A stretch of 64,000 nucleotides of DNA from Lota lota. Lineage: Eukaryota > Chordata > Actinopteri > Gadiformes > Lotidae. The translations under genes and the position numbers were made by a program. The notes under the pieces are model-generated. The model saw only the letters and a list, made by a program, of their open reading frames with translations. It ran no database searches and was not told the DNA's origin. Positions 1 to 64,000 of this stretch are shown here, one piece after another; position 1 is the stretch's first letter, and every line of letters starts with the position of its first letter. The DNA lies in NCBI GenBank assembly GCA_026745465.1, contig JACYXH010000833.1:32460-96459 (forward strand). Reading direction: 5' to 3'.

Positions 1-440
1 TTGAAATGTATTTTAAATACCTATTGATGGTAAATCACATGTTTCTTATACTACAATATTTATATATTGTCAGTCATTAACCTTTTTCTTAAGGACTCTG
101 ATATCAGTTTGTATTGTAATAATCCTAACATGGAGACTGAATTACAGCAGATTTGATATTTTATTCACAAGACCAACTGGTCTATGAGGTAATGTTCATG
201 TTGTAAATTACTTTAAACTGAATATTGATTCCTTGTGTTCTGTTGGGAACAAAATGGCAGCAGAATATGTTCAGTTATTCAAGATATGTGCACACCTGTT
301 TATGGTTTGTAATGTCTGCTACTTATAATATTTTAGTCCTTGTCTTTATTGTGTACATGTAAGGGACAGTTTTTCTGTTGTATTTGTTAATGAAGCATCA
401 TGGTAATAAACTGTGGATTCAACTGAATGTTCTCGTGTAT
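1..440 (+). other. possible 3' UTR and polyadenylation site of an upstream gene
   Basis: AT-rich sequence with no coding potential. An AATAAA hexamer at 405-410 is followed by a GT-rich stretch (about 427-440), the usual arrangement of a vertebrate cleavage/polyadenylation site. The gene body would lie upstream of the window, so this is inference only. Confidence 0.25.
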
Positions 441-1195
441 TCAGACAATAATTATTTTAGTTTTAATACTAACTAATGCTAACACAAGGGCCTTAAGAAG
501 AATATATATCAATCAGAAATGATTTAAAATTAATATTATTTCCAACAGCATTTCCCTCTCAGCCAAAAGGGGGTGCTGCAGCACCCTCCACCATACTTCC
601 AGTGCTTATGTTTATCTGTATTCACTGTAAGTAGCTTTTGATCACTGTGTCTGATAAAAGACTAAATAGTAAGATATGAAGCTGTTTATCAAAGCCATGT
701 TTTAGTACTCTGTTATTGCATGTGGAGCCACTAGGGGGCGGTGAATCCACCTCGGTGCAGTTCACCTTCTGGCCAACATGAATAGGGTGAAGGAGACACA
801 GGTGTGTGTGTGTGTGTGTGGTGGAGGTGTTTGGGATGGTTGAAGAGCCTTTGGTGCTCAACACACACCTCAACAAGCAGGTGAACAAAAGATAAGAGAC
901 CCAACACGAACTCAACCCCACTAAATGAACACAAGACATAATAAAAGGTTCATTCAAGGTAGGTTTGTTAAACCGTATTCTTCTTTTCACCAGAGTAACT
1001 GAATGACTCAGAGAACTGGAGACACACTTGCTGTCACTACACTGCGTCTTGCATTTCAACACAGTTAAGGTGGAGTTTAGCTTTGGGTGGAGGTGTGTGA
1101 AGTGTGGAGGACAGGTGCAGAGAAAAAGCCAACATCAGTCCTAACAAACCAATCATAATCTTTAGTTAAGTATTGATTATTTTAATGACTTCAAC
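441..1195. other. non-coding stretch with a perfect 16 bp palindrome and a short (TG)n
   Basis: No credible gene. A perfect palindrome, GGGTGCTGCAGCACCC, sits at 571-586, and a short (TG)n tract at about 802-820. The open frames here are short and have no recognisable domain. Confidence 0.4.
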
Positions 1196-2277
1196 AGTCA
1201 CACATATAAGTTGAACCGGAAACTTCCAACCGTGTTGTGGTTTAATTTGTAAAACTAATTGAGGAAATGACCGTGTATTGGAGACAAAAGACGGCTACTA
1301 CCAAACTAGCTGCTTTACTGAACTGAAGTAAACAGCGCCACCTGCAATAAGCCCCGCAAACTCATTACCATGGCAACCTAATTAGTACACCTACATGCAG
1401 GTGTGCATGGAAGCAAATCATAACGTTTTGAAGTTTTAAAAGCCATTTAATTTTGTAAATGGAAATGTAAAACACCATTGAATTCATAACATTTACATAT
1501 TATACTTTGAAGCCAAAGTCATCTGAATTCATTTGTTTTGAATTCACCTCGGCAATCGAGACTGAACGTGATGGAACAGACTGCTGTCATGGTGGTTATG
1601 TTGTGTTACGAGTTTTTTTGAAGCCCTGAAACCTACTGTGCTTATTGAGGCCCGACTTTAATTATACATAACTGACATAAACCGTACAATTTACCTGAGC
1701 CCCGTCCTTCTCCCTGTTGGCCATCGTTGGCTTTAATTCTCCAGCAGTTTTCTTTGATCACATGACTGAAGGATGGCGCTCTGATAGGCCGGCAGTAGAT
1801 TCGATTGCATTCTGTCTCTATTGCTTTGGCCTTGGAAGGCCCTGCTACTGCAGTTTGAAATTTTATGGCTTTAATTTTCTGGTCCATATTTTGACCACTT
1901 GAATATGAGTAATCAATATCGTATGTATATATATAGAGATATCTCGAATATATCAATTATCTTCAACTTGAATTTTTGTATCAAAATTAGTGAACGCATA
2001 ATTATTTTATCGTGTTTTTTAAATGGTACAACTTGAAATGCCATATTTGAATTTCAAAGAGGTGATTTCAAAACGAATAAATTCAGATGACCTTGTTTTT
2101 AAAGTATAATATTTATACGTTATGAATTCAATTGTGTTTACGTCTCGATGTACAAAGTATCATGTTACTACTTAGCCTGCTGATTTTGATATGAATTATG
2201 ATGAGGAAACGGCTTAGTGATTAAGGATCTTCAAGTCCTTAACTGAGTGATTAAGTGATTAAGGAGCATGTTATGCT
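1196..2277 (+). repeat. left arm of a 1.1 kb dispersed inverted repeat (partner 31403-32481)
   Basis: This block reappears in reverse complement at 31403-32481 along its whole length. For example, the sequence around 1245-1330 matches 32335-32430, and the end AAGGAGCATGTTATGC matches 31403-31418. The copies differ by scattered substitutions and small indels. It contains an RFX X-box-like site (1364-1377). On the minus strand there is a short ATG-led segment ending in a GT donor-like site (about 1725-1696), conserved in the partner, that could be a first exon. It could be a non-autonomous mobile element or an old inverted segmental duplication; no transposase is visible. Confidence 0.8.
1364..1377 (-). 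promoter_or_regulatory. RFX X-box-like motif
   Basis: The minus strand reads GTTGCCATGGTAAT, one base from the palindromic X-box GTTGCCATGGTAAC bound by RFX factors. The same 14-mer is conserved in the inverted partner at 32298-32311. Function is inferred from the motif only. Confidence 0.3.
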
Positions 2278-2289
2278 CCTTAATCAGGG

Positions 2290-4372
2290 AAAAGGTGTCA
2301 TCAACTAACAGTGGGGGCCAGAGACAGGGCTCTGGCAGGGAGGGGGGACACAGCATGAGGCAAAACCAAATGTAACTGTTTAAAGACTAACACTTTCCTC
2401 AACAGCGTGTAAAGACAGCTGTTTTTCATATATGGGGTCGAAAGGTCAAAAGGAGCCTGCGCCACGCCCCTTATGAGATTTTAAAAAGTGAGAGGGGTGA
2501 GAGGTCACGAGATGGAGCATTATCCGAGGCTCTTTTAGTTACTTCCTGTAGGGCTAGAGGCCCTAACTGTATTATCTTACTTGTCCTTGAGGCCCTCTTT
2601 CATATGAAAGAAACCCCAGGTCTCTTGCTCACTCCCAAGTGTCCTTGACCCCTAGGTCACCTACTAATTACATAACTTCCTATAGGGCTGGATGTACAAT
2701 ATATTAGGTACTGTTTTAGTCAATCTTGATGCCCTGATTCATATAAAAGAGACCAGATGTCGCTATCTTACTCCCAAGTCATTCTGTGCACACACCATTA
2801 ATGGTGTGTTTGCATCACTTCCTGTAGGTCTAGGACCCTCATGTTGATAATTGTAGTAATCTTTTGAAAGTCTTTTTAGTCTTCCTTTTACTTTATTGAC
2901 GCATTAACAATTTAAAGCGGGATTAATTGGTCATGATTATCTTATATTATTATAAGATAATAATAATAATAATAATAATATAATTATAATTATTATTATT
3001 ATATCTTATTAGCTTATTATCCATGTTTTTATAAAATTAACCTTTGGAATATATTTTTTGGCGGAAGCAAAGCAGACATAAACTCCCTGTTTTCCCACAA
3101 AAACATGTCGGCCTGGTCCGTCCCAAAGAAGAAATATGTCATCCGTGGGTCACTCTAAAATCTGTGTTTTTATTGAAAGAACATCATCAGTTACATAAAA
3201 TAACATATCATGACTTTCATTTAACACACATAACACAGCAGCCTAGATGACTAATGTTACACAACGCAAAACAACAATTCAAACAACATGCAAGCTGCGT
3301 GGTTTCAGGGTTAGCAGCATCTATATGAATCACCATGGCAACGATAGAAAAAGTTGCATTAACTAACAAACTAAACATACTCTACGTTCACTGACTGAAG
3401 ATTACAACATTAAAATGAATATTCATCACTAGAAATTTTATCAAAGCACATTTTAATGCCGTAGTTATCTTAAAATGTTGCTTTTTCCACTGAGAATATA
3501 ATGATTGTCATCCATTTTGTTTTGGCAGAACCTTGACATACTTGACGTATTGCTGTTTCTTCAAACAGTCGATAGGGGGCTAAAACTGTCATATGGGTCG
3601 TTTTCAAAGACCTCTACAAACAACCTATTCTGACGTTTAGGTTGGAGATCACGTTTCATCGTTGATATTGTCAAAAAGTTACGTGGATAGGTTGATGGTC
3701 ATTGAACAGCTTATCCAAGAGAGCCATGAATCAGAGCTTTTTGTTACTCTGTTAACTAAAGCTAGCCTGCTAACATTTCTGATAACTACAGCGGGGCAAA
3801 CTATGGCATCTATTTATACATTCAGATTATTGGTCTTCTGGTCAGTGATATTAGGATGACACTATCAAACAAACATTAAATATGTTACATTTATATGCAA
3901 AATAAAGACAAACCAGCACATTCACATCAGGAAAAAGTGAATCGTCAATATCAATACATAAATATAACCCCCACTTCAATTCCATTAAAACAACCTACTC
4001 AATCAGAGTTTAAGATAAAACCTTACTGTGTGGATATAATTTGTAAATCAGCTAAGCCAGACAGAGATATAAAAGCCAACAGATACTTGATTTAGTGTTT
4101 TGAAACCATCTTGAACTCACAATCTCCTCATTTCAGATCAAAGGATTGATGCATGCACAACTATATCTGCTCAAGAAGAAATTCACTGATTATAAACTAA
4201 AGTAAATGTATTCTATATGCTATTCTAGCACAAAATGTGGCCTGTCACAACGCCCATAATGAAGGAATGCAGAACTAGCTAGCTACCTCAGACACACTGA
4301 GCTACAGCATTCAGAAACTTCACTACCCAGGTCTTCTTCAGAATCAGCAGCTATGTTCCCCAGTGAGGCCAA
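2290..4372. other. intergenic, diverged internal repeats, no gene seen
   Basis: A loosely repeated unit beginning near 'acttcctgtagggctag' occurs at about 2540, 2690 and 2820, with intervening 'actcccaagt' segments, suggesting an old diverged tandem repeat. An AT hairpin occupies 2940-3010. The short open frames up to 3.9 kb show no domain. Part of 4.0-4.37 kb may be 3' UTR of the minus-strand lectin gene. Confidence 0.5.
2940..3010. repeat. AT-rich hairpin, (TAA)n/(TTA)n inverted repeat
   Basis: A run reading 'cttatattattataagataataat...' is followed by its approximate reverse complement '...attattattatatcttatt', forming a near-perfect foldback built from TAA triplets. Confidence 0.6.
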
Positions 4373-7300
4373 TTAGGTGCAGCGAATTTGATTCTCTCTT
4401 GTGGAAGTATAGAAGCGCAGCTTGTTCACTCCTTCTGTCTGACCTGTGGAAATAGAAATATAAGAAATGTAATGAAAGTGGCTGAAAAGACCTACAGCTC
4501 ATTTAATTTATTCAGACTCCTAGGTTGAGCGTAGTACATATGAGGACTTTTATTTTCCCTAACAGGAAGTTCAAACCTCTAACTGTTTCAAGCTAGTGCA
4601 TGCATTTACAGAAGGTTAAGCATATTTGGATTTATAAGGACCTGGTAATGGCTCTATAGGCTGGACACCAACCTGTAAAACAGATGAAGTTAAGATGTTC
4701 TTCACAAGAGCGTGGCCTCCATGTGGAAGGTTCCATGCTGGACACGCCCCCACAGGGGCTGGAATGTTGTGACCCTTCGTCCCATTGGCTGAAGTCCATC
4801 GGGTCACCTGACATCCAAAACCAGGAGTTTCCTGAAAGAGACCTACCAACATTGAAAGAGAATAAAGAGTTACCTGGGTGGAAGGAAGAATAATGTGGCC
4901 AAATATTTAGCTTTTGTTATTTTCATGGTATTTCTGATAAGACAAAGTGATGGACGGACAGATGATCGTAAGGACAGACTTGACTGCCTGATAGACACCA
5001 AGGTCTGGCCAGTACCTGCGCAGGCCCACCCAGAGGTGGCTGGTTAGTGGGAAGGGGGTGCGAGCCACCAGCTCATCAATCATCTCATGCTCTTCTGGGT
5101 CCCTGAGGCTCAGCAGGTCCCAGTGAAAGTCTCTGCAGTAGAGCAGGGCGTCTGACCAGCACAGCCGTGTCCCCACCAGAGTGATGTTCCTCCCCATCTC
5201 CTGAATGCTGACGGAGGGTGGAGGAGGCCCTAACTCTGGGGAACCAAAAGACAGTGTGGGGGTGAGGGATTTCTACTCTCAGCACTGGAAGTATCCCTTA
5301 ATGTATCATTGAGCAGAGACCCAATCCCTACCCACTATTAAGACATTTAGCAGACGCTTTTAAATTTACAAAAGCTTCATTAGCGACACTAAATTTCCAA
5401 TCAGTGTGGGATGTTTTTAAACACATCCATTTTAAGGGCAAAACAACACCTTCAGACACTTGGCAGTTCTTTCTCTCAAATAAGTCTACAGTCTAATCTC
5501 AGCACACTTAAACTCAACTGATGTGAAGGGCTATGAGGTGTCTTGCACCATACAGAAAACTTTGATACTTCACTCTGAAATATCATGATACATAACAGTC
5601 ATGTAGATCAGTGGTGCCAACCTTTGACTTTAGGTGGACCACTAAATTGTCATCAAGACCTTTCTTGGACCACCTCAGATGCAAACGGTAGAAAATAGAT
5701 AAATACAAATGCAGTGGCTGAGCAAAGAGTGCCAGCAAACCCTTTATACACAAGTATTACTGCAAGAAGGCCATGGCCAGTGGGAGACAGTGGAAATAAG
5801 AAGTCAGCAACACTGCTTATGCTCCCTTTGTGTTTATTTAGCAAACACAAAGCAACACAAAACTAAATGACTGCACAAAGCAAATCTTTTTTTAATAATA
5901 GCAAACCATAATACTTTATTTACTGATTAGTTATAATTATTTAAAATGATCAATGTTGTTTTTTCTATTATTGTAAATTTGTCTATTTCAAGACTAAGTT
6001 CCCGCAGTACCCTCATGTACCACCTGCAGTACCCTCATGTACCACCTGCAGTACCCTCATGTACCACCTGCAGTACCCTCATGTACCACCAGTGGTACGT
6101 GTACCACCTGCAGTACCCTCATGTACCACCAGTGGTACGCAGACCACCTGCAGTACCCTCATGTACCAGTAGTGGTAAGTGTACCACCTGCAGTACCCTC
6201 GGGTACCAGTAGTGGTACGTGTGCCACCTGCAGTACCCTCGTGAACCAGTAGTGGTACGCAGACCACAGGTTGAAAACACTGTATGCAGATTGTGCTTTG
6301 GTGGATGCTTTTACCCAAAGTGTCTTACAATATCATCGTGTATACATTGTTTTAATAGGTAGCCCAGAGTGGGAAACAAACCCCTAACCCGGACAGTGTT
6401 TGACGATCATGAAATGATGGACTGCGTTCTTACCTCCGTACACTTTGACCTCACAAAGCTCCAGCTTGACTAATTGAACAGAGGAATTGTAGAAGTTGAT
6501 GAACCTTCCTTCCATTCCCCAACACTTGACAGTCTGAGTCAAGCAGCTTGGGTCATCGTTGATGATGGCACACCTGAGGAAAAGAGACAGAGAGAGAAGA
6601 TACAGTAGTCTGGTGAAGGTATCAGAGACCAGATTCCAGTAGCTGGTGTGTGTCCAGGTGTACTTGAGCAGAGCACTGGTTGTGTTCCCTTATTTTCTGG
6701 GAATATAATATTATATGCTATTTAGTCATTTACACTTTTATCCAAAGACACTTAAAAGCAGGTCGAGGTCATTAGGGATCAAACCCAGAACGTTTTGGCT
6801 GGGAGTCTAACAGTATTGAGTGGAAGTAGGGTAGGTGACACCAGTGATTCACCTCGGATTGTCGTTGCCGTTGTTCACCAGTGAATTCCCGATGAGTATT
6901 TCCACACCGTTGAGCCTCTCCCTAACGGCATTCATATTAGTGACCTGGATCTCTGACACCCTGTACACACCAGGCAGCTCCACCCTCCACCATGGTTTGG
7001 CCTGGAACTGGGTAGCGCTGCAGCTGTTGTGATTGAAATAAGGGTCGGTGTTCCCATCGATGGCGCGTTCAGCCTCTGCGCCATAGGCAGTTGTAGACTG
7101 AACAGCCGTGCCGCTCAACGCCAGGTTAATGCGGGATACAGCTTAATGGAGAAAGAAACCACAGAATAGTTTGTCAAGTTGCATTCCAGTGTTCAAAACA
7201 CATTGAAATACTTATAATAATAATTATAACTAGTCATCGGCCTCTAAATGGGGCACACATAAATACCTGAAAATCCAGGTGACTTCCACAGGAGGATGAC

Positions 7301-7600
7301 AACACCTGGTGATGAGAAAATACTATTTACTTGATAAAATAACATCTCTGCTATTATAAGCGAATATTTACAAGCATACTGTATATCCTGCAACTGTTAT
7401 ACCTATGAAATAGGTAAAACTATTTGTAGTAGGAATCTAACACACTCACAATCACAAAAATATAGGAGGAGGTCAACTGTTAAAAGTTATGACAGGTATA
7501 TTTTTATTAATTTAACATAATGAACTGGACAATGATAAATACTGTAGTGCTGTGTGGAATGCCTACCAATGAAACTGAAGATGAGACGACTGGACCCCAT
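4373..7600 (-). CDS. secreted F-type lectin / C-type lectin domain protein (multi-exon, predicted)
   Basis: Seven GT-AG exons read in one frame: 7600-7567, 7305-7267, 7141-6853, 6573-6434, 5235-4999, 4831-4673 and 4443-4373 (969 nt, 322 aa). If exon 6 instead reads through to the stop at 4632 the product is 312 aa; the exon 6 donor (GTTGGT) is weak, so this end is uncertain. Exons 1-2 encode a signal peptide beginning MGSSRLIFSFIG. Residues about 25-167 are a fucolectin-type F5/8-like domain, recognised by AIDGNTDP, KPWWRVEL, NGVEILIGNSLVNNGNDNPR and LCEVKVYG. A PPPP linker follows. Residues about 175-300 are a C-type lectin-like domain (LCWSDALLYC, HLWVGLRR, SWFWMSGDP, CEEHLNFIC). The F-type fucose motif is degenerate (NMNAVRER where family members have an RGD-type loop), and no EPN, QPD or WND calcium motif is visible in the C-type domain. 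A role in fish innate recognition is inferred from the family; ligand binding is doubtful. A possible non-coding 5' exon lies near 8003-7856. Confidence 0.75.
5329..5400. repeat. fragment of a fish SINE/LINE-tail-like repeat (intronic)
   Basis: Contains 'catttagcagacgctttta', the hallmark core of a very widespread fish interspersed repeat. Only the core is preserved here, inside the lectin gene. Confidence 0.4.
6005..6262. repeat. minisatellite, ~22/44 bp unit (intronic)
   Basis: Roughly eleven copies of a unit built on 'gtaccacctgcagtaccctcat', the later copies alternating with a variant containing 'agtagtggtac'. It lies in the intron between the F-type and C-type lectin exons. Confidence 0.85.
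6285..6405. repeat. fish SINE/LINE-tail-like repeat (intronic)
   Basis: Carries the 'ggatgcttttacccaaagtgtcttacaa' core and, about 60 bp later, 'gggaaacaaacccctaaccc', the two conserved blocks of the common fish 'cagacgcttttatccaaagcgacttaca' repeat family, here diverged. Confidence 0.5.
6715..6815. repeat. second fish SINE/LINE-tail-like repeat (intronic)
   Basis: Again shows the 'cttttatccaaagacactta' core followed by 'gggatcaaacccagaac', a diverged copy in the same orientation as the one at about 6.3 kb. Confidence 0.5.
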
Positions 7601-9828
7601 GGTTCTGGAGAAAAAACATGCCCAGACAATAGATAATACTAGCTACTAGGTATACAGTCATACATACATATGAAATTATACATACAACATTCTATTGAAA
7701 GTGGAAACAAATAGATCCTTTGAGATGGAGCCATAAGTAATTGACATATTAGATTAATCTCAGGAGTCCAAAAATGAGGAGTCTGCCATTACAGAGCAAT
7801 ACAATTAAATCCTAAAATAGTTAGTCTCTCTGACTTGAAGATGGTACTCACCGGCAGAGTCTGTAGGTCCGTCTGCTACGAATGAGGCGTCTGAATCTAG
7901 CATCAGCACTAGATAAACTTGGATTTGCATTAAGTAATCCAAAGGCTCTTGTACGCAAATGCTACTGCTCAAGCCCTCACTGTGAGAGTGACTATGGGGT
8001 TTTCTGCAGGAAAGGAAAGGTGAGAGATATGAGGTGAATTTAACAAAAACATGGCTCTCTTTATTACAACAAACTCCTTTAAGTTTGAGATACAGGGGAA
8101 AACGGGTAAGCAAGGCTAGATGAGTGTTTAGATAATTTAATATAGAAATGGTACATATTTGACCTTTAACCATGTCTAACATAATACCTACACTTAACCA
8201 TCTAACCAGCTAAAATAAGCAATTTATAATAATGTAAGTTAGAAAGCAGACGTGTGAGTAGCTCACTTTGATAGTCTTAAAGGCAAAAACAGAAAAAAAC
8301 CTAGGGATCTAGAAATGCGTGTATTTATACACATGGTATCGTCAGGGTGTATCCCTTTAATGGTACCACTAAAACACTTTGTCCAGGGTCGTAGTCTTCC
8401 CTTTGATTGGTTGAGATGTCATTGAGTTTATTTAATTACTAGCAATGGGTATGTTTTCATCTGTCTGCCTCTGTACTTTCCTCTCCAATTTGATTTGCAA
8501 AGATATTCAATGGAAAATAAATGCATGGTTTTATTTCCTTCTCCATGTATTCATTATGAATTGGTAATATGTATAATTTTAGAATTTAGAATTAGAATTG
8601 TCCAATTATATGTAGTTCTAAGTAAAACATTTATTTTTCAAACTTTAGTTATGGTTAACATGTTCAGGCTGATTACACTTGTCCTGATGAGTAACAGAGA
8701 TATCAGATGTGTATCTTACTTAAAAATGATTATGGCCCCACTGCTACGTACCTTGCCCTGACGTCAGTCTCTACAGATCACTTTGCATCGGCTCACACTG
8801 GCTCTAGGTAGGAAGAACAACCATTGATAAAATGGAAAACATTTCTAGCTACTGCACCCATTTATAGGCACTTTATGGGGAAATTGGAAGGGCGTTGAAT
8901 ATTTGCAAGCATTATTTGTATAGGCCTCGTGAGGCACGTCAACGCGCTGCACGAAGAATCTTGGGAAATCTCTCTGTGTTATATTGTTGTGTGATGAAGG
9001 GAAATATATGTGCTATATTGTTGTGTGATGAAGGACAAACGGACACGCAAGTATGTATACTTGCATATACTTGTATACGTATACTTGTATGTAAACTATG
9101 TATATGTTGCAAACTTGGACACAAAGAGACTTCCAAGCGCACATATGTGTAAAATGGTTATTTTAATTATTTTCTGGAAATACAGAAACACAAGCACGTC
9201 AGTGTAGTGGTGCTACATGCAGGCTATCTGGCGCTCTCCTGCGTCCTACCCAAAGGACCCCTAAGCTGCCCCGAAGTGCCTGTGGGAGCTTTACTGACTG
9301 TAAACCATAAATTACCCTACTAAAATAGATCAGTCTTTCTTGCAAATGCATATATATCAGATTAAAAATGTACAAAATAATAAACCAAACAATAAAAGAC
9401 GACATGACAATATAGTACGAGAATGGGGGGTGTCGAGTGTCCATTAATATACCCAACATTACTGTGGGCCCCACATATATGTGTATCTTGTATTTCCTTT
9501 AATGGTTCTATGTACCTTTGGGAGTTGTGCTTAATCTTAAATTTAATTAATTCATATAATGATTATCATGAGGCTGTTTTGGTGCCCCTCCTGCACTTCA
9601 TTCCCTACACAATGACTTAATATAGACGGTGCAGGAACTGGGGTTGCACTGGGGCCCGTGGGATGGGGGGCCCGTAGAGAGATCGGGCCCTCCGACAGTG
9701 TGTTGGAAGGGCAAAATAATGGCCTCGCAAGGGCCAAAGAATGGGCCCTCGCAAGCGATTCAGATTGCCAGCTCGGAAATACGCCTGTGTTCAAATATTT
9801 TATTTATTTATTCAAGGCATTAATTAAT
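7601..9828. other. intergenic, no gene recognised
   Basis: Contains a possible non-coding upstream exon of the lectin gene (acceptor-like 'ccttt...cag' near 8004 and donor GTGAGT near 7850, minus strand). A short direct duplication of 'gctatattgttgtgtgatgaagg' lies near 8980-9035. The rest is AT-rich sequence without a recognisable domain on either strand. Confidence 0.4.
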
Positions 9829-9906
9829 TATTATTAATACCCCTTCCTGTGGTCTTGTTGATAAACACACAGACACAGCGTCTCTAGGAGACAGCCGAGT
9901 GGAGGC

Positions 9907-9920
9907 GTTGCTATGACAAC
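9907..9920. promoter_or_regulatory. X-box-like motif, copy 1
   Basis: GTTGCTATGACAAC approximates the palindromic RFX X-box (GTTGCCATGGCAAC) and is preserved in all three related blocks (also 11626-11639 and 12487-12500). Function is inferred. Confidence 0.25.
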
Positions 9921-10376
9921 TCAGACCTCTGACGGCTCGACCTGCACACACACAGGGCGTGGCAGGTAGAAGCACACACACGCTTCCCACTTCATTTGGT
10001 CAGGGATCAGGTATTCAAACAGTGTTCTCAGAGAGAGGAGAGGCTTTGAACCTGATTTGGCTGCTAGTGAATTTCCATCAGCAGTCCGTGTGCATCAATT
10101 CAAATGTGTTGGATGAAGGGAGAAGGACAGACAGCAGAGTGATGTGTGTCTGCCTGACCCTGTACTGTATAAAGTTACATTGAGGGTTGAGTATAGGCTT
10201 GAGTAGTTGATTGAGTTGTTTTCTTTGTCAACTGAGTTTGGATAAGACTGTGTGTGGTTGATGGGTGAAGCAGCCTCACCTGGCCCGAGTCACACTGATT
10301 AGACTCTGGGGCGGGGTGAGGCTGCACACCTGTGGTGCATTGACCAATCAAGGCTCACAGGTTAAACCAGCCGTCA

Positions 10377-10378
<2 letters not shown>

Positions 10379-10430
<52 letters not shown>

Positions 10431-10486
10431 ACACCCACACCCACACCCACACCCACACCTACACCTACACACACACACACACACTC
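10379..10486. repeat. (CA)n microsatellite with CACACC interruptions
   Basis: About 100 bp of CA dinucleotides with a run of CACACC and CACACCTA variants in the middle. The orthologous position in block A3 is a longer, pure CA run. Confidence 0.95.
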
Positions 10487-11234
10487 AGGCAGAGAGAGAG
10501 AGCTGACATGTCAGTATTCACCTCCTGCTCTGCATGCAACATACTTTCAAACTCTGCAATAAACTGGTTTTCATCAACTACCAGTGTCCTGGTGTGGGAG
10601 GAGCCCAGTAAAGCCACCTGGGTGGCTTATGACAGGGTCACATGCTACTGTCGGACTTTGTGCAGAAGGTTTTTTTTAAATTAAAGACTTGTATATTGTT
10701 ATGTTCCCATGAATCTGATGTCAATATTGACTGATGATTATTGATCAGCCGTTGTTTCATAAGCTACTCCTTGACTCCTATTCATGTAGACATTAGTCTT
10801 CATGTGGGACTTTTTTGACCTCCTTGTCATGTCTCCTTTGTCAAGACAAAATGTGAATAACCTGGTCTGTAAAGTAAACGGGGAGCTGCGGTTTTAATTA
10901 ATAAAGAAATAAAAATATATTATATATAAAACATATATAACATGATTTAGTATGAATATAATAACGACTCATTTAAATCAGTTGAGAAATATAAACCTCA
11001 TAGTGCTGTTTACCTCCTGTTCTCTTGTATTTGCTTACAGGCCAGTCTTGACCTCTCCAACATGGCGGCGACGTTGACACAGCACAGCAACAGGTCAAAA
11101 CAGCCAAGTGTCTTAGTAAATATGTCTCTGCTCTCCTCTCTCTCTACGTGGCCCCGACCCACACTCTGTGGGGAAAACATTTCACTCACCAACTTTTAAC
11201 ACGGATTAGTGTCTCGTTTGTAGCAACACTCTGG

Positions 11235-11345
11235 ATGTGTACTGCACGTTCACATGTGTGCACGTTGTGTGCACGTTCATATGTGTGCACGTTAATATGT
11301 GTGCATGTTCATATGTGTGCACGTTGTGTGCGTGCACGTGTCCAC
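11235..11345. repeat. short repeats of 'catatgtgtgcacgtt'
   Basis: Six to seven imperfect copies of a ~16 bp unit rich in TGTGCACGTT, forming a small cryptic satellite. No gene is seen from 10.9 to 11.6 kb. Confidence 0.6.
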
Positions 11346-11589
11346 AGAAACCAATGTAATCGATACGATGGATTGATAGTAAGTGTGCTTTTTAAGTCCA
11401 ACCGGTGTTTTATAGACATTATATTTGTCTTGAAACTACAAATGGTTTAACAAGCACTACACAAAATGTGTTAAAAGAGGTTTCCAGATCTATCTATTTA
11501 TTAAGAGATATAGGCCTACATAAGCCCACTTTAAATAAATACATTCGTAGTGTTTTCTATCACAAACCGACACAATGTGCTCTGTATTG

Positions 11590-12383
11590 AGTGAAGGCTG
11601 TCTCTAGGAGACTGGGAGGGGAGGGGTTGCTATGACAACTCAGACCTCTGACGGCTCGACCTGCACACACACAGGGCGTGGCAGGTAGAAGCACACACAC
11701 GCTTCCCACTTCATTTGGTCAGGGATCAGGTATTCAAACAGTGTTCTCAGAGAGAGGAGAGGCTTTGAACCTGATTTACTAACTAGGGAATTTCCATCAG
11801 CTGACCATTTGCATCCTTTCAAATGTGTTTTTCAGAGTCAGTTCAACTGTAAGGAGGAACAGGAGGAGGAGTAGCAAGAGGAAGAGGAGGAGGAGGAGGA
11901 TGATGAGGAGGAATAGAATGGGGAGGAGGAGGATGGGGAGGAGGAGGAGGATGGGGAGGAGGAGGAGGAGGATGGGGAGGAGGAGGAAGCAGGAAAAGGA
12001 GAAGCAGGAGGAGGACGATGAGGAGGATATGGAGCAGGGGGAAGGGGAAGAAGGAGGAGGAAGGAGGAGAAGAAGGAGGAGGAGCAGGATGAGGAGCAAG
12101 AGGAGGAGGAACAGGACAATTAGGATCAAGAGGAGGAGGAGGAGCAGGACTGGGAGGAGAAGTAGGAGGAAGCAGGAAGAGGAGAATCAGGAGGAGGATA
12201 TGGTGCAGAAGAAAGGGGAAGGAGGAGGAGCATGAGGAGGAACAGGACAAGGAGGAGGAGGAGACATAGGAGGAGGAGGAGGAGGAGGATTACGAGGAGG
12301 AAGGGGAAGGCATGTAAAGTAAACAGGGAGCTGTGGTTTTTCTGGATAGAAAATAAATTAACGTTTACATTTGTCAACCACCG
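11590..12383 (+). repeat. direct-repeat block A2, interrupted by a polypurine tract
   Basis: 11600-11830 matches A1 and A3 (X-box-like site and 'gggcgtggcaggtagaagc'). About 12316-12345 matches the A1 tail 'gtaaagtaaac-ggggagctg'. The middle of the unit is replaced by a long purine-only stretch, so A2 looks like a third tandem unit whose interior was lost or overrun by the purine expansion. Confidence 0.65.
11850..12311. repeat. ~460 bp polypurine (GGA/GAA-rich) tract
   Basis: Almost every base on the plus strand is A or G, mainly GGAGGAGGA, GGATGG and AGGAAGCAGGA units with very few pyrimidines. All six reading frames are open over long stretches, giving artefactual Arg/Glu- or Ser/Pro-rich ORFs. 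Confidence 0.95.
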
Positions 12384-13440
<1,057 letters not shown>

Positions 13441-13643
13441 GTAGACTTTAGTCTTCATGTGGGACTGTTTAGACCTCCATGTCATGTTATTATTATTCAT
13501 GTAGACTTCAGTCTTCATGTGGGACTGTTTTGACCTCCTTGTCATGTTATCATCATTCATGTGTGATCCCCCTGCACCTCCTGGCCTCCTAGCATCCCTG
13601 GGAGGAGAGAGACCTCCTGTGTGTTCCTCCTACATGGTTCCTT

Positions 13644-13644
<1 letters not shown>

Positions 13645-13690
<46 letters not shown>

Positions 13691-13782
13691 ACACACACAC
13701 GTACACACACACACACACACACGCACACACACAAAAACACATGCACACACACACACGCACACACATGCACACACACACAGTC
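13645..13782. repeat. (CA)n microsatellite with interruptions
   Basis: CA-rich run broken by GTACAC, GCACAC and AAAAACACATG. A second, shorter CA run lies at about 13989-14027. Confidence 0.95.
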
Positions 13783-13987
13783 TTTGTCTTTATTGAAATC
13801 AGTAAAGTGTACAAACATTATACCATGTTATTCAGTATTCAGAAGCATACACTCAAAGAAACAGACTATGAATTATTGTGTTATCAAAATGGATCCTTTA
13901 AACATTAATGCATGACTGCAGCTTTTGATCTTATTCAGTTTTTCCTTCTTCCTCTTGTTACAATCTTTACAGGCAGGTATTACAGAA

Positions 13988-14022
<35 letters not shown>

Positions 14023-14199
14023 CACATACATATGTTGTGTGTGTGTATTGCATCAATGTAGACATGATTATTAAGCTTCATACACAACATACATACCAGG
14101 ACATCAAAACGATTCTGATCAGGATTTCAAAAAATTAAAATGCATCCATTAATACAGTAGTCCTACAAATAGGCTTCATAACTGTATGCCTATCATAGT

Positions 14200-15075
14200 G
14201 CTGACTAAATATATGAACATAGTTGTTTCCAGGACTACGTGAGTTAGGCTTTAGGCCTACATGAATAATTTAAACGTCTTGAGAGTATTAAACCAATTGA
14301 TTTGATGTAAGGTCCTTTTTGAAACACTAGAAAAAGGTTTACCGTAACACCATCTGCTGGTTAGATGACGTCAGTGCAACTGGCTGACATGAAAAAAACA
14401 TGAAGCCTACGTCACCACCATTGATTTATGTGTTGAGACGATCCTGGCAGTTTTAAATCACCTTGAATGTCATTTCATGTCCCTCTTATACGAGTGAAAC
14501 TCTCAAATATAGAGTAGGCCTAAACTACATAACACAATATTGAGATTGACACCACAATATTCAAACAATATCACATGAGTAAAAGTAGTCATCAGATAAT
14601 GGCTTGAGGAAGAGTAAGAAAGTATCTAGTGAAAAGACTTCTCAAGTACTGAGTTACTTCAAACCAAATGATTTATTGTTGTAATAAGCAGAGCAAGATG
14701 AACGTAAATAGACAAATATTACATTGTATATGCTTGTTTAATAGACATTAACAACACATAAAATAGCATGTATCCCTTCAAATGAAACACACAATAACAC
14801 ATTACATCTTTACAAAATAACATGAATGAAGGCAAATACAGACACAACAAATCTCTCTCTCTCTCTCAGACTTGAGTAAGAGTGAAAAGTATGTTACAAT
14901 AAAACTACTCTTAAAAGTAATCTATTCAAAAAGTTACTGAAGTACATGAAAGAGTAAATATAACCTCTGCGTGTATTTATATGTTTGTAACAAATTTGTT
15001 TTTGTCTGTGTGTTTCCGATTCCGCATTGGAAAGTGGTTCAAAGACTAAAAGAGTAGTTTGGAAACAGAGTAAGT
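14200..15075 (-). repeat. duplicated TRIM 3'-flanking sequence, copy 1
   Basis: Collinear with 17820-18245 (same orientation) and with 28900-29690 (inverted). Shared landmarks are 'agtcatcagataatggcttgaggaagagtaagaaagtatct', 'cagagcaagatgaacgtaaatagacaaatattacattgta' and 'catgaaagagtaaatataac'. No B30.2 exon follows it here, so this copy is flank only. Confidence 0.75.
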
Positions 15076-15490
15076 CCATAGCAACGTGTGTTGATACGGA
15101 GCGCAGGAGTACAGCACGCTACAGTACAACATGGCGCCCTGCAGACAGGACGGCTTCAACGAGGATTATGGCTCAACATGTTGGACTCACCTTCTAATGT
15201 TTCCGTCTGAATGTTCCCTTTAAAAAGGCTTCTTTGTCTCCGGAGCGTGAGAAGGGCCGACACGTGGCGTCTCTTCGCTTCGGTTTAAATGAACTTCCGT
15301 CTCCCGAACAAGAGAGAAGGGTCTGTATATAGAGCTCCAGGCTCGGCCACGCCCCTCCGTCGGACCATTTCCGGTCCTGAGCTTGGAGAAGGAAGTGACG
15401 TCTGAAATGGTGAACGCCAGAAGGGACGATACGATCGGCCCATACACATCCATCTACTGTAGGTTTCAACAGGTCATTTTACATCAAGCA
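15076..15490. other. GC-richer, promoter-like segment
   Basis: Locally raised GC and CpG content between AT-rich flanks. The open frames on the minus strand (about 15194-15469) have no recognisable domain. A promoter or 5' exon is possible, but no start can be supported. Confidence 0.25.
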
Positions 15491-16500
15491 CGGAACGAAT
15501 AAATGTCACGAAAAACTGATGAAATAATTCGGACTGACAAAATGGCGTCAACTTTACATTAGTTACGACGCGAATATGCGGCATTTTCCAGTAGGAATCG
15601 CACAGTGAAATAATTCAACCCCCAACCTAGTCTATGCTCTGTCATTTCACCTAAATATCCTATGTATTTAGAGGATTCAATTAGAATGGAGTTTCCCTTT
15701 TTAACCCAAGTGTAAAGTAGTAAAACAATCACCCCCGATAGTTATAATAGTATTCTAGTTTAAATCCAATATGAAATACATGTATCATTATAATCATGTT
15801 ATGATTAGTATGTTATGTCTTATGTAATAACCTGAGTTAAATCTGAATAATAACACAAATAGTATTCTTTTATACCATGTTCTGAATATAAAATACAAAA
15901 TTACTATTATTTGTCAAAGTTCGTATACTGATTAATATGATTGTCTAATAATAATAGTAACTTTATTCATGTAAATCATAATTAATAATTAATATAAAAA
16001 TAATAAAACCTATTGGATGGTTAACAGTATTAATATATGTAAGATACATGACGTCAACCATCATCTTCATTCCCAGTAGGAGCAATACAGTTATAGTTAT
16101 ATTATATTATAATATCAACAGTCATTCAGTTAGATTACATTATAATAAACACTTACCAAAGCTAAACTCCTTTTTACAATTGTGTTGTAACGCAAGACGC
16201 AGTGTAGTGACAACAAGTGTGTCTCCAATTCTCTAACTCAGTCACAGTGTTGAAAGGATGAATGCGGTTGAACAAGGCTACATTGCATGAACATTGCACA
16301 GAGTAACATCAAGCCACAGTCAAACTTCAGCAGCAGCTTGCAAGTGTATGATAGTTGTGAAAAGGAAAGACTAAAATTGGGAGAGTGTGCAAGTGCATGT
16401 GTAAATGCATGTGGGTGCAGCAGTGGTAAAGTCGGTCGATTAGTCATCCCCAGTTAGGCCCAGTACACACACGTGTACACACTGCACTCAAAACACAAGA
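15491..16500. other. AT-rich intergenic sequence, nothing recognised
   Basis: Low-complexity AT-rich DNA without a domain-bearing frame on either strand. Confidence 0.5.
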
Positions 16501-16537
16501 TACAACCCTGCACTTCAACTACAATGAGCCAAAACCA

Positions 16538-16660
16538 GGTTGACTGAGAGGTCAAATCCAGGATGACTGAGAGGTCAAAACCAGGTTGACTGAGAGGTCA
16601 AATCCAGGTTGACTGAGAGGTCAAATCCAGGTTGACCGAGAGGTCAAATCCAGGTTCACT
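16538..16660. repeat. 23 bp tandem repeat carrying AGGTCA in each unit
   Basis: Five to six copies of 'ggttgactgagaggtcaaatcca' at exact 23 bp spacing (16538, 16561, 16584, 16607, 16630). Every unit keeps the hexamer AGGTCA. 16660-17040 contains no recognised gene. Confidence 0.9.
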
Positions 16661-17044
16661 TAGAGGGGAAAGAACAGTGATGCAGATTGTGAGTGAGGAG
16701 ATGGGCAGAGTGTAATGTGTGCGGTGCACTAATGCACAATCACAGGCTGATCTGAAGCCAGCAGCCACACACAACCAAACCACATCAAGCAGCTCACTAA
16801 ACACTAAGCGTGGGGTGACTCACTGCAGGGTTCCTCGGTGAAGCCCCCCTGTTGGTGGACACGTTGTCCGGACTGCTCGCTCAAAAGCGCTCAGAACACG
16901 TTCGTTCTGGGATGATCTGGGCCTGTTGCTTTTGTTTGTCTGATGTGCTTTGATGCTGATGTGTCTCTGTGTTCTGTGCTGTACCACAAATTGCCTCTTT
17001 GGGGACATTAACGCTTTTCTAAGTCTAAGTCTAAGTCTAAGTAT

Positions 17045-17400
17045 GCTTATATAGTTATAGGAACCAACGAAAAATAAAGAATAAAACTGTTGAGAACTCT
17101 TCTATTAAACCTTCATTGCCCTTTATAATTAGGCTTATATAGTTATAGGAACCAACGAATAATAAAGAATAAAGCTGTTGAGAACTCTTCTATTAAACCT
17201 TCATTACCCTTTATAATTAGGCTTATATAGTTATAGGAACCAACGAATAATAAAGAATAAAGCTGTTGAGAACTCTTCTATTAAACCTTCATTACCCTTT
17301 ATAATTAGGCTTATATAGTTATAGGAACCAACGAATAATAAAGAATAAAGCTGTTGAGAACTCCTCTATTAAACCTTCATTACCCTTTATAATTAGGCTT
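17045..17400. repeat. 88 bp tandem array, four copies
   Basis: Units beginning 'gcttatatagttataggaacc' start at 17045, 17133, 17221 and 17309, with a partial unit at 17397. An inverted array of the same unit is at about 30011-30330. Confidence 0.95.
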
Positions 17401-17819
17401 ATATAGTGAGCGTCATCATGAGCGATGTTGGATATGAAACGCACCACACACCGTGGCCTTATCCTACAAGTGTCCGAGAAGCTTCATGAACCTTCTCGGA
17501 CCCCAACAATAACCGCTCCCCAGATGGAGCTGACGTTGTGACGTCAGCCTCCGAAAGGGCCCATAGACATCCCGGAAAGAACCGGACCGGAGTTCAGAGC
17601 AGCGTGGAACGGGTTTCTTTCTGCATTATGTGATTATTCTAGTAACGTTGACTAAAGACCATAGGTTACTAAGTTTAAGGTCATAGAAGACATACTAAGA
17701 CGGAACAAGATAAGGGTTTATATTGGTAATGATAAGAATTGTAGGTAATATAATTATATAGAATAATGAGCACTGTCAATAACCTATTTATAACAGCCTA
17801 CTTTTATATATAACAAGTA

Positions 17820-18245
17820 TATATTTAAAGTAATAATAACTCAAGTAGAAGTAAAAGTAGTCATCAGATAATGGCTTGAGGAAGAGTAAGAAAGTATCTA
17901 GTGAAAAGACTACTCAAGTACTGAGTTACTTCAAACAAAATTATTTATTGTTGTAATAAGCAGAGCAAGATGAACGTAAATAGACAAATATTACATTGTA
18001 TATGCTTGTCCAATAGACATTAACAACACGTAAAATAGCCATGTAACCCTTCAAATAAAAAAACACACAATAACACATTAAATCTTTACAAAATAAGGAA
18101 ATAAGGAAAATATAGCCACAATAAATCTCTCTCTCTCACCTCCATTTTTTATTCACAAACAGGCTTGAGTAAAAGCAAACAGTATGTTACATTAAAAAAT
18201 GTAAAAGATTATTGAAGTAAATGAAAGAGAAAATATAACTTCTTC
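17820..18245 (-). repeat. duplicated TRIM 3'-flanking sequence, copy 2
   Basis: Matches 14580-14970 in direct orientation and 28915-29345 inverted. It abuts the microsatellite that follows the TRIM stop codon, so it represents the native 3' flank of the TRIM gene. Confidence 0.75.
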
Positions 18246-18249
18246 GTGT

Positions 18250-18615
18250 AATTATGTGTGTGTACTATGTGTGTGTGCTATGTGTGTTTGTACTATGTGC
18301 GTGTGCTATGTGTGTGTGTACTATGTGTGTGTGTACCATGTGCGTGTGCTATGTGTGTGTACTATGTGCATGTGCTATGTGTGTGTGTACTATGTGTGTT
18401 TGTGTGTGTACTATGTGTGTGTGTGTGTACTATGTGTGTGTGTGTGTGTACTATGTGTGTGTGTGTACTATGTGTGTGTGTGTGTTTGTGTGTGTACTAT
18501 GTGTGTGTGTGTGTGTACTATGTGTGTGTGTGTGTGTTTGTGTGTGTACTATGTGTGTGTGTGTACTATGTGCGTTTGTGTGTGTACTATGTGTGTGTGT
18601 GTACTATGTGTGTGA
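18250..18615. repeat. TGTGTGTACTA microsatellite
   Basis: About 365 bp of 'tgtgtgtactatg' variants. The overlapping open frames on the plus strand are repeat readings. Confidence 0.95.
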
Positions 18616-18662
18616 AAAAAAAGAAACACACACACGGCCCGCCCGCCGCGTTTCTTTTTTTT

Positions 18663-20443
18663 CTACAACCGACACAGAGACACTGAGGCACCATCCTCCC
18701 AGAACCCAAACCCAGGGAGGAGGTCCTCCTGGGTGAAGGTGGACTGGAAGGTGTGGATGTGTGTCAGTGTGTCTGAGGACCCTCCTACATCTGGGGACAC
18801 TCTGTAGAAGGACAGAGTGCCAGCAGGCCGGTCCAGATACACTCCTACTCTGTTAGAGCCAGCGGGGGGGAGACGAATGAATGTTCTACTAGCGTTGTAC
18901 CGGGCAGTGTAACAACCATCATCACAATAAAGACTCCAGGACTTGTTGTTCCATCCAAGTCTGCTGTCACCATCCCATCCTCTCCTTGTGATTCCTCTGT
19001 ATGTCACTCCTATCTCAACACCTCCTTCCCACTCTACCTCCCAGTAACAGTTGCCAGTCAGACCCTCTCTACACAACACCTGGTACCAGGAGTCAAATCT
19101 CTCTGGGTGATCAGGATATGACTGCTCCTCTCTAACCCACATCACCTTTCTGTTGTCCTCAGACAGAGAGAGTTGTCTGTGGGCTGTGTTTGGGTCCAGT
19201 GTGAGTTCACAGGCATCTGACGAGAGAACAAGACATGATTAGCTGCTGAACCATTCTTCTTCATCATCACCACTAGTACAGTTCAGCTTTTTAACTTTTA
19301 TATTTAATGTAATATTTTGTGTTTGTTAATATTGTAATATTAAATGCATATTTGACAGCCCTAAATCAAACTAAACAGACACTTACACTTCTTTAGAACT
19401 GATCTCAGGTCAGGCACCTTCTTCATCTCCATGTTCAGTGTCTTCTTCAGCTGATCCAGGGATCTCCTCAAGGTCCCTATGTATGACGGAGGATGGACCT
19501 CCACCGTTGTCCAGTCCCTGGTGGGTGGAGGATTCTTCAGGGATCTGAAGGTCTGGAGGAAGAGGAGGTGGTCTTCAGTATGTGAGAGCTGCTTCACCTC
19601 TGAGCCTCTTTTGGTCAGATCTTTAATTTCCTGCTCCAGCTCTATGATGAGGCCTTCAGCTTCTCTCTCTGTGGATTTCAGTTTCTCTTTAACCGTTTGG
19701 TTGAGATCATCCTGGCACTTTTCAATAGAGCGCTTCAGAGCAGTGAAGACCTGCACACCATCGGCTATCTCTCTGTCTGCGTCTGCTTTGCAGCGATCTA
19801 CTGTGCCTTTAATCTCCTGTATCTTTCGTTGTCTCACCTGGATCATCTGATGAACTTTCTTCCCCAGCTGGGCTGTCTTCACTTCAAATTCCTCCTTTAG
19901 AGGTACAACAGGATGGGACTTGTGGTCTAACACTGTGCAGAACAGACACACACACACCTGCTCAGTCTGGCAGAAGAGCTCCAGAAGTCGGCCGTGTTTC
20001 TTACACATCCTGTCTTCAAGACGGTCCATAGGGTCGACCAGCCGATGTCTCTTCAGGCGTGCGACTCTCTGATGTGGCTCCAGGTGGGTTTGGCAGTAAG
20101 AGATAAAACACACTAGGCAGGACTTCACAGCCTTCAGCTGGGTCCCAGTACAGACGTCACAGGGAACTTCTCCTGGTTCAACACAAGGCTGCTCTTTGAC
20201 TCGTACAGAACTTCTAAACTGATCAACCATCTCTGATACGAGGATATTGACACGTAGATCAGGTCTAGTGTTGAAAAGCTCATTGCAAACAGGACATTTG
20301 TACTGGACTTGGTCATCCCAGAACTTTGTAATACAGGTTCTGCAGAAGTTGTGTCCACATGGTGTGAAAACTGGGCTGTTGAACACATCCAGACAGATGG
20401 AACATGAAAAGATATCCTTAGACCAGGAAGTAGCAGAGGCCAT
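18663..20443 (-). CDS. finTRIM-type E3 ubiquitin ligase (RING, B-boxes, coiled coil, B30.2)
   Basis: Two coding exons: 20443-19387, and 19216-18663 with stop TAG. A 170 bp GT-AG intron (donor GTAAGT, phase 1) separates them, giving 536 aa. A non-coding first exon probably ends at 20547 (donor GTGAGT), with its acceptor at 20446. Residues about 14-55 form a C3HC4 RING (CSIC, CGHNFCRTC, CPVC). Two B-box-like Cys/His clusters follow (CDVC...CLVC...CQTH; CKKH...CQTE...CLFC...H). Residues about 185-320 are a Lys/Glu-rich coiled coil. The C-terminal exon is a PRY-SPRY domain starting CELTLDPNTAH, with WEVEW and GVYLDRPAGTLSFY. This architecture defines the large fish finTRIM family, cytosolic ubiquitin ligases many of which are virus- or interferon-induced; substrate is unknown. 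All key residues appear intact. A partial inverted copy is at 28197-28750. Confidence 0.9.
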
Positions 20444-20646
20444 TCCTAGACACAGACGACAAGGTTTATGTATTGAGCAATTCCATTATTATATTTAGAA
20501 TTCCAAAACGGGAAGAGAGGTTCTAAAGTTGTGTTGTTTTACTCACCTATTTGTGGTTGCTGTCTGTCAGACTATTTGTCCCAAAATGCGTTTTATTATT
20601 CTCCTTAAAGAGAGAACTGCTTCCACGTCTGGTTTCTGTGAACGTT

Positions 20647-20660
20647 AAGTTTCGTTTCCT
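20647..20660. promoter_or_regulatory. ISRE/IRF-like element upstream of the TRIM gene
   Basis: The minus strand reads AGGAAACGAAACTT, which contains an IRF core AANNGAAA. It resembles the ISRE (GAAANNGAAACT) but is one base short between the two GAAA halves. It lies about 100 bp upstream of the end of the putative non-coding first exon, where a core promoter would be expected. Interferon control is inferred. Confidence 0.4.
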
Positions 20661-21570
20661 GAACAACACGTCCTCTCCTCCCCTCCCCTAACTCCTGGCC
20701 CCGCCCCTAAGTCCTGGCTCCGCCCCCACGGACACAGTTCACCGTCGTTCATCTTCCCACTCTGACTGTGGGCCGTTCCCGCACCGTGAAGTCTCCTTCA
20801 AATGCGTTGATGTGTGTTCTCCTCTTCTCTGTGGAGTCAGAAGAGAGCCGGTGCAAACCGAGAGACACTGTGGTGATGTAGTGGTTATTTGCGACTGTAA
20901 CTGGGATTCATTGGCGTTGATCGACCCTGGTTTATACTATTTATCCAGCCCCGAGCCAATGTTAAACACAACAATAAATTAAAGATGTGTTTATTGCCGC
21001 TACGCTCGCTGCAGGAACTCGCCCCGGCGTGCACGCGCACTGTGCACACACGAGCAGCAGAGCTATGAGAGCAGCAGACAGCGGATTCAGTCAGAGTAGG
21101 AAGTAGAGGCGCAAGCAGCGCTGTGTGTGTGTGTAATGCTTATCAATTAAAGACACAGTTTACTTTAGAGAAATACAACGTTATAAATTCCGTGATTAAA
21201 ATGTGTTCTGCCCCATACGGCATAAAGTTATAAAAGTATAAACGCAAGAGAAGAAAAGAAAAGGAGGTTAAAGTGTTCCTAAACCAAGTAAATCATGTAA
21301 AAGTGATTAAAAGACGATCTAGAGAAAGACTGTGTTAAGAGCTCCTCGCTGAGAAAGACCTACGTTTAAATAAGGAAGAGACAGGACTATGGCGCACTGG
21401 GAAGTCCAGACAGCCAATCACAGCCTCAGATAACTCACAGGAACCGCCTCCTGTCTGTGCTAGCCAATCGGGGGCTGGCCCGTTTGAGGCTGTCGTCAAT
21501 TGTCACGTGTTTTGAGCGAAAGCCAAGCCTTCAGACACGCTCACAGACACAGCCACGCGCAGACACAGCC
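20661..21570. other. TRIM upstream region, partly duplicated inverted at 29.8 kb
   Basis: 21000-21112 ('gctacgctcgctgcaggaactcgcc' through 'aggaagtagaggcgc') is repeated inverted at about 29815-29925. No coding frame is recognised. Confidence 0.5.
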
Positions 21571-21587
21571 GCACACACACACACACA

Positions 21588-21679
<92 letters not shown>
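21571..21679. repeat. (CA)n microsatellite
   Basis: About 55 CA units with one CATA interruption. Confidence 0.98.
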
Positions 21680-21680
<1 letters not shown>

Positions 21681-21919
21681 CTGCTGCTAGTGTGTGCACT
21701 GTTTGCATGCAAACGGGGGCGAGTTCCTACACTGTGTATCGGCCTGTGTCACTCCGTCCACTGCCACCACCTAGCGGCCGCCGGCTGCCACTTCTCCACG
21801 TGCTTCTGTTTACACACACTGCCAGCAATCACCAATCTATGCTCCCTATTTCTCCACCGCGCTTCCTAGCAGCCGGCGCCAGTTCGTTGTTACTCTCCAC
21901 CCGGTAGTATCTTCGTTCC

Positions 21920-22035
21920 CGCAATCCTGACTCTCGCGATTCTCTCTCTCCCTCCCTCCCTCCCCCTCTCTCTCTCTCCCACCTTCCCTTTCTCTCTCTC
22001 ACTCTATCCTCCCCTCTCTCCCTCCCTCCCTCTCT
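21920..22035. repeat. CT-rich low-complexity tract
   Basis: Irregular 'ctctctccctccctccc' runs. The remainder of 21.68-22.39 kb shows no gene. Confidence 0.8.
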
Positions 22036-22390
22036 CCTACAGTTAAGCTGACTGTCATCGATGTCTCTGTGTCAACAGCATTAGCTCTGTGTCTTCCAAT
22101 CTAAATGTTCAGTTAAAGTTCATATCTCTCTCCATCTCTCTGTCCCCTCTCCTCTTGTTCCTGTTTTTTATACGTTTAATGATTTCAAATTGCAAACGAC
22201 TACAGAAAGTAGAAATATTGACAATGTGAAGTGTTTGTTTTGATAACATAATAAAATGTTTGTAAACCTTTTTTGATTTCAATTCAAATTTACAAAAGTA
22301 GAATGTGACATATTCAGTGGAAAAGGAGCATTCTCTACAATATGTATTTAGTAGAATAGCTACATTCTCAATCTGTATTATACTGAATAA

Positions 22391-22408
22391 TCTCTCTCTC
22401 TCTCTGTC

Positions 22409-22501
<93 letters not shown>
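22391..22501. repeat. (CT)n microsatellite
   Basis: About 110 bp of CT dinucleotides with two TGT interruptions near the 5' end. Confidence 0.98.
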
Positions 22502-22504
<3 letters not shown>

Positions 22505-23130
22505 GGATGTCTTTGGTCAGACAGAAATGGAGAGAGACACAGAAGACATCAGCAGTCCCACTAGAGATGGTTTCAAGACATTGTGTCAGCCCGGCTCCAG
22601 CGCAGCGGCCCAGACGGCCCAGGGGAGCGCTGGTAGACGGAGCAGACCGCCGCTCTCCCCCAGCTGGCCCCCGGGAGCGCATTAGCGCTGGCCCCGCTCA
22701 GCGCCGTGGGAAACACCTGCGACGGAGGAGGAGGAGGAGGAGGAGGAGGAGGAGGAACGCCAGCAGACACGGGACTCGGGGTGACTTGTTTTAAGGTTTG
22801 TCCTGCCAAACGTGTAAACGGGCTGCGTGTGTGTGTCGTGTGTCGCAGAGCGGAGAACGCAGCCTAACGCCACGAACACCCAACAGCCTGGGAGAGGATG
22901 CTCGCGGGTAGAGGACCGTTTCCCTCCTCCCTAGAACCGGAGCCGCCCTGGGGAACGGACGTTGGAGCGCAGCTACCCGGAACGAGAAGCTGGACCAACC
23001 CCTCGGAGGGGCAGTGACGCTACGCTGATGAGTGGCGTCCGGGCCTGTACTACACCCCCCCACCACACCCCCCCCCCCCCCCCCCCCCTCCCTCGGAGGA
23101 GACCGGCGTTACCGGGAACAGCACCGGAGG
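22502..23130. other. GC-rich CpG-island-like segment with (GGA)n and a poly-C run
   Basis: High GC and frequent CpG, a (GGA)9-10 run at about 22725-22755, and a C-rich run at about 23047-23090. The frames through it have no domain. It could be a CpG-island promoter, but no transcript structure can be supported. Confidence 0.35.
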
Positions 23131-25010
23131 TCTCTCCGTGGCTCACGGAGCCAGAACACTTTTTGTTTTCTGTTGGGCCCCTGACGTTTGTTCTTTTCTT
23201 TGAAGTAAAGCGCCATCACGGCTTAAATGCACCACTGACTTGTTTTCACTGGGGCCGGGGTCTGCAACCTGCACTCTCTAAAGAGCCGTTTTCGGTCCCT
23301 CTCCCACCAAATAAAACCTACTTGACCCCTAAAATGAAGATAACACAGCGTATAACGTTTTATATTTGGTTATACTATATATTAAATAACTAATAGTCTA
23401 TAGTTTGTTGCATTTATGACATTTGCAGTAGTAGGATGTGCCGTTTATTTTGGTTGACAAAACATTCAAACCTTTGTTTAGTTCTTTAAAGAAAGCGTAA
23501 TAATGTAAACATACAAACCATTAAAAACTAATCAAATAGTTGGAAAAAATCGAAAAATCGTCAAACAAATAGCTAAACTAAAGTGATTAAGCTTGAAATG
23601 TTTGAATTAAGTCAATATAACAATCAGGTAAGTGTAGAAGAATAGTGTGTGTGAGTGTGGGTGTGGGTATTGGTGTGGGTTTGGGTGTGCGTGTGTGTGT
23701 GCTTGCTGCTTGTGTGTGCATCGTCACTAGATTCAATTATTATGGCCAAGTCATAAAAGTAGGCTCTAAATGACACATGACCCTGGATTATCTGTTAATG
23801 GTGGTTTAATGCGATCAAACACGACTTGATAACAACACAGGTAAGATGCTGTCATTTGTGATTGTAACTAACTAAAGTGTAGTGTTATTGACGTTATTCT
23901 TTCACATCTAGTTTGTCGAGGTTAGGTCACAGACTGATAAGGCTGACACTGTTGGAGTCTGTGGAGTCTTGGTCTAACCCTAGCTTTCATAGGTAATACG
24001 TTTTTGTAGAAAGCATGATGTGAAAAAACTAATTGTGATATTAATGAGGGTCCCCACACATAAACGCCTGATCCTCAACAAGCCTATTTCCAATAGTTTA
24101 CCATTGTAGCGCCAGTGAAACAAGAAATACCGTAATAGTTTAAGCTTTACATTGTGTTTCTAGATTACATATTGACGTTGTAAGGCTCCGCGATGTCCGA
24201 AATGTTTAGCTTTTGTGATAGCCACCTTGGGCTAGAGTGGGGTGACGTCATCACGCTCAACGGAAGTCAAGGAGACCAACTGAAAATATACTAAGCATGT
24301 TTAAAACTGTTGAATCTCAACAAGTATAAATGGTATAGGGAATCTGTTTAAAGATCAAAGCGTAATGATTTAGTAAAATGTTTAAATGAAGATTAAAGGT
24401 AAGAAATTTGCAGAGTTGCGAAGTCTGAAGTAGTTGAAGTCTCAGAGAATGGGCGTTGACTTCTATTATAAAAGTGATCTTTTAAAATATAAATATTAGT
24501 TAAAAAGTATAAAAGAGAAAAGAAATTCCAAGCAAAGATGAACATTTTAAAATTGGAATGGAGTCTCTAGGTGAAAACATTTGTAATGAGTAAGGTCCCA
24601 AATTTTGTTGAGAATAATAATATAGCCTAATAATAACAATAATATGTAGTAGGGCTGTACCATATATGGTTTCAGCATTGTCATTGTGATGTGCGCATGC
24701 ACAATAGTCACATGGCAGGACCATGTGATCTCTGACTGTTTCACTGCTAGATGCAAAAGGAAAACTCACAGTTCTCATTTTCCATGACTAATCTAGAAGG
24801 AGACCTGTCTTCTAAACAAATGATATGCACTATTGCTTCTAAGAAAACATAGCAGACTAGTCCACTATAGTACCTATCATATTATATATTTGTTGTCACT
24901 CTACGTTGTTGTTTGTACTAGTGGATGGAAAGCAAAATAGGATAGAAGTAGGAACTAGACATCATACAATTCCTGAAGCAATTGTACTTGCACTGCCATT
25001 ACATGCTTAT
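23131..25010. other. AT-rich intergenic sequence, nothing recognised
   Basis: Contains a short GT-rich stretch near 23645-23710. No domain-bearing frame is seen on either strand. Confidence 0.5.
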
Positions 25011-25700
25011 GTGTGTGTGTATATTCATATGTTTGTTTATGTATATGTAGGTATGTTTACGTACATGTATGTTTACATATGTGTAGGTATGTGTACATAT
25101 GTAAACATACGCATCTGTATGTTTACATATGTATGAGTGTGTACACGTATGTAAATGTCCTTATGTATATGTATGTGTACGCATGTGTTTGTATGTGTAT
25201 GTATGTTTGTGAATGTATCAGTGTGTATGCGTATGTTTACTACGTATGTGTACGTATTTGTACATATGTATGAGTATGTACGTATGAATATGTATGTATG
25301 AGCATGTACAGTATATGTATGTTTAGCTATGTGCATGTATGTATACGTATGTTTAGCTATGTGCATGTATGTATACGTATGTATGTGTACTTGTTTATGT
25401 GTGTGTACTTATGTATATATGTGTGTACTTATGTATATATGTATGTGTACTTATTTATGTGTACTTATGTATACTTATGTATGTGTACTTATGTATACAT
25501 ATGTTTGTGTACTTATGTATACGTATGCCTGAGTAGGTATACGTATGTTTAGCTATGTGGATGTTTGTATACGTATGTATGTGTACTTATGTTTATATAT
25601 GTTTGTGTATGTACGCATGTATGTATGTATGAGTATGCATATGTATGTATAATACGTATGTGTACATGTACTTATGTATATGTATGTTTAGGTGTACTTA
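25011..25700. repeat. (GTAT/GTAC)n-type cryptic satellite
   Basis: Irregular 'tatgtatgtgtacttatgtata' units over about 700 bp. Long Tyr/Val/Cys/Met-rich open frames here are repeat readings. Confidence 0.95.
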
Positions 25701-25714
25701 TGTATGTGTATGTA

Positions 25715-26232
25715 TGAAAACATGTCTATGTATATATAGTATGTACGTGTATGTATGAGTACATGTCTATGTATATATAGTATGTACGTGTATGTATGAG
25801 TACATGTCTATGTATATATAGTATGTGTGTGTATGTATGAGTACATGTCTATGTATATATAGTATGTGTGTGTATGTATGAGTACATGTCTATGTATATA
25901 TAGTATGTACGTGTATGTATGAGTACATGTCTATGTATATATAGTATGTATGAGTTCATGTCTATGTTTATATAGTATGTACGTGTATGAGTACATGTCT
26001 ATGTATATATAGTATGTACGTGTTTGTATGAGTACATGTCTATGTATATATAGTATGTATGAGTTCATGTCTATGTTTATATAGTATGTACGTGTATGTA
26101 TGAGTACATGTCTATGTATATATATTATGTACGTGTATGTATGAGTACATGTCTATGTATATATAGTATGTATGAGTACATGTCTATGTATATATAGTAT
26201 GTACGTGTATGTATGAGTACATGTCTATGTAT
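25715..26232. repeat. ~42 bp tandem array, first segment
   Basis: About twelve copies of 'gagtacatgtctatgtatatatagtatgtacgtgtatgtat', with some units shortened. The array is interrupted by the insertion at 26233 and resumes at about 27265. Confidence 0.95.
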
Positions 26233-26759
26233 TGTGGCAACCCGGTTCCACTATGCCGTCGTCTCCCCCCTCAGTCAACACAAGCCGGTAGTCAGTTTGA
26301 GCCCCAAAAGGCGTATTTATTAACGATAAATAATATTGGTATAGGCCGTGCCTATTACCAAAGCAAAAATGATCAACACAGGGCAATAATGTTCTCCGTC
26401 CCCTCTCCGCGGCTCTACCGGTATAGTCGTCGGGGGTTCCCGTGGACCCTCCGCTTCGTTGTGGGAGACTCCTCCCTATGGGTCTTCCGCCGGGGAGGGC
26501 TGAACTCTAGGACACTCCTGGTGAAAAATAAAGCACACGGTTTACCCTCGGGTGAGGCTCTCGTACTTTCCTCTGTCCTCCTTTTCGAGCGACGGCGAGT
26601 GTCGCGTATATATCCGCGTTTCCTCCAACGCAGGTGTCGCTCATTCCGCTGAGTGTCATCAGCAAACATGAGCTCCGGTGTGCGATCCTCCGAGGAGCGG
26701 TGGTAAACTCCGTCTACCACCGCTCCCCTGAGCCGCTGCTCTGGAGCTGGGTTGCCACA
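26233..26759. mobile_element. 527 bp insertion with perfect 11 bp inverted ends (TGTGGCAACCC...), solo-LTR or MITE
   Basis: The segment begins TGTGGCAACCC and ends GGGTTGCCACA, an exact 11 bp inverted repeat. It is markedly GC-richer than the 42 bp array it interrupts. The TG...CA ends, a TATATA stretch near 26609 and AATAAA hexamers inside are compatible with a solo LTR; the inverted ends also fit a MITE. No clear target-site duplication is visible because the target is itself repetitive. The open frames inside have no domain. Confidence 0.65.
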
Positions 26760-26867
26760 CTATATATAGTATGTAAGAACCAGTTCTATGGCTCCAACAG
26801 TTAATTTCCAGCCTGTATGTGAGCTTGAGCTCTCCGTGGATCTGGATCCAATGAGAGATGTTTGTTG

Positions 26868-27238
26868 TGGATGTATTCATAACATTGTTCTTGATGTATT
26901 CATAACATTGTTGTTGATGTATTCATAACATTGTTCTTGATGTATTCATAACATTGTTGTTGATATATTCATAAAATTGTTGTTGATATATTCATAACAT
27001 TGTTGTTGATGTATTCATAACATTGTTGCTGATATATTCATAACATTGTTGTTGATATATTCATAACATTGTTGTTGATATATTCATAACATTGTTGTTG
27101 ATGTATTCATAACATTGTTGTTGATATATTCATAACATTGTTGTTGATGTATTCATAACAATGTTATTGATGTATTCATAACATTGTTGTTGATGTATTC
27201 ATAACATTGTGGTTGATATATTCATAACATTTTTGTTG
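26868..27238. repeat. 23 bp tandem array, ~16 copies
   Basis: Repeats of 'gatgtattcataacattgttgtt' with GATATATTC variants at regular 23 bp spacing. Confidence 0.95.
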
Positions 27239-27261
27239 ATCTATACTTATGTATATGTTGT

Positions 27262-27690
27262 GTATGTATGAGTACATGTCTATGTATGTATAGTATGTAC
27301 TTGTATGTATGAGTACATGTCTATGTATGTATAGTATGTACGTGTATGAGTACATGTCTATGTATATATGGTATGTACGTGTATGTATGAGTACATGACT
27401 ATGTATATATGGTATGGAGGTGTATGTATGAGTACATGTCTATGTATATATAGTATGTATGAGTACATGTCTATGTATATATGGTATGTACGTGTATGTA
27501 TGAGTACATGTCTATGTATATATAGTAAGTACGTGTATGTATGAGTACATGTCTATGTATATATAGTATGTATGAGTACATGTCTATGTATATATAGTAT
27601 GTACGTGTATGTATGAGTACATGTCTATGTATATATAGTATGTACGTGTATGTATGAGTACATGTCTATGTATATATAGTATGTATGAAC
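27262..27690. repeat. ~42 bp tandem array, second segment
   Basis: Same unit as 25715-26232. The sequence leaving the array ('gaaccagttctatgg-tccaacagttaatttcc') also follows the 527 bp insertion near 26775, so the block array-plus-flank is itself duplicated. 27.7-28.19 kb holds no gene. Confidence 0.95.
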
Positions 27691-28196
27691 CAGTTCTATG
27701 GTTCCAACAGTTAATTTCCTGCCTGTATGTGAGCTCAGCTTGTTCAGTCTGTTGTTCACACATGTGTCCCTTTGAAGGTTGTGTGCAATGTATGTGTATT
27801 GGGAAATCTAACAGTTTAATATCTTGAAAGGCATTACAAGTATTGCTTAGATATTTCATATGAGTAATTAGCTCATCCTGCTGAACATTTTGATGTATAA
27901 TATGTGTATGTAGTGTACATATTGAGGCAGTAAATGCAGTTTATACATTTTCCTTGCTTTCAATGTTTTGATGGGGACAGCCACTCACACACACATGGGG
28001 TTTCCTATTAACTTTAATCTAAAACTCATAGCAAACTATTCCACTGTAGTATTATCATGCATTTCTATGTTAGTTTGTAGAGTAGATGGCACGTGAAAAA
28101 GGACAGGAATAAGAAGTATGCAAGAGAACAGTACTAGTGATGATGATGATGATGAAGAATGGTTCAGCAGCTAATCATGTCTTGTTCTCCTGTCAG

Positions 28197-28750
28197 ATGC
28201 CTGTGAACTCACACTGGACCCAAACACAGCCCACAGAGAACTCTCTCTGTCTGAGGACAACAGAAAGGTGACGGGGGTTACAGAGGACCAGTCGTATCCT
28301 GATCACCCAGAGAGATTTGACTCCCGGTACCAGGTGTTGTGTAGAGAGGCTCTGACTGGCCGCTGTTACTGGGAGGTAGAGTGGAAAGGACCTGTTGAGA
28401 TAGGAGTGACATACAGAGGAATCACAAGGAGAGGAGGGGGTGGTGACAGCATGCTTGGAGGGAACCACAAGTCCTGGAGTCTTTATTGTCATGATGGTGG
28501 TTACTATGCCCGGTACAACAGTAGTAGAACAGACATAAGTCTCCCCCCCGCTGGCTCTAACAGAGTAGGAGTGTATCTGGACCGGCCTGCTGGCACTCTG
28601 TCCTTCTACAGAGTGTCCCCAGATGTAGGAGGGTCCTCAGACACACTGACACACATCCACACCTTCCAGTCCACCTTCACCCAGGAGGACCTCCTCCTTG
28701 GGTTTTGGTTATGGAGTGATGATGCCTCAGTGTCTCTGTGTCGGTTGTAG
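28197..28750 (+). pseudogene. orphan B30.2 (PRY-SPRY) exon of a finTRIM gene, inverted partial duplicate
   Basis: A 554 bp exon preceded by a good acceptor ('ttctcctgtcag'), equal in length to the B30.2 exon of the TRIM gene at 18.66 kb but on the opposite strand. It reads through uninterrupted from CELTLDPNTAH to LCRL-stop. Upstream there is only about 200 bp of matching intron before repeats, with no RING, B-box or coiled-coil exon in 21-28 kb. It is therefore a truncated copy unless it is spliced to a distant exon. Over 160 aligned C-terminal residues there are 25 differences from the paralogue, all outside one identical 52-residue block. Confidence 0.8.

Positions 28751-28806
<56 letters not shown>
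28751..28806. repeat. (CA)n microsatellite after the B30.2 exon
   Basis: About 28 CA units directly after the stop codon, followed by CACGCATAGTACACATG variants to about 28890. It corresponds to the repeat following the other TRIM copy. Confidence 0.95.
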
Positions 28807-28809
<3 letters not shown>

Positions 28810-28899
28810 TAGTACACATGCACACCCACATTGTACATATACACGCATAGTGCACACACACACATGGTACACATACAGACAAAAACAAATTTGTTACAA

Positions 28900-29690
28900 A
28901 CATATAAATACATGCAGAGGTTATATTTACTCTTTCATGTACTTCAGTAACTTTTTGAATAGATAACTTTTAAGAGTAGTTTTATTGTAACATACTTTTC
29001 ACACTTACTCAAGTCAGAGAGAGAGAGATTTGTTGTGTCTGTATTTGCCTTCATTCATGTTATTTTGTAAAGATTGAATGTGTTATTTCAATCTTTGAAA
29101 TGTAAATTTCAATATGTTATTACATATTTTGAGTGTTTCATTTGAAGGGATACATGCTATTTTATGTTGTTAATGCATATTAGACAAGCATATATACAAT
29201 GTATTATTTGTCTATCTATGTTCATCTTGCTCTGCTTATTATAACAATAAATCATTTGGTTTGAAATAACTCAGTACTTTAGTAATCTTTTCACGAGATA
29301 CTTTCTTACTCTTCCTCAAGTCATTATCTGATGACTACTTTTACTCATGTGATATTGTTTTGAATATTGTGGAGCCAATCTCAATATTGTCTTATGTAGT
29401 GTAGTCCTACTCTATATTTGAGAGGATCACTCGTATGAGAGGGACATGAAATTACCTTCAATGATTTAAAACTGCCAGGACCGTCTCAACACATAAATCA
29501 ATGGTGATGACGCTTCATTCTCCATGTTACTAGCTAGAGTTGAATGAAACAGATATAACTGCATAATATAGCAGTGTTGGTATTTAACAAACTGTAGGCC
29601 TGGAAGCAACTATGTTCATATATTTAGTCAGCACTATTATAGGCCTACAGTTATGAAGCCTATTTGTAAAGGACTACTGTGTTGGTGGTT
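28900..29690 (+). repeat. duplicated TRIM 3'-flanking sequence, copy 3 (inverted)
   Basis: Reverse-complement match to 14200-15010, and in part to 17820-18245, with the same internal order of landmarks. Confidence 0.75.
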
Positions 29691-29814
29691 GCAATTTATT
29701 GTTGTTCTAATACGTGTGTCACGAATGCAGCTTAATAATCATATTTATTGATGCAACACACACCCACACACGCACACACACACACACGCACACCAAACCC
29801 GGAGCGCTGCTTCC

Positions 29815-29930
29815 TCTACTTCCTACTCTGACTGAATCCGCTGTCTGCTGCTCTCATAGCTCTGCTGCTCGTGTGTGCACTGTGCGCGTGCACGCCAGGG
29901 CGCGTTCCTGCAGCGAGCGTAGCGACAATA
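29815..29930. repeat. inverted copy of the TRIM upstream segment (21000-21112)
   Basis: Reverse complement of 'gctacgctcgctgcaggaactcg...aggaagtagagg' with a few substitutions. Its presence downstream of the orphan B30.2 exon shows that the duplicated unit was rearranged. Confidence 0.75.
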
Positions 29931-30010
29931 AACAGATCTGTTCTCTGTTCTTCTTCTTTTGTTGAATATTGGATCGGGGCTGGAGATTTATTATTTATTA
30001 TTCCTTGGTT

Positions 30011-30330
30011 CATAAGTCTAATTATAAAGGGTAATGAAGGTTTAATAGAAGAGTTCTCAACAGCTTTATTCTTTATTATTCGTTGGTTCCTATAACTATA
30101 TAAGCCTAATTATAAAGGGTAATGAAGGTTTATTAGAAGAGTTCTCAACAGCTTTATTCTTTATTATTCGTTGGTTCCTATAACTATATAAGCCTAATTA
30201 TAAAGGGTAATGAAGGTGTAATAGAATAGTTCTCAACAGCTTTATTCTTTATTATTCGTTGGTTCCTACAACTATTTAAGCCTAATTATAAAGGGTAATT
30301 AAGGTTTAATAGAAGAGTTCTCAACAGTAC
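30011..30330. repeat. 88 bp tandem array, ~3.6 copies, inverted relative to 17045-17400
   Basis: Units of 'ctaattataaagggtaatgaaggttta...' at about 88 bp spacing, the reverse complement of the array near 17 kb. Confidence 0.95.
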
Positions 30331-30379
30331 AGCTGCATTTAAAAAAACAGATATACTATATATTCTGTATTTTCTATAG

Positions 30380-30600
30380 TGTCAGGGGACATATTTCAAA
30401 ATGATAAATTTATTTATTTAATGCCACATTTATTCATTTCAGGGGACTTTTATTTAATAATGCTACATTAATTTATTTAATGCCACATTTATTTATTTCC
30501 TGGGACTTTTATTTCATAATGCCACATGTTTTTATTAAATGCCAACTTTTTTGCGGCATTAAATTAATAAATGTGGCATTAAATAAATGTATTGTATTTT
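30380..30600. repeat. short repeats of 'atgccacatttattta'
   Basis: Four or five imperfect units of 'taatgccacatttatttatttc-ggggacttttatt'. Confidence 0.6.
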
Positions 30601-30689
30601 ATATATTGTTTCTTATTTAAATCTTTATATTTTCATATTTATGTTTCTTTGTTGTTATAGTTTGCAAACTTTGCAAACAAAACAAAAAG

Positions 30690-30920
30690 TAATGTGTGTG
30701 TTAGTGTGTGTGTATATTAGTGTGTGGTGTGTCTGTCTGTGTGTATGTGTGTGGTGTGTCTATGTGTGTGTGTATGTGTGTGGTGTGTGTGTGTGTGTGC
30801 ATATTAGTGTGTGTCTATGTGTGTGTGTATGCGTGTGGTGTGTGTGTGTATATTAGTGTGTGTGTATGCGTGTGTATGCGTGTGGTGTGTGTGTGTGTGT
30901 TAGTGTGTGTGTTCAAACGC
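30690..30920. repeat. (GT)n-rich cryptic satellite
   Basis: Irregular GTGTGTGTATGTGTGTGGT units. The overlapping plus-strand frames are repeat readings. Confidence 0.9.
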
Positions 30921-31159
30921 TATATTTTGTCTTCCTTTGTTGTGGAGTCCTTGTTGTATGTGGTGCTTGTATTTGGATGCGCACAATGAGGACACAGTCT
31001 TTCACACATGCGCACATGCAAATCCACCCACAAGGCTCCAGACACAGGTTTGAAATGCTCTTAAAGGTTCATGTTCACATGTAGTGCATCCCGTACCGGG
31101 GAGAATGAGGGACGCATCCACGCCTCAGTGGAACATCTCTGAGAACCTCAGAGAACCTA

Positions 31160-31395
31160 CCCGCACACGCACACACGCACACAGACACACGCACACACAG
31201 ACATGCATGCACGCACACGTACACACAGACATGCACACATGCACACAGACACGCACACAGACACACGCACACTGACACACGCACACACAGACGCACGCAC
31301 GCGGACGCACACACACGCACACAGACACACGCACACACAGAAATGCATACACGCGCACACGCACACACATAAGGACATAACGCACGCACATGAGG
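31160..31395. repeat. ACACGCACAC-type cryptic satellite
   Basis: Units of 'cacacgcacacacagacatgc' over about 235 bp immediately before the 1.1 kb inverted repeat. Confidence 0.9.
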
Positions 31396-31402
31396 ATTAA
31401 GG

Positions 31403-32481
31403 TGCATAACATGCTCCTTAATCACTTAATCACTCAGTTAAGGACTTGAGGATCCTTAATCACTAAGCCGTTTCCTCATCATAATTCATATCAAAATCAG
31501 CAGGCTAAGTAGTAACATGATACTTTGTATATCGAGACGTAAACACAAATGAATTCATAACGTTGAAATATTATACTTTAAAAACAAGGTCATCTGAATT
31601 TATTATTTTTGAAATCACCGCTTTGAAATTCAAATATGGCATTTCAAGTTGTACCATTTAAAAACACGATAAAAAAATTATGCATTCACTAATTAATACA
31701 AAAATAAAAGTTGCAGATGTTTGATATATTCGAGATATCTATATCTATATGCATATACATACGATATTGATTACTCATATTCAAGTGGTCAAAATATGGA
31801 CCTGAAAATTAAAGCCAAACTGCAGTAGCAGGGCCTTCCAAGGCCAAAGCAATAGAGACAGAATGCAATCGAATCTACTGCCGGCCTATCAGAGCGCCAT
31901 CCTTCAGTCATGTGATCAAAGAAAACTGCAGGAGAATTAAAGCCAACGATGGCCAACAGGGAGAAGGACGGGGCTCAGGTAAATTGTACGGTTTATGTCA
32001 GTTATGTATAATCAAAGTGGGGCCTCAATAAGCACAGTAGGTTTCAGGGCTTCATAAAAGCTCGTAACACAACATAACCACCATGACAGCAGTCTGTTCC
32101 ATCACGTTCAGTCTCGATTGCCGAGGTGAATTCAAAACGAATGAATTCAGATGATTTTGGCTTCAAAGTATAATATGTCAATGTTATGAATTCAATGGTG
32201 TTTTACATTTCCATATATACAAAATTAAATGGCTTTTAAAACTTCAAAACGTCATGATTTGCTTCCATGCACACCTGCATGTAGGTGTACTAATTAGGTT
32301 GCCATGGTAATGAGTTCGCGGGGCTTGTTGCAGGTGGCGCTGTTTACTTCCGTTCAGTAAAGCAGCTAGTTTGGTAGTAGCCGTCTTTTGTCTCCAATAC
32401 ACGGTCATTTCCTAAATAATTTTTTACAAATTAAACCACAACACGGTTGGAAGTTTCCGGTTCAACTTCTATGTGTGACTA
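31403..32481 (-). repeat. right arm of the 1.1 kb dispersed inverted repeat (partner 1196-2277)
   Basis: Reverse complement of 1196-2277 end to end. It retains the X-box-like site at 32298-32311 and, on the plus strand, the ATG-led segment at about 31950-31979 (M-A-N-R-E-K-D-G-A-Q) followed by GTAAAT, which could be a first coding exon. The next exon cannot be identified. Confidence 0.8.
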
Positions 32482-33030
32482 AGGACAAATGTGGTCCTCT
32501 GTTTTCCGGGTTAACCGCAAGGAAACGAAGACTTTTCGAAGTAAAAGCGACTGCTGTAGCTGGACCTGCTGTGAGGAACATTTGTTTTTCTACTAGACCT
32601 ACTTGATATGTTAAATAATGTTAGTTGTGGATGTAACGGGACGTAAAGTGTTTTAAATGAGTATTGTTACAAGTCATAGGCCTATTGCTATATTGAAATA
32701 AACGTGACTGTCATGGTTAGCCTAGCGCTTCTAGAAGCTCCAGACCTCATTCACTTTCAATTGGCCGCCATCACAAGTAGTAGGCGGGGAAATGACGTCA
32801 CACAATGGCGGTGTTTGGCCCTGTTCTGTTAGCCATTGTAATGTGTGACACCGGGGGGCGCTGTTTCCTCTTTTCTGCGTTGACTGAGTAAAGGACTAAT
32901 AAACAGTGTGTCGGGATGGCTTCATTGGTTTTGTTCCACCGGGCCATAGCCCGTTGAGTGGCTGAAGCTAAGCGGTTGATTTGTCTCTGTGGTGGCACGA
33001 TGATGATGACGGGCTGACGTTTCTTGATCC
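32482..33030. other. unrecognised segment between repeats
   Basis: Contains a short frame ending near 32606 and another on the minus strand near 32798-32998, neither with a recognisable domain. GC content is higher than in the neighbours. Confidence 0.3.
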
Positions 33031-33341
33031 AAACGTCAATAGATATAGAGATATAGATATCTATAGATATAGCTATAGAAATGGATAGATAGTGATAGAG
33101 GTATATAGATAGATAGATATCTATATATGTAGCTATAGAGAGAGGGATAGATGGCGATAGAGGTATAGATATAGATAGATACAGTGATAGATATAGAGAT
33201 CTATATAGATATAGGATAGATATATAGAGATATAAATATAGAGATAGATATATATCTATATATACATATAGCTATAGAGAGATGGATAAATAGCGATAGA
33301 GGTGTATATATATATATCTATATATATATATATATATATAG

Positions 33342-33374
<33 letters not shown>

Positions 33375-33460
33375 GATATATAGATATACATATATATAGC
33401 TATAGATATAGATGTATATATATTTCGATATAAGTATAGAGATAGATGGATAAATATCTA
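33030..33460. repeat. (GATA/TATA)n satellite
   Basis: Irregular 'agatatagatatctatagatat' and long (TA)n runs. 33.46-34.05 kb is AT-rich sequence without a gene. Confidence 0.95.
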
Positions 33461-34054
33461 TCACTATTAGTTGCTTCTTCTTTAGCAACTTGCTTTTTTA
33501 ATTGTATTATTCACTAATTAAAACACTTAGAGATATAGATAAAGGTATATCTATATCTGCTAAGTCTGTTCCCACTGCACCTTTATGCAATAAAGTAAAA
33601 AAAGTTTCTACAGGTGAAAGTACTTTGAGTTGTTAGATTGAAGCCCACTTCCACTGTAAAAAAGTGAATGTATCTTACAAATTATTAAAAATATCAAAAG
33701 CTTAATAATAAAGAACTGGGTTTTAAAACTTGTAATACATTGGTCGCTCTACAAATATGGAAGTAGACAAGTGCCCAAGATTGGGGAAAGGAACCCATGA
33801 ATAATTAATGGCACAGGAAGCAACTTTGCCACTGTGTTCAGTGGTTCATTTGAGCTCTAAAACTAATCTGCTCGTTGCACTCCTTCACAGGTCAAGAACA
33901 AGAAATGGAGATTCTGTGAGTATCACAACTGAATCATGAAGAAGAAACTGCAAACTGTAAGTCCTGATTTTTCCTTTTTATGCTGAGGCCTCATTTTGTC
34001 CTCCTGGTTGGTTGAGGCTCTCTCGCCCTGCCTCCCCCTCATGCCCCCCCACCC

Positions 34055-35262
34055 CCCCCCCATGCCCCCGCTTTCATGCCCCTCTCTCTCATGCCCTCTC
34101 TCTCTCATGCCCCCCTCTCTCTCTGTCCCCCCTCTCTCAGTCCCCCCTCTCTCTGTCCCCTCTCTCTCAGTCCCCTCTCTCTCATGCTCCCTCTCTCTGT
34201 CCCCTCTCTCTCATGACCCCCTCTGTCTCTCAGTCCCCCCTCTGTCAGTCCCCCCTCTCTGAGTCCTCTCTCTGTCCCCTCTCTCTCAGTCCCCCTCTCT
34301 CAGTCCCCCTCTCTCAGTCCCCCTCTCTCAGTCCCCCCTCTCTCAGTCCCCCCTCTCTCAGTCCCCTCTCTCTCAGTCCCCTCTCTCTCAGTCCCCCCTC
34401 TCTCAGTCCCCCCTCTCTCAGTCCCCTCTCTCTCATGCCCCCGCTCTCTCATGCCCCCTCTCTCTCAGTCCCCCCTCTCTGAGTCCTCTCTCTGTCCCCT
34501 CTCTCTCAGTCCCCCTCTCTCAGTCCCCCTCTCTCTCAGTCCTCCCTCTCTCAGTCCTCCCTCTCTCTGTCTCCTCTCTCTCAGTCCCCTCTCTCAGTCC
34601 CCTCTCTCTCTCAGTCCCCCCTCTCTCTCTCATGCCCCCTCTCTCTCAGTCCCCCCCTCTCTCAGTCCCCCCTCTCTCAGTCCCCCCTCTCTCAGTCCCC
34701 CCTCTCTCTGTCCCCTCTCTCTCATGCCCCCCTCTCTCTCTCAGTCCCCCCTCTGTCAGTCCCCCCTCTCTGAGTCCTCTCTCTGTCCCCTCTCTCTCAG
34801 TCCCCCTCTCTCAGTCCCCCCTCTCTCAGTCCCCTCTCTCTCTCATGCCCCCCTCTCTCTCAGTCCCCCCTCTCTCTGTCCCCCCTCTCTCTGTCCCCTC
34901 TCTCTCATGCCCCCCTCTCTCTCTCAGTCCCCCTCTCTCTCAGTCCCCCCTCTGCCATGCCCCCCTCTCTTTCTGTTCCCCCTCTGTCAATCCCCCCCTC
35001 TCTCAGTCCCCTCTCTCTCATGCCCCCTCTCTGTCCTCTCTCTCTCAGTCCCCCCTCTCTCAGTCCCCTCTCTCTCATGCCCCCTCTTTCAGTCCCCTCT
35101 CTCTCATGCCCCCCTCTCTCTCTCAGTCCCCCCTCTCTGTCCTTTCTCTCTCCTGCTCCCTCTCTATGTTCCCTCTCTCATGCCCCCCCCCTCTCTCTCA
35201 GTCCCCCCTCTCTCAGTCCTTTCTCTCTCATGCTCACTCTCTCATGCCCCCCTCTCTCTTAC
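34055..35262. repeat. 1.2 kb pyrimidine-rich satellite (CTCTCTCAGTCCCCC units)
   Basis: Dozens of 15-30 bp units of 'ctctctcagtcccccc' and 'ctctctcatgcccccc'. The plus strand is almost free of purines except in CAG/ATG. All three forward frames are open for hundreds of bases, giving spurious Ser/Pro/Leu proteins. Confidence 0.95.
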
Positions 35263-35802
35263 ATGTGTTTTGTCTTTCTGATGGAGGGTATATGGTTTGA
35301 GTGATCAGAGATGCATGCTAGGGTAATGTGCTGTCTGACATCTACAGCTCTGTAGATGTGCCCCCTCCGGAGAAGCCAAGTGTTTAAGGGGCCCTCGTAA
35401 CGTCAGTTACGTGAATTAGAATGTTCTTCAAGATACTGACAGGGTCTCCCCTGAGGAGAAACGCCAGGGGCAAGGTGTGAGGGCTCGTCCCCTTAGCAAC
35501 TAGAACACAACCTAGCTCTTACAGGAGAGAACCATTGAGCACATTGCAACGTTCTCTTCCATACATCTTGAAGCCGTGGCGACGGTTTCTCTACCTCCCC
35601 AGCTGGAGGAGAGCACAACTGCAGTTCGGAAAGGGATCTTGTTGGGATCTTTCCAGGATGGTTGCTGATTTGAGGAGACCCATCTTCCAGGGCCAGCTGG
35701 CCTCGCCCATTACTCTGCAGTTCAGCCTGAGAAAGGCTCGTGTCTCAGCCAGTAGGGGGCTCATCGGCCTGCTCCCAAGATGGGATGATGAGGATCCTGC
35801 TG

Positions 35803-36112
35803 TTCAAGACCTACTACCCCACCACTGGGTTCTCCTTCTGCTCAAGACCTACTACCCCACCACTGGGTTCTCCTTCTGCTCAAGAACTACCAACCCACCA
35901 CTGGGTTCTCCTTCTGCTCAAGACCTACTACCCCACCACTGGGTTCTCCTTCTGCTCAAGACCTACCAACCCACCACTGGTCTGTCCTTCTGTTCAAGAC
36001 CTACCAACCCACCACTGGTCTGTCCTTCTGTTTAAGACCTACCAACCCACCACTGGTCTGTCCTTCTGCTCAAGACCTACCAACCCACCACTGGGTTCTC
36101 CTTCTGCTTCTG
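35803..36112. repeat. 38 bp tandem array, ~8 copies (inside foldback element)
   Basis: Units of 'ctcaagacctactaccccaccactgggttctccttctg' at 38 bp spacing, the later units reading 'ggtctgtcc' in place of 'gggttctcc'. Confidence 0.95.
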
Positions 36113-36189
36113 GTTATCTTACTTTGTTACCTGGTTTGGTAAGTATGGTAATTGTTTGTTTAATTCTTTAATTTGTATTGTTTCATACA

Positions 36190-36655
36190 TGTGTGAGCCG
36201 GGCCAGAGGTTGACCTGGCATGGGGTTCTTACTACATGAAAGTGTGGCCGGGCTTCAACCTAGCATAGAATAAACGGTGTGAGCGTGGCCATGGTTTGAC
36301 TTGGCATGGGATACTTAATGTGTGAGTGTGGCCAGCTGTCGACCTGGCATAGGGTACTTCATGTGAGCGTGGCCAGCTTTCAACCTGGCATAGGTACTTC
36401 ATGTGAGTGTGGCCAGTGTTTGACCTGGCATAGGTACTTCATGTGAGCGTGGCCAGTGTTTGACCTGGCATAGGGTACTTCATGTGAGTGTGGCCAGCTT
36501 TCAACCTGGCATAGGTACTTCATGTGAGCGTGGCCAGCTTTCAACCTGGCATAGGGTTCTTCATGTGAGCATGGCCAGTGTTGTACCTGGCATGGGGTAT
36601 TACATGTAAGGATGGCCAGGGATCGACCTGACATAGCATACTATGTGTGAGCGTC
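36190..36655. repeat. ~42 bp tandem array, ~10 copies (inside foldback element)
   Basis: Units of 'gtgagcgtggccagctttcaacctggcataggtacttcat'. The mirrored array forms the last bases of the window (about 63730-64000). Confidence 0.95.
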
Positions 36656-39079
36656 TTGACATGGGATGTGGGCTGACCCCTGAAGATTTTAACAGGTTGG
36701 TTTAATGTGGTGGTGTATTTTATCGCTACATTTTTATCTTTAGAATTTTCAGCTACAGTACGACGCTACTCCATTTAAAACATCCTTGAGTATCTTTTGG
36801 GACGACGTTTCTGGATGACTTAAGTCTGTGGCCCAAATCAACGATTTGCCTTTGCAATCCAGTATACATCAAGAGCCTGGAGCGATCCAGCATCTGGCTT
36901 TCTATTCCACCTCCTACACACTGGATAGGATGACTTGAGTGTCATGCAGATTGGATTGCAGTGTGACTGAATTATGCAAACAATGGAAAGGAACAATGGA
37001 TACTAGGAACAATGGATGACGGACTAATGGCATTCCGAATGGACAGAATGGACAGGAAACCAACTGAGAAGATGAAAATGTACCAGAACATTTTTGTAAA
37101 TGGTTATTCAAGCTTGACAGTCTGCGACGTGGCTGCCCTTCCTACCCCCGACATGATCGATGGCTGCCATGACCTGTGGATCTTCTGTACTCCTGTGCTG
37201 AGACGCAAGTCTTTCGCTGGCTGAATTGTAATGTATTGGACGAGGCTAGCTGGACCTGGGAGATGGGTCCCCTTGAATCAGAAACCATCTTGGAAACATC
37301 CCAACTAGGGTCCTCTTCAAGCTGCAGGTGTGTTGTTCTTCAGATGTGGACGTAAAGAAACCCTAACTGGGGCTTCAAGATCTATGAAGAGGAACATTGA
37401 AATGTGCTCAATGGTTCTCTACTGTAAGAGTTAGGTTGTATTCTAGTCGCTAAGTGTTCGAGCCCTCACATCCTACCCTTGGCATTTCTCCTTGGGCAGT
37501 CCCTGTCACGGTCCTGACGGATGTTCCTGTTCATGTAACTGACGACAGCCTTATGAACACTTGGTTATTTCTGAGGGGGACATCTACAGAACTGTAGACT
37601 TAAGATAGCACAGTGTCCTAGCATGCATCTCGGGCCACTCAGACCACACCCAGATCAATAAGGCAACACTCATGCAATTTGAATGCAATGTTTTTGAGAG
37701 TAGCAAGGAAGTGGACCAAAAGCATCAGATCAGTTAGTTTTTTTGTACGCTGGTGAACCTTGTTTATTGGTAGTAGTTAATTAGTTAGATGGGGGAACTG
37801 TGTAGTCAAAATTATTTGTACATATACCAACAGCATCAAACTACTAGATCGCCTCAAGGTAAGTCTGTTGGCTGTATTTTGAAATGCGAAGATGATCAAA
37901 AGACCACAAGATCTTCATCGTCGTTCAGCTCAAGGTGAGGTGCTGGTTATGTATTGCTGGTTTGTACTGGAACGTTAGGATTCCAGTATGACTGACCTCT
38001 AATGCTGCAGTACTGTATGAGTTGTGGATGTTGATTCACCTGGTAGGGCATCTGGCAGTATGTTCAGGATTGACATTTGCGTAACCTCATCACTAACAAG
38101 CGTACCTAATTAGGTCATCTGGCGGTTCCCTATTTCTATCAGTAACCATCTGCAATATTTGATCACTTTATTGTGCTTTAGGTAGTGCACTCATAATGAA
38201 ACATAACATTTTTATAAAATCCCGCAAAACTACTTTGATGATTGCTCTCTACAACTGACACTGTGTTGTTGCGTAAACATTTTGGAGTCGCGTATATGAT
38301 GCAGAGATCGTTTAAGGCTGCAACATTTTAATTACAATTTGGCATTTCCATAGTGCGGCTCCTTTGATCTACAACAAGCCAGCAGCTGAATATGGCTAAG
38401 TATCATTTTACTTTTATATTACTATTGATACTGCTAGTGTTTTAAATATCTGGGCTGTGATTGGCCCAGTTAAACCCTCACCCTAACCCTACAGAGCTGA
38501 AATTGTAACTGTAGTTTGTGTCACAAGGTGTCTGCCTCCACACCCAGCTCCATCCCTCGCTGCCGTCTCCCCACTGGGCTAAAAAGGACTCCATAACGGT
38601 GAGGTCAATGCACTTTCAGTTTCAGTGCTTGGGCTGAATAAATTCTGTCTTCTCTGTGTTGTCTCTACTAGACTTCAGAAATAAAAGGAAGGGTTCAATG
38701 TAAACGTGCTTATTTGTGTAAAAACTAATGGAATAGCTGTTCAGAAGAGTCAAATAAGTTTAATTGTTGCCAAATGCTATCATAAAAGTGCGGCTGTAGA
38801 TGAAATCCCACATAACATAAGCAAACTAAGAACAGTTGTTCCTCTTAAGCACCCTGACTATTGTATTGGTTTTCAGTTTATTCTTGGTGAGGCCATGATG
38901 TAAAGCTCATTGAAGAGTAGTGACACATTCAGACATACTACATCTTTTGTGTACACTCATTGACTTGGAAAGGATTTATAAATTGCTGCATCACTTCCTG
39001 TGTTTGGTAATTGTTGTTCCCATGTGATTCCAGCGTGTGATGTCTAGTTATTAAATGGATGATTGTTTTGTGTTAACAG

Positions 39080-39147
39080 TGGGGGCAGCTCCAGTCCTTG
39101 CTATCCTGAACCTGTATGACGCACAAGATGTCAATCCAACCACGCAG
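39080..39147 (+). other. possible exon of an unrecognised gene
   Basis: A 68 bp segment bounded by 'ttgtgttaacag' and GTGAGC. It is open as GAAPVLAILNLYDAQDVNPT... and ends in phase 0. The mirrored copy is at about 61150-61220. I do not recognise the protein. Confidence 0.3.
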
Positions 39148-39649
39148 GTGAGCGTTTGATATGGACGGTTTCACATTGATACCTACCGTATTTACCCATT
39201 CTTTTCTGTAACGTTATATGACCTTCTCAAAGTGATCTATGCAGAGTGGTCGGGAGGTAGATGTGGTCGAGGAAGCGTTGAACCAGGCTCACTAGTGTTA
39301 GTGGCATTCCATAGTGTAATTGAACTTGCTGTTGTGATATTCATAGAATATATTTGTTACCGTGTGTTGACATCACTGTTAATGATTATGGAGTTACAAT
39401 GATTTATATTGGATGTGAATATGCTTGATTATGATTGGTTCAGTTCCTTGACTCGGTGTGTGGCAGTTTGCCTTCCTGAAGACGGCCAACCTGTATGTCT
39501 CTAGTTAATAAATAAAGCTAATAAGTTATAGCACAGCTAATATGTTATAGCACGTCGTCTTCTGAGATTTAATTACATGTACATATTGTACAAAACAAGA
39601 CCGCTGTGTAAACGTGTTTACAAAGATGCTGTCTGACTTTACAGGATCC

Positions 39650-39840
39650 CCTGGACCAGGGTGGACCGGAGGGTAACCAGATCCCCTGGACCAGGCATGG
39701 GGCACCAGGGTGGACCAGAGGGTAACCAGATCCCCTGGACCAGGCATGGGGCACCAGGGTGGACCAGAGGGTAACCAGATCCCCTGGACCAGGCATGAGG
39801 CACCAGGGTGGACCAGAGGCTGAGGACCAGAGGGTAACCA
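39650..39840. repeat. 48 bp tandem array, ~4 copies
   Basis: 'ggtaaccagatcccctggaccaggcatggggcaccagggtggaccagag' recurs at 39673, 39721 and 39769. It is mirrored at about 60450-60650. Confidence 0.95.
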
Positions 39841-40857
39841 TCACCAAGCTGTTCTGAAACGCTAAATGCCCAGAGGTTCTTTTTAGTTTTTGTAAACGAT
39901 TGTAGAGGGAGATTTATTAGTTTTTAGTTTGTGAATTTTCACTGTGAATTCTTCCTAAGCTGTGATTTGAGGTAATATTTTGGGTCATCTAAGTCACGTG
40001 AGCTATTTTTGCTCCTATTGCTGCTACTACTACTACCATAGTTACACATTTCTCAGTTAATTTCACAGTTATACATTTCTCAATAAGTCAACTTGGAAAC
40101 TTAAGGAAGTTGGATATTCGCTACCCCTTTGCAAATGTTTCCATCCCCAGGTTTGTTAGCAGATGTTAGACCCAACTAGCGCTGTTTGATAGCAGACCGG
40201 GACGCCGTGGCGGAGGGGAGCTGATGGTGGAGCCGTGCTGGAGGTCCTGCCTGACGAAGGACGTCCCGGTCGGGGCGAATGAAGCCCAGCTCTAAAGTGA
40301 TTATCACACTCACTGCTACTGAAGTGTTTTTGTTCTTAAATCTGTTACTTATGGTGGCTGATTTAGAGAAAACAGTCCCTGGGTGAATACGTTTTATCTA
40401 GACTCTCTAACCCCTAAATGTGAAGGCTACAGAGTCTGTGCTACTGCTGCACAAGTTCTACAAGTTGTATGGTTTATTTGAACAAATGATAGTGAGTCTG
40501 TCGGCTGAGGTGGGAGACGGTTTTTATTTGTATACTGATTTAAAGTGGATTGTGAATAGATGAAGCTGATGACCAGGAACAACACGAGGCCTACGATGTG
40601 ACTGCTTAAGTCTTTGGAAGGTTAATACCAACCTCAACCTTTTTTCTACGTCATTTGACAACCTGTTGAATTCCCACAATGTTTGACTGTTTTCCTGAAT
40701 AACAAGAGTGTGCATGTTTCTTAGTGCAAGTTTAAAATATCAAATGAATCTTCCATTCCTCTTTTACACTCCAGCCAGCACTTTGGTTTAAACAGGGCGT
40801 CCAAAGAATAAACCCACCCACCCATGGCTCAACTACTACCACTGTGTTTGTTACCAG

Positions 40858-40940
40858 ACCAGGAATCCTTGGCTGAGGAGAGCTGATGGAGGAGCCATCT
40901 GGGGCCAGACCATGAATCTACCTGCCAACAAGTATTACTG
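40858..40940 (+). other. possible exon of an unrecognised gene; related segments at ~40190 and ~41515
   Basis: An 83 bp segment between an acceptor-like 'gtttgttaccag' and the donor GTAAGT. In phase 0 it reads TRNPWLRRADGGAIWGQTMN and onward to KYY. Two similar segments containing 'gagctgatgg...gagcc' occur about 670 bp upstream and downstream, so this looks like a triplicated exon with degenerate neighbours. It joins in frame to the segment at 39080. The mirrored copy in the right arm (about 59361-59443) carries a one-base deletion. No family was recognised. Confidence 0.3.
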
Positions 40941-41024
40941 GTAAGTTTGCTGAACTGTATTGTTTACTGTCAGACATGACCGTAAACGACCAACGTTACC
41001 ACACCATTCAAACCACTGCTGTGT

Positions 41025-41472
41025 GTTACCTGACCATCACACTACCACTGATACCGCACAAACCACTGCTGTGTGTTACCTGACCATCACACTACCACTG
41101 ATACCAGACCATCACACTACCACTGATACCAGACCATCACACTACCACTGATACCAGACCATCACACTACCACTGATACCAGACCATCACACTACCACTG
41201 ATACCAGACCATCACACTACCACTGATACCAGACCATCACACTACCACCGATACCACACCATCACACTACCACCGATACCAGACCATCACATTACCACCG
41301 ATACCAGACCATCACACTACCACTGATACCAGACCATCACACTACCACTGATACCAGACCATCACACTACCACTGATACCAGACCATCACACTACCACTG
41401 ATACCAGACCATCACACTACCACTGATACCAGACCATCACACTACCACTGATACCAGACCATCACACTACCT
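41025..41472. repeat. 25 bp tandem array, ~17 copies
   Basis: Units of 'accactgataccagaccatcacact' at very regular 25 bp spacing. The mirrored array (about 58800-59300) is much more irregular. Confidence 0.95.
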
Positions 41473-42469
41473 CCCCGGTTGTGAGCGGACATTGAGTCCC
41501 AACTAGCACTGTTTGTTACCACCAGGAAGGCGTGGCAGAGGGAAGCTGATGGCAGAGCCGTGCTCGAGGACCTGCCTGGTGAAGGACGTCCTTGTGGGGC
41601 GAGTGACACCCGACTCTAAAGGGAAAACCACTGAGGAGAGAGAGCTGAATGTGGTACTGGTGGTCCTCGTACAGGGCAGGATGGGGTGTTGGGCTCTCTA
41701 TCACATGGTACTGGGTTCCACCCCCAAGTTCTCAGACTACATGTAATGCATCTGAATTCACTAGGTCTCTTTGGATACGAGTGTCTGCTGAAGAACTGAA
41801 TGTTGGATCCTTTTGAATAATGAGAAAAATGTGTCATCCATCTTTGTAAGGCGCGGTTGAAATACTGTGTTGAGTCTGGGGCAGACACACCACAGCTGTA
41901 TCACACCTGTATCTCTGAACAGCTCAAGTCCTGCAGGTCAATAGTCCACTGCTAAGATAACATGGATATTGTGTTCATTATTGATTACCTGACACTGCTT
42001 AGACAAATACAGTCTTAAAGTGAACAATTTGCAACATTTCAGTGACCAACAAACAGCGCTTCATCAGAGCTGAGGTCATCGCTGGACTGGATTCATGGCC
42101 TACACACTCACACAACTTGACTTTGTCACCATATGTTGTGTTCCATCAAGGTTTCCTTCCCACAGTGGGAGGCTCCTTGTCCTTCAAGGAGTTAGGGTTC
42201 AGTGTTAGGGAAAGAGTTAGGGTGAGATGGTTGAATACATGGGCTGCTTTCACAATATACCGCTCTAATTGGTTTCAAAATTGGACTGGACAATGGACAA
42301 GGCTTCCCCAAAATGTTTCAATGTGTGCAAAAATGTTCAAATGTATACTAATGGAGTTTTCTAATAGAAACTTCTCCTACCTTGTTGTGTTGCTTTTTCA
42401 GCATGTTGTGAGGTAAGTTAAATGTCCATAATGAGTTGACTAATACACGTATATATTAGCATTATACAA

Positions 42470-43275
42470 TATTCTCTAACCTTAACCTCTACCCTAAACT
42501 TAACCTCTACTTTACCTTAACCTCCCCCTCCCCTCTACCTTAACCCCTACCCCTCTACCTTAACCCCCCTTCTCTCTACCTTAACCTCCCCCCTCCCCCT
42601 CCCCTCTACCTTAACCTCCCCCCTCCCCCTCCCCTCTACCTTAACCTCCCCCCTCCCCCCTACCTTAACCTCCCCTCTACCTTAACCCCCCCACCCCTCT
42701 ACCTTAACCCCCCCTTTTATCTGCCTTAACCTCCCCCTACCCTAACCTCCCCCTCCCATCTACCCTTACCTTATCCTCCCCCTACCCTAACCTCCCCCTC
42801 CCATCTACTCTAACCGTAACCTCTACCTTAATCTTTACCTCCCCTCCACCCTCTCCCCCCACCCTCATCTTAAACTCCCCTCTCTCCCCTACACCTCTAC
42901 CTTAACCTCCCCCCTCCCATATACCCTAACCATAACCACCTCTACCTTAATCTTAACCTCCCCACTACCCTCACCTCCCCTCTTCCTCCTACCCTCAGCT
43001 TAACTTCCCCTCTCCCCCCTACCCCCCTCTACCTTAACCTCCCCCTACCCTAACCTCCCCCCTCTCATCTACCCTAACCGTAACCTCTACCTTAATCCTA
43101 ACCTCTCCTCTCCCCCCACCCTCACCTTAAACCCCCCTCTCCACCCTCTCCCTCTACCTTAACCTCCCATCTACCATAACTACCTCTACCTTAATCTTAA
43201 CCTCCCCACTACCCTCACCTCCCCTCTACCTTAACCCCCCCTTCTCTCTGCCTTAACCTCCCCCTCCCCCTAGGG
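42470..43275. repeat. C-rich telomere-like degenerate array (CCCTAACC / CCTTAACC)
   Basis: About 800 bp in which CCTTAACC, CCCTAACC and TACCTTAACC alternate with CCCCTCCCCCTC runs. The strand is nearly G-free. It lies directly upstream of the Penelope-like element. The mirrored copy is at 57100-57815. Confidence 0.9.
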
Positions 43276-43449
43276 TTTTTTTTGACCCACTTTTATGACT
43301 GGTGACCATTTTATAACTTGTTTAACCAAGACAGAGCTGTTTTTCTACCAGTTTTATCTTCTTTTATTTCCTTCCTTTGATGCTTTTTTTCTCCATGGTT
43401 TTAATGGTAAGCTCTTACCTGGGGTTTTTATGGGGAAAAAGTAGGACAT

Positions 43450-43668
43450 GTGGCCTCTTTTAATGCAAACAGCTCCAGTGCTTTCCAGCAACCACTCCCT
43501 GTCGGTCGGGGACCTCAGCAAACAGGCCTCGCTCCTTTTGAGGATCCCCACCCCCTTGGGGACACTAACATTGGATTTGAACAACAAAAAAGCCACATCT
43601 CCAGCCACCAAAGGACAAGAACAAACAACAAAAGGTCTCTCCTCACCATACCACCGCAAACCTGGGGT
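43450..43668 (+). other. possible 5' coding segment of the Penelope-like element (left copy)
   Basis: An open segment from ATG 43450 reads MASFNANSSSAFQQPLPVGR and onward to a Gln/Asn/Lys-rich stretch ending near TIPPQTWG, where a GTAAGC donor-like site follows. It is conserved in the right copy (about 56936-56718). It could be a first exon of ORF1, because retained introns are known in Penelope-like elements, but no splice partner can be demonstrated. Confidence 0.3.
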
Positions 43669-44090
43669 AAGCTCATTTTTTACCCCACCACCACCTTGAC
43701 CCCTGCCCCCAGCATTGTGCTCTTTTACTCATACCTTCATTTTACAGAGCTGCTGCTTTGACTTATTTGATGGTTTTATGCTTTATGGTATTCTTTGTCT
43801 TGGTATTTTACATTGGTTTTGGTCACCATGTTTAACCATGGTTCCAGGTTTGGGCCCTTGTCTCACCCAGACGGAGACATGTACACACACACACACACGC
43901 ACACATGCACCCACGCACACGTACACACATGCACACAACACATGCACGCACACAGAGACACCCAGCTCCCAACATTCAAAGCCCACCGCCACTCACACAC
44001 ATCACTAAAACATACTTCAAGATAATACAAGCAGTACACCACCAAAATATCATTTCACACACCATCACCACCAACACACCACCAGCAGGG

Positions 44091-46087
44091 ATGCTCAGAC
44101 AGGTGGGTAAGCTAGCCGAGTTCATCAAACCTGCATGCCCTAACCCAACTACAGCCAACAGGGTCAAGCAGAACACGGACAACTGGCTGAAGCAGAAGCT
44201 GGTCATTTTAAATGAACATTACCAAACTGTTTTAACCACCCTCCTTCCCACAGGCCTTCCTTTTGAGGAGGTGGGCCCGCACCCGGTATAAACACCGGTT
44301 CTGGCCCACCACCCTCCCTCAGACATACAAACATCTTACCACTGCCGTCCCTGATCTCTCCTCACCACCTCCTAGACCCCCTAACCCTCTCACCACCCTC
44401 CATCCCCCCCTCCCCAGGCCCCGCACTCGCCCTCCTCCTCCTCCATCCTCCTGCCAGATTCCCCCTCTCCTACGCTCCCACCACCCTGCCCACTCCCCCC
44501 TCCCCCTGCCCCCCCTACCCAACCCCACTCCCCTCCTCCCCCTACTCCCCAGCCCCACTCCCCCTACCCACCCCAGCCCTATACCCCCCCACCCTACCAT
44601 CTCCCACACTCGCCCCACACTCCCCAGCTACCGTATGAGGAGCCCACCACCCGGATTGGCCCCCAGAGCACCCAGGGAGAGGAGTCGTCTTGTTAACACA
44701 CTGACGATCCCCCCCACGGCCAGACCTACACCACTGGCCAATTATGGCTCCGGGAGGGCAACTCCCGGGGGGGAACAGACACGAGCTCTATCTCCTCCTC
44801 CCCCAACCCCGGTCACAACCCCTCCCCCCCCTTTCCTCCCCCCCTTCCCCTGCTCAACCAAAGGCGTGGGTTAGGGCCTTGCCGACTGGGGGCCTGGATG
44901 CCGATAGTATACTATCTGTGGAGGATTTTCACCCCTCATCCCCACTACTCCCAATAAGGCCCCTGGTAATAATACCCCCCAGGTACCCTCCTCCACCCCG
45001 GCGCCTGGGCCCCCGGCTGGCAGAATAGTCCACGTAGAGGCCCAGGTCCTCAATACGGTCACCCACTCACTCCGTAGTCCACTGTCGTCCCAGCGCTCGC
45101 CCACCACGAGCCCAGAGACAGCACCACCGGCACCTACATACACCCACCTGAAAGTACATCAACTCAGCCACATAGTCTCTTCAGTTTCCTCCTCAATAGA
45201 AGCTATAGACACAGACACCAGTCCACCCCAAACTCACTCTGTTTCCCGTCCTGCAGGCTCATCCAAGCAGCGGGCCCCACCACAGACCCGGACTGGTGTA
45301 GGTACAGCGGAGAGACCCAAGCAGGTGGCTAAGGTGATGATGGGTCAAAGCAAAGGGAAATGTCCCACACAGCAATCCCAATCTGAAGCCACCTCTAACA
45401 ACAGGTCTCCTCCACTGGCCAGCCAGTCCGTTAGCACACCTTCACAACACATTATACAGCAGAGACTCCACCACGCTCTTAATTCGGCCACTTTAAGTCC
45501 CCGCACCCTCACTCCCGAGCGCAGACGGCCGAGTGTAACCACCGACCCCAAGCCTCGACCGAATAAGACGACATTCAACATCAACAGACACGATCCTACG
45601 AGGTATAAAGTCAGGGATTGGACTATTGATTCCATCAAACCCGTAGTGATCATCGGTGACTCAAACCTGAGTCGGATCCCTCCCACACACACATAGACGT
45701 CCAAATCGACAGTTATCCCGGTGCCAACTGCTTCCATATTGCACAGATCCTCCAAAAAAGCCCCATTAACCTGGACACTAAGATTGTGGTGCTCTCTCTG
45801 GGCATCAACAACATGGGGCAGGGGCGAGAGACGGCAGTGGGCCAGCTTCAGGCACTTCACTGTAGAGCCACAGAAACATACCCGCGGGCCACAATCTATG
45901 TCCCCATCATCAATTATTCACATCACACCAGGATACACTCAAACACTTTAATGCATACATCACTTTAAAATACAACACATTATTTGAAATTCACCACCAC
46001 TCATTTCACACCCAGACCGACAATATACACTGGACACCACAAACTGCAACAGACACATTAGACAACTGGTTAGCACAGTTAAAATAG
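44091..46087 (+). pseudogene. Penelope-like element ORF1, left copy: N-terminal region, Pro-rich region, SGNH-hydrolase-like domain
   Basis: Reading from ATG 44091 (MLRQVGKLAEFIKPACPNP) there is a compact region ending near LPFEEVG, a frame change near 44275, then about 200 residues that are extremely Pro-rich (44330-45000). A basic stretch leads into an SGNH-hydrolase-like fold. Block I GDS is at 45655-45663 (IIGDSNLSRIP), the Asn block GINN at 45801-45812, and the catalytic-pair block D-N-I-H-W at 46019-46033, ending at TAG 46085-46087. Those blocks lie in three different frames here: a one-base deletion at about 45690 is private to this copy, and a second shift at about 45920-45960 is shared with the right copy. 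Enzymatic activity is inferred from motifs; SGNH domains act as esterases in other families. The true start may lie upstream. Non-functional as it stands. Confidence 0.65.
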
Positions 46088-49000
46088 ATAAGGGGGCTAA
46101 GTCCCAGCAGGGACACCCCCTTCACCAAGATTCAAACATCCTCAACCTATCCACCCTGTTCCACCTCCCCCACACCGAAGCTCAGCTGCTGGAGAGGGGC
46201 CTTAGTTTTATTCCCACCCCCCAGGTCTCTGAGAAACAAAAGTTTCTCAGAGACATTTACAAATACAACCGGTCCCTCAAACTTATTGAATTTTTCCACC
46301 ACTGTCCCGGTGGACCCATTCCACCTTTTCAGGGGCCGTCTGGCTGGGAACCACCGGCGGGCGCCTTGTCGGAAAACCTCACCACACTCCTCCATAACAA
46401 TAAACACATAGCCATACATAACCACTCAACCAACACCTTAGATACACCCAACATTACTAAACAAGAACATACAGCACTGAGACACCTGGGTAAATACAAA
46501 CACATAGCCCTACATAACCACTCAACCAACACCTTAGATACACCCAACATTACTAAACAAGAACATACAGCACTGAGACACCTGGGTAAATACAAACACA
46601 TAGCCCTACATAACCACTCAACCAACACCTTAGATACACCCAACATTACTAAACAAGAACATACAGCACTGAGACACCTGGGTAAATACAAACACATAGC
46701 CCTACATAACCACTCAACCAACACCTTAGATACACCCAACATTACTAAACAAGAACATACAGCACTGAGACACCTGGGTAAATACAAACACATAGCCCTA
46801 CATAACCACTCAACCAACACCTTAGATACACCCAACATTACTAAACAAGAACATACAGCACTGAGACACCTGGGTAAATACAAACACATAGCCCTACATA
46901 ACCACTCAACCAACACCTTAGATACACCCAACATTACTAAACAAGAACATACAGCACTGAGACACCTGGGTAAATACAAACACATAGCCCTACATAACCA
47001 CTCAACCAACACCTTAGATACACCCAACATTACTAAACAAGAACATACAGCACTGAGACACCTGGGTAAATACAAACACATAGCCCTACATAACCACTCA
47101 ACCAACACCTTAGATACACCCAACATTACTAAACAAGAACATACAGCACTGAGACACCTGGGTAAATACAAACACATAGTTATTAAACCCGCCGACAAAG
47201 GCTCCAAAATAGTCATCTTAGATACACAACAATATCTCTTAGAAGCACACACACAGTTAGCCAACACATCACATTACAGACCCATACAGGAATCGCTCCA
47301 ATTGGCTACACAACAGCAAATTCACAGCATATTTACTGATCTACATAGACTTAAATACATTTCACATAGACAGAAAATCTACTTAGACGGCCCAGACACA
47401 CCACGTGAACGCCTGTTCTACCTCCTGCCCAAAACCCACAAGGCGCCCGAGTCCTGGACGGTCCCTTTCTTGGTGCCGCCGGGACGTCCCATCATCTCCC
47501 ACTGTGGTAGAGTCCTCCCCAGCAGCTGAGTTCATCAAACACTACCTCAGTCCCCTCTCCCGCAGACACCCCAGTTCCATCAAGGACACATATCATTTCA
47601 TCCAGACAATAAACAGGACACGGGTTTCCACACATGCCTTTTTATTCACCATTGATATAGATTCACTGTACACCAACATGGACATAGATTCTGGCCTGCG
47701 TCACCCAGATCCCGACAGGCCCGACAGTCACCTGTTAGAATTACTCACCATCAGCCTGCGCAGGAATGACTTTGTCTTTAATGACAAGCATTAGCTCCAG
47801 ACGCACGGCACAGCAATGGGCAAAAAGTTTGCACCCAGCTATGCCAACATCTACATGGCGGACTTTGAGCATACTGCTCTAAAGAAATGCCCATTGCTGC
47901 CACAGGTGTACTGTCGCTTCCTGGACGACATCTTCAGGGTCTGGCCACATAGTTTAGATCACTTCCTGCAATTCATACACATACTGAATACACACCATCC
48001 CACAATTAAGGTTAAGTACACACAACACGCACAACACATAGACTTTCTGGACACAACCGTATTCTTCCCACACATAAATGCACCACACACAGTCCTTTAC
48101 ACAAAAGTATATTTCAAACCCACGGACACACACGCACTCCTACACAAAACTAGTTTCCACCCCAAGCACACATTGGCGGGTATAATTAAATCCCAAATCA
48201 TACGGTTTCACAGACTCTGCACAGAGGAGACGGACATGCACGGGGCCATCAGGACCCTCTTCCGGGTCCTGAGGGCCAGGGGGTACACAAGGCGCTTTCT
48301 GTGGTCCATCAAGTCCAGCACACTGGCAGAACTGGTGCCTCACGCCTCCATAGGGGACCCCACACCACCGGGGTCTCACGACTCTGCTAGTGGGGGCCAA
48401 TCACCCGCCGCCTCCCCCCACCCTAATCCTAACCCCCCGCCCTCCCGTGCGCCTCATCCCAACCACTCACCACCCACTACGTCTCACCATAACCATCTTT
48501 CATCCACAGCGGTACATTCTAGCCAGCTCTCGGTCACCACGTCTCACCACAACCGTACGTCACCTACTGCGTCTCCATTAACCCACCTGGGGCCTCTGCT
48601 AGGGACCCCCTCCATCTCCCTAACCCTAACCATAACCACCTTCCCTCCTCTACGCCTCACCTTAACCGGCCCCCCTCCCACACTGGGGGGGCGGACACAG
48701 CGTCCGTCCCCCACCACGGGCCGGTGGAGGCGGGGCTTCCACTAGGAGGGCCTGGTTCCCTGAGTCAGGTTATCTTCCCCAACAGGTTTCCTGAGGGGAC
48801 CCCTGACATCAGGAGAGGAGTTGATCGGGGACCCCAGTCACACACACAAATCATACCACTCATCAGCACATTCACACAAAACATCTTACACATACACTCC
48901 AAACTGAAACACGCTTTCACTCGCGCACAACACAACAATCACACACTCCAAAACCACAAAATAATATCGGCCTACCGTAAGAACCCTATCCTGCAGGATA

Positions 49001-49414
49001 TCCTTCTCCACGGAAATCAGAAGCGCCCCCTCTCCACACCAAGGCCACTTTAGGCAGCTGGCGGTCATCCTGAACCGGCACGCCTCCACCTCCAGCCCTA
49101 TCCCGCAAAACATCACCATACACAATAAAAACATAATATATGCCATCACCTGCTCAGATTGCCATAATATATACATTGGAGAAACCAAACCCACCATATT
49201 AGTTAGACTCAAACAACATTTCTACACAATACACATAGGCACACTCAACACTCACCTCGTACAACACTTCCAACAACATCCGGTCACCTCACTACTCATC
49301 ACTGGGCTGGAGATGAAGACGTGCTGGTCGGACAGACAGAGGAAGGCAGCGGAACACAGATGGATCAAAAGATTAAAAACACTTACCCCCTTGGGCCTTA
49401 ACATGAGGGAGTAG
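46088..49414 (+). pseudogene. Penelope-like element ORF2, left copy: reverse transcriptase + GIY-YIG endonuclease
   Basis: Domain order: a PLE N-terminal region (ILNLSTLF...LERGLSFIPTP, 46130-46300); an 8 x 96 bp in-frame repeat (46402-47169); the conserved block KPADKG (47185-47202); an RT palm with DIDSLYTN (47654 on), GTAMGKKFAPSYANIYM and FLDDIF (47918-47935); a Pro/His/Ser-rich linker of about 150 residues (48340-48830); a thumb-like segment; and a GIY-YIG nuclease (IIYAITCSDC, NIYIGETK, VRLKQH, AAEHRW, GLN; about 49130-49414). Lesions: a frameshift after GRPIISHCG (about 47515, shared with the right copy), a private stop TAG at 47792-47794, a private one-base deletion near 48585, and a shared frame change before the nuclease (about 49050). 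The RT with GIY-YIG identifies the Penelope-like class, which moves by target-primed reverse transcription. Confidence 0.85.
46402..47169 (+). repeat. 8 x 96 bp in-frame tandem repeat inside PLE ORF2 (left)
   Basis: Eight essentially identical 96 bp units encode the 32-residue unit KHIALHNHSTNTLDTP..., which ends ...HLGKY. The only visible amino-acid variant is I for L in the first unit. The array runs straight into KHIVIKPADKG, so the repeated unit includes the sequence that normally precedes the first RT block. Confidence 0.97.
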
Positions 49415-50076
49415 GGGCCACGCTGGGGCGGGGCCCTGGGCGCTGGGACGTCCTGGGTCGCCTCCTTTGGGGGTTCCCTGCATGGCGTCGGGCCAAATAT
49501 GTATATATGATGTTGCATGCATTTCTCATGTTTATAGCACTTACCCATATTCCATGGGCACACGGTTTTATTGAGGCTTTGGACCTCTTTTATTGTCATT
49601 TATCTTATTTTAGTCCGCTGGAGCTTTTAATTCTGGGATGATTGTATGAATCTGAATGGTTACATGGTTTTCAAGACATTCTCTATTTTATACATTTGTG
49701 TTTATTCATTCATTTATTTATTATTCATGGCTTTAAATATTTATTACTTATATTCTTTAATGATTTTTTATCCATTTTCTTATTCCAATTTTATCACCCT
49801 GCACTTATTTATCTTTAATGGGTTTTCTAATATTGATGCTTCTCATCATTATTTTACCAAGCACTTATTTTTTACTTTCCCCTTTTTTGTGTGTGTGTGT
49901 GTTCATAACTATGCCTTTTTCCATATACTATTTATGTGTGATCAGCATGTATTATTTATAGAGGTGTGCAGAGTTTTATTAAAGTTGCGCCTGCATTTTT
50001 ATCCATGAGCTCTTTACATTTGCAGTGTGCTCCTTTACAATTTATGATTATTTATTACTGTTAATATTATTATCAT
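49415..50076 (+). other. 3' region of the left Penelope-like element and inner palindrome flank
   Basis: GC-rich for about 80 bp after the nuclease stop, then strongly AT-rich with no coding potential, up to the spacer. The element's exact 3' end cannot be set because the palindrome continues on both sides. Confidence 0.5.
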
Positions 50077-50319
50077 GTTTGTGTGTGTGTGTGTGTGTGT
50101 CGTGTGTGTGTGTGTGTGTGTGCTGTGTATGTGTGTGTGTGTGTGTTGTATAGTGTGTGTGTGTGTGTTTGTGTAAAGTGTGTGTGTGTGTGTGTGTTGT
50201 GTGTGTGTGTGTGGGGGTTTATATTGTATATGTATTCATATGTATGTATGTATGTGTATATATGTGTGTGTATGTGTATATATATACATATATATGTATA
50301 TGCACACACATCCATAATA
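50077..50319. repeat. palindrome spacer: (TG)n/(TA)n microsatellite, 243 bp
   Basis: The only part of the 27.6 kb structure that is not mirrored. It consists of TGTGTG runs with GTGT-AAAG and TGCTGTG interruptions, then ATGTATGTATATATATACATA. The mirrored sequence starts exactly on both sides (…attattatcat / atgataataat…). Confidence 0.95.
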
Positions 50320-50986
50320 ATGATAATAATATTAACAGTAATAAATAATCATAAATTGTAAAGGAGCACACTGCAAATGTAAAGAGCTCATGGATAAAAA
50401 TGCAGGCGCAACTTTAATAAAACTCTGCACACCTCTATAAATAATACATGCTGATCACACATAAATAGTATATGGAAAAAGGCATAGTTATGAACACACA
50501 CACACACACAAAAAAGGGGAAAGTAAAAAATAAGTGCTTGGTAAAATAATGATGAGAAGCATCAATATTAGAAAACCCATTAAAGATAAATAAGTGCAGG
50601 GTGATAAAATTGGAATAAGAAAATGGATAAAAAATCATTAAAGAATATAAGTAATAAAATATAAATCCATGAATAATAAATAAATGAATGAATAAACACA
50701 AATGTATAAAATAGAGAATGTCTTGAAAACCATGTAACCATTCAGATTCATACAATCATCCCAGAATTAAAAGCTCCAGCGGACTAAAATAAGATAAATG
50801 AATGACAATAAAAGAGGTCCAAAGCCTCAATAAAACCGTGTGCCCATGGAATATGGGTAAGTGCTATAAACATGAGAAATGCATGCAACATCATATATAC
50901 ATATTTGGCCCGACGCCATGCAGGGAACCCCCAAAGGAGGCGACCCAGGACGTCCCAGCGCCCAGGGCCCCGCCCCAGCGTGGCCC

Positions 50987-53900
50987 CTACTCCCTCATGT
51001 TAAGGCCCAAGGGGGTAAGTGTTTTTCATTTTTTGATCCATCTGTGTTCCGCTGCCTTCCTCTGTCTGTCCGACCAGCACGCCTTCATCTCCAGCCCAGT
51101 GATGAGTAGTGAGGTGACCGATGTTGTTGGAAGTGTTGTACGAGGTGAGTGTTGAGTGTGCCTATGTGTATTGTGTAGAAATGTTGTTTGAGTCTAACTA
51201 ATATGGTGGGTTTGGTTTCTCCAATGTATATATTATGGCAATCTGAGCAGGTGATGGCATATATTATGTTTTTATTGTGTATGGTGATGTTTTGCGGGAT
51301 AGGGCTGGAGGTGGAGGCGTGCCGGTTCAGGATGACCGCCAGCTGCCTAAAGTGGCCTTGGTGTGGAGAGGGGGCGCTTCTGATTTCCGTGGAGAAGGAT
51401 ATCCTGCAGGATAGGGTTCTTACGGTAGGCCGATATTATTTTGTGGTTTTGGAGTGTGTGATTGTTGTGTTGTGCGCGAGTGAAAGCGTGTTTCAGTTTG
51501 GAGTGTATGTGTAAGATGTTTTGTGTGAATGTGCTGATGAGTGGTATGATTTGTGTGTGTGACTGGGGTCCCCGATCAACTCCTCTCCTGATGTCAGGGG
51601 TCCCCTCAGGAAACCTGTTGGGGAAGATAACCTGACTCAGGGAACCAGGCCCTCCTAGTGGAAGCCCCGCCTCCACCGGCCCGTGGTGGGGGACGGACGC
51701 TGTGTCCGCCCCCCCAGTGTGGGAGGGGGGCCGGTTAAGGTGAGGCGTAGAGGAGGGAAGGTGGTTATGGTTAGGGTTAGGGAGATGGAGGGGGTCCCTA
51801 GCAGAGGCCCCAGGTGGGTTAATGGGAGACGCAGTAGGTGACGTACGGTTGTGGTGAGACGTGGTGACCGAGAGCTGGCTAGAATGTACCGCTGTGGATG
51901 AAAGATGGTTATGGTGAGACGTAGTGGGTGGTGAGTGGTTGGGATGAGGCGCACGGGGGGGCGGGGGGTTAGGATTAGGGTGGGGGGAGGCGGCGGGTGA
52001 TTGGCCCCCACTAGCAGAGTCGTGAGACCCCGGTGGTGTGGGGTCCCCTATGGAGGCGTGAGGCACCAGTTCTGCCAGTGTGCTGGACTTGATGGACCAC
52101 AGAAAGCGCCTTGTGTACCCCCTGGCCCTCAGGACCCGGAAGAGGGTCCTGATGGCCCCGTGCATGTCCGTCTCCTCTGTGCAGAGTCTGTGAAACCGTA
52201 TGATTTGGGATTTAATTATACCCGCCAATGTGTGCTTGGGGTGGAAACTACTTTTGTGTAGGAGTGCGTGTGTGTCCGTGGGTTTGAAATATACTTTTGT
52301 GTAAAGGACTGTGTGTGGTGCATTTATGTGTGGGAAGAATACGGTTGTGTCCAGAAAGTCTATGTGTTGTGCGTGTTGTGTGTACTTAACCTTAATTGTG
52401 GGATGGTGTGTATTCAGTATGTGTATGAATTGCAGGAAGTGATCTAAACTATGCGGCCAGACCCTGAAGATGTCGTCCAGGAAGCGACAGTACACCTGTG
52501 GCAGCAATGGGCATTTCTTTAGAGCAGTATGCTCAAAGTCCGCCATGTAGATGTTGGCATAGCTGGGTGCAAACTTTTTGCCCATTGCTGTGCCGTGCGT
52601 CTGGAGGTAATGCTTGTCATTAAAGACAAAGTCATTCCTGCGCAGGCTGATGGTGAGTAATTCTAACAGGTGACTGTCGGGCCTGTCGGGATCTGGGTGA
52701 CGCAGGCCAGAATCTATGTCCATGTTGGTGTACAGTGAATCTATATCAATGGTGAATAAAAAGGCATGTGTGGAAACCCGTGTCCTGTTTATTGTCTGGA
52801 TGAAATGATATGTGTCCTTGATGGAACTGGGGTGTCTGCGGGAGAGGGGACTGAGGTAGTGTTTGATGAACTCAGCTGCTGGGGAGGACTCTACCACAGT
52901 GGGAGATGATGGGACGTCCCGGCGGCACCAAGAAAGGGACCGTCCAGGACTCGGGCGCCTTGTGGGTTTTGGGCAGGAGGTAGAACAGGCGTTCACGTGG
53001 TGTGTCTGGGCCGTCTAAGTAGATTTTCTGTCTATGTGAAATGTATTTAAGTCTATGTAGATCAGTAAATATGCTGTGAATTTGCTGTTGTGTAGCCAAT
53101 TGGAGCGCTTCCTGTATGGGTCTGTAATGTAATGTGTTGGCTAACTGTGTGTGTGCTTCTAAGAGATATTGTTGTGTATCTAAGATGACTATTTTGGAGC
53201 CTTTGTCGGCGGGTTTAATAACTATGTGTTTGTATTTACCCAGGTGTCTCAGTGCTGTATGTTCTTGTTTAGTAATGTTGGGTGTATCTAAGGTGTTGGT
53301 TGAGTGGTTATGTAGGGCTATGTGTTTGTATTTACCCAGGTGTCTCAGTGCTGTATGTTCTTGTTTAGTAATGTTGGGTGTATCTAAGGTGTTGGTTGAG
53401 TGGTTATGTAGGGCTATGTGTTTGTATTTACCCAGGTGTCTCAGTGCTGTATGTTCTTGTTTAGTAATGTTGGGTGTATCTAAGGTGTTGGTTGAGTGGT
53501 TATGTAGGGCTATGTGTTTGTATTTACCCAGGTGTCTCAGTGCTGTATGTTCTTGTTTAGTAATGTTGGGTGTATCTAAGGTGTTGGTTGAGTGGTTATG
53601 TAGGGCTATGTGTTTGTATTTACCCAGGTGTCTCAGTGCTGTATGTTCTTGTTTAGTAATGTTGGGTGTATCTAAGGTGTTGGTTGAGTGGTTATGTAGG
53701 GCTATGTGTTTGTATTTACCCAGGTGTCTCAGTGCTGTATGTTCTTGTTTAGTAATGTTGGGTGTATCTAAGGTGTTGGTTGAGTGGTTATGTAGGGCTA
53801 TGTGTTTGTATTTACCCAGGTGTCTCAGTGCTGTATGTTCTTGTTTAGTAATGTTGGGTGTATCTAAGGTGTTGGTTGAGTGGTTATGTAGGGCTATGTG

Positions 53901-54305
53901 TTTGTATTTACCCAGGTGTCTCAGTGCTGTATGTTCTTGTTTAGTAATGTTGGGTGTATCTAAGGTGTTGGTTGAGTGGTTATGTAGGGCTATGTGTTTA
54001 TTGTTATGGAGGAGTGTGGTGAGGTTTTCCGACAAGGCGCCCGCCGGTGGTTCCCAGCCAGACGGCCCCTGAAAAGGTGGAATGGGTCCACCGGGACAGT
54101 GGTGGAAAAAATTCAATAAGTTTGAGGGACCGGTTGTATTTGTAAATGTCTCTGAGGTTTCTCAGAGACCTGGGGGGTGGGATAAAACTAAGGCCCCTCT
54201 CCAGCAGCTGAGCTTCGGTGTGGGTGAGGTGGAACAGGGTGGATAGGTTGAGGATGTTTGAATCTTGGTGAAGGGGGTGTCCCTGCTGGGACTTAGCCCC
54301 CTTAT
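50987..54305 (-). pseudogene. Penelope-like element ORF2, right copy: reverse transcriptase + GIY-YIG endonuclease
   Basis: Same domain order as the left copy. Here the RT palm, thumb and Pro-rich linker form one uninterrupted 549-codon frame (52996-51347), because the left copy's TAG is a Tyr codon (NDFVFNDKHYLQTHGTAMG) and the linker has no deletion. The N-terminal part with the 8 x 32-residue repeat and KPADKG is open from 54116 to 52872. The frameshift between the two after GRPIISHCG is shared with the left copy. Private lesions are an extra T in the T-run at about 54108 that shifts the N-terminal region, and a one-base deletion inside the GIY-YIG region near 51120. This copy keeps the longer RT frame but is also inactive as written. 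Confidence 0.85.
53232..53999 (-). repeat. 8 x 96 bp in-frame tandem repeat inside PLE ORF2 (right)
   Basis: Same unit, same copy number and same boundaries as the left array. The first unit here has the majority residue (L) where the left copy has I. Confidence 0.97.
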
Positions 54306-56296
54306 CTATTTTAACTGTGCTAACCAGTTGTCTAATGTGTCTGTTGCAGTTTGTGGTGTCCAGTGTATATTGTCGGTCTGGGTGTGAAATGAGTGGTGGT
54401 GAATTTCAAATAATGTGTTGTATTTTAAAGTGATGTATGCATTAAAGTGTTTGAGTGTATCCTGGTGTGATGTGAATAATTGATGATGGGGACATAGATT
54501 GTGGCCCGCGGGTATGTTTCTGTGGCTCTACAGTGAAGTGCCTGAAGCTGGCCCACTGCCGTCTCTCGCCCCTGCCCCATGTTGTTGATGACCAGAGAGA
54601 GCACCACAATCTTAGTGTCCAGGTTAATGGGGCTTTGTTGGAGGATCTGTGCAATATGGAAGCAGTTGGCACCGGGATAACTGTCCATTTGGAAGTCTAT
54701 GTGTGTGTGGGGAGGGATCCGACTCAGGTTTGAGTCACCGATGATCACTACGGGTTTGATGGAATCAATAGTCCAATCCCTGACTTATACCTCGTAGGAT
54801 CGTGTCTGTTGATGTTGAATGTCGTCTTATTCGGTCGAGGCTTGGGGTCGGTGGTTACACTCGGCGTCTGCGCTCGGGAGTGAGGGTGCGGGGACTTAAA
54901 GTGGCCGAATTAAGAGCGTGGTGGAGTCTCTGCTGTATAATGTGTTGTGAAGGTGTGCTAACGGACTGGCTGGCCAGTGGAGGAGACCTGTTGTTAGAGG
55001 TGGCTTCAGATTGGGATTGCTGTGTGGGACATTTCCCTTTGCTTTGACCCATCATCACCTTAGACCTGCTTGGGTCTCTCCGCTGTACCTACACCAGTCC
55101 GGGTCTGTGGTGGGGCCCGCTGCTTGGATGAGCCTGCAGGACGGGAAACAGAGTGAGTTTGGGGTGGACTGGTGTCTGTGTCTATAGCTTCTATTGAGGA
55201 GGAAACTGAAGAGACTATGTGGCTGAGTTGATGTACTTTCAGGTGGGTGTATGTAGGTGCCGGTGGTGCTGTCTCTGGGCTCGTGGTGGGCGAGCGCAGA
55301 CCACGACAGTGGACTACGGAGTGAGTGGGTGACCGTATTGAGGACCTGGGCCTCTACGTGGACTATTCTGCCAGCCGGGGGCCCAGGCGCCGGGGTGGAG
55401 GAGGGTACCTGGGGGGTATTATTACCAGGGGCCTTATTGGGAGTAGTGGGGATGAGGGGTGAAAATCCTCCACAGATAGTATACTATCGGCATCCAGGCC
55501 CCCAGTCGGCAAGGCCCTAACCCACGCCTTTGGTTGAGCAGGGGAAGGGGGGGAGGAAAGGGGGGGAGGGGTTGTGACCGGGGTTGGGGGAGGAGATAGA
55601 GCTCGTGTCTGTTCCCCCCCCGGGAGTTGCCCTCCCGGAGCCATAATTGGCCAGTGGTGTAGGTCTGGCCGTGGGGGGGATCGTCAGTGTGTTAACAAGA
55701 CGACTCCTCTCCCTGGGTGCTCTGGGGGCCAATCCGGGTGGTGGGCTCCTCATACGGTAGCTGGGGAGTGTGGGACGAGTGTGGGAGATGGTAGGGTGGG
55801 GGGGTATAGGGCTGGGGTGGGTAGGGGGAGTGGGCCTGGGGAGTAGGGGGAGGAGGGGAGTGGGGTTGGGTAGGGGGGGCAGGGGGAGGGGGAGTGGGCA
55901 GGGTGGTGGGAGCGTAGGAGAGGGGGAATCTGGCAGGAGGATGGAGGAGGAGGAGGGCGAGTGCGGGGCCTGGGGAGGGGGGGATGGAGGGTGGTGAGAG
56001 GGTTAGGGGGTCTAGGAGGTGGTGAGGAGAGATCAGGGACGGCAGTGGTAAGATGTTTGTATGTCTGAGGGAGGGTGGTGGGCCAGAACCGGTGTTTATA
56101 CCGGGTGCGGGCCCACCTCCTCAAAAGGAAGGCCTGTGGGAAGGAGGGTGGTTAAAACAGTTTGGTAATGTTCATTTAAAATGACCAGCTTCTGCTTCAG
56201 CCAGTTGTCCGTGTTCTGCTTGACCCTGTTGGCTGTAGTTGGGTTAGGGCATGCAGGTTTGATGAACTCGGCTAGCTTACCCACCTGTCTGAGCAT
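54306..56296 (-). pseudogene. Penelope-like element ORF1, right copy: N-terminal region, Pro-rich region, SGNH-hydrolase-like domain
   Basis: Mirrors the left ORF1 from MLRQVGKLAEF (ATG at 56296) to the stop at 54306-54308. The GDS block and the Asn block are in one frame here (54748-54425; MIIGDSNLSRIPPHTHIDF and VVLSLVINN), so the left copy's deletion at about 45690 is absent. The Gly of the left copy's GINN is Val here. The shift before the D-N-I-H-W block is shared. The Pro-rich part also carries copy-specific indels. Function is inferred as for the left copy. Confidence 0.65.
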
Positions 56297-56717
56297 CCCT
56301 GCTGGTGGTGTGTTGGTGGTGATGGCGTGTGAAATGATATTTTGGTGGTGTACTGCTTGTATTATCTTGAAGTATGTTTTAGTGATGTGTGTGAGTGGCG
56401 GTGGGCTTTGAATGTTGGGAGCTGGGTGTCTCTGTGTGCGTGCATGTGTTGTGTGCATGTGTGTGTGTGTGTACGTGTGCGGCATGTGTGCGTGTGTGTG
56501 TGTACATGTCTCCGTCTGGGTGAGACAAGGGCCCAAACCTGGAACCATGGTTAAACATGGTGACCAAAACCAATGTAAAATACCAAGACAAAGAATACCA
56601 TAAAGCATAAAACCATAAAATAAGTCAAAGCAGCAGCTCTGTAAAATGAAGGTATGAGTAAAAGAGCACAATGCTGGGGGCAGGGGTCAAGGTGGTGGTG
56701 GGGTAAAAAATGAGCTT

Positions 56718-56936
56718 ACCCCAGGTTTGCGGTGGTATGGTGAGGAGAGACCTTTTGTTGTTTGTTCTTGTCCTTTGGTGGCTGGAGATGTGGCTTTTTT
56801 GTTGTTCAAATCCAATGTTAGTGTCCCCAAGGGGGTGGGGATCCTCAAAAGGAGCGAGGCCTGTTTGCTGAGGTCCCCGACCGACAGGGAGTGGTTGCTG
56901 GAAAGCACTGGAGCTGTTTGCATTAAAAGAGGCCAC
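56718..56936 (-). other. possible 5' coding segment of the Penelope-like element (right copy)
   Basis: Mirror of 43450-43668, with identical predicted residues over the MASFNANSSS...TIPPQTWG segment and the same GTAAGC following it. Confidence 0.3.
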
Positions 56937-57099
56937 ATGTCCTACTTTTTCCCCATAAAAACCCCAGGTAAGAGCTTACCATTAAAACCATGGAGAAAAA
57001 AAGCATCAAAGGAAGGAAATAAAAGAAGATAAAACTGGTAGAAAAACAGCTCTGTCTTGGTTAAACAAGTTATAAAATGGTCACCAGTCATAAAAGTGG

Positions 57100-57815
57100 G
57101 TCAAAAAAAACCCTAGGGGGAGGGGGAGGTTAAGGCAGAGAGAAGGGGGGTTAAGGTAGAGGGGAGGTGAGGGTAGTGGGGAGGTTAAGATTAAGGTAGA
57201 GGTAGTTATGGTAGATGGGAGGTTAAGGTAGAGGGAGAGGGTGGAGAGGGGGGTTTAAGGTGAGGGTGGGGGGAGAGGAGAGGTTAGGATTAAGGTAGAG
57301 GTTACGGTTAGGGTAGATGAGAGGGGGGAGGTTAGGGTAGGGGGAGGTTAAGGTAGAGGGGGGTAGGGGGGAGAGGGGAAGTTAAGCTGAGGGTAGGAGG
57401 AAGAGGGGAGGTGAGGGTAGTGGGGAGGTTACGATTAAGGTAGAGGTGGTTATGGTTAGGGTATATGGGAGGGGGGAGGTTAAGGTAGAGGGTAGGGGAG
57501 AGAGGGGAGTTTAAGATGAGGGTGGGGGGAGAGGGTGGAGGGGAGGTAAAGATTAAGGTAGAGGTTACGGTTAGAGTAGATGGGAGGGGGAGGTTAGGGT
57601 AGGGGGAGGATAAGGTAAGGGTAGAGGTAGGGGGAGGTTAGGGTAGGGGGAGGTTAAGGTAGTTAAGGTAGATTAAGGTAGAAGGTTAAGGTAATAGGTT
57701 AAGGTAATATTAAGGTAGAAAAAGGTTAAGGTAGAGAGAATTAGGTAGAAGGGTATTAAGGTAGAGGGGAATAAGGTATAGTAGTAAGGTTAAGTTTAGT
57801 AGAGGTTAAGGTTAG
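57100..57815. repeat. G-rich telomere-like degenerate array (GGTTAAGG / GGTTAGGG), mirror copy
   Basis: Complement of the 42.47-43.28 kb array. The distal 150 bp (57660-57800) is shorter and irregular ('ggttaaggtagttaaggtagatt'). Confidence 0.9.
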
Positions 57816-58799
57816 AGAATATTGTATAATGCTAATATATACGTGTATTAGTCAACTCATTATGGACATTTAACTTACCTCACAACATGCTGAAAAAAGC
57901 AACACAACAAGGTAGGAGAAGTTTCTATTAGAAAACTCCATTAGTATACATTTGAACATTTTTGCACACATTGAAACATTTTGGGGAAGCCTTGTCCATT
58001 GTCCAGTCCAATTTTGAAACCAATTAGAGCGGTATATTGTGAAAGCAGCCCATGTATTCAACCATCTCACCCTAACTCTTTCCCTAACACTGAACCCTAA
58101 CTCCTTGAAGGACAAGGAGCCTCCCACTGTGGGAAGGAAACCTTGATGGAACACAACATATGGTGACAAAGTCAAGTTGTGTGAGTGTGTAGGCCATGAA
58201 TCCAGTCCAGCGATGACCTCAGCTCTGATGAAGCGCTGTTTGTTGGTCACTGAAATGTTTGCAAATTGTTCACTTTAAGACTGTATTTGTCTAAGCAGTG
58301 TCAGGTAATCAATAATGAACACAATATCCATGTTATCTTAGCATGGACATTGACCTGCAGGACTTGAGCTGTTCAGAGATACAGGTGTGATACAGCTGTG
58401 GTGTGTCTGCCCAGACTCAACACAGTATTTCAACCGCGCCTTACAAAGATGGATGACACATTTTCTCATTATTCAAAGATCCAACATTCAGTTCTTCAGC
58501 AGACACTCGTATCCAAAGAAACCTAGTGAATTCAGATGCATTACATGTAGTCTGAGAACTTGGGGGTGGAACCCAGTACCATGTGATAGAGAGCCCAACA
58601 CCCCATCCTGCCCTGTACGAGGACCACCAGTACCACATTCAGCTCTCTCTCCTCAGTGGTTTTCCTTTAGAGTCGGGTGTCACTCGCCCACAAGGACGTC
58701 CTTCACCAGGCAGGTCCTCCAGCACGGTCTGCCATCAGCTTCCTCTGCCACGCCTTCCTGGTGGTAACAGTGCTAGTTGGGACTCAATGTCCGCTCACA

Positions 58800-59300
58800 A
58801 CAACCGAGGTAGTGTGATGGTCTGGTAACTCAGTGGTAGTGTGATGGTCTGGTAATCAGTGGTAGTGTGATGGTCTGGTATCAGTGGTAGTTGTGATGGT
58901 CTGGTAATCAGTGGTAGTGTGATGGTCTGGTAATCAGTGGTAGTGTGATGGTCTGGTATCAGTGGTAGTGTGATGGTCTGGTATCGTCTGGTAATGTGAT
59001 GGTCTGGTATCGGTGGTAACCAACAGTGATGTTTGTCTGGTATCGGTGGTAGTGTGATCTGGTAACCAACAGTGGTAGTGTGATGGTCTGGTATCAGTGG
59101 TAGTGTGATGGTCTGGTAATCAGTGGTAGTGTGATGGTCTGGTAACAACAGTGGTAGTGTGATGGTCTTTGGTATCAGTGGTAGTGTGATGGTCTGGTAT
59201 CAGTGGTTTGTGATGGTCTGGTAACACACAGCAGTAGTTTGTCTGGTAACAGTGGTAGCTGGTGTTTGGTCTGGTAACACAAGCAGTGGTTTGAATGGTG
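58800..59300. repeat. 25 bp tandem array, mirror copy, irregular
   Basis: Same 'agtgtgatggtctggtatcagtggt' unit as the left arm, but with many 1-5 bp insertions and deletions between units. This contrasts with the clean left array. Confidence 0.9.
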
Positions 59301-60444
59301 TGGTAACGTTGGTCGTTTACGGTCATGTCTGACATGGTAAACAATCAGTTTATGCAAACTTCCAGTAATACTTGTTGGCAGTAGATTCATGGTCTCAGAT
59401 GGCTCCTCCATCAGCTCTCCTCAGCCAAGGATTCCTGGTCTTAACAAACACAGTGGTAGTAGTTGAGCCAATATTTATTCTTTGGACGCCTCGTTTAAAT
59501 CATTCTAGTGCTGGCTGGAGTGTAAAAGAGGAATGGAAGATTCATTTGATATTTTAAACTTGCACTAAGAAACATGCACACTCTTGTTATTCAGGAAAAC
59601 AGTCAAACATTGTGTGAATTCAACAGGTTGTCAAATGACGTAGAAAAAAGGTTGAGGTTGGTATTAACCTTCCAAAGACTTAAGCAGTCACATCGTAGGC
59701 CTCGTGTTGTTCCTGGTCATCAGCTTCATCTATTCACAATCCACTTTAAATCAGTATACAAATAAAAACCGTCTCCCACCTCAGCCGACAGACTCACTAT
59801 CATTTGTTCAAATAAACCATACAACTTGTAGAACTTGTGCAGCAGTAGCACAGACTCTGTAGCCTTCACATTTAGGGGTTAGAGAGTCTAAATAAAACGT
59901 ATTAACCCAGGGACTGTTTTCTCTAAATCAGCCACCATAAGTAACAGATTTAAGAACAAAAACACTTCAGTAGCAGTGAGTGTGATAATCACTTTAGAGC
60001 TGGGCTTCATTCGCCCCGACCGGGACGTCCTTCGTCAGGCAGGACCTCCAGCACGGCTCCACCATCAGCTCCCCTCCGCCACGGCGTCCCGGTCTGCTAT
60101 CAAACAGCGCTAGTTGGGTCTAACATCTGCTAACAAACCTGGGGATGGAAACATTTGCAAAGGGGTAGCGAATATCCAACTTCCTTAAGTTTCCAAGTTG
60201 ACTTATTGAGAAATGTATAACTGTGAAATTAACTGAGAAATGTGTAACTATGGTAGTAGTAGTAGCAGCAATAGGAGCAAAAATAGCTCACGTGACTTAG
60301 ATGACCCAAAATATTACCTCAAATCACAGCTTAGGAAGAATTCACAGTGAAAATTCACAAACTAAAAACTAATAAATCTCCCTCTACAATCGTTTACAAA
60401 AACTAAAAAGAACCTCCGGGCATTTAGCATTTCAGAACAGCTTG

Positions 60445-60655
60445 GTGATGGTTACCCTCTGGTCCTCAGCCTCTGGTCCACCCTGGTGCCTCATGCCTGG
60501 TCCAGGGGGATCTGGTTACCCTCTCTGGTCCACCCTGGTGCCCCATGCCTGGTCCAGGGGATCTGGTTACCCCTCTGGTCCACCCTGGTGCCCCATGCCT
60601 GGTCCAGGGGATCTGGTTACCCTCCGGTCCACCCTGGTCCAGGGGATCCTGTAAA
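60445..60655. repeat. 48 bp tandem array, mirror copy
   Basis: Complement of 39650-39840, with extra bases such as GGGGGATC and CTCTCTGG. Confidence 0.9.
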
Positions 60656-62730
60656 GTCAGACAGCATCTTTGTAAACACGTTTACACAGAGGTCTTGTTT
60701 TGTACAATATGTACATGTAATTAAATCTCAGAAGACGACGTGCTATAACATATTAGCTGTGCTATAACTTATTAGCTTTATTTATTAACTAGAGACATAC
60801 AGGTTGGCCGTCTTCAGGAAGGCAAACTTCCACACACCGAGTCAAGGTACTGAACCAATCACAATCAAGCATATTCACATCCAATAAATCATTGTAACTC
60901 CATAATCATTAACAGTGATGTCAACACACGGTAACAAATATATTCTATGAATATCACAACAGCAAGTTCAATTACACTATGGAATGCCACTAACACTAGT
61001 GAGCCTGGTTCAACGCTTCCTCGACCACATCTACCTCCCGACCACTCTGCATAGATCACTTTGAGAAGGTCATATAACGTTACAGAAAAGAATGGGTAAA
61101 TACGGTAGGTATCAATGTGAAACCGTCCATATCAAACGCTCACCTGCGTGGTTGGATTGACATCTTGTGCGTCATACAGGTTCAGGATAGCAAGGACTGG
61201 AGCTGCCCCCACTGTTAACACAAAACAATCATCCATTTAATAACTAGACATCACACGCTGGAATCACATGGGAACAACAATTACCAAACACAGGAAGTGA
61301 TGCAGCAATTTATAAATCCTTTCCTATAAAAACCTGTCCTGCCTCATTTTCCAAGTCAATGAGTGTACGCAAAAGATGTAGTATGTCTGAATGTGTCACT
61401 ACTCTTCAATGAGCTTTACATCATGGCCTCACCAAGAATAAACTGAAAACCAATACAATAGTCAGGGTGCTTAAGAGGAACAACTGTTCTTAGTTTGCTT
61501 ATGTTATGTGGGATTTCATCTACAGCCGCAGTTTTATGGTAGCATTTGCGCAACAATTAAACTTATTTGACTCTTCTGAACAGCTATTCCATTAGTTTTT
61601 ACACAAATAAGCACGTTTACATTGAACCCTTCCTTTTATTTCTGAAGTCTAGTAGAGACAACACAGAGAAGACAGAATTTATTCAGCCCAAGCACTGAAA
61701 CTGAAAGTGCATTGACCTCACCGTTATGGAGTCCTTTTTAGCCCAGTGGGGAGACGGCAGCGAGGGATGGAGCTGGGTGTGGAGGCAGACACCTTGTGAC
61801 ACAAACTACAGTTACAATTTCAGCTCTGTAGGGTTAGGGTGAGGGTTTAACTGGGCCAATCACAGCCCAGATATTTAAAACACTAGCAGTATCAATAGTA
61901 ATATAATAGTAAAATGATACTTAGCCATATTCAGCTGCTGGCTTGTTGTAGATCAAAGGAGCCGCACTATGGAAATGCCAAATTGTAATTAAAATGTTGC
62001 AGCCTTAAACGATCTCTGCATCATATACGCGACTCGAAAATGTTTACGCAACAACACAGTGTCAGTTGTAGAGAGCAATCATCAAAGTAGTTTTGCGGGA
62101 TTTAATAAAAATGTTATGTTTCATTATGAGTGCACTACCTAAAGCACAATAAAGTGATCAAATATTGCAGATGGTTACTGATAGAAATAGGGAACCGCCA
62201 GATGACCTAATTAGGTACGCTTGTTAGTGATGAGGTTACGCAAATGTCAATCCTGAACATACTGCCAGATGCCCTACCAGGTGAATCAACATCCACAACT
62301 CATACACAGTACTGCAGCATTAGAGGTTCACAAACTGCATATTTCTAACTACTAACCTTGGCAGAAAGCCCAAAACAGTCATACTGGAATCCTAACGTTC
62401 CAGTACAAACCAGCAATACATAACCAGCACCTCACCTTGAGCTGAACGACGATGAAGATCTTGTGGTCCTTTGATCATCTTCGCATTTCAAAATACAGCC
62501 AACAGACTTACCTTGAGGCGATCTAGTAGTTTGATGCTGTTGGTATATGTACAAATAATTTTGACTAAACAGTTCCCCCATCTAACTAATTAACTACTAC
62601 CAATAAACAAGGTTCACCAGCGTACAAAAAAATCTAACTGATCTGATGCTTTTTGTCCACTTCCTTGCTACTCTCAAAAACATTGCATTCAAATTGCATG
62701 AGTGTTGCCTTATTGATCTGGGTGTGGTCT

Positions 62731-64000
62731 GAGTGGCCCGAGATGCATGCTAGGACACTGTGCTATCTTAAGTCTACAGTTCTGTAGATGTTCCCCCTCA
62801 GAAATAACCAAGTGTTCATAAGGCTGTCGTCACATCAGTTACATGAACAGGAACATCCGTCAGGACCGTGACAGGGACTGCCCAAGGAGAAATGCCAAGG
62901 GTAGGATGTGAGGGCTCGAACACTTAGCGACTAGAATACAACCTAACTCTTACAGTAGAGAACCATTGAGCACATTTCAATGTTCCTCTTCATAGATCTT
63001 GAAGCCCCAGTTAGGGTTTCTTTACGTCCACATCTGAAGAACAACACACCTGCAGCTTGAAGAGGACCCTAGTTGGGATGTTTCCAAGATGGTTTCTGAT
63101 TCAAGGGGACCCATCTCCCAGGTCCAGCTAGCCTCGTCCAATACATTACAATTCAGCCAGCGAAAGACTTGCGTCTCAGCACAGGAGTACAGAAGATCCA
63201 CAGGTCATGGCAGCCATCGATCATGTCGGGGGTAGGAAGGGCAGCCACGTCGCAGACTGTCAAGCTTGAATAACCATTTACAAAAATGTTCTGGTACATT
63301 TTCATCTTCTCAGTTGGTTTCCTGTCCATTCTGTCCATTCAGAATGCCATTAGTCCATCATCCATTGTTCCTAGTATCCATTGTTCCTTTCCATTGTTTG
63401 CATAATTCAGTCACACTGCAATCCAATCTGCATGACACTCAAGTCATCCTATCCAGTGTGTAGGAGGTGGAATAGAAAGCCAGATGCTGGATCGCTCCAG
63501 GCTCTTGATGTATACTGGATTGCAAAGGCAAATCGTTGATTTGGGCCACAGACTTAAGTCATCCAGAAACGTCGTCCCAAAAGATACTCAAGGATGTTTT
63601 AAATGGAGTAGCGTCGTACTGTAGCTGAAAATTCTAAAGATAAAAATGTAGCGATAAAACACACCACCACATTAAACCAACCTGTTAAAATATTCAGGGA
63701 TCAGCCCACATCCCATGTCAAGACGCTCACACATAGTATGCTGTCAGGTCGATCCCTGGCCATCCTTACATGTAATACCCCATGCCAGGTACAACACTGG
63801 CCATGCTCACATGAAGAACCCTATGCCAGGTTGAAAGCTGGCCACGCTCACATGAAGTACCTATGCCAGGTCAAACACTGGCCACACTCACATGAAGTAC
63901 CCTATGCCAGGTCAAACACTGGCCACGCTCACATGAAGTACCTATGCCATGTCAAAAGCTGGCCACACTCACATGAAGTACCCTATGCCAGGTTGAAAGC
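62731..64000. mobile_element. foldback element, right-arm copy (one inverted end and part of the interior)
   Basis: Starts with 'gagtggcccgagatgcatgctagg' and mirrors 37640 down to about 36377. The window ends inside the 42 bp array before the second inverted end is reached. Confidence 0.75.

Follow-up and report, generated by a model that had tools for sequence, protein, structure and literature searches.

A palindrome with 13.7-kb arms at the end of a Lota lota contig probably arose by an assembly fold-back at one copy of a dispersed repeat

The 64,000-nucleotide window analysed here covers bases 32460-96459 of contig JACYXH010000833.1 (C833; other C-numbers are contigs of the same assembly, and L and R mark left and right arms), and ends in a giant inverted repeat. 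Because C833 itself ends at 96459, the edge of the window is also the end of the contig. The palindrome is best explained, with a probability of roughly 0.68, as a chimeric fold-back of the contig end at one copy of a dispersed repeat. This reading is supported by the many copies of the repeat, the position at the contig end, the continuation of other copies beyond the turn, the indel-rich return arms and two array lengths shared by the arms. The position, the continuation and the indels are proxies that point to misassembly, short of proof, and the evidence favours the view that the palindrome is not a real chromosomal feature.

Structure of the inverted repeat

Self-BLAST of the window and a base-by-base alignment confirmed the inverted repeat in the assembled sequence, with a left (outgoing) arm at 36376..50093 on the plus strand, a right (returning) arm at 50303..64000 on the minus strand and a TG/TA centre of 209 bp. 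The left arm also has copies elsewhere, and the right arm runs to the end of the contig. The mirror of two arms of about 13.7 kb, as given in a preliminary description of this DNA, was borne out by both methods, and the TG/TA spacer it reported is present, measuring 243 bp by the bounds used there and 209 bp by those of the alignment. Its arm limits (36377 and 64000) need revision, as the contig stops within the right arm, whose outer limit and flank lie beyond the assembled sequence. Inverted matches joined 42717-50093 to 50303-57666 (98.9%), 38967-43054 to 57205-61324 (93.1%), 37995-38971 to 61348-62327 (99.1%) and 36376-37994 to 62376-64000 (98.5%). The identity of 98.9% over 7.4 kb rules out chance as the origin of the mirror.

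The arms were already known to be non-identical, with substitutions and indels of about 28 and 50 bp. The alignment showed that both indels are real and clean, measuring 28 bp (38966/61325) and 48 bp (37994/62328). After the tandem repeats had been masked by hand, 49 substitutions (0.46%) and 30 indels were counted in 10,606 aligned columns, and the masked arrays hold 110 of the 159 substitutions of the full arm alignment. The diverged array zones, in which identity is as low as 93%, lie chiefly at about 40.8-41.6 and 42.5-42.7 kb. This array-rich divergence did not appear in the earlier list of arm differences.

The arm as a dispersed repeat with a TG/TA tail

When the assembly (575 Mb) was searched for copies, the arm proved to be a large dispersed repeat: two queries, with 78 and 175 candidates respectively, each gave 40 of 40 scored matches, and copies were 95-100% alike among the matches listed. 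The rarity of large palindromes outside sex chromosomes, amplicons and fold-backs, to which the preliminary description had appealed, is thus the wrong yardstick for a mirrored block of this kind. Literature searches listed no paper on the arm repeat.

Judging from the alignment and the tails of other copies, the left copy's own TG/TA microsatellite tail makes up the so-called spacer (50094..50302, plus strand). Of 13 other copies, 10 have a TG/TA-rich zone after the arm, C674b (the second of two fetched C674 copies) and C833R have a short stub, and C573R is not covered there; on C833, the left copy carries the tail and the right copy has only the stub ahead of the turn. In C670, C303 and the first fetched C674 copy, the TG/TA zone leads into a common downstream sequence, which C674b also reaches after its stub. 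This usual continuation is missing from C833. Instead, a dyad scan placed a TA-rich, perfect dyad of 20 bp at the turning point (50282..50301, no strand), and 36001-64000 has no second perfect dyad that reaches 16 bp. C302 and C356 turn elsewhere in the same TG/TA zone, and the joins of C833, C302 and C356 all differ.

Turn-backs at contig ends

Tight tail-to-tail turn-backs were found on four contigs (C833, C302, C356 and C573). The return arms of C833, C356 and C573 reach the contig end, and that of C302, on which the mirrored block extends to about 18.5 kb, comes to within about 0.4 kb of it. Such a turn-back was present in 4 of 14 tails less than 20 kb from a contig end vs 0 of 26 farther in (Fisher p=0.011), in a table of 40 positions compiled by hand from the listed tail matches, which excludes the four returning arms themselves and omits copies listed only by the other repeat query. 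The tail query matched C58, C788 (17.4 kb), C800 and C860 only partly. The position at the contig end is not independent proof, because a real palindrome would also break the assembly inside its second arm.

A real and fairly recent inverted duplication, in which a fold-back at the TA-rich hairpin in the tail of the repeat was followed by reverse copying of at least 13.7 kb and by about 0.5% divergence, would leave substitutions and clean 28- and 48-bp indels, as expected of two aged copies, and the two array lengths common to the arms suit a recent shared origin. Moreover, the family has at least five inverted tail-to-tail pairs inside contigs, 13.4-18.2 kb apart (repeat-family positions among the matches listed), and repeated turning within a single TG/TA zone would be in keeping with a fragile site. 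We nevertheless consider such a duplication unlikely, given that tight pairs are absent among the 26 tails that lie 20 kb or more from a contig end, that the return arms carry an error-like share of indels, that C573 has a garbled-looking centre of 686 bp and that the C302 arms are 143 gap openings apart in 11 kb. A bolder version, which we regard as rather doubtful, sees an in vivo fold-back hot spot in the TG/TA tail of the repeat, here taken as TRIM-associated. Breaks at this spot would recurrently make giant near-perfect palindromes and promote the expansion of a huge, structurally unstable region of TRIM genes, and the assembly would stop in the second arms only because of their length. 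There are four candidate cases for such a hot spot, at least three of them with different turning points.

Private changes and kinship of the arms

Among private changes, the four return arms had 28 indels and 39 substitutions, and ten further copies had 46 and 253, respectively (p=6e-6). This excess of indels is carried by C833R and C302R, whereas C573R and C356R contribute 2 events only. C833R alone had 10 indels and 10 substitutions, which differs from the ten copies (p=6e-4) and less clearly from C833L with 6 and 21 (p=0.065). However, C833R does not resemble an uncorrected raw read, since its rate of private substitutions (1.35/kb) is below, not above, that of C833L (2.83/kb).

If the right arm were the left arm read back from the same molecule, the two should be alike apart from errors, and this test came out against it. 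The 48-bp stretch is present in six of the eight copies with both flanks, including C833R, but is missing from C833L and ambiguous in C670, and the 28-bp stretch is present in eight of nine copies, again including C833R, and missing from C833L. The right arm therefore lacks the private deletions of the left arm, as well as its private substitutions. These clean differences rule out an exact single-molecule fold-back without later change, and a fold-back would need another allele or later polishing. The preliminary description had argued that a simple fold-back is unlikely since the arms differ; they do differ, but the argument is weakened by the many copies of 95-100% identity. A contig end may have been extended by a read of the other allele or altered by reads of other copies, so that differences between the arms weigh less against a fold-back, although they still count against it.

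Signals of kinship conflict. Substitutions do not place the two arms as closest relatives: in each of the six segments that include C303, C833R is closer to this copy than to C833L, and in some segments it is closer to C302R or C573L, while C833L shares two substitutions exclusively with C833R and three with C670. The lengths of the tandem arrays point the other way. The 49-bp array (39655..39819, plus strand, in the left arm) has 3.4 copies there and 3.3 in the right arm vs 4.4-9.4 in seven others, and the region of the 25-bp array spans 662 and 677 bp in the C833 arms vs 1643-2753 bp in four others; both lengths are common to the C833 arms and matched by no other copy measured. The units of the 25-bp array show 0% indels in the left arm (41027..41471, plus strand) and about 10% in its right-arm counterpart (58808..59293, minus strand). 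Noise in the 49-bp array (C833R, 4%; C302R, 12%) is also seen in C573L (5%) and C670 (14%) and is thus not limited to return arms. The 96-bp array, an in-frame repeat of 32 amino acids, has 8.1 copies in both the left arm (46402..47179, plus strand) and the right arm (53222..53999, minus strand), but this count is not exclusive to C833, as it also occurs in C850-.

These data bear on a further reading, which the preliminary description had raised alongside a real inverted duplication. In it, two haplotypes or two inverted neighbour copies were wrongly joined, so that the right arm is real sequence of another allele or copy and the 13-18 kb between the copies was lost when the two TA dyads were joined. 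It would account for a right arm that lacks the private deletions of the left and resembles C303 more than its partner; the dyad, identical on both strands, would be common to the outgoing and incoming tails, and interior pairs 13.4-18.2 kb apart do exist. On the other hand, the common sequence at the junction would be short for an assembler overlap, and the junctions of C833, C302 and C356 lie at different points. In addition, two array lengths match across the C833 arms, whereas the 96-bp array is unequal within both interior pairs examined (C744, 14.1 and 13.1 copies; C850, absent and 8.1), their long arms having been compared only at or beside this array. Furthermore, RAG1 and RAG2 occur in one place each, so the assembly shows no duplication of this one linked locus. 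A wrong join thus seems quite improbable.

Proposed origin of the fold-back

In the fold-back that we prefer, the contig would run through a real copy of the repeat (the left arm) and into its TG/TA tail, and at the TA-rich dyad (50282-50301) it would switch to the opposite strand and continue until the sequence stops. The right arm of 13.7 kb is about the size of one long raw read. Most likely, the end of the contig was extended with a chimeric, inverted long read, in which template and complement had been joined or which had snapped back on itself while the library was prepared or sequenced. Such a read would come from the same locus, possibly from the other allele, and reads of other family members may later have brought some stretches closer to the sequence of the family during polishing. 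The chimeric read, the allele behind it, the polishing and the sequencing technology are all inferred.

Relation to known palindromes

Long inverted arms, mostly more than 98% alike, around a short spacer are typical of the ampliconic palindromes of sex chromosomes. C833 likewise has long arms, mostly more than 98% alike, and a short spacer; however, its arms are not closest relatives by substitutions and its mirrored block stops at the contig end. Where gene conversion acts between the arms of such a palindrome, these would be expected to resemble each other more than any other copy, with unique sequence on either flank; on C833, substitutions speak against the greater resemblance, array lengths speak for it, and the contig ends with the right arm.

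False duplications in long-read assemblies described in Genome Biol 2022 (PMC9516828) include chimeric palindromic ones with one arm of raw-read length, recognised by gaps in linked-read depth; others were noted on unplaced scaffolds of small size or came with errors in the sequence. C833 is likewise palindromic with one arm of raw-read size, but its arm is a many-copy repeat, the two arms differ by clean indels and the turns recur in one microsatellite zone.

Should the palindrome be an artefact, contigs that end in this way carry inflated copy numbers of genes and retroelements at their ends, and other false palindromes of the assembly may be recognisable by the same TG/TA zone. Should it be real, it would mark a recurrent fold-back site tied to a very large family of immune-type (TRIM) genes.

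Retroelement content of the arm

The arm carries probable pieces of a Penelope-like retroelement. In the right arm, an open frame of 549 amino acids (51347..52996, minus strand) matched the reverse transcriptase profile PF00078 in a profile search (E 3.3e-5; 24.1 bits, below the Pfam cut-off of 29.6), and another open frame (51085..51435, minus strand), which differs in frame from the former, matched the GIY-YIG endonuclease profile PF01541 (E 1.4e-5; 25.7 bits, above the cut-off of 22.6). A third open frame of 414 amino acids (52872..54116, minus strand) holds the 32-amino-acid repeats and, after them, the beginning of the reverse transcriptase region. The left-arm reverse transcriptase frame (47816..48745, plus strand; 309 amino acids) is shorter than that of the right arm owing to an in-frame stop upstream and a length difference inside. 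Searches for Rfam families at the gathering threshold, for tRNAs and for solved structures resembling the reverse transcriptase gave no match. From the repeat frame through GIY-YIG, the element covers only about 3 kb of the 13.7-kb arm and does not explain the palindrome; its own structure was rejected as the cause, as the mirrored block is far larger. EN+ Penelope-like elements encode a reverse transcriptase with a C-terminal GIY-YIG endonuclease and have terminal pseudo-LTRs. The right arm shows the same order, a reverse transcriptase-like part and then a GIY-YIG-like one, but here the frames are interrupted and an in-frame tandem repeat of 32 amino acids precedes the reverse transcriptase.

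The arms belong to a dispersed, many-copy repeat

The mirror symmetry noted in the preliminary description is present in the sequence: in a self-comparison, the left arm (36376-50093, + strand; C833L) aligned inverted to the right arm (50303-64000, - strand; C833R) at 93-99% identity, and a base-by-base alignment bore out the 48-bp and 28-bp indels between them. After the tandem arrays had been masked by hand, the 10,606 remaining aligned columns showed 49 substitutions and 30 indels between the arms; the masked arrays added 110 substitutions over 2,958 columns. The right arm stops at 64000 because its contig, C833 (96459 bases, of which the window is 32460-96459), ends there.

Searches of the assembly with 901 bp of the left arm and with 1.5 kb of its outer part each gave matches at all 40 scored places (96-100% identity, 78 candidates, and 95-100%, 175 candidates, respectively), both C833 arms being counted each time. 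The arm is one copy of a dispersed, many-copy repeat unit, which reaches left of the reported arm, the copies on contigs C302, C303, C670 and C674 matching parts of window 31-36 kb. The repeat-bearing contigs that were sized are all below 0.5 Mb, in an assembly of 575 Mb and 867 contigs. RAG1 and RAG2 lie near each other on C838, at one place each (RAG1 in two pieces), which marks the source as a jawed vertebrate and shows that the assembly is not duplicated at the RAG locus.

Penelope-like retroelements are expected to carry reverse transcriptase (RT)-like and GIY-YIG-like frames. The right arm holds putative versions of both (PF00078, E 3.3e-5, under the curated cut-off; PF01541, over it), which would fit such an element; the left-arm RT frame is interrupted by an in-frame stop and, further on, a length difference. 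Directly before the RT region, a 96-bp array (46402-47179 and 53222-53999) reads in frame as a 32-aa repeat; among the repeat copies measured it ranges from absent to 14.1 copies, with units 98-100% alike. Two copies (L027 and L054, on C674 and C850) lack the same part of the arm, from ~46096 to ~47518, which means that the repeat comprises subfamilies. Telomere-like motifs (three TTAGGG-type repeats, <=2 mismatches) are mirrored in both arms at 38475-38492, 48618-48635, 51765-51782 and 61828-61845, four matches against 0.01 expected, and the array at 42476-43266 looks telomere-like by eye.

The centre and other turns in the assembly

The centre had been described as a TG/TA spacer. A TG/TA-rich zone does exist there, but it is not a separate element: the same zone follows the arm end in 10 of the 13 other copies examined; among the rest, C833R and a second C674 copy have only a short stub, and the C573 right arm fell outside coverage. 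The zone continues into common downstream sequence in the copies on C670 and C303 and in one of those on C674, and the stub-bearing C674 copy also arrives there. The left copy of C833 carries this TG/TA tail, and the sequence then turns back at a 20-bp dyad (50282-50301), the sole perfect dyad of >=16 bp within 36001-64000, re-entering the arm ~200 bp upstream.

Turns inside or next to this zone occur on three further contigs. C302, 97,767 bases long, is mirrored between ~60.4 and 97.4 kb; C356 (92,904 bases) has its centre at 91.2 kb; and C573 (128,669 bases) has its centre at 125.4 kb, where the middle 686 bp are garbled. All four returning (mirrored second) arms reach the contig end or stop <=0.4 kb from it, and among 40 tails tabulated by hand, 4 of 14 turned where a contig end was within 20 kb, versus 0 of 26 farther in (Fisher p=0.011). 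This position is not independent proof, because a real palindrome can also halt the assembler in its second arm. Five tail-to-tail pairs 13.4-18.2 kb apart lie inside contigs (C859, C744, C850, C788 and C668), so inverted copies as such exist, and their recurrence possibly reflects a larger inverted module. A real inverted duplication on C833 is rather unlikely. Most likely, the mirrored stretch is not a chromosomal palindrome; the real feature is the many-copy repeat unit, which in places adjoins members of an unusually large TRIM gene family.

Array lengths and substitutions disagree

Tandem-array lengths say that the C833 arms are one copy read twice. The 49-bp array has 3.4 (left) and 3.3 (right) copies, against 4.4-9.4 in seven other copies. 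The 25-bp region measures 662 bases on the left and 677 on the right, against 1643-2753 in four others. In the 96-bp array both arms count 8.1 copies, a length shared with C850-, and this array is unequal in both interior inverted pairs examined (C744, 14.1/13.1; C850, absent/8.1). Compared with the window, both C302 arms lack the same 1.76 kb.

Substitutions say otherwise. C833R was closer to C303 than to C833L in all six segments holding C303, though barely so in the mid segment (7.08 vs 7.73 per kb); only two substitutions were exclusive to the C833 arms, and three to C833L and C670. The 48- and 28-bp stretches are likewise present in C833R; of the copies that allowed a call, C833L alone lacks them. 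C833L therefore has copy- or allele-specific changes that C833R does not. A wrong joining of alleles or neighbouring copies, to which the substitutions but not the array lengths point, appears quite improbable. The preferred and probable reading is that the contig turned back on itself at its end through a chimeric, inverted read. Because the left-arm changes are missing from the right arm, that read would have to derive from the other allele, or else reads belonging to other copies would have to have altered the right arm during polishing.

Sequence quality of the returning arms

When private changes were polarised by the majority state of each column, the four returning arms carried 28 indels and 39 substitutions, compared with 46 and 253 across ten other copies (Fisher p=6e-6). 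C833R alone had ten of each, with 15 of these 20 events in the 44.3-45.9 kb segment, inside the GC-rich part of the arm; its indel contrast with C833L was weaker (p=0.065), and its private substitution rate was lower than that of C833L. Indels between units of the 25-bp array reached 10% in the right arm, compared with 0-1% in the best-scoring arrays of the left arm and of four other copies. Noise in the 49-bp array also occurred outside returning arms (the C573 left arm, 5%; C670, 14%).

An expanded TRIM family and older inverted repeats

A TRIM gene at 19361-20443 (- strand) showed RING, B-box and coiled-coil matches, and C670 also holds the region corresponding to window 18.7-20.5 kb. Together with the repeat content, this gene would suggest a teleost source. 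Three repeat motifs known from particular fishes gave no match. With the 19361-20443 exon as query, all 113 scored matches, on many contigs, had 85-100% identity, most without an internal stop, from 1,810 first-look candidates. The family is very large and unusually expanded, which merits separate study. A SPRY/PRY match lies at 28268-28750, and there are older inverted copies of the SPRY region (14136-19284 versus 28126-29698, 71-90% identity) with no single centre. A 1.1-kb inverted pair (1196-2285 versus 31395-32480, 94.9%) also has matches on C302, C670 and C674.
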